Shown here: one piece after another, positions 1 through 64,000 of the stretch
Layout of the letters: every line of letters begins with the position of its first letter
Position numbering within the stretch: position 1 is the stretch's first letter
Source: Chitinophaga sp. MM2321
Lineage (GTDB): Bacteria; Bacteroidota; Bacteroidia; Chitinophagales; Chitinophagaceae
Direction of reading: 5' to 3'
Length of the DNA: 64,000 nt
Assembly (NCBI RefSeq): GCF_964033635.1
Contig: NZ_OZ035533.1
Coordinates: forward strand, 6,543,001 to 6,607,000
The notes under the pieces: model-generated
What the model saw: only the letters and a program-made list of their open reading frames with translations
What the model was told of the DNA's origin: nothing
The model's database searches: none
Translations under genes and position numbers: made by a program

Positions 1-473
1 GAACAGCCATCACAGAGCTTTCCAATATCCTACGTAGTTCTATGGCCACTGAAAAAGCCGAAACGGTGAGCCTGGAAAACGAATTGAACATTGTAAAGGA
101 TTACCTTGCATTGGAACACATCCGTTTTGAGGAACGGCTGAGTGTGCAATATGAGATTGATCCGGATACACTGGAAATGCCGGTACCTCCGATGATGCTG
201 CAAACACTTGTGGAAAATGCGATTAAACATGGTATTTCCAGGATGATCAGTGGCGGTACGGTATTTATTACCTCCAGGCTTATCGGCATGCAACACGAAA
301 TTACCATTGAAAATACCGGTCAGATAGTAGAAAATAACATAAACGGGCATGGATTTGGCTTACAGAGTACCAGACAAAGGTTGAGTCTGCTATTTGGAAA
401 CAGAGCTACCTTTGATATCAGAAACAAAGATGAGAAAACGGTTGAAGCCAGGGTGGTAATGCCGTTGCTTTGA
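1..473 (+). CDS. LytS/YehU-type sensor histidine kinase, C-terminal part
   Basis: This is the 3' end of a membrane histidine kinase; the window begins inside the gene. The reading frame is open from base 3. The visible part carries the end of the His_kinase domain (LSNILRSSMA, then ENELNIVKDYLALEHIRFEERL, typical of the LytS family) and the HATPase_c domain with the N box (TLVENAIKHGI) and a glycine-rich lid (GHGFGLQSTRQRL). The phospho-accepting His and the membrane segments lie upstream of the window. It should phosphorylate the LytTR regulator that starts about 100 bp downstream on the same strand. The family assignment is secure; the signal sensed cannot be told. Confidence 0.9.
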   Translation, partial: TAITELSNILRSSMATEKAETVSLENELNIVKDYLALEHIRFEERLSVQYEIDPDTLEMPVPPMMLQTLVENAIKHGISRMISGGTVFITSRLIGMQHEITIENTGQIVENNINGHGFGLQSTRQRLSLLFGNRATFDIRNKDEKTVEARVVMPLL

Positions 474-570
474 TCACTTGTTATACGGAACGGCTGTAAT
501 GGGTAAGTAGCCGATTACGGCATTATTATTTATTAATAAATTTAATCCTCAACCAAACTTCATATTGCCA

Positions 571-1299
571 ATGAAAAAAGCATTGATAATAGATGATGAA
601 CGCCTAGCCAGGAGTGAACTGAAAAAATTGCTGGCAGATCACCCGGAAATTGTGGTGGTAGGAGAAGCTGTGAACGCGAAGGATGGTATAGAAAAGATAG
701 AAACACTGCATCCTGACCTCCTGTTCCTGGACATTCAGATGCCGGATAAAACCGGATTTGATCTGTTGGCAGAACTGGAAAAAACGCCACAGGTAATTTT
801 TACAACCGCATATGATGAATATGCGCTGAAAGCATTTGAGTACAATGCGCTGGACTACCTGTTAAAGCCGGTAGAACCTAAGCGTTTGGCCGATGCTATT
901 CACAAATTGCATCAGCAGGATGAAAAAGATCAGCTGGCTGCTGCCGGCGGTATCCGTACCCTGTTGTCTGAAAACGACCAGGTATTTGTGAAAGACGGAG
1001 ACCGTTGCTGGTTTGTGAAATTGCAGGAAATTCGCCTCTTTGAAAGCGTAGGCAACTATGCCCGGGTATATTTTGAAACCAATAAGCCACTCATTCTGAA
1101 GTCGCTTAATGCACTGGAAGAAAGACTGGACGAACGGGTATTTTTCCGTGCCAACAGAAAACATATTGTTAATCTGCGGATGATCGAAAAAATCGACACC
1201 TACTTCAATGGCGGTCTGTTATTGGAAATGCGTGGCGGTGAAAAAATTGAAGTGAGCCGCAGACAGGCGGTGAAGTTTAAAGAGATGATGAGCCTCTAA
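571..1299 (+). CDS. LytTR-family response regulator
   Basis: A 242-residue two-component regulator, partner of the preceding kinase. Residues 1-115 form a receiver domain with the acidic pair D8/D9, phospho-acceptor D54 (FLDIQMPD), T79 and K99 (LLKPVEP). Residues from about 137 form a LytTR DNA-binding domain (RCWFVKLQEIRLFESVGNYARVY, FFRANRKHIVNL). A TTG six bases upstream would add two residues, but the ATG at 571 matches the usual MKKALIIDDE start. No clear Shine-Dalgarno sequence is present, which is normal for Bacteroidota. The stop codon overlaps the left arm of a long hairpin. Targets are unknown. Confidence 0.93.
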   Translation: MKKALIIDDERLARSELKKLLADHPEIVVVGEAVNAKDGIEKIETLHPDLLFLDIQMPDKTGFDLLAELEKTPQVIFTTAYDEYALKAFEYNALDYLLKPVEPKRLADAIHKLHQQDEKDQLAAAGGIRTLLSENDQVFVKDGDRCWFVKLQEIRLFESVGNYARVYFETNKPLILKSLNALEERLDERVFFRANRKHIVNLRMIEKIDTYFNGGLLLEMRGGEKIEVSRRQAVKFKEMMSL

Positions 1300-1419
1300 A
1301 TATTTTGGGATTTTTTGATTTACGAATTTAGGGAATTGAAATGCAGCGAAGATCTACTAGATAACCTCTGCTGCATTTCAATTCCCTAAATTCGTAAATC
1401 AAAAAATCCCAAAATATTT
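1298..1419. repeat. Long perfect inverted repeat between convergent genes (family A, copy 1)
   Basis: Two 50-bp arms, 1298-1347 and 1370-1419, are exact reverse complements by base-by-base reading, with a 22-nt spacer. The element starts in the stop codon of the response regulator and ends one base before the stop codon of the convergent GGGP synthase gene, so it fills the whole intergenic space. A run of six T follows GGGA inside the arm. It probably acts as a bidirectional 3' hairpin, but the arms are far longer than an ordinary terminator. A close relative lies at 41776-41916. Confidence 0.95.
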
Positions 1420-2178
1420 TTATGCTTTTACTGGAACGGAATGTACGGCGTCCGCCAGTTCTTTGATGAGTGAGAGGTCGTTTTCGATGGCGTTTCCAAC
1501 TACAATAATGTCGGCGCCTGCTTTGCAGTTGAGGTATGCTTTTTCGGCATCCCGGATACCACCACCTACAATAATGGGTACATCTACCTGGCTGGCTACC
1601 CGGCTGATCATCGTTTCCGTGATCGGGATACGGGCACCGCTGCCGGCATCCATATAAATCACTTTCATGCCCAGCATCTCGCCTGCCATTGCTGTACACA
1701 TGGCAATATCTGCCTTATCTGATGGAATGGGAGTTGCATTACTGATATAGGATACGGTAGTGGGGGCACCACCATCTATCACCATATAACCGGTGGAGAT
1801 AACTTCCAGCTGACTTTTCTTTACGGCCGCAGCAGATACTACATGCTGACCTATCAATAACTCGGGGTTTCTACCGGAGATCATGGAAAGATAAAGCAAT
1901 GCATCAGCATACCGGGAGACCTGAGAAGGACTCCCCGGAAATAAAACTACGGGTATATTGCAGCTGGCTTTCAGCTGCTGCACACATTCATCAAGATGAT
2001 CGGTAATTACCAGGCTGCCTCCAAGGAAGATATAGTCTACTTTGGCGGCGATACATTTCGCAGCAAGCTCAATGATCCCGGCAGGGGTAACCTTATCCGG
2101 ATCAATCAAAACCGCGAATGCTTTTTCTTTCCTGGCCTTTCTTTCGATGAACGAAGTGTATATTTTATTGTACATCAA
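1420..2178 (-). CDS. Geranylgeranylglyceryl/heptaprenylglyceryl phosphate synthase (PcrB/GGGPS family)
   Basis: A 252-residue TIM-barrel prenyltransferase expected to join a polyprenyl diphosphate to sn-glycerol-1-phosphate, making an ether lipid precursor. Family marks are the N-terminal LIDPDK, FLGGSL, VLFPGSPSQVS, the central EVISTGYMVIDGG, and the C-terminal phosphate-binding IIVGGGIRDAEKA followed by GADIIVVGNAIE. Length fits the group II enzymes found in Bacteroidota. A second ATG directly follows the first, so the protein may be one residue shorter. The product and its use in bacteria with bacterial-type lipids are not settled; the polyprenyl chain length cannot be read from the sequence. 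Confidence 0.9.
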   Translation of the reverse strand: MMYNKIYTSFIERKARKEKAFAVLIDPDKVTPAGIIELAAKCIAAKVDYIFLGGSLVITDHLDECVQQLKASCNIPVVLFPGSPSQVSRYADALLYLSMISGRNPELLIGQHVVSAAAVKKSQLEVISTGYMVIDGGAPTTVSYISNATPIPSDKADIAMCTAMAGEMLGMKVIYMDAGSGARIPITETMISRVASQVDVPIIVGGGIRDAEKAYLNCKAGADIIVVGNAIENDLSLIKELADAVHSVPVKA

Positions 2179-2503
2179 TAGCGCATTGTTCCGGTTGTCG
2201 CAAATGTATAATATTTTTATTAATAACCCACATTGCTAAATAAATATGCATGCAATCCATTTTCTATTCATGAACTTCATGATACTTATTGCCTTATAAG
2301 TAACACTTACGGTTAAAGCTTTGTTAAAGGCAAATTTTGAGCCGGATTTATTTGTATCAGTTTGGTTTATAACAAATACGGTGGCAAACTGTTTGTGCAA
2401 TTATCCACAATCTGTGCATAATAAAACACCATTTCTCCGCGTATAAAAATTAATTTAGAAGACACCCGTTAAGAGTCATTAATCTAATCCTAAGAAAAAA
2501 TTC
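2179..2503. promoter_or_regulatory. Intergenic promoter region upstream of nrdJ
   Basis: This 325-bp AT-rich stretch separates the divergent GGGP synthase and nrdJ genes and should hold both promoters. It contains an inverted pair of DnaA boxes (2401-2421, listed separately). No convincing TAnnTTTG box and no cobalamin riboswitch pattern were seen, although the downstream enzyme needs adenosylcobalamin. Confidence 0.6.
2401..2421. promoter_or_regulatory. Inverted pair of consensus DnaA boxes upstream of nrdJ
   Basis: TTATCCACA (2401-2409) and, after three bases, TGTGCATAA (2413-2421), the reverse complement of TTATGCACA. Both match the DnaA box TTATnCACA exactly. They lie about 85 bp upstream of the nrdJ start. 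In Escherichia coli DnaA binds upstream of nrdAB and tunes dNTP supply to replication; a similar role here is inference. The near-palindrome could also be an NrdR-type or other operator. Confidence 0.55.
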
Positions 2504-5500
2504 ATGGGCATGAAAAATCCAGTCAATAATAAAAGTGGGCTCGCGTTTTCCCGTCATTTTACCAAGGAAGATGTGCGTCCGTATGAGCAGTTTGTATATG
2601 ATCTGCGTTCTTCAGTGATCCGTAATCCGGGTGGAGATATTGTATTTGAGATGAATAATGTGGAAGTACCGGAGGGATGGTCGCAAATAGCCACGGATAT
2701 CCTGGCGCAGAAGTATTTCCGCAAGGCGGGGGTGCCACAGGGAGATGGCAGCCTGGGCCGGGAAACGTCTGTAAAACAGGTGGTACACCGTATGGCTAAT
2801 TGCTGGCGTGCCTGGGGAGAGCGGTATGGTTACTTTGCTTCCGAGAAAGATGCACAGGTTTTTTATGAGGAGTTGAGCTATTGTATGCTTAACCAGGGCT
2901 GTGTACCAAATTCGCCGCAGTGGTTTAATTCCGGGTTATTTGAAAGCTATGGCATCAAAGGAAAACCACAGGGACATTACTATGTAGAACAAAATACCGG
3001 CAAGCTGGAGAAATCCACTTCAGCCTATGAGCGTCCCCAACCACATGCCTGCTTTATTCTGAGTGTGAATGACGACCTGGTGAATGATGGCGGTATCATG
3101 GATCTGTGGATGCGGGAAGCGCGCATCTTTAAATACGGCTCAGGCGTGGGTACCAATTTCTCCCATATCCGGGGAGATGGTGAAAAGCTGAGTGGCGGCG
3201 GTACTTCCAGCGGGCTCATGAGTTTCCTGCGGATCGGGGACCGGGCCGCGGCGGCCATTAAATCGGGTGGTACTACCCGCCGGGCGGCCAAAATGGTTTG
3301 CCTGGACCTGGACCATCCTGAAATCATGGAGTTCATCAACTGGAAGGTGGAGGAGGAAAAGAAAGTGGCGGCACTTATTGCTGCGGGCTATTCTGCCGAC
3401 TATGAAGGAGAAGCGTACAGAACCGTATCCGGACAAAATTCAAATAACTCCGTTCGTATCCCCAATAGTTTCTTTCACAAGCTGGCAGCAGACGGTGAGT
3501 GGGAATTAAAAGGGCGTACCAATGGCAAGACGATGAAAACGGTGAAGGCAAAGGAACTTTGGGAGCAGATAGCCTATGCTGCCTGGCGCTGTGCTGACCC
3601 CGGAACCCAGTTTGATACTACTATCAACGAGTGGCATACCTGTCCACAGGGAGGGCGTATTAATGCCTCTAATCCCTGTTCAGAGTATATGTTCCTGGAT
3701 AATACTGCCTGTAACCTGGCATCTGTCAATCTCCGCCGCTTTTTTGACGAGGAAAAGAACCTTTTTGATGTGGCCGGCTTCGAATACACAGTGCGGCTGT
3801 GGACGGTAGTACTGGAAATTTCCGTACTGATGGCCCAGTTCCCATCCAAAGAGGTGGCACAGCTGAGTTATGAATACCGCACCCTGGGGTTGGGATATGC
3901 CAACCTGGGCTCCATGCTGATGGTGAGCGGGATTCCTTATGACAGCGATGCCGCGCGGGGTATTACAGGAGCTATCACCGCTATCATGACGGGCGTAGCC
4001 TATAAAACATCAGCGGAAATGGCTGCCCACCTGGGTACTTTCCCCCGGTATGAAGAGAATAAGACCGATATGCTCCGGGTGATGCGGAATCACCGGGCAG
4101 CGGCCTATGATGCCACCGATGCCTATGAGGGGCTGGAAATAGCTCCCAGGGGAATTCATGCAAAATATTGCCCGGATTACCTGCTGAAAGCAGCTACCAG
4201 GGCCTGGGATGAGGCTGTACAATATGGTGAAAAGTATGGATACCGGAATGCGCAGGCAACGGTTATTGCGCCTACAGGGACTATCGGGCTGGTGATGGAT
4301 TGCGATACCACGGGTGTGGAACCGGATTTTGCGCTGGTGAAATTCAAGAAGCTGTCTGGAGGCGGTTATTTTAAGATCATTAACCAGTCTATTCCAACCG
4401 CATTAAAGAACCTGGGATACAAGACCAATGAAATAAAAGCTATTGTGGATTATGCCAAAGGTACCGGCAATTTTGCGGGCGCGCCTTATATTAATCACCA
4501 GTCGCTGAGTGAAAAAGGGTTTATTGCCGAAGAGCTGAAGAAGCTGGATACAGCGGTGGCATCTTCTTTTGATGTTTCCTTTGTATTTAATGTATACACC
4601 ATGGGAGAAGCCTGTTTGCAACGGCTGGGATTCACGCCGGAGCAGTATTTCAACCTGGAGTTCAGTTTACTGCATGCCCTTGGCTTCAATGATGAACAAA
4701 TAGAGGCGGCCAATGACTATATCTGTGGTACCATGACGGTAGAAGGGGCTCCTTATCTGCAGGACGCGCATTTGCCGGTATTTGACTGTGCTAACAGGTG
4801 TGGGAAGCATGGAGAAAGGTATATCCATCCTCATGGTCATATCAGGATGATGGCGGCGGCGCAGCCATTTATATCGGGTGCTATCTCCAAAACTATTAAT
4901 CTTCCCAATGAAGCAGCTGTGCATGAGATTGCAGATGCTTATCTGATGAGTTGGGAGCTGGGACTGAAAGCCTGTGCCCTTTACCGGGATGGCAGTAAGT
5001 TAAGCCAGCCTTTGAGCAATAAGAGTGACAAAAAGAAGCAAACAGATACCGTGGCAGCGGCTGCTACGCAGGCGCAGATCGTGGATCTGGATCAGTTAAC
5101 GATAGATGAGTTGCTGGAAGAAGTGAATAAACGCATGCTGGCCAGTAAGGATACGACCCTGAAACGTCAGCTTTCCCGTATTGTGGAAAGGCAGACTTTA
5201 CCTTCCAGGCGTACGGGCTTTACGCAAAAGGCCAAAGTAGGCGGACAGGCTATTTTCCTGCGTACGGGAGAATATAATGATGGTACGTTAGGTGAAATAT
5301 TCATAGATCTTGCCAAGGAAGGCTCTACGCTGCGGAGTTTGATGAACTGTTTTGCCATTGCTGTTTCTGTGGGATTGCAGTATGGAGTACCGCTGGAAGA
5401 GTTCGTGGATAAGTTTGTGTTTACCCGTTTTGAGCCGGCAGGTATGGTAGATCATCCGAATATTAAATCGGCAACTTCGTTGGTAGACTACATTTTCCGT

Positions 5501-5833
5501 GTGTTGGGGTATGAATATCTGGGCCGTACGGACCTGGTACATATCCTGGATGCGCCGGGAAATACGGGCGAAGAAGATCATGACCAGGAATCGGTCATTC
5601 CGCCGTTGTCCAGTGTGCGGGTCACCTATAAAGGGAATAATAATGCGGGTGAGGCCCCCAGGGCTGCAAAACAGCAAGCTGTAGCAGCACATAACCAGGA
5701 GCATGGAACACAGGACTATATGAGGAGTATGCAGAGCGATGCACCTGCTTGCAGCACTTGCGGACATATTACCGTACGATCGGGCACTTGTTACAAATGT
5801 TTGAATTGTGGCACCAGCATGGGTTGCAGCTGA
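2504..5833 (+). CDS. nrdJ: Adenosylcobalamin-dependent (class II) ribonucleoside reductase
   Basis: A 1109-residue vitamin B12-dependent ribonucleotide reductase that makes deoxyribonucleotides without oxygen-dependent radical generation. The barrel holds the redox cysteine C183 (PHACFILS) and the active-site trio in NPCSE, N390, C392 and E394. A TSCPD-type domain follows near residues 900-1010 ([32 protein letters not shown]). The C-terminus is cysteine rich ([16 protein letters not shown]) and should carry the shuttle cysteines that re-reduce the active site. Translation may start at 2504 or at the ATG two codons later (2510). It is monocistronic. No NrdA/NrdB genes occur in the window. Confidence 0.96.
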
Positions 5834-5904
5834 TTGCATGTTATAACTGTTGTTAATGATATGTTATTGTGCCCTTAAAATTTCAAAGAAAAATAACATG
5901 CCCT

Positions 5905-5912
5905 TACCTTTG
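5905..5912 (+). promoter_or_regulatory. Bacteroidota-type -7 element (TAnnTTTG)
   Basis: TACCTTTG matches the -7 consensus. No good TTG lies at the expected -33 distance. A strong intrinsic terminator begins about 38 bases downstream, so transcription from here would give an RNA of roughly 60 nt. Confidence 0.45.
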
Positions 5913-5918
5913 TATTCA

Positions 5919-5981
5919 AATAGGGTTTTCATAGGATAGTAACAAATTGAGGGTGCCTTTCTAGGCACCCTTACTTTTTAG
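5919..5981 (+). ncRNA. Candidate short RNA downstream of nrdJ
   Basis: A predicted start about 7 bases after the TACCTTTG box and an intrinsic terminator at 5950-5980 bound a noncoding unit of about 60 nt. It holds no start-to-stop reading frame of note. No known RNA family is recognised. It could be a small RNA, or only the nrdJ terminator with a chance promoter-like sequence. Confidence 0.35.
5950..5980 (+). terminator. Intrinsic terminator
   Basis: A 9-bp perfect stem (AGGGTGCCT, 5950-5958, with AGGCACCCT, 5963-5971), a four-base loop and a T-rich tail (TTTTT within 5974-5979). It would stop nrdJ read-through as well as the short transcript predicted from 5919. Confidence 0.85.
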
Positions 5982-6166
5982 CTAAAACCCGCTTTTTAAA
6001 ACCTCTCTTTTCTATCCTTTCTTTTCTCCCTGTATTCCATCGGGTGAGAGGTTGTTGATTTCTGTCTAAAAAAAATCAATTATTTTCTTCTTTTTCAAAT
6101 TAATCATTCGAATATTCGTATTTATTTAATTTTAAGGCAATTGCTATCGTCATTATATAATTTTAT

Positions 6167-6174
6167 TATATTTG
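6167..6174 (+). promoter_or_regulatory. Bacteroidota-type -7 element (TAnnTTTG)
   Basis: TATATTTG matches the -7 consensus; a TTG at 6141-6143 lies 23 bases upstream, slightly further than the usual 19-21. It would start the leader-ORF unit at 6209-6298. Confidence 0.5.
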
Positions 6175-6208
6175 TTATTGTATTAATTTTTATTATGGTT
6201 ACTGTCCT

Positions 6209-6256
6209 ATGAAAAACCAATTATTCCTACGCCGCGTGATTCATCATGCACTGTAA
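6209..6256 (+). CDS. 15-codon leader-like ORF
   Basis: ATG at 6209 opens a 15-codon frame, MKNQLFLRRVIHHAL, ending in TAA. It begins about 30 bases after a predicted transcription start and ends 10 bases before a strong intrinsic terminator (6267-6298). This arrangement of promoter, very short ORF and terminator resembles a transcription attenuator. Paired Arg and His codons lie near its end, but it lacks the long run of one amino acid seen in classic leaders. The downstream gene at 6453 is a secreted protein of unknown role. No family is recognised. Confidence 0.35.
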   Translation: MKNQLFLRRVIHHAL

Positions 6257-6266
6257 ATGACTCTCG

Positions 6267-6298
6267 AAAGCAATGGTTCGCCATTGCTTTTGTTTTTT
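6267..6298 (+). terminator. Intrinsic terminator or attenuator hairpin
   Basis: A perfect 10-bp stem (AAAGCAATGG with CCATTGCTTT), a TTCG loop and the tail TGTTTTTT. It directly follows the 15-codon ORF and lies 155 bp before the next gene. Confidence 0.85.
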
Positions 6299-6452
6299 CC
6301 CTCATTTGTATAATATCATCATATATTCCCCTAAATGCTATAGAGACTGCTGGTACTTTTCGTATTTTTTGTTAAAAGCTGAAAGGGAATAGTTAAAACC
6401 TGAAGAATTTCAAAATATAATTGTATTTTTAGACTCGAAAATTTGACGCCTT

Positions 6453-6953
6453 ATGAAAAAGCTGTTGTTCATGCTGTTGGTAGTTTTGGCCGCAGCCGCA
6501 TCAGCGAAAGCCAACACTGGTTTCAAGTATGGAGATAATAATGGGGATAAAAACGGGGACAACAACGATAACCGTAATAATGCCAAAAACAACGATAAGC
6601 CAAAGCCTGTAAGGGTAGAAGAGTTTGTTTTATTATTTCCAAGGGTAGAAACTGTAGAGAAAGTAGATGAAGCAGAGTTGGAAAAAGCTATTGTGGACCT
6701 GTATAAGTGGTATTTACAAAACGAAACTAAAATAAACACCAACGACTTCCTGAAAGGAGGTGGTAAGGAACTTGCTTTCCCTTTTAAAGTGGATCCAAAA
6801 ACCTTGCAACAATATTTCCTTTTCATCAAGAAAAATTTTCCGGGCTTCAGCGAGGACGATCTGTCTACCGTAAAACGCAACCGGAAGAAAGACGCACCTG
6901 TTACTGTGCGTGATGAAATGGATAATCCTATGTCGATTTCCGTTAACAGATAA
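6453..6953 (+). CDS. Secreted hypothetical protein with Asn/Asp-rich N-terminus
   Basis: A 166-residue protein of no recognised family. Residues 1-20 form a signal peptide (MKKLLFMLLVVLAAAASAKA), so it is exported. Residues 21-50 are a low-complexity linker rich in Asn, Asp, Gly and Lys (GDNNGDKNGDNNDNRNN). The rest is charged and probably folded (EEFVLLFPRVETVEKVDEAEL, then DLYKWYLQNETKINTNDFLKGG). The encoding DNA has a run of GATAATAAT-like triplets, which could expand or contract. It is followed 20 bp downstream by a membrane protein gene on the same strand. No function is proposed. Confidence 0.75.
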   Translation: MKKLLFMLLVVLAAAASAKANTGFKYGDNNGDKNGDNNDNRNNAKNNDKPKPVRVEEFVLLFPRVETVEKVDEAELEKAIVDLYKWYLQNETKINTNDFLKGGGKELAFPFKVDPKTLQQYFLFIKKNFPGFSEDDLSTVKRNRKKDAPVTVRDEMDNPMSISVNR

Positions 6954-6973
6954 AATCGTTTTGCCAGGCGCTG

Positions 6974-7450
6974 ATGCATTTAGAGTTTAGCTATAATAAG
7001 AGAGAGGTGTTGGATGCATTGCGCTATCATTTTATGCAGCGGGGCGAAATAAAAGTATTTCGTAACACGCTTATTATCCTCTTACTAGCCACCATAGCGG
7101 GATATGCCTTTAATATGGTGACCACCAACGCACTTACCGGTATCTCTTTCATGATATTGCTACTGGGTTGGGTATTCTGGTACCTGCTTCCCGTTTCCAT
7201 TTATAACAAAGCCGCTACATTTAAAGATGATATTCACCTGATGTATTCCGATGAAGGATTACTTATCTCCACCCGTGCCAGTGAACATCAACGTGCTATC
7301 AGCTGGAATAATTTTTCACGCGTGGTGGAAACCAAAAAATTCATCTTCCTCTACAGAGATAAAAAAACTTTCTTTCTTATCCCCACCAGTGCCTTTAAAA
7401 CAAGTGAGGCATATGATGCGTTTGCACAGATGCTTAAAGCCAAAATCTGA
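6974..7450 (+). CDS. YcxB-like membrane protein
   Basis: A 158-residue protein with two membrane segments at about residues 31-45 and 54-74, followed by a soluble C-terminal domain. The C-terminal stretch, with EGLLISTRASEHQRAISWNN and FIFLYRDKKTFFLIPTSAF, is typical of the YcxB-like domain, whose role is unknown. Start at 6974 is the first ATG in frame. It probably shares a transcript with the preceding secreted protein, 20 bp away. A symmetric terminator lies 60 bp after the stop. Confidence 0.7.
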   Translation: MHLEFSYNKREVLDALRYHFMQRGEIKVFRNTLIILLLATIAGYAFNMVTTNALTGISFMILLLGWVFWYLLPVSIYNKAATFKDDIHLMYSDEGLLISTRASEHQRAISWNNFSRVVETKKFIFLYRDKKTFFLIPTSAFKTSEAYDAFAQMLKAKI

Positions 7451-7495
7451 CCAGGATTGGCAGGATAGCCTGGATTAGCGGGATGGGTGTTGTAT
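7451..7495. repeat. Solo remnant related to the family B hairpin
   Basis: The stretch after the stop codon carries the words ACCAGGATT, GGCAGGAT, GGATTAGCGGGAT and GGGTG in the same order as in one arm of the perfect inverted repeat at 60033-60193. No matching second arm is present here. It looks like a decayed or half copy of that element. The match was made by eye. Confidence 0.45.
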
Positions 7496-7509
7496 GATAT
7501 TACCGGATA

Positions 7510-7542
7510 AAAAAAGCGCCTGCTATATGCAGGCGCTTTTTT
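7510..7542. terminator. Bidirectional intrinsic terminator
   Basis: GCGCCTGC (7516-7523) pairs with GCAGGCGC (7529-7536) around a five-base loop, flanked by a run of A on the left and T on the right. It sits between the convergent YcxB-like gene and the susD gene and should serve both strands. Confidence 0.92.
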
Positions 7543-7571
7543 AGTTGGTTTAGTTATAGTTGAGTGTTGTA

Positions 7572-9065
7572 TCAGAATTTATTAAACCAGAGTTTATTGC
7601 CTTTAGTATCTGCACCAATAGCAGAAACGGCCGCATCGTAACTGGCTTTGTTTTGTGTTTGTTCAGACTGTGGATAGGTTAAACGGTAAGGCACAAACGG
7701 TGCGGAAAGATCCAGCGATTTGGAATATGGTGCAATAAACAGCGGCTCGCCACCTGGCTTGCTGAAATGCAACCTGGTTCTTTCAAACCAGGCCTGGAAA
7801 CCTTGTGGATAAAGCGATAGCCATTTCTGGGTACCTATCACATTTCTCCAGTCGGCAGCTACATAAGGTACCTTATCCAGGTATGCCTGGATAGTGGCAT
7901 CGGTAATATCTGTATTATTGGTCAGTGAGCGCCAGTAGCTGATAGATGCTGTAACGCCATTGTTATAATGGGTAGCGGCATCCCCTACATTCATGCCGCG
8001 GGCTGCAGCTTCTGCCAGGATGAACTCTACTTCTGAATAACTCATCAGTATACCCGGCATCGTGGCGCTATACACCTGCGGCCCCGGATAGGAATAATGA
8101 TCCAGTGCCAGCCGGTTAGAATCTGAAGCAGCCCAGCCATACAACATCCCTTTAATGGTATCATCAGCATGAGAAGGGCGGGCGTAAATTTCCAGGCGTG
8201 GATCATTCACACTTTTCATATAATCCACTAGCGTGGCGCTCACTGCAAAGTCAATGACAGGGCGTTGCGCTTCGTTTTGCGGATATTGATTGGGCGCCCC
8301 ATCCAGGTATTGGAACTGTGCATTATCTGCATTGCTACTCAACGCATTTTGATAATTCGCCTCAATTACCTGTTTTGCTTTTGCCGGATCGGCATCAGCC
8401 ATACGGATAGCCATTCTCAGCAACAGGGAGCTGGCGAGCTTTTTCCATTGCATCACATCACCGTTGTAGATGACATCACCGGAAGTGAAACTGGTTTGTG
8501 CAGAATCAAGGATACCGATCTGTGCTGTCAGCGTATCGATGAGTGAACTATAAATGGTTTGTGCATCATCGTATTTAGGCGTGATGTTGGTCGCATTCTG
8601 AAAAGCGGCTGTATACGGAACGTTGCCATATGTATCAGCCAGGATCTGGAAGATCCAGGCACTGGTGATTTTGGCGATTGCATTTTGATTCGCCACACCC
8701 GGTTCGCTTAACTTCTCATTGTTCTGCTTCACCAGGTCATCGAGGTTGTGTAATGACACCCTGTACAACGTATTCCAGAAAGCGGCGTTGTTACCTTCAT
8801 CCAATGTATACTGGCTGTCATTGGTCCGGGAGGTACCTGTCCAGAATTGCGCATAGCTCATCGCGATGTACCCGTTTTGCAATCCATTATACAGCATATC
8901 CATGGTGCTCTTTTGTGCACCGGTGAGCAGGTACTGTGGTTCCGTAACCGTTGGCTTGGTTGGATCACGGTTCATATCATCCAGCTTTTTACAGCCGGTA
9001 ATAGCCAGCGAAGCCAAAAGAATCAGTGCACCACTATATTTTAAAATCGTTTTAGTCATCTTCAC
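7572..9065 (-). CDS. SusD/RagB-family outer membrane lipoprotein (SusD-like)
   Basis: A 497-residue surface glycan- or nutrient-binding lipoprotein that caps the adjacent SusC-type porin. The N-terminus is a lipoprotein signal with lipobox LAITGC, Cys at residue 25. The rest fits the SusD-like_2 type (KKLDDMNRDPTKPTVTEPQYLLTGAQ, and a C-terminal KWLSLYPQGFQAWFERTRLHF). Translation may start at the first ATG or at the third codon. It follows the SusC gene by only five bases and is surely co-transcribed. No enzyme genes sit beside the pair, so its substrate cannot be guessed; the SusD_2 type is not restricted to sugars. Confidence 0.92.
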   Translation of the reverse strand: MKMTKTILKYSGALILLASLAITGCKKLDDMNRDPTKPTVTEPQYLLTGAQKSTMDMLYNGLQNGYIAMSYAQFWTGTSRTNDSQYTLDEGNNAAFWNTLYRVSLHNLDDLVKQNNEKLSEPGVANQNAIAKITSAWIFQILADTYGNVPYTAAFQNATNITPKYDDAQTIYSSLIDTLTAQIGILDSAQTSFTSGDVIYNGDVMQWKKLASSLLLRMAIRMADADPAKAKQVIEANYQNALSSNADNAQFQYLDGAPNQYPQNEAQRPVIDFAVSATLVDYMKSVNDPRLEIYARPSHADDTIKGMLYGWAASDSNRLALDHYSYPGPQVYSATMPGILMSYSEVEFILAEAAARGMNVGDAATHYNNGVTASISYWRSLTNNTDITDATIQAYLDKVPYVAADWRNVIGTQKWLSLYPQGFQAWFERTRLHFSKPGGEPLFIAPYSKSLDLSAPFVPYRLTYPQSEQTQNKASYDAAVSAIGADTKGNKLWFNKF

Positions 9066-9070
9066 AAAAT

Positions 9071-12000
9071 TTAGAATGATACATTCAGGTTTATGCCATA
9101 GGAACGGAGTGACGGTAATGCACCGCCTTCAATTCCCTGCACATTGGAAGCGGAATTGAGGATATTGGACGGATCCACATTGGGTGCATTGGATTTTATC
9201 AACCACAGGTTACGGCCATAAAGAGAGATGCGGGCTTGTTGTGCACCAATCTTTTTGTACCATGACTCCGGCAGGTTATAACCAAATTTGGCTTCTCTCA
9301 GGTAGATATAACTTGCATCATAGAGATTGGCCTTGCTGATTACATTTCCGCCATTGTAATTGAAATGATCCTGTGCACTTATATTTGTTGTATTAGGATG
9401 ACCATCTTCTGTAACGCCCGGAACAACGATGCCATTTTCACGAATACCATTTTCTATGGTGGATTCCAGTAAGCCGGATTTGTTACCATACAGGTTGGTG
9501 TAAGAAAAGAAATCACCACCATGCTGGAAGTCAACCAATGCAGACAGATAGAATCCTTTATAAGTGAAAGTATTTGTAACACCACCTACATAATCCGGAT
9601 AGGCGTTACCGATAGGTTTAATTTCACTTGGAACATAACGGCCATTGGCGTCTACAACTTTCTCACCGTTGAGGTAAGTGTAATCTGTACCACGGATAGT
9701 TCCCAGCGGCTCTCCTACCTGTCCTACCACAGATACTTTTTGTGTACGGCGGTCGGTACCGATTGTTAAGAAATCCAGTGAGGTATTATACTGTGCAATA
9801 TCCAGGTTCAGTACCTTGTTACGGTTGCGGGCTATATTAGCGTTGATGTCCCAACGGAAGCCACCTTTCAGGCGTATCGGATTCAGGTTTAAGCCTACTT
9901 CAATTCCTTTGTTTTCTACACTACCACCATTTACATAAGCGCCGGTAAAGCCGGTAGCTGTTGGTAATGCCAGCGTGATGATCTGGTCTTTGGTAACGCG
10001 TCTGTAATAAGTAACATCAAGACCGATACGATTGTCCAGGAATTTTAATTCTGCACCTGTTTCTATTTCTGTGGTACGCTCTGGTTTCAGGTCCTGGTTG
10101 AATAAAACAGGCGAAAACTGGGCAATCGGATTACTACCGAAAGGAGGTATAAAGTCGTAGGTATTATAGATGCGATAAGGATCGGCATCATTACCTACTG
10201 CTGCGAGGCTACCCCTGATTTTACCGAATGACAACCACTTCCAGTCTTTCAGAAGATCCGAGAAGACGAATGAAAGGGATGTAGATGGATAGAAATATTG
10301 GTTATTACCTTCTACCAGTGTGGAAGACCAATCACTACGGCCTGTGAGATCCAGGAACAGTAGATTTTTGTATCCCAGGTTGGCAGTAGCAAAAGCAGAG
10401 TTGATCTGTTTTTCGAAGTACTGATCAATCACTGTTGCGGGTTGTACAGAGTTGAGCAGGTTATATACATCTTTGATGATGAGGCCGTCCGGTGAAGTTC
10501 TTCCACCTGTAACGGTCCATTCACGATGCATCACATTGCCTCCTAAGGCAGCATTCAACTGGAAGTCTTTTCCGAAATCCTTTTTAATATTAGCTGTTAA
10601 CTGGTAGTTCATTTCCCGGGTGTTGCGTACGCGTTTAACATAACCGCCGGCGAGGTAATCTTTTGCTGTTCTTTCTTCTTCCAGTGTGTTATAGCTGTCC
10701 ATGAATACGCGGCCGCTGAAAGAGAGCCATTTGGTGGCATCTACATCCAGTCCTGCAGATCCGTAGATCCTGTTGCGGCTATCTGTTTCATAGTCCTTAT
10801 AACGGTTCCAGTAGGGGCCGTTACTGGAAGAAGGACCTGCATCGTCCCAGGCCCTGCGGTTCCAGGTGATCTGGGAGCCGTCTTCATAAGCATATCTTTT
10901 TTCCATATCCAGGTCCAGCTGACGCTGGCCGTACATGGTGAACTGCAAAGTTGGATTTGGTCCGCTGAATCCTGTGCTGGGACGTCCTTTTACACGTAAT
11001 GAAGTATAGTTTACAGAGGCCAGTGCTCTCACACCTTTTGCCAATTCATAGCTACCATTGAAAGAGAGATTATTTCTTTTGTTTGTAGCATTTGGAAGAA
11101 CAAAGCTCTGGTCCATATTGCCGTAAGACAAGCGGAAACTGCCTTTATCGTTACTGCCTGCCATGGCAATATTGTTGGTGAGTGTGAAGCCGGTTCTGTA
11201 AAAATCTTTTACATTATTTGGATGCGGAGTCCAGGTATCTGTTTTGCCGAAGAAAGGATTATTTTTTTCTTTATCCCATGACCAATAAGGGCGTATTACC
11301 TGGCCATTCAGTTTAGGTCCCCATGATTCATCTACGGCGTACTGTGGCATAAGATCGTAACGACCTCTCCCATTATTATCATCGTAGGTAGCACTTTGTT
11401 CATTCAGAAATCCTTCCGGATGTTCATTATAATAAAGCGTATCAAATTTTCCTGCGTTACCACCGCCATATTGGTTCTGGTATTTTGGCAGTACAGCTAC
11501 CTGATCAATTTGTGCATTCATGCTATAAGTAACGCCGATCCCTTTTTCACTATCGGGGCGTTTCTTAGTGCTGATCAGTAATACACCGTTAGCACCGCGG
11601 CTACCATATAAAGCAGTTGCAGCAGCACCTTTCAGTACGGATATATTTTCGATATCTTCCGGGTTGATGTCCTGCATCGGGCTACCATAGTCATATCCAC
11701 CGCCACCGTTCTGCTGGCCGGGATCGTTGGTAACATCATTCATCATGGGTACGCCATCGAGTACAAAGAAGGCATTGTTATCCCCGAGAATAGATTTGAC
11801 ACCGCGGATGGTAATTTTAGTGGCACCACCCATGGAGCCGGTATTGCTACTGATCTGAACGCCGGGAACTTTACCGGTGAGCGCATTCACGAAGTTTACT
11901 TCTTTGGCTTCCTGTACAGCATTACCACTTACTTCCTGTATGGCGTAACCAACAGAGCGTGGATTCTTTTTAATGCCGAGGGCTGTTACCACTACTTCTC

Positions 12001-12586
12001 CCAATACTTTTTTATTGGCGCTGACAGGCGACAATGTAACGGCCAGTGGTTCCCTTTTGTCGATAGGAATGGTCTGGTCTGCAAAGGTTGGTGAAGTAAC
12101 GAGAATGGTATCATTGATACCCGCCTTGATGGTGAATTTACCGGTAGGGTCGGATTGTGCATTCAGTCCGGCTGATTTGTTTTTGATGATGGCGCCTGGA
12201 ATGGGCGTGCCTTTATCATCTTTTACCAAACCGTTGAGCGTGAATTTTCCAACGTCTTTTTTAGCGGTAGCTTCATCAGGAGGAAGGATCAAACCTGTGT
12301 CCTGCGCGGGCTTTTCAGCCTTTGAAGTATCAGTGGCTGGCTTAGTAGTGTCCGTTGCAGGTTTCGCCGTTGTATCCTGTGCGGGTTTCGCGGTGGTGTC
12401 CTGTTTCTCCTTTTGCTTTATGGAAGAGTCGGCGGCAGCGGGTTTAATCACTACTACGGGAACAGAAGTATCCGCGGGTTGTTGCTGGGCTCTTAGATAC
12501 CTTTCGGGTTTTGTGTATGCGCTGCTGGAGGTATAGCAGAAAAGGGCATAGCACAGCCCCGTCCAGGCTAGTACATGGCTTCTCAT
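9071..12586 (-). CDS. SusC/RagA-family TonB-linked outer membrane protein
   Basis: A 1171-residue TonB-dependent importer, partner of the downstream SusD. After a signal-like N-terminus comes an unusual low-complexity stretch (about residues 40-90) made of near repeats such as DTTAKPAQ, DTTAKPAT, DTTKPAT. Then follow a carboxypeptidase regulatory-like domain (GKFTLNGLVKDDKGTPIPGA), a plug domain (VLGEVVVTALGIKKNPRSVGYA; NALTGKVPGVQI; ISVLKGAAATALYGSRGANGV) and a 22-strand type barrel ending in SLRSYGINLNVSF. No STN domain is seen, so regulation by an anti-sigma partner is unlikely. The upstream 133 bp hold the promoter but no clear TAnnTTTG box. Confidence 0.94.
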   Translation of the reverse strand: MRSHVLAWTGLCYALFCYTSSSAYTKPERYLRAQQQPADTSVPVVVIKPAAADSSIKQKEKQDTTAKPAQDTTAKPATDTTKPATDTSKAEKPAQDTGLILPPDEATAKKDVGKFTLNGLVKDDKGTPIPGAIIKNKSAGLNAQSDPTGKFTIKAGINDTILVTSPTFADQTIPIDKREPLAVTLSPVSANKKVLGEVVVTALGIKKNPRSVGYAIQEVSGNAVQEAKEVNFVNALTGKVPGVQISSNTGSMGGATKITIRGVKSILGDNNAFFVLDGVPMMNDVTNDPGQQNGGGGYDYGSPMQDINPEDIENISVLKGAAATALYGSRGANGVLLISTKKRPDSEKGIGVTYSMNAQIDQVAVLPKYQNQYGGGNAGKFDTLYYNEHPEGFLNEQSATYDDNNGRGRYDLMPQYAVDESWGPKLNGQVIRPYWSWDKEKNNPFFGKTDTWTPHPNNVKDFYRTGFTLTNNIAMAGSNDKGSFRLSYGNMDQSFVLPNATNKRNNLSFNGSYELAKGVRALASVNYTSLRVKGRPSTGFSGPNPTLQFTMYGQRQLDLDMEKRYAYEDGSQITWNRRAWDDAGPSSSNGPYWNRYKDYETDSRNRIYGSAGLDVDATKWLSFSGRVFMDSYNTLEEERTAKDYLAGGYVKRVRNTREMNYQLTANIKKDFGKDFQLNAALGGNVMHREWTVTGGRTSPDGLIIKDVYNLLNSVQPATVIDQYFEKQINSAFATANLGYKNLLFLDLTGRSDWSSTLVEGNNQYFYPSTSLSFVFSDLLKDWKWLSFGKIRGSLAAVGNDADPYRIYNTYDFIPPFGSNPIAQFSPVLFNQDLKPERTTEIETGAELKFLDNRIGLDVTYYRRVTKDQIITLALPTATGFTGAYVNGGSVENKGIEVGLNLNPIRLKGGFRWDINANIARNRNKVLNLDIAQYNTSLDFLTIGTDRRTQKVSVVGQVGEPLGTIRGTDYTYLNGEKVVDANGRYVPSEIKPIGNAYPDYVGGVTNTFTYKGFYLSALVDFQHGGDFFSYTNLYGNKSGLLESTIENGIRENGIVVPGVTEDGHPNTTNISAQDHFNYNGGNVISKANLYDASYIYLREAKFGYNLPESWYKKIGAQQARISLYGRNLWLIKSNAPNVDPSNILNSASNVQGIEGGALPSLRSYGINLNVSF

Positions 12587-12719
12587 CGTTTTATTCGGAT
12601 TAGGTTACAAAATTTTTTCTGACAGTTTTTTGCTGTCTATTGTTCTATTGACAATACCCATCAATATAACAATACAATCAAAACGCCTTCTACAATGGGT
12701 TGCAGCGGCAAAAAAAATA

Positions 12720-13169
12720 TTATTTCAGGTTTTTCCTCATTTCGTAGTGTGGAATGCCCACCTCTGTAAATTCTTCTCCACAAGTTTCGTAGCCCAGTTT
12801 GTGATAGAAGCCAGTGGCCTCTTTGCGGGCATGCATGCTCAGTATATGAAAGCCGTTTTCAACAGCATATTGTTCTGCATAAGTGATAATATCGCTGCCG
12901 ATTCCTTTGCCCTGCCATGTTGGCGAAACCGCCATTTGCCGCAGCTGTACGGTGTTTCCGTTTGTTGGTGTGAGGATACAGCAACCTGCTAAAAAGGAAG
13001 TGTCATCAGCTGTTTTTCCGAAAGCACCAATCAGTACATCATTTATTTCCTGTTGAAGGTATTCCTGTGAAAACGTGAGCCCTAGCGGCTTACGTAGTAC
13101 TTCATTTCTCAGTGAGATCATATTCTGATAGTCGCAACTACCGTATTCGATTATACGAAAATCCAGCAT
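12720..13169 (-). CDS. GNAT-family N-acetyltransferase
   Basis: A 149-residue acetyl-CoA dependent acetyltransferase. The acetyl-CoA binding motif is clear in QMAVSPTWQGKGIGSDIITYAEQYA, followed by ENGFHILSMHARKEATGFYHKLGYE, the usual motif B. The substrate is not evident. It is encoded 160 bp downstream of the PRPP-synthetase-like gene on the same strand and may be expressed with it. Confidence 0.9.
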   Translation of the reverse strand: MLDFRIIEYGSCDYQNMISLRNEVLRKPLGLTFSQEYLQQEINDVLIGAFGKTADDTSFLAGCCILTPTNGNTVQLRQMAVSPTWQGKGIGSDIITYAEQYAVENGFHILSMHARKEATGFYHKLGYETCGEEFTEVGIPHYEMRKNLK

Positions 13170-13330
13170 CTGTATTATAAGTTTAGCCTACTGCAAAGGT
13201 AAATATGTCTTGTCAATGCAGTGTTTGAGCGGGGTTTGCACAGTAGTTCGCTTTACAGGCCCACAAAACCTGTGAAACAAATAGCTTGCCAACAGCAGGT
13301 AGCGATGCCATTGTTTTTTGATGCATACTA

Positions 13331-14266
13331 TCAGCTGAATGTTTCCAGAGCTAATGCATCCACGATGAGTTGGGCAACAGATTTCACCTGCAACATATCA
13401 TCTTTAATCAGCAGTGCGTTGGGATGTGTATCTGTACAAATGATACGTTTGATGATACCGCTGTTTTTTATTTTCTGAAAACCATTACCCGCAAAGATGC
13501 CGTGGGTGGTGATTACACAGATTTCTGCTGCACCGGCATCCCGGTAAGATTCCGCCGCATGAATGAGAGAGCCACCGGTACGGATCATATCATCATAAAT
13601 AATAACTATTTTATCTTTTACATCTGCGCTGATGGCAGTGATGGCTGTTTCATCGCCGGAGATACGGCGTTTGAAAACGAAGGCAGCCGGAACATGCAGG
13701 TCATTTGCCAGGGATTCTACCCATTTGGCGCGGCCGGCATCAGTACTAGCCAGCACGAAAGGCCTTCCTGCGGCCATTTCCAGGGCAGCTTCCTTTACAA
13801 AATCTTTAGCGTACAGGTGCATGGGGCGGATACCGCTTTCGAAATACCAGGTGATCCCATCCACATGCAGATCTATCATTACAATCCTGTTGCCCCGCGA
13901 AGTATTCGGGAGAGAAGAGAACAACACCGCGCGTGTTTTGGCTTTTACTATCTCCCCATATTTTACTGCCCGCTCCATAGTAGAATAACCAAAGAAAGGG
14001 ATAACAATTGTAAGCGATAACGCTCCCAATTGGATTGCACCACTGGCCAGATCATAAAGTTCCAGTGTTTCCTGATCGTCGATAGTACCACCTATAAGTA
14101 CTACTTCTTTGTTGCCTACATTACTCAATATGCGGTGATAGTGTTCCCCATCCGGGAAATCCCGGATCTCCAGTTTCCCGTTTTCGCACTGATCACCACA
14201 AAGTGATAAAATGCGATCTTTCAGATACTGATAATGCTGTGTAGCGAAAACAATCCTATGTGGCAT
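13331..14266 (-). CDS. Ribose-phosphate pyrophosphokinase family protein, atypical
   Basis: A 311-residue protein with the PRPP synthetase fold: an N-terminal half and a C-terminal phosphoribosyltransferase half with the PRPP loop VIIYDDMIRTGGSL (D225, D226, TGGS 230-233) and the DLH motif (132-134). The usual ATP-binding YARQDR is replaced by YSTMER near residue 95, and the ribose-5-phosphate region reads STDAGRAKWVES in place of SPDAGG. It is therefore a paralogue and may have altered activity or specificity. The canonical prs gene is presumably elsewhere in the genome, which cannot be checked here. Confidence 0.8.
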   Translation of the reverse strand: MPHRIVFATQHYQYLKDRILSLCGDQCENGKLEIRDFPDGEHYHRILSNVGNKEVVLIGGTIDDQETLELYDLASGAIQLGALSLTIVIPFFGYSTMERAVKYGEIVKAKTRAVLFSSLPNTSRGNRIVMIDLHVDGITWYFESGIRPMHLYAKDFVKEAALEMAAGRPFVLASTDAGRAKWVESLANDLHVPAAFVFKRRISGDETAITAISADVKDKIVIIYDDMIRTGGSLIHAAESYRDAGAAEICVITTHGIFAGNGFQKIKNSGIIKRIICTDTHPNALLIKDDMLQVKSVAQLIVDALALETFS

Positions 14267-14405
14267 GATAATAGTGAATTGAGGTAAAAATAAGCTATTT
14301 ATTAGCCTGGTTATTAATAATTTTGCCTCCCAACAGGCGATTATGCACGCTTTTTTAACTTTTCATTTGCGAGGGGAACATTAAATTTGGAGGATTACTT
14401 AATTC

Positions 14406-15152
14406 ATGATTCGTATTACAGCATATATCGGAGCACTGTTTTTTTTCTTTTTCATAAGCCTACAGGATACATTAGCCCAGGTGCGCATGTCCGGTATGGT
14501 AGCAGATCAGGATACCAGAACAGGATTACCTTTTGTTTCTATCGTTAACAAGAGAACTTTAACAGGAACGCTCAGTAGTGAGAGCGGACGTTTTTATATC
14601 GAGGCAATGCCTGGTGATACATTGGAATTTTCTATGCTCAGCTATGCACAGAAACAGATCGTTACGCCAGGGATGTCAGCTACACAGGACGTATATCTGC
14701 AAAGACGTTTGTTTGAGCTGCAGAGTGTGAATGTGATGGGAAGCAATCACCGCAAAGATTCCCTCGCCATGCGCGATGAATACGACCGGTATTTCAACTA
14801 CCGTAAACCCGGCGCTATGGATGTGCTGAAAACACTGCCGGCAAATCCTATTACCGCTTTATCTTACCTGGTACCCAGCAAAGCACGTAAACGTAAAGAA
14901 CAGTTCCATGAACAACTGCTTTACTGGGAGAAAGAAAAATTTATTGACTACAGATATTCCCCTGAAGTAGTAGGTAAAATGACCAAACTGCAAAGCCCGG
15001 AACTGGACTCTTTTATGTATAAATACCGCCCCGGCTACCAGTTCCTGAACACGGCATCGGAGTATGACCTGTTGTTGTATATCAAGCAGTCGTTTGAAGA
15101 ATATCAGAAGACAAAAGGTGTGCAACGGAAAGAAGAACCGGTGGGGAATTGA
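14406..15152 (+). CDS. Secreted protein with carboxypeptidase regulatory-like domain
   Basis: A 248-residue exported protein. Residues 1-24 form a signal peptide (ending SLQDTLAQ). Residues 27-100 are a carboxypeptidase-D regulatory-like beta-sandwich (RMSGMVADQDTRTGLPFVSI, then GDTLEFSMLSYAQKQI), common in Bacteroidota surface proteins. The remainder is helical and charged (HRKDSLAMRDEYDRYFNYRKPG) with no recognised domain. The signal peptide is encoded by a long T-rich tract (14439-14453), a possible slippage site. It stands alone on this strand, divergent from the PRPP-synthetase-like gene. Function unknown. Confidence 0.75.
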   Translation: MIRITAYIGALFFFFFISLQDTLAQVRMSGMVADQDTRTGLPFVSIVNKRTLTGTLSSESGRFYIEAMPGDTLEFSMLSYAQKQIVTPGMSATQDVYLQRRLFELQSVNVMGSNHRKDSLAMRDEYDRYFNYRKPGAMDVLKTLPANPITALSYLVPSKARKRKEQFHEQLLYWEKEKFIDYRYSPEVVGKMTKLQSPELDSFMYKYRPGYQFLNTASEYDLLLYIKQSFEEYQKTKGVQRKEEPVGN

Positions 15153-15208
15153 GAAGGTGTTTTAGATAAACCCACTATTTCCCCATGAGCTCTTTAATAA
15201 TAATATGG

Positions 15209-15859
15209 TCAACTGCCGACTGATTGTTTTACCCTATCGGCGATATTTTTAAAATGTTGGGACATCGCTGCATAATCTTTTTTCGCCATCATTTGTTTAT
15301 CAAACAATGTACTTCCCATTCCAACACCGGTGGCGCCAGCTTTGAAAAATGCTGCTATATTATCAAGAGAAACACCTCCTGTGGGCAGCAATTTGATTTT
15401 ATTTAACGGACCTTTTAGCTCTTTCAAATAAGCCGGACCAAATTGTGTTGCCGGAAAAATTTTTACCACATCGGCTCCCAGCTTCCAGGATCTGTATATT
15501 TCTGTTGGCGTTAGTGCACCGGGGAAAACAGGGATTCCTTTTTCCACGCAATGGGTTATTACGGCTTCATTCAGAATGGGTGTAACAATAAACGATGCAC
15601 CCGCTTTGAGTGCAATTTGTAACTCATCTACTTCGCAAACCGTACCGGCGCCTATATTTAAATCCGGATAAGCATCTACTAATTCACTTATAATATCCGC
15701 AGCTCCATCGGAATTCATTGTTATTTCCAAAGTAGTGAAACCTGCTTTTTGATAGAATGGAATAATTTCCGCAACGATATCGGCAGGAAAATTCCGCATA
15801 ATACCTACGACCGGCATTGCGTTAAAAGTTTCCCAGGAAAATTTATTGTTCATTTTCAT
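15209..15859 (-). CDS. 2-dehydro-3-deoxy-6-phospho-galactonate/gluconate aldolase
   Basis: A 216-residue class I aldolase of the KDPG/KDPGal family that splits the phosphorylated 2-keto-3-deoxy sugar acid to pyruvate and glyceraldehyde-3-phosphate in the cytoplasm. The Schiff-base lysine is K133 in GADVVKIFPA and the catalytic Glu is E45 in TLEITMNS; GAGTVCEVDE and LLPTGGVSLDN are also typical. It is the last gene of the ten-gene locus, 41 bp after the kinase gene. With that kinase and the dehydratase upstream it completes the De Ley-Doudoroff route, which favours the galactonate reading of its substrate. Confidence 0.92.
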   Translation of the reverse strand: MKMNNKFSWETFNAMPVVGIMRNFPADIVAEIIPFYQKAGFTTLEITMNSDGAADIISELVDAYPDLNIGAGTVCEVDELQIALKAGASFIVTPILNEAVITHCVEKGIPVFPGALTPTEIYRSWKLGADVVKIFPATQFGPAYLKELKGPLNKIKLLPTGGVSLDNIAAFFKAGATGVGMGSTLFDKQMMAKKDYAAMSQHFKNIADRVKQSVGS

Positions 15860-15900
15860 ACCCTGAATTATTTACAATTTTAATCAGTATCCTGCACAAA

Positions 15901-16860
15901 TCAGTATTCGTCCATTTGCTCAATCGTCTTTATCTGTCCCCTGATAACGGCGGTTTCGACGATTTCCTTCAATAGGTAGGTTGTTTTATCAGCAAGTCCT
16001 GAAAGCTGGATAGCACGTTTATAAAATTCGTATAAGTTACTACCTGCGCACAAAAAAATCTGATCAAAAGATTTAGATTTCAACGTAGATATTTCTTCAC
16101 CAATCAGTAATCCGCTAAGGTAGAAATAGTTTTCCTTAGCAGATTTGTGCCCAAGAATATCCCATGCGCGGATCTTAAATAACTCTTCCAGGAGGGATGA
16201 GGTGGTCTGACTTCTTAGTACCCCCTGATCGAAACTGTTGAGGTCCATCACACTGGCAGCTGATGTATCAATTGAATCTTTGAGGATGGTATGCTTACAC
16301 AGCATATTAAAGACCTCTCCCGTCATAAAAGTATTAAAGCCGGTTATAGTGCCGTTTTCACACAGGATGTGTTTACAATGTGTACCCGGGAAGGTGTAAA
16401 TGAGTTTACCGTGCCGACCTGTTTCGTTTGCCAGGCCTACTAATTGTACCTCTTCGCCCCGCATGATATCGGAGTCGCCGCAAACGCCGGAAATTACTTT
16501 AATTCCGTTTGGAAATAAAGGATGTCTGATAGTGGCTACGTGCAATCCTTTTCCGTTAATTTGAAAAGGGAGGTGGGCATATGGTAATTCACGGATACCG
16601 ATACTGGAAGAAGCCATCCCTGAAATGACAATTTCTATTTCTTTTGAAAGCTGTGTTTTTAGCTGATTAATTTTCTTCTTCAAAAAATCAAGAAAGATAA
16701 ATTCACGATCGCCCCCCTTTTCCTGCCAGATTGAAAATATCGATTGAGCCCCATCCGCTGTAATTATTTCTTCGATTACCTGTAAGGTTGATTTTTCTAC
16801 CAGCCGGAGCCGAAAGTTGGATGTTCCCCAATCAACGCTTATAAAAAAAGTGTTGTTCAT
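15901..16860 (-). CDS. dgoK: 2-dehydro-3-deoxygalactonokinase (DgoK family)
   Basis: A 319-residue sugar-acid kinase that phosphorylates 2-keto-3-deoxy-D-galactonate using ATP. The DgoK signature is seen at the N-terminus (ISVDWGTSNFRLRLVE), followed by ISGMASSSIGIRELPYAHLPF, ISGVCGDSDIMRGEEVQLVG, FPGTHCKHI and FMTGEVFNMLCKHTIL. Length is close to the family norm of about 300. It lies 18 bp after the dehydratase gene and 41 bp before the aldolase gene, which fits its place in the pathway. Confidence 0.92.
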   Translation of the reverse strand: MNNTFFISVDWGTSNFRLRLVEKSTLQVIEEIITADGAQSIFSIWQEKGGDREFIFLDFLKKKINQLKTQLSKEIEIVISGMASSSIGIRELPYAHLPFQINGKGLHVATIRHPLFPNGIKVISGVCGDSDIMRGEEVQLVGLANETGRHGKLIYTFPGTHCKHILCENGTITGFNTFMTGEVFNMLCKHTILKDSIDTSAASVMDLNSFDQGVLRSQTTSSLLEELFKIRAWDILGHKSAKENYFYLSGLLIGEEISTLKSKSFDQIFLCAGSNLYEFYKRAIQLSGLADKTTYLLKEIVETAVIRGQIKTIEQMDEY

Positions 16861-16878
16861 CTTTCTATTCGTAATTAT

Positions 16879-18030
16879 TTACCATTCGCAGAATGACCCA
16901 TCCATATTTCTCCAGATCGGGTTGCTCCAGTTGTGGCCTACTTTAGCCATCTCCCTTACCGCATATTCATCTACTTCAATTCCCAAACCGGGTTTATTAT
17001 TCTTTTTAATAAAGCCATTTTCAACAGCGAAATCTTCTTTGTTTACAACATAGGAAAGCAGATCGATATTTCCCTTGTTGTAATGAATACCCATACTTGT
17101 TTCCTGAATCAACGCGTTTGGTGTACAGAAATCAAATTGTAGTGCAGCGGAAAAAGCAATCGGCCCTAATGGACAATGCAAAGCCATCATGATATCCGAA
17201 GCTTCTGCCCAGGCAGCGATTTTTTTGGCTTCCATAATTCCACCTACATGGCTTATATCAGGCTGAAGAATATCGAGGTGACCATGATATATGATATCCT
17301 TAAATGCTTCCCTGCCTGCAAGTCTTTCGCCGGCAGCGAGTGGAATCGAGGTCATATTCATTAACTGACCAAAACCCTGGCTATGTTCAGGAAGCAGTAC
17401 TTCTTCATAAAACATGGGAGAAAACTCCTCCAGTTCCTGCATCAATCTTTTGGCCATATTTTTATGAACCCGGCCATGAAAATCAATCGCCAAATCATTT
17501 TCCTCTCCAATGGTTTCTCTTACCAGTTGGATATTTTTCTTTATCTCTTTTATCTTTTTAATGTTCAGATGTACTTCCAACTGACCTGCAATATTTAATT
17601 TAACAGCTGAATAACCGGCTGTTATGCGTGCTGTTGCCTGCTCGTGTAATTTTTCGTGGGTATCTCCACCTATCCAGGAATAGATCCTCATTTTGTCGCG
17701 TACTGCGCCTCCCATTAATTCATAAACAGGGACTCCCAGTGCTTTCCCTTTTATATCCCACAAGGCCTGTTCTATACCTGATATAGCACTCATTTGTATA
17801 ATCCCGCCTCTGTAAAATCCACCTTTTGCCAGCACCTGGAAAATGTCTTCTATCTGGTGTGCGTTTCTGCCAATAAGGTATGGTTGTAATTCTTTGACAA
17901 CAGCAGCAACGCTGGCGGCTTTTCCTTCTACAATAGGTTCTCCCCAGCCGGTAATACCGGACCGGGTAGTTATTTTTAAAAACAGCCACCGGGGTGGGAC
18001 TTCAAACAGTTCAATTTTCTCTATAATCAT
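16879..18030 (-). CDS. dgoD: D-galactonate dehydratase (enolase superfamily)
   Basis: A 383-residue mandelate racemase/muconate lactonising-type enzyme that removes water from D-galactonate to give 2-keto-3-deoxy-galactonate. The sequence is close to the E. coli enzyme along its whole length (VPPRWLFLKI, GWGEP, FYRGG, SAISGIEQALWDIKGK). Metal ligands D183, E209 and E235 and catalytic residues H185 and H285 fall at the same positions as in E. coli DgoD. The start codon overlaps the stop of the dehydrogenase gene by one base (TAATG), so the two are translationally coupled. Confidence 0.93.
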   Translation of the reverse strand: MIIEKIELFEVPPRWLFLKITTRSGITGWGEPIVEGKAASVAAVVKELQPYLIGRNAHQIEDIFQVLAKGGFYRGGIIQMSAISGIEQALWDIKGKALGVPVYELMGGAVRDKMRIYSWIGGDTHEKLHEQATARITAGYSAVKLNIAGQLEVHLNIKKIKEIKKNIQLVRETIGEENDLAIDFHGRVHKNMAKRLMQELEEFSPMFYEEVLLPEHSQGFGQLMNMTSIPLAAGERLAGREAFKDIIYHGHLDILQPDISHVGGIMEAKKIAAWAEASDIMMALHCPLGPIAFSAALQFDFCTPNALIQETSMGIHYNKGNIDLLSYVVNKEDFAVENGFIKKNNKPGLGIEVDEYAVREMAKVGHNWSNPIWRNMDGSFCEW

Positions 18031-18983
18031 TATGATAATTGGTTAAGTGCGTTCATTGGTTTGTTGCCTTGTAATACCGCCGCCACATTGCTAATAGCCC
18101 TTTTGAGACAGGCTGCTCTTGCTGATTTAGTACCACCCGCCATATGAGGGGTTAAAAGAACGTTCCTCATATTCTTCAGTTCCGCTGGCACATGTGGTTC
18201 ATTTTCAAACACATCGAGTACGGCGCCCGCCAATTTACCGGACTGTAATGCCCGGATCAATGCTGCTTCGTCCATAATCAATCCCCTGGAGGTATTGATT
18301 ACAATTGCCCCTTCCCTGATTTTTGCGATGGCGTTACTATCTATTAAATTACGGGTTTTGGAAGTAAGTGGTATATGTATAGAAATAATATCTGAAGTAC
18401 TGATTAATTCTTCGAAGGATACCCAGCCTTCTTCTTCTTTAGGCGAGGGGGTATTATAAATGACATTGGCGCCTATTGCCTTCAACATGAGCCTGAGATG
18501 TTTTCCAATTGACCCTAACCCAATAATCCCTACTGTTTTCTCTTTTAAACTTATGCCATCCCAGCGGCCTGGTTCAAATGAGTGCCATTTCCCTTGTCTG
18601 ATAAAATCATCTGATTCCAGCAGTCGCCTGGAGATGGTCATCATTCCTGCAAAAACATATTCTGCCACCGGATAGTTGAAAAACCCCGGCGCATTACTAG
18701 CCCAGATATTATGGGTGGTTAGCAATGGTAAATTTAGATTGTCGTAACCAATAGAAGCGTTTGCGATCACCTTCAGGTTATGGGCGTGTTGTATAAGCTC
18801 CTGGTCTGCTTTCACCTCGGCAAAATTCACTATCCCATGATAGTTTCCTATTTCAGCGAGGAGATCATTCCGGGGCATTGTAAAACTTCCATTTCCAGGC
18901 CAGATGGTTATTGCTGAAACAGGTTCTAATGCACTAACCCATTCCCGGGGGATGTTACCCGTTATTAAAACTTTTGTTTTCAT
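18030..18983 (-). CDS. NAD(P)-dependent D-2-hydroxyacid dehydrogenase
   Basis: A 317-residue oxidoreductase of the 2-hydroxyacid dehydrogenase family. The Rossmann motif GLGSIG spans residues 155-160, and the catalytic Arg, Glu and His are R234 (NTSRG), E262 (FENEP) and H280 (LLTPHMAGG). It resembles glyoxylate/hydroxypyruvate and 2-ketogluconate reductases. In this operon it may interconvert a 2-keto sugar acid with the aldonate that feeds the dehydratase; that is inference from position only. Its stop overlaps the start of the dehydratase gene. Confidence 0.88.
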   Translation of the reverse strand: MKTKVLITGNIPREWVSALEPVSAITIWPGNGSFTMPRNDLLAEIGNYHGIVNFAEVKADQELIQHAHNLKVIANASIGYDNLNLPLLTTHNIWASNAPGFFNYPVAEYVFAGMMTISRRLLESDDFIRQGKWHSFEPGRWDGISLKEKTVGIIGLGSIGKHLRLMLKAIGANVIYNTPSPKEEEGWVSFEELISTSDIISIHIPLTSKTRNLIDSNAIAKIREGAIVINTSRGLIMDEAALIRALQSGKLAGAVLDVFENEPHVPAELKNMRNVLLTPHMAGGTKSARAACLKRAISNVAAVLQGNKPMNALNQLS

Positions 18984-19090
18984 TTGTAAAGATTAATTGA
19001 TCATTTTAGTATCCGTATTTTTGATCGGGTTACGGTGAGACCATAGACTACAGGCGCGTTTATAGCCATTTTTACTACAGTGAAATTTAA

Positions 19091-20428
19091 TCAGCCAACA
19101 AGATCGTTTTTGAATTCAGCTTCCTGGTTGATGGATAAGGCATGATCATTTTCGTTTTGATCGGATACGGGTTGTTTGCGGAACCAATTAGCGAGCGAAG
19201 AACCGGTGAGGTTCTGCAAGGGACCAAATATAGCAGAGGCAAGGCCAAGCGTAGCTACCTTTCCCATTTTTAATGCGATACCTGTGGCTACGCCGCCATT
19301 CTGCATTCCTACCTCAAATGCAAGGGTGCGACGATCTTTTTCGGGTAAGCCGAATATTTTGGCTGTAAAATATCCGATACCAAAACCCGAAACATTATGT
19401 ATCAGGCAGGTAATAATTAACAGGCCGCCGATCTGCAAGAGATTATCTCTGCCGGCAGCAGTAATAACCAGGGTATTTATCACAATACCAACCATCGCAA
19501 CAAAAGAAAGCCCTTGTTCTATCACTGACCTGCTGATATGACGGGCGCGTTTTAAAAGCATGGCTGTTGCCATCGGTAAGAAGTAGAACCACCACATGGA
19601 TGTTGCAAAAGAAATCAGTAATTCAGTTACCGATTCATTCAGTACCCACATCATGATGAGATTGGTAAATAAAATGATGCCTGCAAAAGCACTTAGTTGT
19701 ATAATCTTTGTTTTTTTATCTTCATTCGAAAAGTAAAACATGTTAAATATAAAACCTGCTACTACTGGTATGATGATCATATTCGTAATATCAATCATCA
19801 TGTGAGCAACATTTACCTCTACATACTGCCCACCAAAAAATTTCATTAAAAAAGGTGTTATAAAAGGAGCCAGTATGGTGGAGCAGGCGCCTATTGTAAC
19901 CGCCAGGGGAAGATTTGCTTTTGCCAGATATGACATTACATTGGAAGCCATAGCACTGGGTACACAGCCTATGAGGATAATACCACCAGCCACCTCGGGT
20001 GGAAAATTAAACATCCTGGATAATAAAAATCCAATCAATGGCATCACTGTATAATGACAACATATAGCTATCAATACTCCTTTAGGCATTCTGGCCACTC
20101 CTTTGAAGTCATCAAAACTCATATGGGCCCCCATTCCAAACATGGTCAGCTGCACAAAAGGAACGATCACTTTCTTCAGTTCAAAACCACCTACCGTAAT
20201 AAATGCCGATGGATAAAATAAGGCACAAACAACCGCCACTAATATCCAGATGGTGTAAGAAAACCCTTTTAGCTGCGGGAACCCCAAAAAACCAATCGCA
20301 GTGAGTGTCAGTGCGGTTATGAATAAAGAACCTGACAGTATATTACCTATGAAATAAAGTAAAGTTGCGCCTAATAAAATCAAGCCCGCAAACAATAATA
20401 ATCCGCTAAATATTTTCTTACTATCCAT
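19091..20428 (-). CDS. Bile acid:sodium symporter (BASS) family transporter
   Basis: A 445-residue inner membrane protein with about ten hydrophobic segments. The BASS/SBF signature is clear in PFVQLTMFGMGAHMSFDDFK, the substrate-binding GCVPSAMASNVMSYLAKAN and the later VGMQNGGVATGIALKMG. The C-terminal 35 residues are hydrophilic. Family members move organic anions such as 2-keto acids and pantoate. Here it is the only inner membrane carrier in the operon and is the obvious candidate to import the sugar acid released in the periplasm. The gaps before and after it are 58 and 107 bp. Confidence 0.88.
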   Translation of the reverse strand: MDSKKIFSGLLLFAGLILLGATLLYFIGNILSGSLFITALTLTAIGFLGFPQLKGFSYTIWILVAVVCALFYPSAFITVGGFELKKVIVPFVQLTMFGMGAHMSFDDFKGVARMPKGVLIAICCHYTVMPLIGFLLSRMFNFPPEVAGGIILIGCVPSAMASNVMSYLAKANLPLAVTIGACSTILAPFITPFLMKFFGGQYVEVNVAHMMIDITNMIIIPVVAGFIFNMFYFSNEDKKTKIIQLSAFAGIILFTNLIMMWVLNESVTELLISFATSMWWFYFLPMATAMLLKRARHISRSVIEQGLSFVAMVGIVINTLVITAAGRDNLLQIGGLLIITCLIHNVSGFGIGYFTAKIFGLPEKDRRTLAFEVGMQNGGVATGIALKMGKVATLGLASAIFGPLQNLTGSSLANWFRKQPVSDQNENDHALSINQEAEFKNDLVG

Positions 20429-20486
20429 GTAATATTACTTTTTGTTGAATTCCTAAGGAGTATGAATTGACTATTATTTATTTTTA

Positions 20487-21218
20487 CTAGACTTCCGGGT
20501 ATTCATTGCAGAGTAAATATCTTTTTGGTTCATCTTCTACAATTTCAGGATACCGTGTTCCATAGTTTCCCAGAAATACATTATCATAAAGATCATCGCA
20601 AACGCTGGACACTTCAACACTTAAGGTATAGCCGATCCCGTCTATTTTATAACCGGTACCTTCTTCTCCCCAGAATTGATGGATAGTTCCCGGTGGTATA
20701 CATAAGCTCATACCGGGTTTTAACCTGATAATTCCTCCCGGTGTTTGTTTTACAGTACAACCATCTACCTGTATCGTGAACAGTTCCGGTGATGGATTTC
20801 CATCCTTGTCGGCTTTGGTAAGCTGTACGAGGATATTGCCGCCTGCCCGGCATATAATATCTTCCCGCTTATTGCGATGGAAATGTGCTGGCGCGCGCTG
20901 TCCTTCAGGATCAATTAATAATTTTTCGGCGTATTCTTTTGGGTAATTAGCATGATTTTTATTTCCATTCCGTAAAGTGAATAATACCCTGCCAATATTT
21001 TTAAAGTCATTACTGCCGAAGTCTGTAACATCCCATCCCAACATGCAATCCTTTATTTCGGCGTAGGCTTCTCTTTTTATATGGCTCCATTCTTCAGGTT
21101 TCCAGGCTGCAAAATCCGGCATACTAACACCAAAGTGTTTAATCACTTCTTTTGCGGTATCGATGCTGCTATTTATGATAGATCGTTTAAACTGCATAGT
21201 ATCTTTCTTATTATCCAT
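20487..21218 (-). CDS. D-lyxose ketol-isomerase-like cupin enzyme
   Basis: A 243-residue cupin protein of the D-lyxose/D-mannose isomerase family. Metal ligands expected in a cupin are visible in APAHFHRNKREDIICRAGG and in the second cupin motif SLCIPPGTIHQFWGEEGTG. The family interconverts D-lyxose with D-xylulose or D-mannose with D-fructose. Why an aldose isomerase belongs in a sugar-acid operon is unclear; the glycan may also release a neutral sugar, or the enzyme may act on a related substrate. It follows the propeller gene by 53 bp. Start at 21218 gives MDNKKDTMQF; an internal ATG at residue 8 is possible. Confidence 0.82.
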   Translation of the reverse strand: MDNKKDTMQFKRSIINSSIDTAKEVIKHFGVSMPDFAAWKPEEWSHIKREAYAEIKDCMLGWDVTDFGSNDFKNIGRVLFTLRNGNKNHANYPKEYAEKLLIDPEGQRAPAHFHRNKREDIICRAGGNILVQLTKADKDGNPSPELFTIQVDGCTVKQTPGGIIRLKPGMSLCIPPGTIHQFWGEEGTGYKIDGIGYTLSVEVSSVCDDLYDNVFLGNYGTRYPEIVEDEPKRYLLCNEYPEV

Positions 21219-21271
21219 TAATTATTGATTCCTGCTGATAATAACTTTTCGTTCTTATCAGCAGGAAAAAT

Positions 21272-23053
21272 TTATTTCATATAGTTTTTCTGATTGCCAA
21301 TTGCTTCGGTATTCATCAACGGTCTGTTGTACACCCTGAGCATCGTTACCTGGCCCTGAGGCTGAAGTTGTCCTTTCGCCAGCTGACCGGTTTCAATGTT
21401 AAGGAAACGGAAATCATCCATTTTTACTGTGTATCGCCCCCAACCATATTGCCTGAAATCTCTTCCATTACAAACAGTACCATCTACCACAAACTGGATG
21501 ATTTTTGGTCCGTTATCAACGATTATCGTAACGCCATGTTCACCGTATGCAGGAATAAGACCTGGGTCGGAATTCCATTTACTGGAATCAGTGCCATCTT
21601 TCAGTATAATTTCAACTGACCCATATTCAGCGGTTTTAACTTCTACAGATTTTCCATTGTTTTTAGAAGAAAAGATAGTTTGACCTGGTTGCAGATCTCC
21701 CAGTCTCAACCTGAAATCGAGCGTGAACCCGGGCTGGTAATTGCTCTCCGGAACTGTTACGGTGCTTTTGGAGGCCAGGTCTGCTTGTTTCCATTCCTGT
21801 ATTAAATTTTTGGAAGCAACTGTATTGATTTGGAATTGCGACCAAAGCTTGTTTAAAAAATCTACCGGAACTTCGTGGCTTCTTGCTTCTTCTTTGTTTG
21901 TTTCAGTAATCCAGTATTTTCCTCCCTGTTCAATCAGATCCGGATAGCTCATTCGCTTTTCGACCTCATCTTCATAAAAAAGTATTTCGGGCTGACTCCA
22001 GATAATTTTACCATTTTTTTCTATCCCGCCACTCACCCACGCCGGGTTCCGGGAGGTAAAATTCCAACTTCCATTATTGTGGTACCAGAACAGGTATTTC
22101 CCATTTTTACATTTCCAGATCCTGGGACATGCTCTGGGGTTTTTAAGTTCAATACCATTTAAATATTGCGGCACTTGTGGTAAAGTCCATGTCTTACCTC
22201 CATCGTGTGAATAGGATTCAGCAGGGTGGCCAGATATAGTACGTTCCATACAATAAAGCGTACCATTATTCAATTGAAATATATTTTGCTCTTCGTTAAC
22301 AGGTCCCAACTTCTCGTTCTTTAACCCTTGTTCATTTCCGGGGAGTAATGACCATTTTAATTTATCCGGATTTCTTTCTGTATTGATGTTATCGCACCTG
22401 AAAAACCAACCTTCGCAATTATCAATTAAGTATTTACCCATTCTTGTAAACGCGAACATCATTCCTCCATCAACGTCTACCGGTTTTCCGATACCCCACA
22501 GGATCTGCACTTCGCCCTTCCAGTCATTATTAAGATCCAGTTTTGTTTTCGGAATATTTAAGCGATACCGTTTCGACCAGGTTTTACCTTCATCATCTGA
22601 GTATTTGTAGCAATACCAGCCCAGCATATCTTCCCGGATATTTTTCTGACCATTCAGCTCATGAATTTTATCGCCGTTGTAATCGTAGAATACATATACC
22701 CGGCCATACCTGGTGAGGTAAGGCATAGCCCATGAAGCGGATTCGCTCCCGGGATTTTCTATTGCCACTGTTTTTGTCCATGTTTTACCCTGATCTTCCG
22801 TAACTGTGCTGACAATGTGCTGGCCACCTGTACCCTCGGCGGTTGCGCCGGTTGTGAAAACGCATAACCATTTTCCGTTTTTAAGCACCACTGCATAGGG
22901 TTGATCGCAATAACCATTTGTTGAAATTGAATGACCATTTTTTACATTTCTCCAATCCGCCGATTGAGCGAGCAACTGATCCACGCCTGAAAAGCTGATG
23001 GCAAGAAAAATTGCCGGGATCATTAAAAGTTTTATTGTTCTCATCATTTTCAA
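21272..23053 (-). CDS. Secreted Asp-box beta-propeller protein with C-terminal LamG-like domain (copy 2)
   Basis: A 593-residue exported protein, probably a glycan-cleaving enzyme. A signal peptide covers about residues 1-29 (ending DQLLAQ). The main domain has sialidase-type Asp boxes (TEDQGKTWTK, YSDDEGKTWSK, YSHDGGKTWTLP). The sialidase FRIP arginine is not found; the matching site reads YCDQPYAV. A C-terminal concanavalin/LamG-like sandwich starts near residue 440 (NYQPGFTLDFRLRLGDLQPGQTIFSSKNNGKS). It is paralogous along its full length to the next gene upstream, 27 bp away. Sialidase activity should not be assumed; a different exo-hydrolase or lyase is as likely. Confidence 0.75.
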   Translation of the reverse strand: MKMMRTIKLLMIPAIFLAISFSGVDQLLAQSADWRNVKNGHSISTNGYCDQPYAVVLKNGKWLCVFTTGATAEGTGGQHIVSTVTEDQGKTWTKTVAIENPGSESASWAMPYLTRYGRVYVFYDYNGDKIHELNGQKNIREDMLGWYCYKYSDDEGKTWSKRYRLNIPKTKLDLNNDWKGEVQILWGIGKPVDVDGGMMFAFTRMGKYLIDNCEGWFFRCDNINTERNPDKLKWSLLPGNEQGLKNEKLGPVNEEQNIFQLNNGTLYCMERTISGHPAESYSHDGGKTWTLPQVPQYLNGIELKNPRACPRIWKCKNGKYLFWYHNNGSWNFTSRNPAWVSGGIEKNGKIIWSQPEILFYEDEVEKRMSYPDLIEQGGKYWITETNKEEARSHEVPVDFLNKLWSQFQINTVASKNLIQEWKQADLASKSTVTVPESNYQPGFTLDFRLRLGDLQPGQTIFSSKNNGKSVEVKTAEYGSVEIILKDGTDSSKWNSDPGLIPAYGEHGVTIIVDNGPKIIQFVVDGTVCNGRDFRQYGWGRYTVKMDDFRFLNIETGQLAKGQLQPQGQVTMLRVYNRPLMNTEAIGNQKNYMK

Positions 23054-23080
23054 TAAGTTTTCTTGAGAATTGAATTGACC

Positions 23081-24841
23081 TTACCTTTTACCTGACTGGT
23101 AGTTACTAATACATTCGGAGGTAGTGAGATAGCGGTTGTAAATACTTAACTTCTTAATTTTTCCATTGAATACTGAAGCGAGTGCCACTTTTTTTCCGCT
23201 ATTGATATCTACTAACTGGTTACTGAATCTTGTCCAGCCAAATTCCCTGTCTTTCCCGCCATCACACAACTTTCCATCTACTGCCACTGTTATTATATCC
23301 GGTGATCCATCCACCACAAATGCCACGTGGTGTAATTTATCCTTGACCAGTAACCCGGGATCAGTATCCCAGTTTTGAGTATGTGTTCCATCGCTTATCT
23401 GAAGGTTCAATGTACGTTTGTCCGTTACCGTTATAGACATACCTTTCCCATTTTCTCGGCTATCAAAAACTATCTGACCGGGGTTTAAATCTTTAAAGGT
23501 GATCCAGAGGTCGATAGTGATCCCGCCATTCCGTAGATCGGGTAAATCCGGTAAGGCATATTTTTGGGGTTTCCTGATATTTGATTGTTGGAAAATAATT
23601 CCGTCTTTAATGGCTGCTTTAGCATTGGCCTGATTCCACATGCCATCCAATAAGGCGTTATTAACGGGATGTACGCGGGCTTTTGTTTTTTGCGTTTCGC
23701 TCATCCAGAATTTTCCATCCTGTTCCACCATGTCCGGATAACTCATTCCATTAACGCTTAAATCATCATTGTAGAGGAGTATTTCGGGTTGCGACCAATA
23801 GATCAAGCCATTTTTTTCGACTCCGCCACTTATCCATACCGGGTTTCTATTCTTGTAGGAGGTACTGCCATTATTATGAAACCAGAAAAGATATTTACCA
23901 TTGCTGCATTTAAAAACCATTGGACATGCCCGTGGGTTTTTCAGCAGCTGTGACCCGCCAGGCGTATAAGTGGCGGCAACGGGCATTGTCCAGCTTTTGC
24001 CCCCGTCATGACTATAGGAATGGGCCGCAAATCCTAATGATGTACGGTTCATGCAGTAAAGGCCTCCATTGTTAAGCGGTACTGCATTAAACTCCTCCTG
24101 AACGGACCCATAGTCCGGATTACGGATGCCGGTATCTCCCGAAGGAAGTAAATCCCATTGTAGCTTCCGGGCATCTTTTTCGGTTTGAATATTACTGGAT
24201 TTATAGAACCATCCTTCGCCCACTTCTTGAACGTACTTTCCCAGCCGTGTAAATGCAAATATCATATCGTTGCCCACATTGTTCGGCTTATCGATACCCC
24301 AGAAAAGCTGTACGTCTCCTTTAAAATCATTGTTAAAATCTACAGGTGCTTTGGGCATTGGTAGGCGGTATCGGTCTGACCAGGTTTGTCCGTTGTCATC
24401 TGTATATTTATAACAATACCAGCCTAATTCAGAATTATGACTGATTGGTTTGCCGTTCATTGTATTCACCTTATCTCCATTGTAGTCATAAAAAACATAC
24501 ACTCTCCCAAACTGTGTCAGATAAGGAATCGCCCAGGAAGCAGAAGGCCCCTTACTGGATTCGATGGGTACGGGTACTGACCAGGATTTCCCCTGATCAG
24601 CACTTACCATAGAAACAATATGCTGCCCCACTGCACTTTCTTTGCCGGCGCCTGTTGTAAAAGCACAAAGCCACCGGCCATCGTTCAACACGACCATATA
24701 GGGTTGATCGATATAACCATTTTCATAGATTGAATAGCCATTCGCAATGTTTCTTATGTCCGAAGACTGGGCCTGCGTTCGTGTATTAAAAATTGAAACC
24801 AGCGCAGGAATACAAAATGCTAGTACGAAATATTTCTTCAT
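23081..24841 (-). CDS. Secreted Asp-box beta-propeller protein with C-terminal LamG-like domain (copy 1)
   Basis: A 586-residue exported protein, tandem paralogue of the following gene. Signal peptide about 1-24 (ending NTRTQAQ). Asp boxes: SADQGKSWSV, YTDDNGQTWSD, YSHDGGKSWTMP. Blocks shared with the paralogue include WLCFTTG-like, GQHIVS, GRVYVFYDYNGDK, LGWYCYKY, FAFTR, NPRACP, YLFWFHNNGS and SGGVEKNG. The C-terminal sandwich begins near residue 440. DQPYMV replaces the sialidase FRIP site here too. Position directly after SusD suggests it acts on the captured glycan at the surface or in the periplasm. Confidence 0.75.
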   Translation of the reverse strand: MKKYFVLAFCIPALVSIFNTRTQAQSSDIRNIANGYSIYENGYIDQPYMVVLNDGRWLCAFTTGAGKESAVGQHIVSMVSADQGKSWSVPVPIESSKGPSASWAIPYLTQFGRVYVFYDYNGDKVNTMNGKPISHNSELGWYCYKYTDDNGQTWSDRYRLPMPKAPVDFNNDFKGDVQLFWGIDKPNNVGNDMIFAFTRLGKYVQEVGEGWFYKSSNIQTEKDARKLQWDLLPSGDTGIRNPDYGSVQEEFNAVPLNNGGLYCMNRTSLGFAAHSYSHDGGKSWTMPVAATYTPGGSQLLKNPRACPMVFKCSNGKYLFWFHNNGSTSYKNRNPVWISGGVEKNGLIYWSQPEILLYNDDLSVNGMSYPDMVEQDGKFWMSETQKTKARVHPVNNALLDGMWNQANAKAAIKDGIIFQQSNIRKPQKYALPDLPDLRNGGITIDLWITFKDLNPGQIVFDSRENGKGMSITVTDKRTLNLQISDGTHTQNWDTDPGLLVKDKLHHVAFVVDGSPDIITVAVDGKLCDGGKDREFGWTRFSNQLVDINSGKKVALASVFNGKIKKLSIYNRYLTTSECISNYQSGKR

Positions 24842-24950
24842 TACTTATATTTTTGAATGCTGCTTATCATCCATTCCAATCAGGAACATTCATTTAATGG
24901 ATGATATTTACAACAATCCCTGTGATAAAAGGAAGGTATCTACATCATTA

Positions 24951-26393
24951 CTAGTACCCGGGATTCTGTGGTAATAAATTGGGGTCCTGATCAACGTCTG
25001 ACTGTGGCACAGGCAGTAGTAGTTTTCCGATGTAAGTAGGCCGTACTTCATTTATCATTCCCGTTCTGAGGAGATCATACCATCTCTTACCTTCAAAACA
25101 AAGTTCGTAGAGCCTTTCTTTTTGAATGGCTTTAGCAACATCTGCGGGAGCAGTAACGGTGAGGTCGGATAAACCGGCTCTTTTCCGGATTTGATTCACC
25201 AAAGGGATCGCTTCATTTGCCTTATCCAGCTTTACCAAAGCTTCTGCGCGCATGAGAATAACATCCGCGAGGCGATACAACAGCCAGTTGGAATCACTGT
25301 AACGTGTTGTGCCTACCTGTACTACAGTACCCTGGTATTTGGCAACATAATATTGCCCGATAAACTCATTATCAAAATATGCGGTAGGATCAGGAACACG
25401 CAGGAAACTGACACTCGCACGGATATCTCCCGTTTCGTAATTGTTTGTGATTAATTTGGTGGGCATTACATTTCCGTCGCCGGCAAATGCGCGGACCTTG
25501 TTGTAGCCCCTGGGAAGGAAGTTTACAGTAAGACCATTTGTTTCTCCTTTTGTATAATCATAGCTCATGGCCATGATAATTTCCTTAGCATCTTTTTGTG
25601 TGTATAAAGTGCCGTAATCAGGCCCGTTTACCAATGCATAGTTTGGGTTGTTGATCACTTCCTGTGCTTTTGCAGCGGCATTTTCAAAATCGGTTGCTGC
25701 GGCAAAAGACTGGTATCCACGTGTGAGGTATACATTGCTCAGTAATGCCTGTGCTGCCCCTTTCGTAGCGCGGATACGTGTTTTGATGGACGTTGCCTGT
25801 TGGAGTGGCAGCAGGCTTTCTGCATTTTTTAAATCGTCGATAATTTGCGCATATACTTGTTCGGTGGGGTTCCTGGAAACGTTCATGGAATCACTGACAA
25901 TAGTATATGGTTTTGTTATGATGGGAACATTCCCCCAGTTTTGTGTGAGAATAAAATAAAAATAAGCTCTTAAAAAATAAGCTTCTCCCAATATCCTGTT
26001 TTTATCGGCTTCTGCAATTGTCATTGGCGGAACATACGCTAATACATTATTGGCCCTTGAAATGCCACCATAAAATCCCGACCAGCCCGCAATTCCATCT
26101 GTAGGAGAAATCTGGTTCTGCTGGATCTGAAGAAATCCGGGGCTCACTGAATTATAACCATATTGATCCGGTGTAATTACTTCATCGGCCCGCAGGGTTA
26201 AATTGAAGAGCGTAGCACCAGCTAAACTTTGCAGTTGGTTATATACAGCGGTTACGCCCGCCTCCGCATCTGCCTGGGTATTCCAGAAATTGGATTTTGT
26301 GAGATCGCTTAAAGGCACCTGTTCTGTAACCTTGCTGCAGGAATATAAACCTGCAATGGAAATAGTGACCAGTATTATATTTTTTATTTTCAT
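24951..26393 (-). CDS. RagB/SusD-family nutrient uptake lipoprotein
   Basis: A 480-residue surface lipoprotein that binds the glycan and caps the SusC channel. The lipobox is IAGLYSC, Cys at residue 19. SusD hallmarks are SDLTKSNFWNTQADAEAGVTAVYNQLQ, the TPR-like region with GEAYFLRAYFYFILTQNWGNVPII, WLYRLADVILMRAEALVKL, and the C-terminal ERLYELCFEGKRWYDLLRTGMINEV. This is the classical SusD type. It starts 17 bp after the susC stop and belongs to the same operon. Confidence 0.95.
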   Translation of the reverse strand: MKIKNIILVTISIAGLYSCSKVTEQVPLSDLTKSNFWNTQADAEAGVTAVYNQLQSLAGATLFNLTLRADEVITPDQYGYNSVSPGFLQIQQNQISPTDGIAGWSGFYGGISRANNVLAYVPPMTIAEADKNRILGEAYFLRAYFYFILTQNWGNVPIITKPYTIVSDSMNVSRNPTEQVYAQIIDDLKNAESLLPLQQATSIKTRIRATKGAAQALLSNVYLTRGYQSFAAATDFENAAAKAQEVINNPNYALVNGPDYGTLYTQKDAKEIIMAMSYDYTKGETNGLTVNFLPRGYNKVRAFAGDGNVMPTKLITNNYETGDIRASVSFLRVPDPTAYFDNEFIGQYYVAKYQGTVVQVGTTRYSDSNWLLYRLADVILMRAEALVKLDKANEAIPLVNQIRKRAGLSDLTVTAPADVAKAIQKERLYELCFEGKRWYDLLRTGMINEVRPTYIGKLLLPVPQSDVDQDPNLLPQNPGY

Positions 26394-26410
26394 GGTTGAC
26401 GATGTTTAAA

Positions 26411-29400
26411 TTAGAATTTTACATTAATACCAAATAAGAAGGAACGTACCTGTGGGTAAGTGCCCATATCTACACCCATTGTTCTCACATTGCCGGATTT
26501 CAGGTTTACTTCAGGGTCAAATCCTTTATACTTTGTAAATGTTAACAGGTTATGAGAGGTGAAGTATAAGCGCACACCTGACAACTTAAGTTTAGACATA
26601 AGTTGAGCGGGGAAATTATATCCTAATGAAACATCTTTGATACGTAAGTAGCTGCCATCTTCAAGCCAGGCGCTGGAGAACTGATTATCCATCTGATCTG
26701 ATATTGCCCAGGCTTTATGTGTCTTGGTTATCTGACCAGGTTCTCCCCATGCATCCAGCATATCAGTAGTAGGTGCATTGTAAATGAATCCTCTGTCAGA
26801 AGCAAACCTTGTTTGGTTAAAAATGGTATTACCATGTACAAACTGAAGGAATACATTCAGATCAAAATTCTTATAGGTAAGCTGGTTGTTAAAACCTCCG
26901 GTGAAATCAGGGAATGGACTACCGATCATTTGCCTGTCGTAGGAATCAATTTTGCCATCTGGTACGCCCTTGGGGCCGGAATAATCTTCATATCTGAAAG
27001 TGCCGCCGAGTGGTTTTATTCCCTGTATAGTTGTTACATCTTTTTGGGCTATTTCATCGGAGGCGTAAATTTCGCCGGTCCATTTGTAGCCATAGAACAT
27101 CCCGATAGGGTTGCCTTCCTGGGTAATGAAGCTACTGTTGGGAGCGAAATACTCTCCGTTACTATATGCATTGATCAGTGGTGTATGTTTCGGCAGTTCT
27201 ACGACGTTATTGCGATTGAACGAAATATTAAAGCTACTGGTCCAGCTGAAATCTTTGGCGGCGATGATATCGCTGCTGATGCCGAGTTCAATTCCCTTGT
27301 TGTCGATCTGGCCCAGGTTCTGCGTAGTACTGCTGAATCCTGTGGTAGAAGGTAGCGGAACATTAAAGAGGAGTCCGGAAGTATGTTTTTTATAGACATC
27401 CGCGGTGAGTCGTAGCCTGCTTTTAAGTACTTCCAGGTCCAGTCCTACATTGTATTGGCTGGTAGTTTCCCACGTGAGGTTGTTAACAGGAATACTTCCT
27501 GACCTGATGCCCGGATCGCCACCATAATTGGCACCGGTAATATAAGTTCCCTGCCACAGGTAATCCCCGATGCTCTGGTTTCCGGTTTTACCGGCACTGG
27601 CGCGTAGCTTCAGGCTTTGAACGAAAGCTATATTCTGAAAGAACGGTTCTTCAGAAATCCGCCATCCCACAGACGCAGCGGGGAATACAGCGTATTTATT
27701 GTTGGTACCAAAGCGGGAAGACCCATCTCTCCGCATATTGAAACTGGCCAGGTATTTATCTTTTAAGACATAATTAATACGTCCAAAGAGCGATGAAATA
27801 CCCCAGGCGGTTTTATAGCTGTATACCTGATCTTTTTGTGCACTGGCATTCAGCGTAGTGATGATATCAGTAGATCCGAGGCTTCCGGCTTCGCTGATAT
27901 TGTAGGTTTTACTTTCCTGTGCACTATAGCCGATAAGTGCTGTGAGATTATGGATTTCATTAAAAACATTCGTGTAGGTAAGTGTATTTTCATTCAACCA
28001 GGTCGAATTTTCCGATACGGTGGCAGATGCAGGTCTGTTTGTGCCGCCCAACAGGAAAGAAGGCGTGAATTTTTCTCCGTTCTGCGAATAGTAATCAATC
28101 GCCAGGTTTGTTTTGAATGTAAGGTTTTTGATAATGTCGTATTCTAAATACGTACTTCCCATCACCTTTGTGCCATAACTGGTATTGGTAGCTTCCAGTG
28201 CCTGTCCTACCGGGTTGGATCTTTCACGGACAGAATAGGTTCCATCCGGGTTGTACACCGGTTCTATTGGTTTTCTACGCATGGCATTTCCCAGTACGGA
28301 GTTCGCATCATCTCCTTCAGAAAGTGCTTTCCAGTTTTGCCTGCTACCCATAATGGAAGCGCCGATCCTTGTTTTTTTGGATGCTTTTAAATCAAAATTG
28401 AAGGAGGCATTTAATCGTTTGTATCCTGAATTGATGATGACACCATCCTGATTGAAATGATTGAGTGCAAAAGCAAATTTCAGATCTTTCTGACCGCCAC
28501 GGATGGAAAGATCCGCGTTCTGAACAGCAGCGGTTCTGAAAATTTCATCCTGCCAGTTTGTTTGATACCCCGCCAGGTAATCCAGTGAGTCAATTGGCCT
28601 GATGAAGTTCGTCGCAGTGTTTACCCGGTTGTAATTCTTAATACCTTTTTGAATGTACTCATAGTATTGTTCTGAGTTCATCATCGGTATTCTATGTGCC
28701 ACTTCCTGAACGCCGTAATAAGCACTGGCTTCATATACAGGCTTGCCACCGGTACCTCTCTTGGTGGTAATAATGACAACGCCGTTTGCAGCCCTGGCAC
28801 CGTAAATAGCGGATGCAGACGCATCTTTGAGTACTTCCAGCGATGCTATGTCATTGGGATTGAAAGAGGTGATATTTGAGGTCGGAATTCCATCTACTAC
28901 GTATAATGGATCATTACCGGAATTCAATGAAGTATTCCCTCTTATATTTACGGTAACTCCTCCACCAGGCGTACCTGAGTTAGTAATCACCTGCACACCG
29001 GCAGCTCGTCCGTTTAGTAAAGATGCTACATTCGCAACCGGTAGATTTTTAAACTCTTCCGGTTTTACCTGACTGATAGAGCCTGTCAGGTCCCTTTTCT
29101 TCTGGGTGCCATAACCTACCACCACTACCTGATCTAATGCGCTGTATCCAGCCACCAGGAGTACGTTGATCACATTCCGGTTATTAACGTTAATATTTTG
29201 AGCATCATAACCGATATAGGAAAAAATTAGTTTGGCATTCCCTGCTGTCTCCAGCGCATAATTACCTTCCAAATCAGTGGTTGTGCCTATATTAGTTCCT
29301 TCTATACGCACTGAAACGCCGGCTATGGCTCCATTGGCGTCTGATACTTTCCCCTTTACCCTGACGGATTGTGCAGATAATTGTGTTGGTAATATTCCCA

Positions 29401-29482
29401 AAAGAATTATGCCAGCTACTAAAAAGCACCTGATACTTACAGGCAACCGTTTAATAGATCTTATGCACATGTTTTTTTTCAT
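26411..29482 (-). CDS. SusC/RagA-family TonB-linked outer membrane protein
   Basis: A 1023-residue TonB-dependent outer membrane importer, first gene of the ten-gene locus. A signal peptide (ending PTQLSAQ near residue 38) is followed by a carboxypeptidase regulatory-like domain (VRVKGKVSDANGAIAGVSVRI), the TonB box region ALDQVVVVGYGTQKKRDLTGSI, a plug (NVASLLNGRAAGVQVITNSG, IASLEVLKDASASAIYGARAANGVVIITTKRG) and a barrel ending YPQVRSFLFGINVKF. It lacks an STN domain. Its long 5' intergenic region and the divergent AraC gene suggest control by that regulator. Confidence 0.95.
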   Translation of the reverse strand: MKKNMCIRSIKRLPVSIRCFLVAGIILLGILPTQLSAQSVRVKGKVSDANGAIAGVSVRIEGTNIGTTTDLEGNYALETAGNAKLIFSYIGYDAQNINVNNRNVINVLLVAGYSALDQVVVVGYGTQKKRDLTGSISQVKPEEFKNLPVANVASLLNGRAAGVQVITNSGTPGGGVTVNIRGNTSLNSGNDPLYVVDGIPTSNITSFNPNDIASLEVLKDASASAIYGARAANGVVIITTKRGTGGKPVYEASAYYGVQEVAHRIPMMNSEQYYEYIQKGIKNYNRVNTATNFIRPIDSLDYLAGYQTNWQDEIFRTAAVQNADLSIRGGQKDLKFAFALNHFNQDGVIINSGYKRLNASFNFDLKASKKTRIGASIMGSRQNWKALSEGDDANSVLGNAMRRKPIEPVYNPDGTYSVRERSNPVGQALEATNTSYGTKVMGSTYLEYDIIKNLTFKTNLAIDYYSQNGEKFTPSFLLGGTNRPASATVSENSTWLNENTLTYTNVFNEIHNLTALIGYSAQESKTYNISEAGSLGSTDIITTLNASAQKDQVYSYKTAWGISSLFGRINYVLKDKYLASFNMRRDGSSRFGTNNKYAVFPAASVGWRISEEPFFQNIAFVQSLKLRASAGKTGNQSIGDYLWQGTYITGANYGGDPGIRSGSIPVNNLTWETTSQYNVGLDLEVLKSRLRLTADVYKKHTSGLLFNVPLPSTTGFSSTTQNLGQIDNKGIELGISSDIIAAKDFSWTSSFNISFNRNNVVELPKHTPLINAYSNGEYFAPNSSFITQEGNPIGMFYGYKWTGEIYASDEIAQKDVTTIQGIKPLGGTFRYEDYSGPKGVPDGKIDSYDRQMIGSPFPDFTGGFNNQLTYKNFDLNVFLQFVHGNTIFNQTRFASDRGFIYNAPTTDMLDAWGEPGQITKTHKAWAISDQMDNQFSSAWLEDGSYLRIKDVSLGYNFPAQLMSKLKLSGVRLYFTSHNLLTFTKYKGFDPEVNLKSGNVRTMGVDMGTYPQVRSFLFGINVKF

Positions 29483-30311
29483 AACTATTGGTTTAATTGA
29501 ATGCTAAAATTGTTTACTGAATATTGATGGTGTTGTGGAATTTATATACCGGTTTGAATGGCAACAGATGTCCGGACCCTGCTACAACAGGACCTTGACA
29601 ATGCATGACAGTCATTTATTGGGGCGCTACAGGGAAGTGATATCCCGGATATTTACGGTATCGTTATGGAACTATTTCTTTGCATAACAGTGAAATTTTT
29701 TGGTAGTGTATTCATAAAGTGGTGCATGGGTGATTCTGGTATTGATTCTTAGATAATTGACTATAAATTGGTTGCGCAACGTTCCATGCTTTTTTCATTA
29801 TTTTGGTATCAAAACGTGTTGAGTATCTAATTATCCGGATCCTGGTTGTTAATTTAATCGGTTGATTTGCTGGTAATTTTTTTTGAAAAATGTATTTAAG
29901 TGAACAGGGTAATTATGTTCCTTAACCATAGTCTGTGAACGATTTACCGGGAGATATTATATCTTTCATGATAACTGGTTTTAGTTAAAGTGAATCATAA
30001 AACTATCTCATGTCGGGTTCCTATTCTAATCAAAAACGACCAAAATGTAGTGCTAAATTGCCCCTGTCTGCTGATTTTGTAAAATTAAACCGATGGGCTC
30101 TCCGCTCATGCTTCTTATGGCAATAATTTATAATGGAAATATTCCTGCAACAGTTATCCTTAAGTGGTAATTTGGGGTACAATTTATTTTTACCGGACAG
30201 GAAATTTTTGTATTTTTTGTAATTTAGTATACTATATAAAAACTATATCTTCTTTTACATAACCGCTAAATCCCTTCATTTAAGGTCATTTTTTCATTAA
30301 TAAATTAAGCG
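29483..30311. promoter_or_regulatory. 829-bp divergent control region between susC and the AraC-type gene
   Basis: This AT-rich stretch holds no credible gene on either strand. It should carry the promoters of the ten-gene locus (minus strand) and of the AraC regulator (plus strand). I found no exact TAnnTTTG box on either strand and no strong inverted repeat, so operator positions are not assigned. The length is unusual for this gene-dense window. Confidence 0.5.
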
Positions 30312-31184
30312 ATGATGAAGCCAATACTCATGCGTCATGTAGAAGCAACCAATGAATCATTTAAGATCTGGAACAATGCAAATCCATACCTGCACAACCC
30401 ATGGCATTACCATCCTGAATGTGAAATACATGCTATTGAAGAAGGCAAAGGAATATTATTTATAGGGGATAAAGTAACCGCTTATGAAAAAAATGATTTA
30501 ATCATGATCGGCCCAAACCTTCCCCATGAATGGAGAAGTAGTATCATAGAAACACCCGATTTTTTTTCCAGGAGTACTGCTATTCATTTCAAAAATGATT
30601 TTCCAGGCAACGATTTTTATAAAATACCGGAAGCTAAAATTATTCATGAAATATTGGAAAGATCTAAGCGGGGAATAAAAATAAATAACAAAAGTGTGCA
30701 GAAGAAAGTGAAGGAGAAAATGACTAAAATATTCCAGGCAACCGGTATAGAACGAATTAGCCTGCTGTTTTCCATTTTAGAAATGATGGCAACATCTTCC
30801 CAACAGGAATGCCTTTCCAGCCAAAGCTTTATCGATTCCATTGATGAAGGGAAGGACCAGAAGATGAACACTATATATAAGTATGTAATGGCGCATTTTA
30901 AAGAGCCTATTAGAATAGACCAGTTAGCTTCCGAAATGTGCCTGACAAAATCCGCATTTTGCAGGTTTTTTAAGAAGCGGACTAATAAATCCTTTGTACA
31001 ATACGTAAACGGGATAAGGATAGGTTATGCCTGTAAATTATTATATACAGAGTCTTACAATATTTCAGAAGCTGCTTACGAAAGTGGATTTGAAAATATC
31101 TCCAACTTTAATAAACAGTTTATGAAGATTATGAAAAAAACGCCCAGAGAAGTATTAGCTCAATTCGCAAAGGAAAGAATATAG
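30312..31184 (+). CDS. AraC-family transcriptional regulator with N-terminal cupin domain
   Basis: A 290-residue one-component regulator. The N-terminal part is an AraC-type cupin sensor (HNPWHYHPECEIHAIEEGKG, LIMIGPNLPHEW). The C-terminal 100 residues hold two helix-turn-helix units (IRIDQLASEMCLTKSAFCRFFKKRTN; YNISEAAYESGFENISNFNKQFMKIMKKTPREV). It is divergent from the ten-gene sugar-acid locus across 829 bp and is the likely activator, sensing a breakdown product. Translation may begin at the second ATG. It is the same subtype as the gene at 54614-55498. Confidence 0.9.
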   Translation: MMKPILMRHVEATNESFKIWNNANPYLHNPWHYHPECEIHAIEEGKGILFIGDKVTAYEKNDLIMIGPNLPHEWRSSIIETPDFFSRSTAIHFKNDFPGNDFYKIPEAKIIHEILERSKRGIKINNKSVQKKVKEKMTKIFQATGIERISLLFSILEMMATSSQQECLSSQSFIDSIDEGKDQKMNTIYKYVMAHFKEPIRIDQLASEMCLTKSAFCRFFKKRTNKSFVQYVNGIRIGYACKLLYTESYNISEAAYESGFENISNFNKQFMKIMKKTPREVLAQFAKERI

Positions 31185-31236
31185 ATTTTATCTGGTGCTG
31201 GTATCTCTATTTTTAATTTTTCAGGCAGTAGTGAAA

Positions 31237-32571
31237 CTACTGCACCAATCCCCCATTCAATCTTCCCAGTTCCGTTTCTGCGAGCTTGGTATTATATCTT
31301 GCCTGAATCAGTCTGTAGTTGGATTCTTCAAGGCTTTGTTGCGCTTCTTTTACTTCGATAGTAGTAGACACGCCCTGTTTGAAACGCTCCAGTGCTACCA
31401 TCATATTTTCTTTTGCCAGCTCATTGTTTTCTTCTTCCAGTTCCAATGCTTTTTTATAGTATTCATAATCTTTAAAAGCATTGTTGAGGGAAAGATCTAC
31501 CTGTGATTTTACGTTGTCCAGTGTGATGTTCTGATAGTCAAAATCAATCCTGGCATTTTGTACCTGCCGCTTTACATTGAACCCGTTGAAAATGGGGATG
31601 GCAGCGGTGAGGCCGTAGTTTACTACTCCGTTGCGGCTGAAGCGCGGACTGAAATTATTCGATGCCGCATTAGAAGTATTACGGGTATAGTTGTATGCAG
31701 AATTAAAAGATATTACCGGGAAGTAATCAGCACGACGTTCTTTAATTGCCAGGGCGGATACCGCTACATTTTGTTGCTGTACTTTGATCGTAGCGTTATT
31801 ATGAACGATGTTATCCTGCAATGCAGCAAAGGACAAATTTTTATTTAATGGTATGGAGTCCTGCACGTCATAACCGGTAGCACCGGGAGGAACAGCCATC
31901 AGCTGGTTGAGCAGCGCCTTGCTTTGTTCTATGATAGTGAGCTGCCGGAGGTGCAATGCCTTTTGTGCATTCAGGTCTACCTTGGATTGCAGCAGGTCTG
32001 TTTTAGGACCCAGCCCGGTGGTGAATTTGGCATCGGAGAGCTTTACTCTTTCTTCAGAAATAGACATCTGCTCCATGATGGCTATCAGCTGTTGTTTTTC
32101 CTGTACAATATTGTAGTAGCCGCCAATGATGGTGGCGATAGAATTTTGTACCTGGTCTTTGGTTGCGAGTTCGCCGAGGTCGCGGATGGCGCTTAGTTTA
32201 TCACGGGTAGCAAACATCCTCATACCGTCAAACAATGTCCAGCTGAGTGTTACGTTTGCATTGATGTTGTTGCCTTTGATGCCGCTGGTATCGCGTTTGG
32301 TGCCGTTGGCAAATTCCTGTTTGGTAGCAGTACGGTTCCAGGTGGTACCGACGTTACTATTTAGCCGTGGGGCAAACGCGAAGTTCGCATAGGCGTAATC
32401 GTTAGCCGACAGTTCTGCTGTATTTCTTGCCAGCCGGATGTCAAAATTATTTTTGAGTGCTACATCTATCGCCTGTTCCAGCGTTAGTACCTTTTGCTGT
32501 GCCTGCACAGCAATGGTACTAACCAACAGTATTACGATGAATAAACAGCTCTTTATTATATATCTCTTCAT
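31237..32571 (-). CDS. TolC-like outer membrane efflux protein
   Basis: A 444-residue outer membrane channel for tripartite efflux. A signal peptide ends at VQAQ (about residue 25). Two repeats of the outer membrane efflux fold follow, with the usual LTLEQAIDVALKNNFDIRLARNTAE start, long coiled-coil helices and a second repeat ending in KEAQQSLEESNYRLIQARYNTKLAETELGRLNG. It is the last gene of the MFP-RND-OMF operon, 66 bp after the RND gene. The exported compounds are unknown. Confidence 0.94.
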   Translation of the reverse strand: MKRYIIKSCLFIVILLVSTIAVQAQQKVLTLEQAIDVALKNNFDIRLARNTAELSANDYAYANFAFAPRLNSNVGTTWNRTATKQEFANGTKRDTSGIKGNNINANVTLSWTLFDGMRMFATRDKLSAIRDLGELATKDQVQNSIATIIGGYYNIVQEKQQLIAIMEQMSISEERVKLSDAKFTTGLGPKTDLLQSKVDLNAQKALHLRQLTIIEQSKALLNQLMAVPPGATGYDVQDSIPLNKNLSFAALQDNIVHNNATIKVQQQNVAVSALAIKERRADYFPVISFNSAYNYTRNTSNAASNNFSPRFSRNGVVNYGLTAAIPIFNGFNVKRQVQNARIDFDYQNITLDNVKSQVDLSLNNAFKDYEYYKKALELEEENNELAKENMMVALERFKQGVSTTIEVKEAQQSLEESNYRLIQARYNTKLAETELGRLNGGLVQ

Positions 32572-32637
32572 AAAATATATTCCTTAATAATCATCACTTA
32601 AAAATCCGGCGAATCGTTCAGATCCGTTTAACCCTTG

Positions 32638-35600
32638 TTATGCGTGTGCTGCTGCCACATCTTCTTCTTTGCCTTCCAGTCTGTCTTCTTCATCACTTTC
32701 TTCCTGGTGTCTGCCTCTGCGGGAGAGGAAGGTATACATCGCCGGAATAACAAATAATGTGAGTACCAGTGAAAAAACGATACCACCTACGATCACAATA
32801 CCCAGCGGTATACGGCTGGTGGCCGCTGCACCCAGTGAAAGCGCAATCGGTAATGCACCCAGTGCCATGGCAAGACTGGTCATCAGGATAGGACGTAGCC
32901 GCATTGAGGAAGCGTGGATAACCGCTTCTGCTTTTGCCATGCCGGCATCCCGCTGCTGGTTGGCAAATTCCACGATCAGGATCCCGTTCTTCGTTACCAG
33001 CCCTATCAACATGATTACACCGATCTGCGAAAAGATATTCCAGGTTTGCTTAAACAACCATAGCGACAACAACGCACCGGCAAAGGCCAGTGGCACCGTG
33101 AGCATGATGGTGAGCGGATCTATCCAGCTCTCAAACTGTGCAGCCAGTACCAGGTAAATTAACACCAGGGCAAGACCTAGCGCAAACATAGTATTGGAGC
33201 CGCTTTCCGCGTAATCGCGGGAAGAGCCGGACAAAGCGGTGGAATAGGAATCGTCCAGTATTTTTTCATCCTGGAGCTTATTGTAGATGCGGTACATTTC
33301 TGTGATACCGTCACCGATTGTTTTACCGGGTGCAAGTCCTGCGGAAATGGTGGCGGACTTATACCTGTTAAAGTGATAGATGATCGGCGGACTGGTTTCT
33401 TCTTCTATGGTCACTACGTTATCCAGCTGAATGGCTTCTCCGCGGGAGTTGCGCACGTACAGGTTCTGAAGGTCCATCGGATCATCACGGTCGGCACGGA
33501 ACACCTGCCCCATTACCTGGTATTGTTTACCATTTCTAATGAAGTAACCATAGCGGAGGTTACTTAATGCGAGTTGTAAAGTTTGGGAGATGTCTTGTAC
33601 GGATACACCCAGCTGCGTGGCTTTATCACGGTTGATATGAATCCGCAACTCAGGTTTATTGAATTTCAGATCCACGTCTGTACCCTGGAAGACGGTGCTG
33701 TTACCTACTTCTTCCATGAATTTTGGCAACACGGCTGTTAAGGAATCGAAGTTGATATGTTCGAGTACAAAGGATACCGGCAATCCGCTTCTGCGGCCTA
33801 CCTGGATCGTTTGTGTTTCAATGGCAAATACTTTACCCTGTGGATAGTGGCTCATGTTGCGGTTTACCATATTCACAATATCCTTTTGTGAACGGGTACG
33901 TTCATGGGGTTCCGTGAGCATGACGTTGGCGAAAGCCGAATTAACGGCGCCGCCGCCACTGAAACCGGGTGCGGTTACACTGAGGATGATTTTCTTCTCG
34001 GGAATGGAATCCTTCATGAACTGCGTGAGCTTGTCTACATAGTTATCCATGTAGTCGAAAGAAGTACCTTCCGGTGTGGTGATGGATAAGCGGAACTGGC
34101 CTCTGTCTTCCAGTGGTGCCAGTTCGGCCGGCAGCGTTTTGAAAAGGAAGTAGATCATCACAACACAACCCGTAATGATCAATCCTGCTACCCAACGGAA
34201 ACGCATAAACGCTTGCAGGGAATTTTTATAGCCGTCTTCCATCCAGCGGAAGAAAGGTTCTGTTTTAGTGTAGAACCAGGAATGGGTATGTTTTTTACGA
34301 CCCAGCTTTACGTTCAGTACCGGCGTTAATGTTAACGATACAAATGCGGAGATCAGCACCGCACCGGCCACCACGATACCGAATTCGCGGAACAGTTGCC
34401 CTACGAAGCCCTGGAGGAAGATGATAGGAAGAAATACAAACGCCAGTGTGATGGAGGTGGCTATTACCGCAAAGAAGATCTCTTCAGATCCTTCGCGCGC
34501 CGCCCGCATTCGCGGGATACCGGCTTCTATCTTCTTATAAATATTTTCTGTTACCACAATACCATCATCCACCACGAGGCCGGTAGCCAGTACAATGGCC
34601 AGCAGGGTAAGGATGTTGATGGTAAAGCCGCAGGCATACATAATAAAGAATGCCCCGATGAGTGATACCGGGATATCTACCAGCGGCCGGAGCGCCATGA
34701 GCCAGTCGCGGAAGAAGAGGTATACAATTAATATTACCAGCGATAAGGCTATGAGAAGGGTTTCCTCTACTTCTTCAATAGATTTTTTGATGAACCGGGT
34801 GTTATCCATGGCAATGTTCACCGAGAGATCTTCCGGGATATCTTTTTTCAGCTGGTCATATCTTTTATAGAATTCATCGGCAATGGCCACGTAATTGGAG
34901 CCGGGCTGCGGAATGAGCGCCAGTGCAATCATGGGGATACCGGATTCTTTGAGCATGGTTTCCTCATTTTCAGGACCCAGTATGGCCTGCCCTACATCGC
35001 GGATACGGATTTCGCTGCCATTGATATTTTTAATGATCAGGTTATTGAAGTCATCTTCTGATACCAGGCGGCCGAAGGTACGTACTGTGAAGTCGGTGGC
35101 GTTACCGGCTATTTTGCCGGAGGGCAACTCTACGTTTTCCCGCTGAAGGGCGGTCTGAATATCGAGGGGGGTAAGACTGTAAGAAGATAATTTTGCGGGG
35201 TCCATCCAGATACGCATAGCGTAACGTCTTTCTCCCCATATCTGAATGCCGCTTACGCCGGGAATGGTCTGGAGCTTTTCCAGTAACACGTTGGTACCAT
35301 ATTCGGTTATTTCCAGCTGGTTGCGGGTGTTGCTCTGTACGGTCATGGAGATGATGGCATCTGAGTTGGCATCCTGCTTGGATACTACCGGCGGTGCATC
35401 AATATCCGGTGGAAGGCTGCGCAGTGCCTGGGATACTTTATCACGCACATCATTGGTAGCGCCTTCCAGGTCCTGGCCCAGTTCAAATTCTACCGTAATG
35501 TTGCTGCTTCCCTGGCTGCTGCTGGAAGATATATTTTTGATACCGGCGATACCATTGATAGATTTCTCCAGTGGTTCGGTGATCTGTGTTTCGATGATAT

Positions 35601-35769
35601 CTGAGTTGGCACCTGCATATGAGGTACGCACATTGACGATGGGCGGGTCAATTGCCGGGAAGTCTCTCACTCCCAGGAAGGTAAAGCCCACAAGACCGAA
35701 TATCACAATAATGATATTCATCACAATTGCCAGCACGGGGCGTTTGAGAGATAAAGAAGGTAAACTCAT
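32638..35769 (-). CDS. RND-family efflux permease (HAE1/AcrB type)
   Basis: A 1043-residue inner membrane proton-driven pump with 12 membrane segments and two large periplasmic loops. The N-terminus (LSLKRPVLAIVMNIIIVIFGLVGFTFLGVRDFPAIDPP) and the proton-relay acidic pair in TM4 (VLATGLVVDDGIVVTENI) mark the HAE1 family. The Gx-rich region LSGSSRDYAESGSNTMFALGLALVLIYLVLAAQFESW is typical of the second half. A charged C-terminal tail (EESDEEDRLEGKEED) follows TM12. Substrates may be drugs, dyes or metabolites. Confidence 0.95.
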   Translation of the reverse strand: MSLPSLSLKRPVLAIVMNIIIVIFGLVGFTFLGVRDFPAIDPPIVNVRTSYAGANSDIIETQITEPLEKSINGIAGIKNISSSSSQGSSNITVEFELGQDLEGATNDVRDKVSQALRSLPPDIDAPPVVSKQDANSDAIISMTVQSNTRNQLEITEYGTNVLLEKLQTIPGVSGIQIWGERRYAMRIWMDPAKLSSYSLTPLDIQTALQRENVELPSGKIAGNATDFTVRTFGRLVSEDDFNNLIIKNINGSEIRIRDVGQAILGPENEETMLKESGIPMIALALIPQPGSNYVAIADEFYKRYDQLKKDIPEDLSVNIAMDNTRFIKKSIEEVEETLLIALSLVILIVYLFFRDWLMALRPLVDIPVSLIGAFFIMYACGFTINILTLLAIVLATGLVVDDGIVVTENIYKKIEAGIPRMRAAREGSEEIFFAVIATSITLAFVFLPIIFLQGFVGQLFREFGIVVAGAVLISAFVSLTLTPVLNVKLGRKKHTHSWFYTKTEPFFRWMEDGYKNSLQAFMRFRWVAGLIITGCVVMIYFLFKTLPAELAPLEDRGQFRLSITTPEGTSFDYMDNYVDKLTQFMKDSIPEKKIILSVTAPGFSGGGAVNSAFANVMLTEPHERTRSQKDIVNMVNRNMSHYPQGKVFAIETQTIQVGRRSGLPVSFVLEHINFDSLTAVLPKFMEEVGNSTVFQGTDVDLKFNKPELRIHINRDKATQLGVSVQDISQTLQLALSNLRYGYFIRNGKQYQVMGQVFRADRDDPMDLQNLYVRNSRGEAIQLDNVVTIEEETSPPIIYHFNRYKSATISAGLAPGKTIGDGITEMYRIYNKLQDEKILDDSYSTALSGSSRDYAESGSNTMFALGLALVLIYLVLAAQFESWIDPLTIMLTVPLAFAGALLSLWLFKQTWNIFSQIGVIMLIGLVTKNGILIVEFANQQRDAGMAKAEAVIHASSMRLRPILMTSLAMALGALPIALSLGAAATSRIPLGIVIVGGIVFSLVLTLFVIPAMYTFLSRRGRHQEESDEEDRLEGKEEDVAAAHA

Positions 35770-35823
35770 GTTTAATATTTTTGACGATGCTTACAAAACA
35801 GTTGCAGCATCGTCTTTAATTCT

Positions 35824-36912
35824 TTATTGTACTTTATTATAGTTCAGTTCCATTCCCGGTTTCAGTTGGAGGATACCGGTGGTGATCACCGTGTCTCCCG
35901 GTTGTAATCCATTGGTGATCTGAACATTACTTTCTGTACGAATACCTGTTTCTACTACTACAAATTTCGCTTTACCATTGTCTGCTACAATTACTCTTTT
36001 GTCGCGGGTACCTGGAATAACGGCTTGTGAAGGGATCATGATGGCGTCGGGAAGGTCCTTTAATAAAATCTTCACCTTGGCAAAAGAGCCGGGAAACAGG
36101 GCGCCGTTGTTATTGGGTACTAAGGCGCGGAGTCTTACCGTACGGGTGGAGAGGTCTATTTTAGGATCGATGGCATAAATGCTGCCTTGATATTCCTTGA
36201 TGTCGCCGGACACGTAAAAATTAACTTTGTCGCCTGTTTTGATGGCGTTGCGGTATTTTTCCGCAACGGAGAAGTCCATTTTGAGCGGATCTATCTGTTG
36301 CAGGGTGGTGATAATAGTGGCGGAAGACACGATAGCGCCTTCGCTGACGTTGCGGAGGCCCAGTTTACCGCTGAAGGGAGCCCGCAGTTCGGTTTTCTGC
36401 AACTGGGTTTGTGTAAACTCCATATCGGCGCCATAGGCGCTTACCTGGTTGCGGGTAACATCCACATCCTGTTGGCTGATACCATTTATTTTCAGCAGGT
36501 TTTCCTGGCGTTCCAGGGTGGTTTTAGCCAGTTGCTGTTGTAATTTAAGTTTTTGTAACTGAGCGCGGAGGTCTTCGTCGTATATTTTTACGAGGAGGGC
36601 GCCTTTGCTCACATTGGTACCTTCTTTAAAATAGAGGTGGGTAATTCTGCCATTAATTTCCGGTTTTACATCTACTTCTTCATTACTCTGAAGGGTACCG
36701 CTCGCTTCAATGGACTGTCCCAGGTCGCTGGTTTTTACGATCCAGGCGTCGGTGAGGAGTGCTCTTGCGGGAGCGCCTTTAGCGCCGGAAGCTCCGGCCA
36801 CAGGGCCTTCAGCCGCCTTTTTGCCAGCTATCTTTTTGTAAACGAAGAAAATTACGATCCCAGCAGCAACCAATAATATTATGGAGCGGACGGTTTTTTT
36901 GTTATTGGACAT
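35824..36912 (-). CDS. RND efflux periplasmic adaptor (membrane fusion protein)
   Basis: A 362-residue adaptor linking the RND pump to the TolC-like channel. An N-terminal membrane anchor (IILLVAAGIVIFFVYKKIAG) is followed by a barrel-sandwich (lipoyl-like) domain split by an alpha hairpin: VDVKPEINGRITHLYFKEGTNVSKGALLVKIYDEDL before and LRAPFSGKLGLRNVSEGAIV after. The beta-barrel and membrane-proximal domains follow (VIPGTRDKRVIVADNGKAKF). It is first in the operon, 55 bp before the pump gene. It uses a membrane anchor, not a lipobox. Confidence 0.94.
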   Translation of the reverse strand: MSNNKKTVRSIILLVAAGIVIFFVYKKIAGKKAAEGPVAGASGAKGAPARALLTDAWIVKTSDLGQSIEASGTLQSNEEVDVKPEINGRITHLYFKEGTNVSKGALLVKIYDEDLRAQLQKLKLQQQLAKTTLERQENLLKINGISQQDVDVTRNQVSAYGADMEFTQTQLQKTELRAPFSGKLGLRNVSEGAIVSSATIITTLQQIDPLKMDFSVAEKYRNAIKTGDKVNFYVSGDIKEYQGSIYAIDPKIDLSTRTVRLRALVPNNNGALFPGSFAKVKILLKDLPDAIMIPSQAVIPGTRDKRVIVADNGKAKFVVVETGIRTESNVQITNGLQPGDTVITTGILQLKPGMELNYNKVQ

Positions 36913-37155
36913 ATTACTGAGCTTTTGCCTTTTAGCGGTTAGCTTTTGGAAATAACGTGTTGAATGGTACCGGTCTATTTGAACATTCGACTGAAAATTT
37001 ATGTTTCTTGCTTACAGTCAGACGCCAGCAGCCTACGGGTATTCTCATAGGCAGGACAAATTTAATGAATGGAGGGGGTGAATGCGCGTCGCAACTGTTA
37101 ATTAGCGTTAAGGCTTTAGATAAGTGGTGAAAAAGACGGTTGAGTGGAATATTAC

Positions 37156-37240
37156 CGGATTTTGATATTATAGGATTTTGATATCCGGAGATGGGGAGAA
37201 GAGGGGATAAAAAAGGCTGGTTTTCTGATCAAAATCCGGA
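37156..37240. repeat. Direct and inverted copies of a 12-bp word
   Basis: GGATTTTGATAT occurs at 37158-37169 and again at 37174-37185. CCGGATTTTGAT (37156-37167) has an exact inverted copy, ATCAAAATCCGG, at 37229-37240. The arms are 61 bp apart. This may be a decayed relative of the longer hairpins elsewhere in the window, or an operator cluster. Confidence 0.5.
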
Positions 37241-37364
37241 ATATGGCGTGGGAAGGCGCCCGGATAGAGATAAAATCTTTTATTAACAAAGTGATGAATA
37301 TGTTTACTGTATTGGGTTTCGGGAGATTGCCCGTCGGGAAGGTGTTTTAAAATTCGGGGTATCT

Positions 37365-37394
37365 GTTGGCAATTCAATAAAAATTATATTTTTG
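37365..37394 (+). promoter_or_regulatory. acpP promoter (Bacteroidota -33/-7)
   Basis: TTG at 37365-37367 and TATTTTTG at 37387-37394 (TAnnTTTG), separated by 19 bases, match the Bacteroidota sigma-A consensus. The -7 box lies 34 bases before the acpP start codon. It is the best promoter in the window and probably drives acpP-fabF-rnc. Confidence 0.75.
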
Positions 37395-37427
37395 CAGTCA
37401 AGTTTTAAACCAAAAACACTTAAAATT

Positions 37428-37664
37428 ATGTCAGACATTGCATCAAGAGTTAAAAAGATCATCATTGACAAATTGGGCGTTGACGAAGCTGAGGTAACTC
37501 CTGAAGCCAGCTTCACCAATGACTTAGGCGCTGACTCTTTGGATACGGTAGAACTGATTATGGAATTCGAAAAAGAATTCAACATCTCCATTCCTGACGA
37601 ACAAGCTGAAACTATTACTACTGTTGGCCAGGCAGTTGCTTACCTGGAAGAACATGTAAAATAA
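37428..37664 (+). CDS. acpP: Acyl carrier protein
   Basis: A 78-residue carrier of growing acyl chains in fatty acid synthesis. The phosphopantetheine attachment serine is S37 in [12 protein letters not shown]. The start at ATG 37428 gives [18 protein letters not shown], the normal family start; an in-frame TTG at 37392 lies inside the promoter and is not used. The gene is first in an operon with fabF, 23 bp downstream. Confidence 0.97.
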
Positions 37665-37687
37665 TCCTACTAATCAGAATTGTTTTA

Positions 37688-38941
37688 ATGCAACCAAGAC
37701 GAGTTGTCGTTACAGGTTTAGGCGCTCTTACACCGCTCGGCAATTCCGTGGCTGATTTTTGGCACGGATTGACGAACGGTGTATCCGGCGCGGATTTCAT
37801 CCGTCAATTTGACGCTTCCAAGTTCAAAACCCGTTTTGCTTGTGAACTGAAGAATTTCGATCCTACAAACTACCTGGACAAAAAGGAGGCCCGTAAAATG
37901 GACCCCTTTACACAAACAGCGGTTATAGCCGCAGATCAGGCGATACTGGACGCCAATATCAATAAAGACACGATCAATGCTGATCGTGCCGGTGTGATAT
38001 GGGGAACAGGTGTAGGTGGTATGATCAACTTCAGTCAGGAGCTGAAGGATTTCCATACCGGAGACGGGACACCCCGTTTCAGTCCTTTTTTGATCACCAG
38101 GCTTATTCTTGATATTGCTGCCGGGTATATTTCTATCCGTCACGGTTTCAGGGGGCCTAACTTTTCTGTTGTATCTGCTTGTGCATCAGCTACCAATGCT
38201 ATCATTGAGGCGATGTACGGTATCCGTTATGGAAAGATGGATATTGCCGTTACCGGTGGATCAGAAAATGTGATCAATGAGCCTTGTGTTGGCGGTTTTA
38301 ACGCCATGAAGGCTTTATCAGAAAGAAATGATGATCCCAAAACCGCTTCCCGTCCCTTTGACCTTGACCGTGATGGTTTTGTAATGGGAGAAGGCGCCGG
38401 TGCGCTGGTACTGGAATCATTGGATCATGCGTTGGAAAGAGGCGCTAAAATTTATGCAGAGTTAGCTGGCGGAGGTGCCACAGCAGATGCTCACCACATC
38501 ACTGCGCCACACCCGGAAGGACTCGGTGCCATGAACGTAATGCGGCAAGCCCTTGCTGATTCCGGATTACAGGCTAATGATATTGATTACATCAATGTGC
38601 ACGGCACTTCCACACCATTGGGAGATGTTGCCGAAGTAAAGGCCATTCAGAAGGTATTTGGCGATCATGCTTATGATCTGAACATCAGCTCTACCAAATC
38701 CATGACCGGCCACTTACTGGGCGCCGCAGGTGCCGTTGAATCGATCGCCGCAATAATGTCTATCATCAATGGCATTGTTCCTCCTACCATTAACCATTTT
38801 ACTGACGACCCACAGCTGGACCCGAAACTGAATTTTACCTTTAACACCGCACAACATAGAGAAGTGAGAGCCGCATTATCCAATACCTTCGGGTTTGGGG
38901 GACATAATGCCTCTGTTATTTTCAAAAAATTTGTTCCTTGA
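37688..38941 (+). CDS. fabF: 3-oxoacyl-[acyl-carrier-protein] synthase II
   Basis: A 417-residue condensing enzyme that adds two carbons from malonyl-ACP to an acyl-ACP. The nucleophile is C165 in VSACASATNAI; the two catalytic histidines lie in NVHGTSTPLGD and SMTGHLLGAAGAVE. Length and the C-terminal NTFGFGGHNASVIF match FabF. It follows acpP directly, as in most Bacteroidota, and runs into rnc. Confidence 0.97.
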   Translation: MQPRRVVVTGLGALTPLGNSVADFWHGLTNGVSGADFIRQFDASKFKTRFACELKNFDPTNYLDKKEARKMDPFTQTAVIAADQAILDANINKDTINADRAGVIWGTGVGGMINFSQELKDFHTGDGTPRFSPFLITRLILDIAAGYISIRHGFRGPNFSVVSACASATNAIIEAMYGIRYGKMDIAVTGGSENVINEPCVGGFNAMKALSERNDDPKTASRPFDLDRDGFVMGEGAGALVLESLDHALERGAKIYAELAGGGATADAHHITAPHPEGLGAMNVMRQALADSGLQANDIDYINVHGTSTPLGDVAEVKAIQKVFGDHAYDLNISSTKSMTGHLLGAAGAVESIAAIMSIINGIVPPTINHFTDDPQLDPKLNFTFNTAQHREVRAALSNTFGFGGHNASVIFKKFVP

Positions 38942-38951
38942 TCTTGATTGT

Positions 38952-39674
38952 GTGAATTTACTGCCAGGTTTCTTATATCGACTAGTATCCAAAAAAAGGC
39001 ACTTATACAAAGAGTTGCATAGCCTGCTGGGCTTTCCTCCAGGTAATTTTGCCCTGTATGAGATAGCCCTGAGCCACCGTTCCAGCAAAGAGAAGTTTCT
39101 CGAAAGCAACGAACGGCTGGAATACCTTGGTGATGCCATCCTCGGCGCTATTGTAGGTGATTATCTCTTTAAAAAATATCCCTACAAAACCGAAGGATAC
39201 CTGACAGAAATGCGCTCCAAAATCGTTAACCGCCAGCAACTCAATGATATCGCTATCAAAATGGGCCTGCGCAAACTAACGATCTACGACAAATACAACA
39301 GCTTCCTCAAAATCAGCCAGATCTTCGGTAATACCCTCGAAGCCCTCGTTGGCGCCGTTTACCTGGACCGTGGTTATACAAAAACCCAACAGTTTGTACA
39401 CAAACGGATCCTGATGCCTTACATAGACATGGAGCTGCTGGAAAGCGTGGAAATGAACCACAAGAACAAACTGTATGGCTGGGCCAACAAAAACGGCAAA
39501 ATCCTGGAGTTTGAACTGCTCGAAGAACAAATGGACAACGGTCGGCGCATTTTCACAGTAGGTGCAGTCGTTGACGGAGAACTCATCTGTACCGGTAAAG
39601 CCTTCAATAAAAAGGACGCCAGCCAGATTGCCGCCCAGCTGGCGATTCAACAACTGGGACTGGGTGATGTATAA
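38952..39674 (+). CDS. rnc: Ribonuclease III
   Basis: A double-strand-specific endoribonuclease of 240 residues if it starts at GTG 38952. The RNase III signature NERLEYLGDAILG is followed by the double-stranded RNA binding domain (MNHKNKLYGWANKNGKILEFELLEEQ, GKAFNKKDASQIAAQLAIQQL). The first ATG in frame (38895) would put 47 bases inside fabF and add a non-conserved extension; the GTG just after the fabF stop gives VNLLPGFLYRLVSKKRHLYKEL, where family similarity begins. The start is therefore uncertain. The enzyme could process the long hairpin transcripts in this genome. Confidence 0.93.
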   Translation: MNLLPGFLYRLVSKKRHLYKELHSLLGFPPGNFALYEIALSHRSSKEKFLESNERLEYLGDAILGAIVGDYLFKKYPYKTEGYLTEMRSKIVNRQQLNDIAIKMGLRKLTIYDKYNSFLKISQIFGNTLEALVGAVYLDRGYTKTQQFVHKRILMPYIDMELLESVEMNHKNKLYGWANKNGKILEFELLEEQMDNGRRIFTVGAVVDGELICTGKAFNKKDASQIAAQLAIQQLGLGDV

Positions 39675-39698
39675 CCCGTCCCTGTTAACGCCGTGTTT

Positions 39699-39753
39699 AA
39701 AGCGTGTATAAAGCGTGTATAAAGCGTGTATAAAGCGTGTATAAAGCGTGTAT
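39699..39753. repeat. 11-bp tandem repeat, five perfect copies
   Basis: The unit AAAGCGTGTAT is repeated five times without change (39699-39709, 39710-39720, 39721-39731, 39732-39742, 39743-39753), preceded by a degenerate unit. It fills the gap between the convergent rnc and GyrI-like genes. The period is near one helical turn. Copy number probably varies between strains. Confidence 0.95.
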
Positions 39754-39760
39754 GATGTAC

Positions 39761-40438
39761 TTACTTAACCGGATGCCTTAATATCGTCTTTAGTTTCTCC
39801 GGCGCAGTTTTCCTGAAATCAGATAAATAAATCTCATGATGGCGCCCGTTCATGGTCAGCCTTTCCCGCTGCATGAGGGTATCCATTTTCCGGAGGGACA
39901 CCGGTTCTTCGCTGTAAGGCCCCACGTGCAGGATCTGTATACATCTCCCCTCTGCTATCTCCTTATAATCCACCTGTCTGAACAGGGATGATTTCTTCTT
40001 TTTTTCAACTGTAATAACTGCCGACGCAAATTGCTGCTGGGTAACATCATCCGGTAACCGGATAGCCAGTTCATAATGCCACTGTTCACGCGGTACCAGT
40101 AAAGGGTTTACACTGCTGTCCAGTACCCACCAGAAACCTTCCAGCTTACTTACCGTAAAGTCCCTGCCGGCTTGCTTGCTGCCAGCCTTGATGCCATAGG
40201 CCACTGTGTAAAGGGCGCCAACCGCTTCGCTGAAGCCTTCGCCGGAAGGGTCGCCCTGCCCTGTAATAGTGATGAACAGCCCTTTTTCAATGGTCACGAG
40301 CTGGGGTGCCAGTGTGGCGCTGTAATAGCTCTTGTACACCTGGGTTAAATCAAGTTTAGTCATATCTGTTAGTTTTAGATCCTGATCTAAAATGAACGCG
40401 AGTAACAGTACCCAGCCCAGGAAGCTATACGTTTTCAT
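39761..40438 (-). CDS. GyrI-like small-molecule binding domain protein
   Basis: A protein of up to 225 residues whose main part is a GyrI-like ligand-binding domain (LDLTQVYKSYYSATLAPQLVTIEKGLFITITGQGDP; SEAVGALYTVAYGIK; FTVSKLEGFWWV; HVGPYSEEPVSLRKMDTL). The first ATG adds a hydrophobic N-terminus (YSFLGWVLLLAFIL); homologues usually begin near residue 26, at MTKLDLTQVY (ATG at 40363), so the shorter 200-residue form is at least as likely. It lies 134 bp downstream of the WYL regulator on the same strand; the pair may form a small ligand-responsive unit. Confidence 0.82.
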   Translation of the reverse strand: MKTYSFLGWVLLLAFILDQDLKLTDMTKLDLTQVYKSYYSATLAPQLVTIEKGLFITITGQGDPSGEGFSEAVGALYTVAYGIKAGSKQAGRDFTVSKLEGFWWVLDSSVNPLLVPREQWHYELAIRLPDDVTQQQFASAVITVEKKKKSSLFRQVDYKEIAEGRCIQILHVGPYSEEPVSLRKMDTLMQRERLTMNGRHHEIYLSDFRKTAPEKLKTILRHPVK

Positions 40439-40572
40439 ATAGCCAGGGTTTGATCGGAAAGGAAATAAAAGGGTTGCGTGGTACGGATCGTTTTCATATT
40501 GTCTTATTTTTTATCGACAATACAAAGCAACAACCGGGGGGTGACAACCTTATGTCAGGAGGGTTTCGGGAT

Positions 40573-41535
40573 TTATAAATAATGTGTGTTCAGCTCTGTG
40601 ATAAGGTTCCGCATGGCGTCTTTCATGGCTTCGGGCTCAATGATCTCCACCTTGTTACCGAACATCACCAGCCAGCGGGCCATATGTTCCAGGGAGGATT
40701 GGAGGAAGGTCATCTCGGTTTTATCGCCTTTCGCAGTTTCTTCCATCAGGCCAAAGTAATATTTCTGGTCACGCATGAACCGCATCATACCGGTATCAAT
40801 GATTATTTTGATGAGCTGTGTTGGCTCGGGGCCTCTTTTCTTTTGTTGTTCCAGGTATTCCTGTAAGGAGAGATGTTTATCTTTTTTGTAGCTGGCGGCT
40901 GTGAGGTTCAGCTTGCGGATACGATCCACCCGGAAATCGCGGTACCCCTGCCGGAGCCTGCACCAGGCGATCAGGTGCCAGCTGCTGCTGATATAGAAGA
41001 TCCCTATCGGCTCCACTTCCCGGCGGGTGGCTACCTCTTCCTGGAAAGAAAAGTATTCCATATCAAGTACCTGGTGAAGTCCCAGCGCCTGTTGTATGTC
41101 TGTCAGGAAGCGGTTGGGGAAGTTCTCTTCTTCTGTTTCCCGCGGTCGCAACCGCAGCACCGCAATGTTATCATCCAGTGATTCCAGGTAATCCTTTTCG
41201 GCGCCTCTCAATACCGACCGGATCTTTTGCATGGCAAAGCTGAACTGCTTCTGATTGGAATGATCGCTGAACTGTTCCATCAGCTTTTCGCCGGTGAGCA
41301 GCGCAGCAGCTTCTTCTTTTGAAAACATCACGGGTGGCAGGTGATAACCATCCACTATGTAATAGCCCGTACCAGCTTCTGCGCCGATAGGTACTCCCGC
41401 TTCCTGCAAGGCTTTTACATCCCTGTACACCGTTCTCAGGCTGATATTAAAACGGTCAGATATCTCTGCCGCTTTAACAATCTTTTTGCCTTGTAACTGG
41501 ACGAGAATAGCGGTAAGTCTGTCTATACGGTTCAT
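40573..41535 (-). CDS. HTH/WYL-domain transcriptional regulator (YafY type)
   Basis: A 320-residue regulator. The N-terminal helix-turn-helix (RLTAILVQLQGKKIVKAAEISDRFNISLRTVYRDVKALQEAG) is followed by a WYL domain that binds a ligand, often nucleic acid or nucleotide (REVEPIGIFYISSSWHLIAWCRLRQGYRDFRVDRI), and a C-terminal WCX extension. It is probably autoregulated from the 380-bp region upstream. Confidence 0.93.
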   Translation of the reverse strand: MNRIDRLTAILVQLQGKKIVKAAEISDRFNISLRTVYRDVKALQEAGVPIGAEAGTGYYIVDGYHLPPVMFSKEEAAALLTGEKLMEQFSDHSNQKQFSFAMQKIRSVLRGAEKDYLESLDDNIAVLRLRPRETEEENFPNRFLTDIQQALGLHQVLDMEYFSFQEEVATRREVEPIGIFYISSSWHLIAWCRLRQGYRDFRVDRIRKLNLTAASYKKDKHLSLQEYLEQQKKRGPEPTQLIKIIIDTGMMRFMRDQKYYFGLMEETAKGDKTEMTFLQSSLEHMARWLVMFGNKVEIIEPEAMKDAMRNLITELNTHYL

Positions 41536-41744
41536 ATCGGTTACTGGTTCTGGACGCTAATTTCGGATGCAGAAAATTATTTTCCACTTTTTTTTATCGT
41601 TGTTTAAACTTTCATTAAAATAGACTGTCTCTATTATACAAGCAATTTCCCGGTAAAAGTCAGGATAACAAGCATACGAGATAACAGTGATTTCCGGGAG
41701 ATACTAACACGATGCTACAGTACAGAATATAGGTTAAATGGTAA

Positions 41745-41777
41745 GCCCCTGCAATTTTTTGCGGGGGCCCGTTTTTA
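41745..41777 (+). terminator. Intrinsic terminator with no gene in front of it
   Basis: GCCCCTGCAA (41745-41754) pairs with TTGCGGGGGC (41759-41768), one G-U pair, TTTT loop, followed by CCGTTTTTA. It is oriented to stop plus-strand transcription, but no plus-strand gene ends here. It may end an unrecognised short RNA transcribed from within 41540-41740, where I see no clear promoter. It touches the left arm of the next hairpin. Confidence 0.75.
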
Positions 41778-41916
41778 TTTAGGGATTTTTTGATTTACGA
41801 ATTTAGGGATTTGAAATGCAGCGAAGATCTTCGCGTAAATCTCTACGTATTTTCAAACCGATCATCTCCGCTGCATTTCAAATCCCTAAATTCGTAAATC
41901 AAAAAATCCCTAAATA
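41776..41916. repeat. Long perfect inverted repeat (family A, copy 2)
   Basis: Arms 41776-41823 and 41869-41916 are 48 bp and exactly complementary, with a 45-nt spacer. The arm shares most of its sequence with the arm of the 1298-1419 element, including GGGATTTTTTGATTTACG and GCAGCGAAGATCT at the arm/loop border. The right arm ends one base before the cydB stop codon. Unlike the other copies it does not lie between two converging genes, because the gene on the left is also on the minus strand. Confidence 0.95.
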
Positions 41917-41917
41917 T

Positions 41918-42952
41918 TTAATAACTCATATCCCCCAGTTTTACCTTGCCCCGGAAGGTCCAGAATACAAATATGCTGTAGCCAATTACCAGTGGTGTTC
42001 CGATGGCTGCAATGAGCAACATGATCTTTAGTGATTTGGTGGAAGAGGCAGCCTGGTAGATACTGATACTGTTTGCTGGATCTATGGTAGAAATGATGAT
42101 GTTGGGATAGAGTCCAACGGCAAACAGGATCAGGAGGCACGACATGATGATACAGGAATAGAAAAAGGCTGTGAAATATTTCCGTGCATCGATATTACGT
42201 TTGATATTGAGTAGTATGAGAACGGCCAGCAGCGGCAGTACGAACAGCTCCGGATGATTTTTGAACTGATGGGTCATATGTGGCACATAAATGAGTGTAG
42301 CCATTGACGTTAGTATGAAACACAGGATAAAAAACTTGCTGCAGTTGTTTACCAGGATAGTGAGTTTTGCATAGAGTCTGTTCTCCGTTTTCATCACCAG
42401 GTAAATGGCCCCGTGTAACATGAACAGGGACAAAGTAGTGAAAGAGATGAGGATTGCATAAGGATTAAAGAACGTGAGCAGTGTGCCGGTAAATTCATGT
42501 TCTTTATTCATGGGCAGTCCATGTATGAGATTGCCGAGTACCAGACCAAGCAGTAGTGTAATAGCCGTGCTGGATACGGTATAGCTGATATCCCACATTT
42601 TGCGCCACCATGGCCACGCTTCTTTACTGCGGAATTCTATCGAGATCGCCCGGAAAATAAGGGCTACCAGGAACAGCATAAAAGGAATATAAAAGGTAGA
42701 AAGGAGCACGCCGTATACCAGTGGGAAACCTGCAAACAGGGCGCCACCGGCTATTACCAGCCACACTTCATTTCCATCCCACACCGGGCCGATAGCGTTG
42801 AGTACCAGGCGGCGGCTTTCTTCTTTATTAAAAAATAAATGTAGGGATCCGGCGCCGAGGTCAAAACCATCGAGCACGCCGTAACCGGTGATCAGTCCGC
42901 CGATCACTAAAAACCACCAGGTGGGAAGATCCAGTCCGAGTATTGTTTCCAT
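41918..42952 (-). CDS. cydB: Cytochrome bd oxidase subunit II
   Basis: A 344-residue inner membrane protein with eight or nine membrane segments, partner of CydA in a quinol-oxidising terminal oxidase. The N-terminus (WWFLVIGGLITGYGVLDGFDLGAGSLHLF) and IGPVWDGNEVWLVIAGGALFAGFPLVYG are the diagnostic CydB motifs. It starts 11 bp after cydA. The stop codon touches a long hairpin. No small CydX-type ORF was recognised after it. Confidence 0.96.
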   Translation of the reverse strand: METILGLDLPTWWFLVIGGLITGYGVLDGFDLGAGSLHLFFNKEESRRLVLNAIGPVWDGNEVWLVIAGGALFAGFPLVYGVLLSTFYIPFMLFLVALIFRAISIEFRSKEAWPWWRKMWDISYTVSSTAITLLLGLVLGNLIHGLPMNKEHEFTGTLLTFFNPYAILISFTTLSLFMLHGAIYLVMKTENRLYAKLTILVNNCSKFFILCFILTSMATLIYVPHMTHQFKNHPELFVLPLLAVLILLNIKRNIDARKYFTAFFYSCIIMSCLLILFAVGLYPNIIISTIDPANSISIYQAASSTKSLKIMLLIAAIGTPLVIGYSIFVFWTFRGKVKLGDMSY

Positions 42953-42963
42953 GCAGCTATATT

Positions 42964-44343
42964 TTAAGAAGGAAGGTCAACAAGATTGTTAGGGTAATAT
43001 TGATCATGATCATCTGTATCCTTCACATCCGGTCCATGCTGTATTTTACGGTTCAGCAAATAAAGGAACAAGGCAAACAGTAACATATATACCAGCGTAA
43101 ACAATATCAGGGAAAACATTACCTGGTCTGCCGTCACCTTTTTGGAGAGGGCGTCTGAGGTACGAAGCAGTTTGTATACCACCCAGGGTTGCCGACCTAC
43201 TTCGGCGGCATACCAGCCTACCTGGTTAGCTATTTGCGGTAGCAGTACCGCCCATGCAAATATGAGCATGAGCCACCGCTGATTGAACAGCTTTTTGCGC
43301 CATAGTAAAACAAGCGCCAACAGGCTAAGCCCTATCAGCGCCATGCCGATACTGATCATGATATGATAGGTCTGGAATACAAAGTTGACGGCGCCGGGAC
43401 GTTCATTTTCAGGCGTAGCGCGCAAGCCTTCCACAGGAGCTGTAAAGCTGCCATGTGTAAGAAAGGAAAGCCCGCCGGGGATCCTGATACCAGTTGTTGT
43501 TTGTGTTTTATTGTTTACCCAGCCGATGATGTACATATCTGCTACAGACAGGCTATCATAGTGGCCTTCCATAGCGGCGAGTTTGGCCGGTTGGTATTTG
43601 CTTACATAATGTGCGGAGCGGTGACCGGTGAAGAGTTGCATCAACGCAGCCACCACAGCTACCGTAAGACCCACTTTAAACATGGCCTGCGCATGCGGTA
43701 TAAAACGTTTCTTCAGGATATAAAAAGCCCCTACGCTCATCACCAGGAAAGACCCGGCAAGGAAAGAGCCTATCACCACATGGGAGAAACGGTCTACACT
43801 GGAGGGGTTGAAGATCATGGCCCAGAAATCGGTTACCACGGCACGGGCGCCCAGATCGTGTCCTTCTATCCGGTAGCCCGCAGGTGTTTGCTGCCAGGAG
43901 TTGGCAATCACTATCCATAATGCAGAGAAGATAGAACCCAGGGCTACCATGATCGTAGAAAAGTAATGTACCCCTTTATGGACCCTGTCCCATCCGAAGA
44001 GCAAAACGCCCAGGAAGGCAGATTCCATGGCAAAGGCGAAGATTCCTTCTGCCGCGAGCGCACTACCGAAAATATCACCCACATAATGTGAATAGGTAGC
44101 CCAGTTGGTACCGAATTCAAATTCCATCACAATACCTGTAGCCACCCCAATACCAAAAATGAGGGCGAAGATCTTGATCCAGAATTTCGTAATCTCTTTA
44201 TAGAGGAGCTTTCCTGTTTTCAGGTAAAGCCCTTCCATAATAACAAGACATAGCCCTAAACCTATACTCAGCGGGGGATAGATGTAATGAAACGAAATCG
44301 TAAAAGCAAACTGTATCCTGGATAGTATTTCTACGGAAGGCAT
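42964..44343 (-). CDS. cydA: Cytochrome bd oxidase subunit I
   Basis: A 459-residue haem-bearing subunit of the bd-type oxygen reductase, used at low oxygen. The axial haem ligand H19 is present (SRIQFAFTISFHYIYPPLSIGLGL), and GRQPWVVYKLLRTSDA is the conserved quinol-site motif. The protein is shorter than E. coli CydA, in line with the short Q-loop type common in Bacteroidota. It is first in the cydAB operon. Confidence 0.96.
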   Translation of the reverse strand: MPSVEILSRIQFAFTISFHYIYPPLSIGLGLCLVIMEGLYLKTGKLLYKEITKFWIKIFALIFGIGVATGIVMEFEFGTNWATYSHYVGDIFGSALAAEGIFAFAMESAFLGVLLFGWDRVHKGVHYFSTIMVALGSIFSALWIVIANSWQQTPAGYRIEGHDLGARAVVTDFWAMIFNPSSVDRFSHVVIGSFLAGSFLVMSVGAFYILKKRFIPHAQAMFKVGLTVAVVAALMQLFTGHRSAHYVSKYQPAKLAAMEGHYDSLSVADMYIIGWVNNKTQTTTGIRIPGGLSFLTHGSFTAPVEGLRATPENERPGAVNFVFQTYHIMISIGMALIGLSLLALVLLWRKKLFNQRWLMLIFAWAVLLPQIANQVGWYAAEVGRQPWVVYKLLRTSDALSKKVTADQVMFSLILFTLVYMLLFALFLYLLNRKIQHGPDVKDTDDHDQYYPNNLVDLPS

Positions 44344-44517
44344 AATATTTAATTATTGATGCAAAGGTAGCTGGCGATGATATCTGTCAAGCTGATGTTT
44401 ATCATCTATATATAAAAGTATAATATTATCAGCCCATTAACAAGGAGATAACCAGCCAATCGCCAGGATTTTACTACCTTCAGAACAATAATTTTATTGT
44501 ATTGGTTTACTTGATAT

Positions 44518-44551
44518 ACGTCCTGTCTTCGTGCAGGACGTTTATATTTTG
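44518..44551. terminator. Hairpin between cydA and the oxidoreductase gene
   Basis: ACGTCCTG (44518-44525) pairs with CAGGACGT (44534-44541), followed on the plus strand by TTATATTTT. On the minus strand it lies about 17 bases after the oxidoreductase stop and could end that transcript, but there the tail is not U-rich. The orientation is unsure. Confidence 0.5.
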
Positions 44552-44557
44552 CCTCCT

Positions 44558-45568
44558 TTAGTTCATTTCAATCACTATTTTTCCAAACTGACTCCCGCTT
44601 CCCATATATTTAAATGCTTCCTGCGCTTGGCTTACAGGGAATACGGTGTCTATTACCGGGTGTATATTATTGATTTCAATGGCGGCTGCCAGTTCCCGGA
44701 AATGTTGCAAACTGCCTACAGAATATCCCTGTAGCCGGATGTAATTTCCTACTACGCTAAAAAGATCCAGGGGCAATTGCGCACCGGTGATAAAGCCTAC
44801 CAGTCCTACAAAACCGTTATAACCAACAGATTTTACGGAATTAACAATCGTATCCGCACCCGCTATATCAATCGTGGCATGTACCCCGTTTCCATTGGTG
44901 AGCCGTTTTACTTCTTCATGCCATTCCGGATATTTTTTGTAGTCAATCACTTCATGTGCGCCCAGTTGTTTTAATTTTTTCAGTTTCTCCGGACTGCTGC
45001 TGGTAGCAATTACTTTAGCACCTGCCGCCAGCGCGATCTGTAAGGCAAAGAGCGAAACGCCGCCGGTGCCTTGTGTAAGAATGGTTTGCCCGGCTTTGAT
45101 ACCGGCATAGCCGATAAGTCCTGTCCATGCAGTAACGCCGGCTACCGGTAAAGTAGCTGCTTCCACGCTGGTTAAATTGGCAGGTGTGCGCACCAGCGCA
45201 TAGGCTGGGATCACCACATATTCTGCCAGCAGGCCGGGCGTACTGGCGCCGGTCCGTACATGATTGGTATCGGCAGTAGCCTGTCCGTTTTGCCACAGCT
45301 GGTTGTATTGGATCATTACCCGGTCGCCCACTTTCCATTGGGCTACGTTTTCTCCTATTGCTGCCACTACACCTGCACCATCAGAAGTGGGGATACGAGG
45401 TAAAGGCAATTGACGGCTATAGGTACCGGTGGCGAGTGCTACATCCAGGTAATTGAGTGCTGCTGCTTCTATTTTTACAAGTACTTCGTGTGGCGCCGGT
45501 GTTGGCGTTGGTAACTCCGTGAGTTGTAAACTTTCCAGTCCGAAGGCTATTTGTTGGATTGCTTTCAT
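44558..45568 (-). CDS. Zinc-independent quinone oxidoreductase-like dehydrogenase (MDR family)
   Basis: A 336-residue NADPH-dependent oxidoreductase of the medium-chain dehydrogenase family. The N-terminal GroES-like fold (MKAIQQIAFGLESLQLTELP; AAALNYLDVALATGTY; PTSDGAGVVAAIGENVAQWKVGDRV) precedes a Rossmann domain (LTQGTGGVSLFALQIALAAGAKVIATSSSPEKLKKLKQLGA). Catalytic zinc ligands are not evident. Start at 45568 matches the family; a start at 45595 would add nine residues. It is divergent from an HxlR regulator that probably controls it, a frequent pairing. Confidence 0.9.
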   Translation of the reverse strand: MKAIQQIAFGLESLQLTELPTPTPAPHEVLVKIEAAALNYLDVALATGTYSRQLPLPRIPTSDGAGVVAAIGENVAQWKVGDRVMIQYNQLWQNGQATADTNHVRTGASTPGLLAEYVVIPAYALVRTPANLTSVEAATLPVAGVTAWTGLIGYAGIKAGQTILTQGTGGVSLFALQIALAAGAKVIATSSSPEKLKKLKQLGAHEVIDYKKYPEWHEEVKRLTNGNGVHATIDIAGADTIVNSVKSVGYNGFVGLVGFITGAQLPLDLFSVVGNYIRLQGYSVGSLQHFRELAAAIEINNIHPVIDTVFPVSQAQEAFKYMGSGSQFGKIVIEMN

Positions 45569-45644
45569 AAGAATAAAAATTTTTTTCTGCCACAAAATTG
45601 AGCACTAACTTCATATCAGACAAGTATGCACCTTTTGGGAATGT

Positions 45645-45662
45645 AGTTACCAAATGGGTACT
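45645..45662. promoter_or_regulatory. Candidate HxlR operator
   Basis: AGTTACC (45645-45651) and GGGTACT (45656-45662) form an imperfect inverted repeat with a four-base centre in the 119-bp divergent region. HxlR-family regulators bind such AGTnAC half-sites. It lies 26 bases before the HxlR start codon. Confidence 0.5.
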
Positions 45663-45687
45663 GTTGTTGATAATCAATGTTAAAAAA

Positions 45688-46059
45688 ATGAAGAAAGCTG
45701 AAAAAAATATCCATGTTGAAACGGTTTGCGCAGTTGATTACGCTTTTCAGCGGATTGGAGGTAAATACAAGGGGCGTGTTATTTACAACCTGAGAGATGG
45801 TATAAAAAGATATGGGGAACTGCGCAGATGCCTTCCGGGCATTACCGCAAAAATGCTTACCCAGGTGCTGCGTGAAATGGAGGCCGATGGGCTGGTAACC
45901 CGTCATGTGTACCTGGAAGTGCCTCCCCGCGTGGAGTACCGGCTTACTGATACCGGCAGGGAGTTGCTACCGTTTATTTTATTGCTGAGTCAATGGGGCC
46001 GTAAGCAAATGGGAATGGAACCGCTTTGCGAGCCGGCATTGGTAAACGCCCAGCTATAA
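45688..46059 (+). CDS. HxlR-family winged-helix transcriptional regulator
   Basis: A 123-residue regulator. The HxlR core is clear: the N-terminal cysteine (VETVCAVDYAFQRIGGKYKGRVIYNLRDGIKRYGELRRCLPGITAKMLTQVLREMEADGLVTR) and the wing VPPRVEYRLTDTGREL. Some members sense electrophiles or disulfide stress through that Cys. The upstream ATG at 45598 would add 30 residues unlike the family and would cover the operator, so ATG 45688 is preferred. It is divergent from the quinone oxidoreductase gene. Confidence 0.92.
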   Translation: MKKAEKNIHVETVCAVDYAFQRIGGKYKGRVIYNLRDGIKRYGELRRCLPGITAKMLTQVLREMEADGLVTRHVYLEVPPRVEYRLTDTGRELLPFILLLSQWGRKQMGMEPLCEPALVNAQL

Positions 46060-46071
46060 GCCGGGCGTTTA
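46043..46071. terminator. Hairpin between convergent HxlR and jetC genes
   Basis: TAAACGCCCAGC pairs with GCCGGGCGTTTA across a five-base loop, with one mismatch. It includes the end of the HxlR gene and ends six bases before the jetC stop. It could act on both strands. Confidence 0.7.
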
Positions 46072-46076
46072 TACCG

Positions 46077-49000
46077 TTAAGACATGATCGCCATTGCCTC
46101 AAATTCTTTCTTTTTGTCGCGATACTCTTCCATCGTAAAATTATATACTACTGAATCGCGCTTGTTCTTGTTCGCTACAAAATGACAGGCATGAATATAT
46201 GGTTCTGCGATATTCAGTTTATCCAGCGGCGTTACTACCAGGAGCTGAAGGTTCAGCTGCCCGCAATATTCCATCAGGTAATGACTTTTTTCCGGATCCA
46301 GTTTGCTGAATGCCTCATCTACGGTGATGAAGCGTAAGCTGCGGTGCTGGCGGTTTGCTTCGTTGATACCAAACTGGTAAGCGATGGCCGCACCCAGGAT
46401 GGTGTAGGTAAACTGCGCTTTTTCGCCACCGGAAAGACTGGCGGTATCCTCGTAATATTTGAAAGCCTTGTTATCCGCAATGTAAAATTCTTTGGCGCCA
46501 AAGTCGAGCCAGTTGCGGACATCCGTTACTTTGCGGCGCCATGCTTCATTTTGTTGTAGCTCTGTGATCAGTACCTTGATGTTTTCAAACAGCTGTTCGC
46601 CGTAGGTATCATCTTTTTCCAGGTGATATTTCAGCGTGTCCGGAACGGCGTTGCTAAGTTTCTCTTTAAAATTCCTGATCTCCACATCGCGTACATGCCT
46701 GCATTCCAGTTGCAGATAAGTGTCCGGGTTTTTGTTGAAGGTAATGTTACGGAGTGGTTCGTTCAGGTCGTCCATTACTTCGCGGATCAGGTCTTCCTGT
46801 CCGTATATCCATGCCCGGTAGTTGGTAATGGCATTGAGCATGCTGGTGTCCATGTATTTACGGAAGCGGTCTTTATGCTCAATGAGGCGTTGGTATTTGA
46901 TATTTTCGTAGAGAGATGTAAACTCATCCAGGTATTTTACATGCGGTTGCAGATCGTTTACATCGCCCAGCCAGTCGGGGTAGGTATCGTGAATGGCTTT
47001 CGATGGCATGACAAACGTAGCCAGCTGCCGCGTGATTTCGGATTCTTTTTCGGCCGCCAGGCGCATCGCCTCATGCATGGCCGTTTTCAGGCTTTCATCC
47101 GCTTTTTTGCGGTGTGCAGCCAGTTGTAAAGCCGTTTCGGCGGGCTCGGTGATAGCCAGTTCCGACAGGTATTCCATGGCCCGTTGTAATGAGCTGTGGT
47201 CCAGGTCACCGGCTTTCAATTGCTTGAAGTAGCGTTGTTTTTCGGCGGCTTTATCATCCAGCCGGCCTTTCTCCTGGAGGATCTTATCTTTTTCTTTTTC
47301 CCTGGCGCTGATCAGTGCGGTGGCTTCGTCCAGCTGATCACAGATCACCTGGTATTTATCGCTGGTCTGCAGCAGTTGTGCTTTTTCCCTGGAAAACCGT
47401 TCAATCACTTCTGCGTGCGACTGCCAGCTGATTTCGCTGTAGTTGCGGAGCAACAGGAAGCCACTCAGTAAAGCGTGGATACCGGCAATGCCCTTGCGGG
47501 AATTTTCCAGCTGGGAGATGCTGTGTTGCAGCGTGTCAATAATCCGGTTGCACTCGTCCTGTTCTTCTTTTAACAGGCGGAGTTTATTTTTATTATTCCA
47601 TCCCAGTACATAATTATTTTGCTGGGAACGGTTAGGGCGGTCATCCTTTTCATGGCGTGTAGCCTGCCGCGTTAGTCCGTTTGCCGTGACTGCTTTTCGT
47701 GCGCGGTTAAATACGCTCATGTCATCGGTACAAACATAATCAAACTGGTCCAGCAGCTGTTTTTGTAACCACTCCTTGAACTCCGTGCCTGGCTTGATGT
47801 CTATCTTCTGTAATAAACTATCTTTTTCTGAAGGCATGCGGAGCATGGTGTAGGTTTCATCTTCTATCTTATGATATACCAACCTTGTTTGCAGGTTGTT
47901 TGTATTGATATACTTGTTGATCTCCGTAATATATCCTTCCGGTACCAGCAGTCGCAGGGCGAAGTTGTGCAGCACTTTTTCTATGGCGTTCTCCCAATGA
48001 CTTTCTTTGTCTTTTACTTTGATCAGTTCACCGGCAAAGGGCAGGTCTTCTTCGGCCACATCCAGCATATCCGCCAGCTGTTGCCGGATGCGGATCAGTT
48101 CATACGGAATATTATTTTTGCGGTGGAGGAAGGAATCAATTTCTTCTTCCAGGCGGGTAGCCTGACTGCTTTCAGCGGTCAGGCTGCTTTTATGATGGAA
48201 AATTTCTTCCTGTAAAGTTTCCAGTTGTTTGTCGTGTGCTGTTTTTAGCTGTTCAGCGGCGGCGATATTATCATGAAACTGTTGCTCATCGGGGTTGGGC
48301 GCTAGTTCCAGTTTTTCTGCCAGCATGTTGTACTCCTCCATTTTATTACGTTTTGTTTCCAGCGATTGCTGTTCGTAATGAATGGTTTTTTGTATGGAGC
48401 GCAGTTGTTCATCTACACTGTTGTTGGCCTTTTGCGCAATGAGCTCTTCTTTGCGTAGGTGTAGTGATTTCAGGTTACCATTCACGGTTGCCAGGGTGCT
48501 GGTGGTTACTTCCTGTTCCTGTTGGAGTACCTGCAATTCTTTTTCCAGGAGATCTTTTTCCTGTTTGTTAAACCAGTTGGGCAGCACGTCCTGGAGTGTT
48601 TGCAGCTCCCTGTTTTTATCCTGTAGTTCCTGCCATTTTTTCCTATTCTGAATAATAGGATCGAGCATTTGCAGCTGCGTTTCATCTTTGCGGATGGCGC
48701 GGTGGCTGGATAGCAGGCTGTCGTAGTTTTCCCGCAACTTCAGGAATTCGCTTTCCGCATCGGTTTCTTCCAGCATCTGACCCCGGATAAAAGTATTGAG
48801 GTCGCCCAGTACTTTGATTCCAACGGTTTGATTGAAAAGCGACAATGCTTTTTCACTTCTCAGGCCGAAGATGTTGCTGAATAATGCTGCATATTCTTTG
48901 AAGCTGTCGGTGATTTCTGTTTTTGGAAATTCTGCGCGCAGCTTCTTTTTCCAGTCACCTTTCAGGTCAAATTTACCGTTGCCGAAGTGGTCGTTTATAT

Positions 49001-49466
49001 TGAGCTTGTGTGGCGATACGATGTATTGACGTTTTAGTTCACCGGAATACCATCTTACCTGCGCCAGTGTGATCTGGTGCATGGTAGCGGCATTATAGAA
49101 GTAGGCGAGCAATACGGAATACGGGTTGTTTTCCTTGTGCCGCAGTTGTTCTGTTTTTGACTGCAGTGATTCTTCGGAAAATGTTTTGCCGTAGTAGCCC
49201 CAGAAATAAGATTCTTCTCCACGATCCTTTCGTTGTTCGGTGCCTGACGACTGGTTATAAAAACGTTTGCCTGCCGGAACGAGTAATGTCAGGAGGGCAT
49301 CTATCAGCGTGGTTTTGCCGCTGCCGTTAGCGCCTGTGAGCAGAGAGGTGTTGCCGTTGGTATTTAAACGATATATTTTATTATGAAAAGTTCCCCAGTT
49401 GTATATTTCGAGATAATGTAACCGGAATCCACTTTCTGTTGAGTCATTGTTGAACAGGGTTGACAT
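46077..49466 (-). CDS. jetC: Wadjet-type SMC-like ATPase JetC (MksB family)
   Basis: An 1129-residue condensin-like motor of the Wadjet plasmid-restriction system. Walker A is GANGSGKT (45-52), the ABC signature SLSGGEKAQ begins at about 1010, and Walker B with its catalytic Glu is FITVDEAF (D1050, E1051). Long coiled coils fill about 280-480 and 680-840 around a central hinge-like part. The N-terminus (FRLHYLEIYNWGTFHNKIYRLNTNG) is typical of JetC. The gene overlaps jetB by 23 bases. JetC should form a loop-extruding complex with JetA and JetB. JetD, the nuclease, is not encoded downstream. Confidence 0.9.
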   Translation of the reverse strand: MSTLFNNDSTESGFRLHYLEIYNWGTFHNKIYRLNTNGNTSLLTGANGSGKTTLIDALLTLLVPAGKRFYNQSSGTEQRKDRGEESYFWGYYGKTFSEESLQSKTEQLRHKENNPYSVLLAYFYNAATMHQITLAQVRWYSGELKRQYIVSPHKLNINDHFGNGKFDLKGDWKKKLRAEFPKTEITDSFKEYAALFSNIFGLRSEKALSLFNQTVGIKVLGDLNTFIRGQMLEETDAESEFLKLRENYDSLLSSHRAIRKDETQLQMLDPIIQNRKKWQELQDKNRELQTLQDVLPNWFNKQEKDLLEKELQVLQQEQEVTTSTLATVNGNLKSLHLRKEELIAQKANNSVDEQLRSIQKTIHYEQQSLETKRNKMEEYNMLAEKLELAPNPDEQQFHDNIAAAEQLKTAHDKQLETLQEEIFHHKSSLTAESSQATRLEEEIDSFLHRKNNIPYELIRIRQQLADMLDVAEEDLPFAGELIKVKDKESHWENAIEKVLHNFALRLLVPEGYITEINKYINTNNLQTRLVYHKIEDETYTMLRMPSEKDSLLQKIDIKPGTEFKEWLQKQLLDQFDYVCTDDMSVFNRARKAVTANGLTRQATRHEKDDRPNRSQQNNYVLGWNNKNKLRLLKEEQDECNRIIDTLQHSISQLENSRKGIAGIHALLSGFLLLRNYSEISWQSHAEVIERFSREKAQLLQTSDKYQVICDQLDEATALISAREKEKDKILQEKGRLDDKAAEKQRYFKQLKAGDLDHSSLQRAMEYLSELAITEPAETALQLAAHRKKADESLKTAMHEAMRLAAEKESEITRQLATFVMPSKAIHDTYPDWLGDVNDLQPHVKYLDEFTSLYENIKYQRLIEHKDRFRKYMDTSMLNAITNYRAWIYGQEDLIREVMDDLNEPLRNITFNKNPDTYLQLECRHVRDVEIRNFKEKLSNAVPDTLKYHLEKDDTYGEQLFENIKVLITELQQNEAWRRKVTDVRNWLDFGAKEFYIADNKAFKYYEDTASLSGGEKAQFTYTILGAAIAYQFGINEANRQHRSLRFITVDEAFSKLDPEKSHYLMEYCGQLNLQLLVVTPLDKLNIAEPYIHACHFVANKNKRDSVVYNFTMEEYRDKKKEFEAMAIMS

Positions 49467-50037
49467 GCAGTTTTAATTTTGATTTTATTTCTTCCAGTTT
49501 TTCGTTATTGACCAGTGCTTTGATGATCCTTTTTACCTCGTATTGGTGCAGTTCCTTGTTGGCAGCGTCTTCCCGGGTAGCTTTCAGAATGCCTATGTTT
49601 AACAGGCTATTGATTGGTTTGTTGAGATCTTTGAGCAGTTTGGATTTATTGTTACGTTCTTTGAAGAATAAGGTGAGTCTTTCCTTGATTTCTTTTTGTG
49701 TGAGAAACAGCCTGGTGCCGTTGCCGTTGATGTCAAATTCGTCCAGTGCTTCACGTAGTACGATGCAAAGCAGGGTAGCTTCGTAGGTGAGCCTTGTTTT
49801 GCGCATCAGGCGCGGGAGTGGTTTCTCGGCGGTATCGTCGGCATCGGGTTGCATGATGCGGGCGAAGCCATCGGATTCGTTGATCACCAGCTGTAGTCCT
49901 ACCTGCTGGAGATATTTGCTGAGTTCCGTTTGCCATCCCAGGAGGTCTTTCCAGTAAGTTTTATCTTCTTCGTATACAGGTCCCTGCATGAGTTTTATAA
50001 ACACGTGTGCGAAGGGAGATATATTATTATCGGCCAT
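49444..50037 (-). CDS. jetB: Wadjet kite subunit JetB (DUF4194, MksE-like)
   Basis: A 197-residue protein with the DUF4194 pattern: a C-terminal winged-helix stretch (TQKEIKERLTLFFKERNNKSKLLKDLNKPINSLLNIGILKATREDAANKELHQYEVKRIIKALVN) after a helical N-terminus (ISPFAHVFIKLMQGPVYEEDKTYWKDLLGWQTELSKYLQQVGLQLVINESDGFARI). It is the kite subunit that binds JetA and the ATPase. It starts eight bases after jetA and overlaps jetC, so the three are made together. Confidence 0.88.
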   Translation of the reverse strand: MADNNISPFAHVFIKLMQGPVYEEDKTYWKDLLGWQTELSKYLQQVGLQLVINESDGFARIMQPDADDTAEKPLPRLMRKTRLTYEATLLCIVLREALDEFDINGNGTRLFLTQKEIKERLTLFFKERNNKSKLLKDLNKPINSLLNIGILKATREDAANKELHQYEVKRIIKALVNNEKLEEIKSKLKLHVNPVQQ

Positions 50038-50045
50038 GATGATCT

Positions 50046-51509
50046 TTAGTTTTGAGAATTTGTAAACAGCACCATGGGCATATTAATGGTGCGGTTGCCC
50101 AGCAATACAGGATCGGGTGTTTCCAGTATGATGTGGCTGGATGACTGGCTGGCGATGGAGAAATAGGTGATCAGTTCTGTGAGTCCTTTTTCTGTGCCGT
50201 AAATTTCTACCAGTTCCTTCAAACTGATCTGTTTTTTGTTTTGCAGTTGGGTATTGATACGGTCTTCCAATAAGGTGCGGTCTATGTTAAAATGATTGAA
50301 TAATGAGTTGAAGTCGGTATCTCCGAAATCGGTGCCACCAATGCCTTCCGGGAATGCTACATCCTGGATGACTTTCTTTTCTTCCGCCATTTCCCAGCGG
50401 TCCAGCAGATCTGTTTCGGGATCGCTTTCTATCTCTATAAAAAATTCTTCACCGGGTATATTTTCCAGGGATTGAAATGCGAGCTGGCGGATTTCATTGA
50501 TCAGCTCTACTGCTTTCCGGTGATCGGTCAGGTTTTTTTCACTGAGTACGCGGCTGAGTTTATCGCTCAGTTTTTTATTGGCGTCGATTACTTTTTTGCC
50601 GGATGCATGGAGAAACTGTTTCAGTTTTTTGAGGAAGCGGTCATTTTTGTATTCGATGTTGCGTTCTTCCAGCAGGGTGTACAATTTTTCTATCAGCTCC
50701 CGCATTTCTTCCTGTTTGTTTTCATCCATCAGGAATTGCCAGAAAGAATAGAAGCTTTTGCCCTGGTCTTTTTGCCGGAGGGCTTCGAAGGAGTCCAGTG
50801 TATAGGCCAGGAGTACACCTTTGGCGATATCCCTTTCGCTTTGTTTGCGGTAGATTTCCTGGGTGATCTGTTCGAAGTTCTGTTCTACTTCTTTAAAATC
50901 GCTCAGGAGTTCGCGCGACATCCGGTTTACGTCATAGCATCTTTCTTTGATCTGGGTATCGTCAAATACCTGTACTCTGCCGGTGATGGTGATGGCTTTT
51001 ATCTCCTGTTCTATTTCAAATTTCTTTTTCTCCAGTTCCTGGATCCTTTGCTCCGGGTCTTTGTTGCTTTGGTCTATCAGTTCTTTCAGTTTGGAAAAAA
51101 TGTCTTTAAAGCGGCTTTCTGTGCCCACAAACTCCCGTTTCTGTAAAGTGGATACCCAGTGCATCACTTTTTCCATATCGCTGCTTAGTTCATGGATGTC
51201 GTTGCCGTCATCATCGGGATACTTGCGCAGGAAACCTTTATTGCTCCATTGTTCAATGTATTTTCTGGCTTTCTCGTCTTCATGCTCCAGGAGGCTGGTA
51301 GCGTCTATTTCGTCGTCAGCAGCCTTGTAGCCGGTAATACCGAGGTAGTCCGACAGGCGGGTCACCAGTTCCACATTGGAAACGGTGGTATGGTTTTTTT
51401 CCTTGAATGTCTGATGAAAAAATGACAGCATCATTGGCGCGCTACGTGCCCGGAGTATCTTCAGCGTTACCGACTGGGCATATAGATTACATAATTGGTC
51501 ATAAGTCAT
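50046..51509 (-). CDS. jetA: Wadjet kleisin subunit JetA (DUF3375, MksF-like)
   Basis: A 487-residue protein of the DUF3375 family, the kleisin-like bridge of type I Wadjet condensins. The N-terminal signature SVTLKILRARSAPMMLSFFHQTFK and ELVTRLSDYLGITG is clear; the middle is coiled coil (about 150-350); the C-terminus holds a small helical/winged part (LQNKKQISLKELVEIYGTEKGLTELITYFSIA). It is the first of the jet genes. A bestrophin gene ends 40 bp upstream on the same strand and could share the transcript. Confidence 0.9.
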   Translation of the reverse strand: MTYDQLCNLYAQSVTLKILRARSAPMMLSFFHQTFKEKNHTTVSNVELVTRLSDYLGITGYKAADDEIDATSLLEHEDEKARKYIEQWSNKGFLRKYPDDDGNDIHELSSDMEKVMHWVSTLQKREFVGTESRFKDIFSKLKELIDQSNKDPEQRIQELEKKKFEIEQEIKAITITGRVQVFDDTQIKERCYDVNRMSRELLSDFKEVEQNFEQITQEIYRKQSERDIAKGVLLAYTLDSFEALRQKDQGKSFYSFWQFLMDENKQEEMRELIEKLYTLLEERNIEYKNDRFLKKLKQFLHASGKKVIDANKKLSDKLSRVLSEKNLTDHRKAVELINEIRQLAFQSLENIPGEEFFIEIESDPETDLLDRWEMAEEKKVIQDVAFPEGIGGTDFGDTDFNSLFNHFNIDRTLLEDRINTQLQNKKQISLKELVEIYGTEKGLTELITYFSIASQSSSHIILETPDPVLLGNRTINMPMVLFTNSQN

Positions 51510-51549
51510 GCGGTAAAAATAAGCAATTTCTGACTCAGCAGGATGCTCC

Positions 51550-52458
51550 TTACATAATAAACAACCCTTCTGCTTTGGCTTTCACCGGTTGTGGCACGGG
51601 TACATCACCGAGGAGTTCTATCACATTGATTTCTATGGTGCGGGCGATACTGTCCAGCGGTGTGCCCAGGGGATGATATTCAAAGGGGTTCATGAGGGTG
51701 ATACCATTGAGATGCGTAACGTGGAATACAAAGCCGAACATCCAGCCAAAGATAATGGCCCACACGCCGATGGCTTCCGTCATCATGAGTGTGTTCATGA
51801 TCACATAAAACCAGATGAACAGGTGGGTGAAGTATACATAGCTGGGTGGGAATACGGTGTTTTTGATACGTTCGGATTTTCCCATTCCGTCGCAATGCTT
51901 TACCAGCAGCTGGTTCAGCTCTATGAAGCTGAAGCCGTCAATGATGCCTGAAAGGCGGAGTTGCTGCAGGTTTTCTGTTTGCATATTAAGCAGGGCATTG
52001 GGGATATTGCTTTGATCCCGGAGAAAAGTGATTTCCTCTTTGGTGAGGAAGCGGGTATAATATTCATCGGGGATGCGGCGCAGACTTGCTTTCAGGGAAT
52101 ATATGAAAGCCAGGTGGCGGTAGATCATATGACGCACCAGCGCCCTGGCTTCGGTATGATCACTGGTGTTGGTATAGTGAAGCAGACAGCGTGCCCAGGA
52201 GCGGGAATCATTTACCAGTGCTCCCCAGATGATACGGGCCTCCCACCAGCGGTCATATGCCTGGTTGTTATTAAAACCGATAAAAAATGCAATAGCCGTA
52301 CCCAATACAGCCGATACAGTCACCGGGATCGATATGTGTGCAGATAGCCAGAAGGTATCTACCAGGTATACGAGGGTGCAGCAAATGAGGAGCATGAAGT
52401 CAACTTTCCAGGTGAAGGAAAAGATCTGGGCGATGGAGAGCCGGTGTTTCAGGAGCAT
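51550..52458 (-). CDS. Bestrophin family (UPF0187) ion channel protein
   Basis: A 302-residue inner membrane protein of the bacterial bestrophin family, which forms pentameric ion channels. Membrane segments lie at about 22-44, 45-62, 208-228 and 229-250. Family motifs include ALGTAIAFFIGFNNNQAYDRWWEARIIWGALVNDSRSWAR and the C-terminal GVWAIIFGWMFGFVFHVTHLNGITLMNPFEYHPLGTPLDSIARTIEINVIELLGD. It lies 40 bp upstream of jetA. A role in plasmid defence is not known for this family; the pairing may be chance. Confidence 0.9.
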   Translation of the reverse strand: MLLKHRLSIAQIFSFTWKVDFMLLICCTLVYLVDTFWLSAHISIPVTVSAVLGTAIAFFIGFNNNQAYDRWWEARIIWGALVNDSRSWARCLLHYTNTSDHTEARALVRHMIYRHLAFIYSLKASLRRIPDEYYTRFLTKEEITFLRDQSNIPNALLNMQTENLQQLRLSGIIDGFSFIELNQLLVKHCDGMGKSERIKNTVFPPSYVYFTHLFIWFYVIMNTLMMTEAIGVWAIIFGWMFGFVFHVTHLNGITLMNPFEYHPLGTPLDSIARTIEINVIELLGDVPVPQPVKAKAEGLFIM

Positions 52459-52610
52459 GGATTAGTTTTTACCATTTCAACATGATTGAGGATCGTCTTA
52501 TTTTCAATTTAAATAAAAAAATCCGGAATATTATCTCCCTTAAAATCAGCCTGTTATCTTTATAAAAACATTTAGTCTATAGAATTAGTAGGATATTATA
52601 TTTTTTGCTG

Positions 52611-52618
52611 TATATTTG
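52611..52618 (+). promoter_or_regulatory. Bacteroidota-type -7 element (TAnnTTTG)
   Basis: TATATTTG matches the -7 consensus, about 76 bp before the redoxin-like gene. A hairpin terminator at 52649-52669 lies between this box and the gene, so only part of the transcripts may reach it. Confidence 0.55.
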
Positions 52619-52648
52619 TTGCGTGATACTGAATAGCAGATAAACCAA

Positions 52649-52669
52649 CCCCTTGCGAGGGGCTTTTTT
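52649..52669 (+). terminator. Terminator in the 5' leader of the redoxin-like gene
   Basis: CCCCT pairs with AGGGG around a TGCG loop, followed by C and six T. It lies only 25 bp before the start codon at 52694, so it could act as an attenuator, or end a short RNA of about 45 nt. Confidence 0.7.
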
Positions 52670-52693
52670 AGCAGCCATTAAAAATTAGCAGAG

Positions 52694-53311
52694 ATGTCTA
52701 CACTTTACAGATATGCGGATTACCTCACGCAGCCGATACCAGAAAGCTTCCCCAGCCCTGTCAGAAACAGGGAAAGAATTAATCCTTTGGCTACGGGTCA
52801 TTTTTTTCCTGAGTTTTTTGTAGAAGAAGAATGCATTATTAATGGCGCGGCTTTATTAGGTCATGTAAAACAAGGCATCTCCCTGCATCGCTTAACAGCA
52901 CAACCCCTGGTGGTTGCTTTTTATTCCGTCAACTGGAATGGTTATGGCGACAGGTTGCTGGAACAACTGTACGACAGTCATGCCGCGATAGAAGCGGCAG
53001 GCGCACGTTTGCTGGTGTTATCCAGTGAGAAGAAAAAACATTTTACTGCTTTCAATCCCCATCCGTTGCCGTTTGACGTAGCCTGGGATGCACAGCATCT
53101 CATTGCGCGGAAGGCAGGCATCTATAAGGAAACAGACCCGCTTTGGGGCCGTGTTTCCGGTGTTAATGCGGATGTTCCTACACCGGCAGTATTTCTTGTT
53201 ACGCCTTCGCTGGAAATTACTTATAGTTTTACAGACCAGTTCATGCAACAGGCATTTTCTCCTGAAGCCTTGCTGGCAGCAATAGAAAAGAAACTCGCCA
53301 TCAGTGCCTGA
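52694..53311 (+). CDS. Redoxin/AhpC-TSA-like protein lacking the peroxidatic cysteine
   Basis: A 205-residue thioredoxin-fold protein resembling the AhpC/TSA family: PLVVAFYSVNWNGYGDRLLEQLYDSHAAIEAAGARLLVLSS, then FDVAWDAQHLIARKAGIYKETDPLWGRVSGVN and TPAVFLVTPSLEITYSFTDQF. The active-site loop, which in peroxiredoxins holds the catalytic Cys after FY, reads SVNWNGYG without Cys. The only cysteine is C47, before the fold core. Peroxidase activity by the usual mechanism is therefore unlikely. The gene is divergent from bestrophin and stops one base before the convergent serine hydrolase gene. Confidence 0.75.
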   Translation: MSTLYRYADYLTQPIPESFPSPVRNRERINPLATGHFFPEFFVEEECIINGAALLGHVKQGISLHRLTAQPLVVAFYSVNWNGYGDRLLEQLYDSHAAIEAAGARLLVLSSEKKKHFTAFNPHPLPFDVAWDAQHLIARKAGIYKETDPLWGRVSGVNADVPTPAVFLVTPSLEITYSFTDQFMQQAFSPEALLAAIEKKLAISA

Positions 53312-54598
53312 TCAATCATTGATCGCCTGGTAAACAAGCACTTTATATTTATCGTTCAGTTCTCCATGTGAAGTGGGCCAGATATTTTTATAGATCAGGC
53401 CAATGATCTTTTCTTTTGGATCAGCCCAGTAAGTAGTGGAGAACATTCCTCCCCAACCGAAAACACCTGTTGGTGCTGGTGTGGCACCGCTGCTTTTATC
53501 ATTCACCACACTGAAGCCCAGCCCGAAATTATCTTTCGTATTCCAGCCGGTAGAGAGGTCGCCGGTTTGGTTCAGGGTCATTATCCGAACCGTATTGCGG
53601 CTTAGTATTCTTACATTGTTGTAGGTACCGCCATTCAGCATCATCTGTAAGAAGATTGCATAATCATACATCGTAGACGAAAGCCCGCCCCCACCTGAAA
53701 AATAAGTACCCTTACTTTCCGGATAGTTTGTATAAAATGTTTGCCCCTGCAACTCAATAGTGGACGGCATCTTCGAGATCTTATGCGTTTTTTGATCCTC
53801 GGTATACAGCGTGGCTAAACGCGATTGTTTTTCTTTTGGAAGATAAAAATAAGTGTCTTTCATCCCCAATGGATCAAAGATGCGCTCTTTCAGGAACTGG
53901 TCAAGGGGCTTGCCGGACAATACTTCTACCAGGTAACCCAATACATCGGTATTCAGGCCATAAGTCCATTTTTCGCCGGGATTATGCATCAATGGTAATC
54001 CGCCCAGTATTTTTATTTTATCTCCCAGTAAAAGATTATTGAGCCCGACACCAGCTACTATACCCGCTTTTCCGTACACAGCCACCGCCTGGGGACTGCC
54101 TATCTGTGCATAGCCCAGCCCGGAAGTATGCGTGAGCAGATCGCGGATTGTGATTTCGCGGGAAGCGGGTTCGGAAGTATAGGTAGTGTCCTTAAGATTG
54201 AATGTTTTTAGTACCCGGGGATGTGCAAATTCGGGAATGTATGCAGAGATCGGATCATCCAGCAGGAACTTACCTTCTTCATACAGCATCATCACGGCCA
54301 GGCTGGTAATCGCCTTTGTTTGGGAGGCAATGCGAAAGATGTTATCCGTTTTCTCCACTGTTTTTTTGGTAATGTCATCATATCCGAATGCCTTGTTGTA
54401 CACAATTTTTCCATCGCGTATAATCATGGCCGTTACACCATTGACATAGCCTTTGTCGATGTATTGCTGTACAACGGTATCTATACGGTTTAGTCTTTCA
54501 GCAGACATGCCCGCTTCTGCTGGCGTAGCAGTGCGTAGCACCTGTGCATCCGCTATTATGGTGGAGAGCAGGAATAGGGAGAAGAGCAGTTTTTTCAT
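53312..54598 (-). CDS. Class C beta-lactamase-like serine hydrolase
   Basis: A 428-residue exported hydrolase of the beta-lactamase/EstB family. Signal peptide residues 1-19 (MKKLLFSLFLLSTIIADAQ). The SxxK nucleophile motif is S92-Q-T-K95 in FRIASQTKAITSL; the catalytic tyrosine lies in WTYGLNTDVLGYLVEVLSG (Y213). The family includes esterases, D-aminopeptidases and penicillin-binding proteins, so resistance should not be assumed. The gene lies 16 bp downstream of an AraC-type gene on the same strand and may be co-transcribed. Confidence 0.9.
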   Translation of the reverse strand: MKKLLFSLFLLSTIIADAQVLRTATPAEAGMSAERLNRIDTVVQQYIDKGYVNGVTAMIIRDGKIVYNKAFGYDDITKKTVEKTDNIFRIASQTKAITSLAVMMLYEEGKFLLDDPISAYIPEFAHPRVLKTFNLKDTTYTSEPASREITIRDLLTHTSGLGYAQIGSPQAVAVYGKAGIVAGVGLNNLLLGDKIKILGGLPLMHNPGEKWTYGLNTDVLGYLVEVLSGKPLDQFLKERIFDPLGMKDTYFYLPKEKQSRLATLYTEDQKTHKISKMPSTIELQGQTFYTNYPESKGTYFSGGGGLSSTMYDYAIFLQMMLNGGTYNNVRILSRNTVRIMTLNQTGDLSTGWNTKDNFGLGFSVVNDKSSGATPAPTGVFGWGGMFSTTYWADPKEKIIGLIYKNIWPTSHGELNDKYKVLVYQAIND

Positions 54599-54613
54599 AT
54601 ACGTGATTCGTCA

Positions 54614-55498
54614 TTAAATAAATGTTCTTGTTCCTGAAGAAGTATACGCTAAACGAAACTCTTTAGGGGTGCAATCTTTTTTCTTTTTGAAGATACGATT
54701 GAAATTGGAAATATTATTGAAGCCGCATTTATAGGCGATTTCATTTACGGTGTTGGTTGTTTCTATGAGCAAACGGGAAGCGTGTCCCAGCCTGATTTCT
54801 ATCAGGGTGTCTACAAATGTTTTGCCGATCTTGGCTTTAAAGAAACGACTGAAAGCCACATCTGTCATGGCGGCCAGTTTAGCGGCTTCATTCAGCGAAA
54901 TGTTTTTATCGAAATTGGCATTGAGATAGGTCATGATCTTTTCCACGCGGCGGCTGTTGTAGGAGATGGTTTCCAGGTTGCGGAAAGTGGAATCGGAAAG
55001 GATGCGCAGGTTGCGGCTGATAGACAAGTCATGCAGGATAGACATCAGCTCCAGTACAGAATCGAAGCCTTGTTTATGCGGTAGTTGTACGAGTCGTGGA
55101 AGGATTTGCTGTGTGGTTTCCTTTGAAAAAAGAATGCCGCGCAGGGAACGTTCAAACATGTTTTTAATGAAATGCATCTGATTGCGTTGCAGGAACTTTT
55201 CATCAAACAGGTCGCGGTGAAACTGAATAGTGATCTCTTTGATGATGCCGCCGTCATGTTTGTTGGTAAACCAGCCGTGTTGCAGATTGGGGCCTACCAG
55301 TACCAGCTCCAGCGCCTCAATATCTTCCATATGATCACCTATAATACGCTTCGCACCTTTGGCATGCTGGATGAAGTTCAACTCAAATTCTTCGTGATAG
55401 TGCAGGGGGAAATCAAACTCCGTTTTCTCTCTTGAAAATAAGGTGAAGCAATCACTTTGTGTAAGTGGTGTGATCTCTCTTAATAACTTGCTCTCCAT
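54614..55498 (-). CDS. AraC-family transcriptional regulator with cupin sensor domain
   Basis: A 294-residue regulator with an N-terminal cupin (PLHYHEEFELNFIQHAKGAKRIIGDHMEDIEALELVLVGPNLQHGW) and two C-terminal helix-turn-helix units (ISLNEAAKLAAMTDVAFSRFFKAKIG; NTVNEIAYKCGFNNISNFNRIFKKKKDCTPKEFR). Such proteins in Bacteroidota often sense sugars. It precedes the serine hydrolase gene by 16 bp and is separated from the GH130 gene by a 774-bp region that may contain its target promoter. Confidence 0.92.
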   Translation of the reverse strand: MESKLLREITPLTQSDCFTLFSREKTEFDFPLHYHEEFELNFIQHAKGAKRIIGDHMEDIEALELVLVGPNLQHGWFTNKHDGGIIKEITIQFHRDLFDEKFLQRNQMHFIKNMFERSLRGILFSKETTQQILPRLVQLPHKQGFDSVLELMSILHDLSISRNLRILSDSTFRNLETISYNSRRVEKIMTYLNANFDKNISLNEAAKLAAMTDVAFSRFFKAKIGKTFVDTLIEIRLGHASRLLIETTNTVNEIAYKCGFNNISNFNRIFKKKKDCTPKEFRLAYTSSGTRTFI

Positions 55499-56272
55499 GT
55501 AACGTGGTTTGTAATATAACGCGGAATTATTTTATGGTGGGTCTATCCTTCTTGTCTTAATCACTTGTAAAATAGCGGATTAGGCTAAATTATCAGTTCT
55601 TTAAACCCTTATAAGGGCTAAAATAACATTATAAATTTAAACTACCGGCATAATAATGTAAGGGTAGTTCAAAAGGCTTGTAATGCTTGTTCTATAAGGG
55701 TTCATGCGTTGTGTTCTCCCGCATTTATATATCGGTTGTATTTTTTTTGATTATCAAAGTATAATCAATAGATAATAAAGTATTACATACTTGTTTAAAT
55801 AAAGGGCACTTTTGTATAGAATAAGCCCACGTTATGCATCAGTGTCCATCGTCATGGATGCGTATCATTTCTTTGACTTATTTACCAGCTTACATCTGTC
55901 GTCGCAGGACAACGGAATCAGCAACTTGTAAAAGATGACAAGCGTCGGAAAAGCGTTTTACATCTTGTACAGGTGGGCGCAGTGGTTTGGATGCGCAGAC
56001 TATTGCTTCCACTGTTACGATACCTAAGTAACAGTGCCGGCAGGTGTAAGAGCTGGATTTTTCTTCTGTAAATACTATCGTGACCGGATTATTTTAATTT
56101 TTGCCAGAGATGGACCGTTTGCGTTTTTTCATTCCACTTATCCGTTTTATTACTTTTTGCCGGTAGCTTATCTGTTTGTGCGCAGGGGGGAAATGCCTTG
56201 CGACAAACAGGCTACCAAACTGGATCATGCCTGGTTTGGAAAAGAAGTGTTTGCTGCACACTTATATAGATA
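55499..56272. other. 774-bp intergenic region between AraC-type and GH130 genes
   Basis: The left half is AT-rich with short direct repeats near 55740-55800 and should contain the AraC promoter. The right half contains a possible gene remnant (56090-56273, listed separately). No exact TAnnTTTG box, RNA gene or strong hairpin was seen. Confidence 0.5.
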
Positions 56273-56273
56273 A
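56034..56273 (+). pseudogene. Possible remnant of a secreted protein gene
   Basis: One frame opens at 56034 and runs 79 codons, its stop overlapping the GH130 start (TAATG), which suggests former translational coupling. A second frame across 56110-56170 encodes a typical signal peptide (LSVLLLFAGSLSVCAQG) that soon ends. Together they look like a frameshifted, shortened secreted protein gene. Neither frame matches a family I know, and chance cannot be excluded. Confidence 0.25.
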
Positions 56274-57460
56274 TGATATTGAACAGTAGTTATATGAACT
56301 TCGAAAAGAGAAAAAAGGTATTGCAGCAGGCACACGAAGAGCTGGCAGAACGGCTTAATTTAATGGAAACACCGGGCAATGGTATTTACGACAGGTATAC
56401 TTATCCTGTACTAACGGCAGCGCATACACCCTTATGCTGGCGGTATGATTTCAGGCAGCAGCATAATCCTTTCCTGATGGAGCGTTTCGGTATCAACGGC
56501 ATATTTAATGCGGGCGCTATCCGGCTCAATGGCAAATATATGCTGGTAGCGCGGGTGGAAGGGGCCGACCGGAAATCGTTTTTTGCGGTGGCGGAGAGTG
56601 AAAATGGAATCGACAATTTCCGTTTTCATGAACGGCCTGTTACCATGCCGGAAACGGCGGACCCGGATACCAACATTTATGATATGCGGGTGGTACAGCA
56701 TGAAGATGGCTGGATCTATGGATTGTTTTGCACTGAACGGCGGGACCCTGCGGCCAGCGCGGCAGACCAGTCGGCCGCTGTGGCGCAATGCGGCATCGCC
56801 CGCACCCGCGACCTGGTAAAGTGGGAACGCCTGCCGGACCTGCAAACACCTTCCGCACAGCAGCGTAATGTGGTATTGCATCCTGAGTTTGTAAACGGCA
56901 AGTACGCTTTTTATACCCGTCCCCAAGATGGTTTTATCAACACCGGCAGCGGCGGCGGCATTGGGTTTGGACTGGCCGATTCCATGGAAGCAGCCGTAGT
57001 AAAAACGGAAAATGTAATCGATGGCAAAGTATATCATACCGTGTATGAAGCCAAGAATGGCCTGGGACCTGCGCCTGTTAAAACAGCCAAAGGTTGGTTG
57101 CATCTGGCGCATGGTGTGCGCAACACCGCTGCCGGCCTGCGTTACGTGCTGTACCTGTTTATGACCGACCTGCATGATATCACTAAAGTAATTTATAAAC
57201 CCGCGGGCTATTTTATGGCGCCGGAAGGAGATGAACGGGTAGGCGATGTATCCAATGTGCTTTTCAGCAATGGCTGGATTGCTGATGAAGACGGGCGGGT
57301 GTTTATTTACTATGCTTCTTCAGATACACGCATGCATGTTGCTACGACTACAATAGACCGCCTGGTTGACTATATTATTAACACCGCCCCTGATGGTGGG
57401 CGTTCTGCTACATCCGTACAGGAGATTAACAGGATTATAGGAAATAATAACACGTTGTGA
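56273..57460 (+). CDS. GH130 4-O-beta-D-mannosyl-D-glucose phosphorylase
   Basis: A 395-residue cytoplasmic inverting phosphorylase that splits mannosyl-glucose with phosphate to mannose-1-phosphate and glucose, the last step in degrading beta-mannans. GH130 subfamily 1 features are clear: the five-bladed propeller start ([20 protein letters not shown]), [32 protein letters not shown], the catalytic Asp in TNIYDMRVV (D137) and [24 protein letters not shown]. Translation may start at 56273 or at ATG 56294, which puts the Asp at 130, closer to the known enzyme from Bacteroides fragilis. No mannanase or transporter gene adjoins it here. Confidence 0.92.
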
Positions 57461-57466
57461 ACCCGA

Positions 57467-57503
57467 AAAAGGATTGGTTCAAACCAATCCTTTTGACATT
57501 TTT
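57467..57503 (+). terminator. Intrinsic terminator of the GH130 gene
   Basis: AAAAGGATTGGTT (57467-57479) pairs with AACCAATCCTTTT (57482-57494); the tail is GACATTTTTTT. It starts seven bases after the GH130 stop codon. Confidence 0.9.
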
Positions 57504-57619
57504 TTACGCTCATTAACGGTCTGTTATAGTATGTACACTATACACGAACCGCCCTGTTTAAGCCACTTTCCCGCTAAAAATACTCACTAATAGGTATATG
57601 AAGGAATACTGCATTCATT

Positions 57620-57770
57620 TATCTTTGTTCCCTGATTTACAATAATCCGATACTATTTCATTTTATATAGCATTTGTCCACCCGGTATTTTTAATACTGT
57701 TCCGTAGACCAACATTTTTTTTACCCCCAAAAAAGGGTCTCATTCATCAGGAATGGGACCCTTCCTGTTT
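57620..57770 (+). ncRNA. Candidate noncoding unit (promoter-like box plus terminator)
   Basis: TATCTTTG (57620-57627) matches the TAnnTTTG -7 box but has no -33 partner. A strong terminator closes the unit: AGGGTCTCATTC (57734-57745) pairs with GAATGGGACCCT (57751-57762), one G-U pair, tail CCTGTTTTTTG. The predicted RNA is about 135 nt. No gene lies inside, and no RNA family is recognised. The terminator is convincing; the promoter is weak. Confidence 0.35.
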
Positions 57771-57776
57771 TTTGTA

Positions 57777-57784
57777 TACATTTG
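57777..57784 (+). promoter_or_regulatory. Bacteroidota-type -7 element for the LuxR-type gene
   Basis: TACATTTG matches TAnnTTTG, 65 bp before the start codon at 57849 and just after the preceding terminator. No clear -33 element. Confidence 0.5.
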
Positions 57785-57848
57785 TTCTTCGAGCGCATTA
57801 ATATCAGCCACTATTCAGATTATTTCCTATACATTTTTATAGCAGGAC

Positions 57849-58538
57849 ATGAGCATGTATTCCCTATTATCAGATCCCGTTGGGCTGGAGGGCAAATTAA
57901 AGGCCCTGCAAGCAATAGACGGAGAGTTACCGGCAGTTGTGATTGTAATGAATGTGGAGAAGGATTTTGTTGAGTATATGTCACCACGGGGCCTTGAGCA
58001 GCTTAATATTTCCCTGGACGCCCTGAAGGCAATGGGACACGGTTATTACGATACTTATTTCAATCCGCATGATGTGGCAGACTATCTGCCCAAAATAACT
58101 GCGATGCTGGGATCTCCCATTGATAAAGAAGTCATCGTTACTTTTTTTCAACAGGTGAGGTTATCACCTGAGCGCGATTGGGTTTGGCACCTGGGTACCA
58201 CCCGGGTATTTATGCGTAATGACGCGGGGATTCCTACCCATGTTATTACCTGTGCTGTTCCCATAGATCCTCTGCACCACGTTACCAGTAAGGTAAACAG
58301 GCTGTTGGAAGAGAATAATTTCCTTCGCCGCAACCAGCATATTTTTGCTTCCCTTACCAAAAGGGAGAAGGAAATTTTACGGTTGATGGCACTCGGATTA
58401 AGCGCCAGTGAAATTGCAGAAGAGGTACACATCTCCGAAAAAACAGCGGTAACACACCGTCGTAATATCAAAAGTAAAATCGGCGCGCAGTCGGGTTACG
58501 ATCTCACCAGTTTTGCACAGGCATTCGACCTGATTTGA
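57849..58538 (+). CDS. LuxR-type regulator with N-terminal PAS-like domain
   Basis: A 229-residue regulator. The N-terminal 140 residues look like a PAS-type sensor (VIVMNVEKDFVEYMSPRGLEQL; DWVWHLGTTRVFMRNDAGIPTHVITCAVPID). The C-terminus is a LuxR helix-turn-helix (LTKREKEILRLMALGLSASEIAEEVHISEKTAVTHRRNIKSKIG). Such proteins are frequent in Chitinophagaceae. It probably acts with the AraC-type gene that follows. The ATG at 57849 is followed two codons later by another ATG. Confidence 0.88.
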   Translation: MSMYSLLSDPVGLEGKLKALQAIDGELPAVVIVMNVEKDFVEYMSPRGLEQLNISLDALKAMGHGYYDTYFNPHDVADYLPKITAMLGSPIDKEVIVTFFQQVRLSPERDWVWHLGTTRVFMRNDAGIPTHVITCAVPIDPLHHVTSKVNRLLEENNFLRRNQHIFASLTKREKEILRLMALGLSASEIAEEVHISEKTAVTHRRNIKSKIGAQSGYDLTSFAQAFDLI

Positions 58539-58577
58539 TGCCCCCTTGTGCTGTTTTATCAGCATACGCATGTATCT

Positions 58578-58602
58578 TTATACCAACTGAAAAGTGGTAT
58601 AA
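58578..58602. promoter_or_regulatory. Inverted repeat at the start of the AraC-type gene
   Basis: TTATACCAACT (58578-58588) and AGTGGTATAA (58593-58602) pair with one bulged base. It ends one base before the preferred ATG at 58604. It may be an operator or an RNA hairpin covering the start codon. Confidence 0.45.
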
Positions 58603-58603
58603 A

Positions 58604-59506
58604 ATGGATGAACATAAAAGCCTGGTATATCATAATGGAACAATGGATTCTTCCGTCTGGTATTGTGATGATATCAAGATAGGACACGCTATATCCAGGT
58701 TCAACGAATTGTTTAGTTTCCCGGCCAGCAGTCCTACAGACGTTGTCCGGCTGCACTTTGGATTAAAGGGAGATTATATTTTTACGTATAAGCAGCTTAA
58801 CCGGTCATTTGATCTTATTGGCGGACATCACAACATCATGTACTCGAATGGGTTTGATATTGTGATCGAGAATAAAACGCTGGAAGTGGAAACGTTCGGT
58901 ATCCAGTTTCCGAAAGCACTTTTTATCAACTTCACGCAAAACGCCAACGATCAGCTGAAGCGGTTCTCCGAGCATATTATCAACGACACGCCCGCTATCC
59001 TTTCTGAAAAATGGGGCGCCGTGGACACGGCCATCCACCAGGTAATTTTGCAGATCATCCATTGCAAATATGCCGGTGATTTCAAGAAATTATTCCTGCT
59101 TTCCAAAAGTATAGAACTGCTGGTCATATCAGCAGAATCCTGTCAGGCAGCAGCCAGTAAGGAAGATCATTTCCTGAAGAATAAAACGGATAAGGAAAAG
59201 ATCATGGCTGTCAGGGATCTGCTGAACGAAAGATTGGACTGCCCTCCCAGCCTCTCTGAAATTGCCAGGACCGTAGGTCTGAATGAGTATAAACTTAAAC
59301 GCGGATTTAAAGAGAAATTCAATAACACTGTTTTTGGTTATCTCACAGACCAGCGGTTACAACTGGCGCACCAGTACCTGCGCGATACAGAAAAAACGGC
59401 CGCCGAAATATCCTTTGAGCTGGGCTATGCCACGCCGCAGCATTTCAATAATGCGTTTAAGAAGAAATTCGGTTTCACACCCTTTTCTGTTAGAAATAAT
59501 CCGTAA
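58604..59506 (+). CDS. AraC-family transcriptional regulator
   Basis: A protein of 300 residues if it starts at ATG 58604. The C-terminal AraC domain holds two helix-turn-helix units (CPPSLSEIARTVGLNEYKLKRGFKEKFN; KTAAEISFELGYATPQHFNNAFKKKFGFTPFSVR), like PchR/YesN-type regulators. The N-terminal 190 residues carry no recognised sensor domain. An ATG at 58538 overlaps the stop of the LuxR-type gene (TGATG) and would add 22 residues; the overlap suggests coupling, but the extension is not like family members. Confidence 0.88.
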   Translation: MDEHKSLVYHNGTMDSSVWYCDDIKIGHAISRFNELFSFPASSPTDVVRLHFGLKGDYIFTYKQLNRSFDLIGGHHNIMYSNGFDIVIENKTLEVETFGIQFPKALFINFTQNANDQLKRFSEHIINDTPAILSEKWGAVDTAIHQVILQIIHCKYAGDFKKLFLLSKSIELLVISAESCQAAASKEDHFLKNKTDKEKIMAVRDLLNERLDCPPSLSEIARTVGLNEYKLKRGFKEKFNNTVFGYLTDQRLQLAHQYLRDTEKTAAEISFELGYATPQHFNNAFKKKFGFTPFSVRNNP

Positions 59507-59592
59507 AGCGCAATCCGGTTGATGCCGCATCACCTATTTTTGTGCCGTAACCCGGTAAGGGAAGACATCTATCTTACTTAAAATATCAAAAA

Positions 59593-60045
59593 ATGAGCAC
59601 CCCGTTATTTGTAAAAAGCAGTATCACTATTCATGCACCGGCTTCTAAAGTCTGGGATGCTTTGGTAAATCCGGAACAGACAAAGAAGTATATGTTCGGA
59701 TGCGAAACCGTATCTGACTGGAAAAAGGGCAGCACCCTGCTCTGGAAACTGATGCATGAAGGGAAGGAACTGGTAGCCGTAAAAGGCACCATCGAAGCAA
59801 TCACACCAAACAAGCTGTTGGTATATACCACCATCGATCCCAATTCGGCTATTGACGACACTTCTGAAAACTACCTGCACGTAACCTATGATTTATCGGA
59901 GGAGAACGGGCACACTATTTTAAATGTCAGCCAGGGCGACTATACCCGCGTTGCGGAAGGAGAAAAAAGGTACCGGGAAGCCGTTGATGGCGGTGGCTGG
60001 GACCCGATACTGGTGAAGATTAAAGCATTGGTAGACCAGGATTAG
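59593..60045 (+). CDS. SRPBCC (AHSA1/START-like) domain protein
   Basis: A 150-residue protein made of one SRPBCC ligand-binding fold of the AHSA1 group (FVKSSITIHAPASKVWDALVNPEQTKKYMFGCETVSDWKKGSTLLWK; GGGWDPILVKIKALVDQD). These proteins bind hydrophobic ligands; no specific role is known. The last four codons lie inside the left arm of a 60-bp inverted repeat. The GGGW near the C-terminus is the usual ...GW..IL..LK motif. Confidence 0.88.
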   Translation: MSTPLFVKSSITIHAPASKVWDALVNPEQTKKYMFGCETVSDWKKGSTLLWKLMHEGKELVAVKGTIEAITPNKLLVYTTIDPNSAIDDTSENYLHVTYDLSEENGHTILNVSQGDYTRVAEGEKRYREAVDGGGWDPILVKIKALVDQD

Positions 60046-60193
60046 ATAGATTAGCGGGATTTGCAGGATGGGTGCACAAGATTGAAGCGAAGATGAACTG
60101 AGCGGATAATGTAATGTCATTCGTTTCAATCTTCTTCGCTTCAATCTTGTGCACCCATCCTGCAAATCCCGCTAATCTATCTAATCCTGGTCT
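60033..60193. repeat. Long perfect inverted repeat between convergent genes (family B)
   Basis: Arms 60033-60092 and 60134-60193 are 60 bp and exactly complementary, with a 41-nt spacer. The left arm includes the last four codons and stop of the SRPBCC gene; the right arm ends on the last base of the symporter stop codon. The sequence differs from family A, but both have a similar word at the arm/loop border (AGCGAAGAT). A half-like copy lies at 7451-7495. Confidence 0.95.
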
Positions 60194-61824
60194 TACCAGA
60201 ATACAGTATACAACGCCGTTAATATACCAATGATAATAATAGACCCCACTACAAACCCAGGGTTTGTACGGAACATGGAAGTATCTACTTCTATAATATG
60301 GTCATCATCTTTTTTGAATGGTTTGCTTAAGCTCATAATGATCATTATTATTACGATCAGCACAAAGGTGATGGACATCCTGTCGAGGAAAGGATAGTCC
60401 GGGAAGGCGCCATTGGTCCATACAGGCAGGAATTTCAGGATCGTTGAAAGAGGAATGGTAAGTAAGGCACCTGTGAGTGCGGCGGCGGCTGTGGTGCGTT
60501 TCCAGAAGAATCCCAGCAGGAAGATAGCCAGTACCCCCGGAGAGATAAAGCCCACATACTCCTGGATGAACTGGTAAGCCTGGTCGAGTGATCGCAGTGA
60601 AGGCGTTACGATGGCTGCCAAAAGCATGGAAACAATAACGGCCCATCTCCCCACGTGGACCAGCTGCTGTTCTGATGCGTCTTTATTAAAAAATTTCCGG
60701 TAGATATCGAGTGAGAAGATCGTGGAGATGCTATTGGCCTTTCCAGCCAGCGATGCCACGATAGCAGCGGTGAGTGCTGCAAATGCCACTCCTTTTAAGC
60801 CGGCAGGCAGCAGGTTCATCAGGGTGGGATAGGCATGATCGGGTTTGATCACACCCGAAGCATCTGTCATTTCCTGTTGGAACATGCCGTTGTTGTGCAA
60901 CACATACATCACGATACCGGGTAATACTGCTATTACAGGAACCAGCAACTTCAGGAAGGCGGCAAACAGGATACCCCGGCGTGCTGTTTTGAGATCGGCT
61001 CCCAGCGCCCGTTGTGTGATATATTGGTTGCATCCCCAGTAAGCCAGGTTATTGATCCACATACCTCCTATCAGCACGGATAGTCCGGGCAGGTCTTTAT
61101 AATAAGGATTGCTTTTGTCAAAGATCATATGGAAGTGACTGGGCGCTTCTTTCCGCAACACGGATAATCCTTTCAGGATATTGCCATCATACCCGAATTT
61201 TTCTGATAATAATGACAGGGCGAGATAAGTGGTGACGAGTCCGCCGATGATGAGCACCAGCACCTGTACCACGTCTGTATAACCGATTACCTTCATGCCT
61301 CCCAGTGTTACCACTACGGAGAATACGCACAGTCCCACAATACACCATTCAAAAGGAATGGTGGAAATAGATGCAATGGCCAGGGCGCCCAGGTAAATAA
61401 TAGAAGTAAGATTTACAAAAACATATACCAGCAGCCAGAACACCGCCATTACGGTACTAACCTTGTCGTTATACCTTTTCGCCAGGAACTGCGGCATGGT
61501 ATAGATCTTGTTTTTCAGGTATACCGGGATAAAAAATATGGCAACGATAATCAAGGTAGCTGCCGCCATCCATTCATAGGTGGAGATGGCGAGCCCCAAA
61601 GCAAAGCCGGAGCCGGACATTCCTATAAAGTGTTCTGCAGAAATATTGGAAGCAATCAGTGAAGCGCCAATGGCCCACCACGTGAGCGAACCTTCTGCCA
61701 GGAAGAAATCTTTTGAACTGGCAGCTGCTGATTTCTTTTTATGGTAAACATAATATCCGTAGGCAGCAATGGCGATAAAATAGATGAAAAAGACGATGTA
61801 ATCAGCTAATTGCAGCTTATTCAT
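60193..61824 (-). CDS. Sodium:solute symporter (SSS family), probable inositol transporter
   Basis: A 543-residue inner membrane carrier with 13 or 14 membrane segments of the LeuT fold. SSS motifs: FFLAEGSLTWWAIGASLIASNISAEHFIGMSGSGFALG, the GG(x)KVIGYTDVVQVLVLIIGG stretch and AALTAAIVASLAGKANSISTIFSLDIYRKF. It resembles sugar and myo-inositol symporters. It lies 126 bp downstream of the inositol oxygenase gene on the same strand, which makes inositol the likely substrate; that is inference. Confidence 0.9.
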   Translation of the reverse strand: MNKLQLADYIVFFIYFIAIAAYGYYVYHKKKSAAASSKDFFLAEGSLTWWAIGASLIASNISAEHFIGMSGSGFALGLAISTYEWMAAATLIIVAIFFIPVYLKNKIYTMPQFLAKRYNDKVSTVMAVFWLLVYVFVNLTSIIYLGALAIASISTIPFEWCIVGLCVFSVVVTLGGMKVIGYTDVVQVLVLIIGGLVTTYLALSLLSEKFGYDGNILKGLSVLRKEAPSHFHMIFDKSNPYYKDLPGLSVLIGGMWINNLAYWGCNQYITQRALGADLKTARRGILFAAFLKLLVPVIAVLPGIVMYVLHNNGMFQQEMTDASGVIKPDHAYPTLMNLLPAGLKGVAFAALTAAIVASLAGKANSISTIFSLDIYRKFFNKDASEQQLVHVGRWAVIVSMLLAAIVTPSLRSLDQAYQFIQEYVGFISPGVLAIFLLGFFWKRTTAAAALTGALLTIPLSTILKFLPVWTNGAFPDYPFLDRMSITFVLIVIIMIIMSLSKPFKKDDDHIIEVDTSMFRTNPGFVVGSIIIIGILTALYTVFW

Positions 61825-61888
61825 GTGGTGGATGTAAGTTGGATAACGTGGTTGATATTCGTATCTATAAGGTACACTTTTTTCCGTG

Positions 61889-61904
61889 GCCCCCCAAGGG
61901 GGGC
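61889..61904. repeat. GC-rich palindrome between inositol oxygenase and symporter genes
   Basis: GCCCCCC and GGGGGGC separated by AA, within a wider CCGT...ACGG frame. It may form a hairpin in the bicistronic transcript, reducing read-through or stabilising the upstream part. The tail is not U-rich in either direction. Confidence 0.5.
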
Positions 61905-61950
61905 TTATACGGATCTGTTCATCAGCAATAAAAATATGGCTTCCGGATAG

Positions 61951-62841
61951 TTAGAACTTTAAGGTACCAGGCAAATATTTGGCAACAAGGTCTTCGTAAT
62001 AAGGACGCAGTTTGGTCCAATCCGGTGGTTCCGGATTTTTTGAGTACAGATCGTATGGGTTAAATAGTTTTACCCATTTCAACATGTCCCGGTCGTGGTC
62101 ATCCAGCAGGTAATCGTAAGCTCCTTCGCGGTGCCAGGCATAAAAAGAGTGATACCGCAGCATGTAGAGTCCTGATTCCGGTAAATGGTCTTTCATCATC
62201 TGGTACACGTATTCATCGTGTCCCCAGGAAAGGTTTACATTCCGCAAACCGCAATTGGGTTTGTAGATACCGGTACCTGTTTGATAGGCTGGATTGTTAT
62301 AGTCGGGATTGTTTTTGAAATATTCTGGATATACAATTTTATCTGAATAGGGGCATCCCACGGGGAAAGTGTCGCCCACCACCGCCCATTGGGCTTCTCC
62401 GAACAAGCACAGTACCTTGCCCATGTCATGCATCAGACCGGTGAGCACCATCCAGTCGGGATGTCCGTCTGCGCGGATAGCTTCGGCTGTTTGTAACAGG
62501 TGTTGGAATTGATCCAGGTCTGTATCGGGATCGGAATCATCTACCAGCTGATTGAGGAAATTAAAAGCCTCCCATACCGGCATTTCTTTCCTGTTGAACG
62601 ACAGGAATTCGGCTCTCTTTTGTTGTACAAAATCGTATGTCTGGTAGGTATGGTTCAGCCGGTAAAACTCGCGGACAGTATCTCTTTCCGGGTTATCATA
62701 ATTCCGGTATTCGTCGGTAGCTTTGGATGTAGCAATACTTTCAGGTGTTGGATAACGCTGTAGTACGGCGTCTTCCCACTCATCGAGACTTGTTAACGGA
62801 TTTACTTCTTTATCCGTAAATGTATTTGGAACAGTACCCAT
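61951..62841 (-). CDS. myo-Inositol oxygenase
   Basis: A 296-residue di-iron dioxygenase of the HD fold that cleaves myo-inositol to D-glucuronate. Similarity to the animal enzyme runs almost end to end (HTYQTYDFVQQKRAEF; QWAVVGDTFPVGC; NVNLSWGHDEYVYQMMK; NPYDLYSKNPEPPDWTKLRPYYEDLVAKYLPG). Iron ligands are H114, H138, D139, H208, H231 and D264. This enzyme is well known in eukaryotes and less common in bacteria, where the inositol dehydrogenase route prevails. No idh-type inositol genes appear in the window. A LacI gene stands divergently 157 bp away. Confidence 0.95.
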   Translation of the reverse strand: MGTVPNTFTDKEVNPLTSLDEWEDAVLQRYPTPESIATSKATDEYRNYDNPERDTVREFYRLNHTYQTYDFVQQKRAEFLSFNRKEMPVWEAFNFLNQLVDDSDPDTDLDQFQHLLQTAEAIRADGHPDWMVLTGLMHDMGKVLCLFGEAQWAVVGDTFPVGCPYSDKIVYPEYFKNNPDYNNPAYQTGTGIYKPNCGLRNVNLSWGHDEYVYQMMKDHLPESGLYMLRYHSFYAWHREGAYDYLLDDHDRDMLKWVKLFNPYDLYSKNPEPPDWTKLRPYYEDLVAKYLPGTLKF

Positions 62842-62912
62842 GGCAAGCTATTTAGTAGTTGACTTAAATTTCGGCTATTTTGAAGGATTTTTTGCATATT
62901 GGCAGCGATTTA

Positions 62913-62934
62913 TTTACGAAACCGGTTTCGTAAA
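62913..62934. promoter_or_regulatory. Perfect 22-bp palindromic LacI-type operator
   Basis: The half-site TTTACGAAACC is followed directly by its exact reverse complement. The central AAACCGGTTT has the CG centre typical of LacI-family operators. It lies 72 bp upstream of the inositol oxygenase start and 64 bp upstream of the lacI start, placed to control both promoters. Confidence 0.88.
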
Positions 62935-62997
62935 CAGGCAGATTAGCAATCGGAAAACATCTCTTTAAAAAAATGACGGATACAGATTAGCCGACCC

Positions 62998-64000
62998 ATG
63001 AAGAAGGTAAATATAAAAGCACTGGCGCAGGAACTGGAACTATCTCTTTCCACGGTATCAAAGGCGTTGCGTGACAGTCATGAAATCAGCAGGGAAACCA
63101 AGCAGCGGGTACAGGAACTGGCTGCCAGGCTGAATTATACGCCCAATGCTTATGCCAGTAGTTTGCGTGGCAGGAAGAGTAAAAATATTGCGGTCATCAT
63201 ACCGGAGGTGGCAGACAGTTTTTTTTCGATTGCTATTAATGGCATTGAGGCGGCGGTGAAGGAGAAAGGCTATCATGTACTCATCTACCTCACGCATGAG
63301 AGTTTTATCCGTGAACAGGCTATTTTAAAGGAATTTCAGAGTGGCCGGGTAGATGGTGTGCTGATCTCTGTTTCAAGAGAAACCACCACCGGGGAGCATA
63401 TCAATGAACTCATCGCCAGAGAGGTGCCTGTCGTATTTTTTGACCGGGTACTCGAAGAAGTGGCTGCTGCAAAAATTGTGACCGATGATTTCGAAAGCGG
63501 ATACAATGCCACGAAACACCTGATTGATAACGGCAGTAAACGCATTGCTTACCTGGGCATCTCAAAAAGTTTATCCATCAGCAACAACCGGATGGAAGGA
63601 TATAAAAAAGCGTTGAAAGATCATGGATTGAAATCGCCGGGTAGTGATATTATTTTATGTACCACCGATCAGGACTATAACTATAAAGCCGTTAAAAAAC
63701 TGTTGCAGCAAAAGAAAAGACCGGATGGTATTGTTGCTTCTGTAGAGAAGTTAACAACCACTGTGTACCAGGTTTGTCAGGCCCTGGCCCTCACTATTCC
63801 ACAAGCAGTAAAGGTGGTTTGTTTCTCCAATCTTGAAATAGCAACAATCCTGCATCCTTCCCTGACAACGATTACGCAACCGGCTTTTGAAATGGGCCAT
63901 GCAGCGGCAGGTGTTCTTTTACAATTACTGGAAAAGAAGAAAGGAACGCCTGAAAAGACGCGCATCGTTATTCCGTCGGCACTGATCGTGAGGGGGTCTA
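62998..64000 (+). CDS. LacI-family transcriptional regulator, 3' end cut by the window
   Basis: The frame is open from ATG 62998 to the window end, 334 codons, close to a full LacI length of about 340. The N-terminal helix-turn-helix is MKKVNIKALAQELELSLSTVSKALRDSHEISRETKQRVQELAARLNYTPN. The periplasmic-binding-like domain follows (NIAVIIPEVADSFFSIAINGIEAAVKEKGYHVLIYLTHES; RVDGVLISVS; VPVVFFDRV; TTITQPAFEMGHAAAGVLLQLLE). It probably represses the divergent inositol oxygenase and symporter genes through the palindrome at 62913-62934, and itself. Confidence 0.92.
   Translation, partial: MKKVNIKALAQELELSLSTVSKALRDSHEISRETKQRVQELAARLNYTPNAYASSLRGRKSKNIAVIIPEVADSFFSIAINGIEAAVKEKGYHVLIYLTHESFIREQAILKEFQSGRVDGVLISVSRETTTGEHINELIAREVPVVFFDRVLEEVAAAKIVTDDFESGYNATKHLIDNGSKRIAYLGISKSLSISNNRMEGYKKALKDHGLKSPGSDIILCTTDQDYNYKAVKKLLQQKKRPDGIVASVEKLTTTVYQVCQALALTIPQAVKVVCFSNLEIATILHPSLTTITQPAFEMGHAAAGVLLQLLEKKKGTPEKTRIVIPSALIVRGS

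Follow-up and report, generated by a model that had tools for sequence, protein, structure and literature searches.

Several described systems come close to the long inverted repeats (IRs) that we report here from a Chitinophaga genome. In the passages of PMC2229807 on which we draw, the YPAL/RU-2, ERIC and NEMIS/Correia repeats are intergenic elements of 100-200 bp that form long stem-loops and occur in many copies, with 7-24 contiguous terminal pairs and target duplications, and in the case of YPAL with targets near dyad symmetry. REP/BIME sequences with RAYT (TnpA-REP) comprise many extragenic palindromes, as far as the relevant passages of PMC6006769 go, and bidirectional intrinsic terminators, in the sections of PMC5381666 used here, are hairpins located at the ends of convergent genes. 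Finally, parts of two further sources deal with template switching, or quasipalindrome correction, which is reported to homogenise IR arms and to invert spacers (PMC8604942) and for which a part in creating and maintaining RNA hairpins has been proposed (PMC8794818); the IRs treated in those parts are mostly short and lie in coding or RNA genes.

The Chitinophaga IRs resemble the first group in length, intergenic location, long stem-loops, copy number and association with dyad symmetry; unlike that group, they have 50-60 perfect pairs and outer ends at stop codons, and no duplication was seen. They are numerous extragenic palindromes like REP/BIME, but their arms are far longer and no Y1 transposase was found in the source genome. 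Compared with bidirectional terminators as those sections present them, they similarly lie at the ends of convergent genes, and ordinary terminators occupy the same slot in some sister species, but the palindrome arms are 3-5 times longer, the T-tract is weaker and the palindrome sequence is common to several loci of one genome. Homogenised arms, multi-base mirrored changes and spacer inversion are shared with template-switch IRs, from which the Chitinophaga elements differ in being long, in lying (by extrapolation) at hundreds of gene ends and in being bounded by stop codons. Titles and abstract openings in the open-licence PubMed Central literature yielded no description of these palindromes. 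Our favoured reading, which we hold with somewhat better than even confidence, is that they are palindromes dispersed among terminator slots, that copying of DNA from one arm to the other keeps them perfect, and that they probably act as 3'-end hairpins.

In the window, by which we mean the whole 64-kb stretch of DNA that was analysed, an inverted-repeat scan recovers the three long palindromes reported by the initial annotation, with small corrections to the arms and spacers of the second and third. The first (IR1) has 50-bp arms at 1298..1347 and 1370..1419, free of mismatches, around a spacer of 22 nt; its left arm begins within the TAA stop of an upstream LytTR response-regulator gene (565..1299, forward strand; Pfam PF00072, PF04397), and its right arm ends 1 nt short of the stop codon of a convergent PcrB-family gene (1420..2178, reverse strand; PF01884). 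For the second (IR2), the arms of 48 bp and spacer of 45 nt given earlier represent the outer part of a palindrome whose full arms measure 53 bp with one mismatch and whose spacer measures 35 nt. Its cydB-distal arm lies at 41776..41828 and its cydB-proximal arm at 41864..41916, 1 nt from the stop codon of cydB (cytochrome bd subunit II; 41918..42952, reverse strand; PF02322), upstream of the element; the next gene is co-directional. The third (IR3), given before as 60-bp arms and a 41-nt spacer, stands as a palindrome with arms of 61 bp, no mismatches and a spacer of 39 nt. Its left arm (60033..60093) takes in the last codons and stop of an AHSA1-domain ORF upstream (59593..60045, forward strand; PF08327), and its right arm (60133..60193) covers the final base of the stop codon of a convergent sodium:solute symporter gene (60193..61824, reverse strand; PF00474). 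IR1 and IR3 take up the whole gap between their convergent genes, and this, the inclusion of a gene's last codons in IR3, and the division into two sequence families (A for IR1 and IR2, B for IR3) with a common border word, AGCGAAGAT, had all been noted correctly.

These elements stand apart from their surroundings. The only other IR in the 64 kb with arms of at least 14 bp is a single 14-bp hairpin at 7510-7542. Folded as RNA, IR1, IR2 and IR3 reach -81.6, -88.6 and -134.1 kcal/mol (z-scores -18.1, -18.2 and -22.0), with 0 of 200 shuffles as good in each case; a search of the window against Rfam gave 0 matches at the gathering score. The 21 closest loci that encode relatives of a protein from the window are all labelled Chitinophaga (C. 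solisilvae, 90%), so that the source genome, too, appears to be a Chitinophaga. The left neighbour of IR3 is not conserved in relatives, and IR3 therefore offers no empty-site reading.

The source genome (G000) is a single contig of 6,778,472 bases, from which we took a sequence-blind sample of 80 evenly spaced 20-kb stretches (1.6 Mb) and counted any IR. In this sample, 62 IRs have arms of 30 bp or more; 30 of the 62 are perfect and 20 have one mismatch. The extrapolated total is about 263 per genome (Poisson range 201-337). Queried with IR1, the genome holds at least 80 family A matches at about 40 places, mostly matched on both strands, among the best 40 of 216 candidates; queried with IR3, it holds at least 32 family B matches among the best 40 of 47 candidates. 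Simple word rules assign 38 of the 65 IRs of sample and window to family A, 17 to family B and 3 to a third kind (CCCCCGAAGGGGGAGG), with 7 falling outside these groups; one B and one third-kind IR lie at stretch ends and were left out of position counts. The elements are real, abundant palindromic repeats. An artefact of assembly or annotation, or chance, has in its favour the general difficulty of assembling hairpins and nothing else, and is hardly credible given that the IRs occur both in a one-contig genome and in independent assemblies of other species, some at orthologous places; that five mononucleotide shuffles of the window produced no IR with arms of at least 14 bp; and that 21 Chitinophaga loci (481,132 bases) contain 14 IRs of at least 30 bp, against 2 in the 33 loci taken from other organisms (472,773 bases).

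With genes called by a longest-ORF rule rather than by a gene finder, none of the 63 placed IRs of sample and window is flanked by divergent genes or falls within a called ORF, and 29 of the 51 A/B elements in the sample have convergent genes on their two sides (p = 5e-9 when compared with the share of intergenic bases). Across sample and window, the outer ends of A/B elements fall within 15 nt of a stop codon in 77 of 85 cases and within 5 nt in 49 of 85 (median 1 nt), compared with 36 of 143, 15 of 143 and a median of 29 nt for ordinary hairpins. Some genes use stop codons inside the element, for example ATATTTAGGG in family A and CAGGATTAG in family B. Convergent pairs with an IR (28 of 144) have a median gap of 120.5 nt versus 63.5 nt for those without. 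In five sister species, the same ORF rule places 13 of 23 IRs of at least 30 bp between co-directional genes, 8 between convergent genes, 1 as "divergent" (adjoining a 504-nt ORF that is possibly spurious) and 1 as "inside an ORF". The genome sample and these stop-codon distances bear out the idea that these repeats form a dispersed family strongly biased towards gene 3' ends.

Being GC-rich hairpins shortly 3' of a stop codon, the elements also have the arrangement of an intrinsic terminator. The best 8-nt segment contains 5 T or more at 34 of 61 ends in family A and 8 of 24 in family B, against 100 of 143 for ordinary hairpins and 24% for random intergenic places, so that the T-tract is weaker than in ordinary hairpins, and family B lies little above background. 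The weaker T-tract implies that termination may rest on other features, or that the elements mainly protect 3' ends. Stems of 50-60 bp are longer than an intrinsic terminator requires. The earlier suggestion of bidirectional terminators is partly borne out in that many of the elements sit in slots occupied by an ordinary hairpin in relatives, but is qualified by the T-tract. Because the IRs exchange with ordinary hairpins in the same slot, a 3'-end role is the likeliest, and from their position the elements most likely act as 3'-end hairpins of transcripts, often bidirectional ones.

This exchange can be followed in 160 kb from each of five sister species (G013, G019, G031, G076 and G077), in which the corresponding slots contain an IR with a different sequence, an ordinary hairpin or neither. 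At loci 2, 4 and 11, GCAAAG palindromes with arms of 25-48 bp in G013, G031 and G076 correspond to ordinary 12-17-bp hairpins between the same gene pair in G019 and G077, and the sequence differs all the way from the stop codon to the conserved flank downstream, or to the next stop, as in an exchange of the whole interval. Loci 6 and 8 keep a core hairpin with A-/T-rich borders across species while the outer arms differ. By hand count at 14 loci, an ordinary hairpin of 9 bp or more is present in 19 of 36 alleles lacking a long IR (arms below 24 bp); nine loci account for 18 of the 19, and loci 1, 3, 14, 15 and 16 contribute 1 among 17 alleles without an IR, a count that misses a terminator with one mismatch present at locus 16 in all five species. 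At that locus, the IR of G013 and G076 follows directly after the intact conserved terminator and looks like an addition, not a replacement, and at locus 3 three relatives without an IR have gaps of 38-55 nt and no hairpin; replacement of terminators would thus be common and not universal. The place equivalent to IR2, located by its offset from a neighbouring gene, is occupied in C. niastensis by a 49-bp IR with a different sequence and in C. vietnamensis by one of 38 bp that is similar to family A. Since the IRs at loci 2, 4 and 11 are common to three species with neighbouring genes that match those of G031 at 87-96% identity, the recent formation invoked by the initial annotation is not required to account for perfect arms.

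What keeps the arms alike can be addressed by comparing them within and between elements. Arm identity within an element averages 98.9% in family A (n = 52) and 97.0% in family B (n = 16), a figure that IR detection itself favours, and arm identity between loci has a median of 87% and 81%, respectively. Orthologous IRs provide a better test. In seven sets, compared as ordered species pairs (so that each comparison is counted twice) and with an alignment that repetitive words make uncertain, 1141 pair positions are unchanged, 72 have changed on both sides and still pair, 53 have changed on one side and 6 have changed on both sides and no longer pair, with a gap on one side at 18 and on both at 4. 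Loci 2 and 4 supply 62 of the 72 compensated changes, and loci 1, 3 and 11 none. Spacers give a second kind of signal: the 83-nt spacer of locus 11, compared between G013 and G031, aligns with 78 identities and no gap when one copy is inverted, versus 68 identities and 10 gaps in direct orientation, and the inner hairpin of locus 6 has a 14-nt loop, spotted by eye, that matches at 13 of 14 positions when inverted. Among 46 pairs of ortholog hairpins, the inverted reading is better by a score of at least 4 in 2 and the direct reading in 41; the second of the two inversion-preferring pairs (G013/G019) is weak.

Mirrored changes and inverted spacers of this kind are signatures of template switching between arms, and they suggest that the palindrome halves in these soil bacteria keep copying each other, which supports the earlier mention of arm-to-arm repair. 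Pure selection on RNA, in which termination, protection of the 3' end or cutting by RNase III requires long stems and ordinary compensatory mutations preserve their pairing, would explain the position at gene ends, and ordinary terminators do evolve by compensation in the sections of PMC5381666 that we use. We nevertheless judge it improbable. The 21 A/B mismatches at co-directional loci, taken in the orientation of the mRNA, include 5 G-T and 9 A-C, which in these small numbers is no excess of G-U; transversion types account for 46 of the 72 compensated changes, versus 12 of 12 transitions at an ordinary terminator kept in five species; inverted spacers do not follow from point mutation and selection; and the stems, as noted, exceed what a terminator needs.

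The elements sit between a stop codon and whichever gene or stop codon follows, often in a slot that holds an ordinary hairpin in sister species. Under copying between arms, replication meeting the hairpin may cause the new strand to switch to the other arm as template, which would erase differences, lengthen the arms outward and sometimes flip the spacer. Coding sequence would halt this outward growth, and arms would consequently end at stop codons; the resulting hairpin would end the transcript or protect its 3' end. For the same arm sequence at many loci, both ectopic copying between similar hairpins and an unrecognised mobile activity are possible. An estimated 200-340 loci in a single genome, together with relatives in which the slots are filled differently, make this a natural system for asking how long perfect stems originate and are kept up and how transcription-end hairpins are exchanged in evolution; its stop-codon boundaries suggest where selection halts palindrome growth, and an intergenic repeat family can evidently switch identity between species with its position unchanged.

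Dispersal bears on another explanation, that the elements are non-autonomous mobile palindromes, MITE- or YPAL-like, which insert at or beside terminator hairpins by means of an enzyme encoded elsewhere, with arm identity mainly reflecting youth. Near-identical copies are indeed dispersed: arms at different loci can be identical over 52-53 bp, and GCAAAG elements located apart from one another in G031 are 94% identical across about 156 nt. Presence or absence differs between sister species, the locus 16 IRs of G013 and G076 stand beside an intact terminator, and YPAL is reported, in the passages of PMC2229807 that concern it, to insert at or adjoining dyad symmetries. Judged by the best 11 or fewer candidates per genome, family A occurs in at least 19 of 79 Chitinophaga genomes, GCAAAG elements in at least 23 and family B in at least 6. 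Against mobility, no target-site duplication is evident by eye at loci 2, 4, 11 and 16, the difference at loci 2, 4 and 11 extends over the whole interval from stop codon to conserved flank, and arms that are identical can carry unrelated spacers; the mirrored changes and inverted spacers at orthologous IRs require arm-to-arm exchange in any case. Profile searches of G000 for two kinds of enzyme found neither a Y1 transposase (PF01797; 5 of 14 control genomes positive) nor a reverse transcriptase (RVT_1; 3 of 14 controls positive), and mobilisation by a REP/RAYT system and copying by reverse transcriptase were rejected on these grounds. The initial annotation's "mobile or copied" palindromes are thus borne out in their dispersal and differing presence, and not by an enzyme of these two kinds or a target-site duplication; the intervals themselves show whole replacement at several loci and addition beside an intact terminator at one. 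We consider the mobile explanation unlikely, if worth keeping in view.

Copying between arms could be given a broader form, in which a transposase-free class of repeats is seeded at terminator hairpins, grows outward to stop codons, perfects itself and spreads by DNA polymerase template switching alone, most freely where the SbcCD hairpin nuclease is missing; we put this forward as a rather doubtful extension. In E. coli, SbcCD cuts hairpins at long palindromes. No match to SbcD (TIGR00619) was found in G000, and 13 of 14 controls matched, 8 of them above the cut-off; 24 of 79 Chitinophaga genomes exceed that cut-off. With family matches counted among the best 11 or fewer candidates per genome, all 10 genomes with at least 20 family A matches are without SbcD. 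The SbcD-bearing G001, G030, G035 and G069 have at least 2, 2, 7 and 5 family A matches, and G012 and G064, also SbcD-bearing, at least 13 and 8 GCAAAG matches. SbcD is present in 2 of 19 genomes with at least 8 matches to any of the three queries versus 22 of 60 others (Fisher p = 0.04, with kinship ignored and the 8-match threshold set after inspection of the data). Because palindrome families also occur in some SbcD-bearing genomes, absence of SbcD is a weak, non-exclusive correlate, and loss of SbcCD is at most a contributing factor. Among the 21 genomes behind loci L053-L073, 2 have SbcD above the cut-off; their two loci, L063 and L064, too few to carry weight, hold no IR of at least 18 bp.

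The words from which the arms are built vary by species and include GCAAAG, ATTACGA, TTAGCT and GGATT, and one IR of C. niastensis has perfect arms of 111 bp. The arms also have an internal period, which is 8 nt in family A, 8-9 nt in family B and 7 nt in 23 arms of sister species.

Besides families A and B, the two main inverted-repeat families of the Chitinophaga sp. MM2321 genome, a third kind occurs there (at L137:13640-13890, L204:19627-19836 and L208:7200-7413, all stretches from an evenly spaced sample of the genome), with CCCCCGAAGGGGGAGG within arms of 36-59 bp, spacers of 96-138 nt and a build that is MITE-like. Within the window, a terminator-like hairpin with a T-tract lies on the + strand at 41745-41768, immediately beside the family A repeat that adjoins the cydB stop codon (41776-41916); no + strand ORF of at least 100 aa ends just upstream of this hairpin.

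Among the sister species, orthologous gene ends can carry different elements. At locus 16, a conserved terminator is followed in G013 and G076 by repeats that are unlike in sequence and length, and in G031, at this same position, by 12 remnant-like nucleotides, TTCACGCGGGAA. At locus 3, ATTACGA palindromes lie between ORFs of 1086 and 3132 nt in G031 and G077 (L251/L250 and the L249 region); because the same two ORFs are only 38-55 nt apart in three relatives, the repeat may have grown within an operon.

A palindrome in C. niastensis (L054:13384-13657) has 111-bp arms without a mismatch around a 52-nt spacer, is composed of two distinct word families in series, and is flanked by convergent ORFs. 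In another Chitinophaga genome, G008, a match to SbcD, a subunit of the SbcCD hairpin nuclease, is interrupted by an internal TAG stop (C21:82609-83205) and is perhaps a decaying gene.
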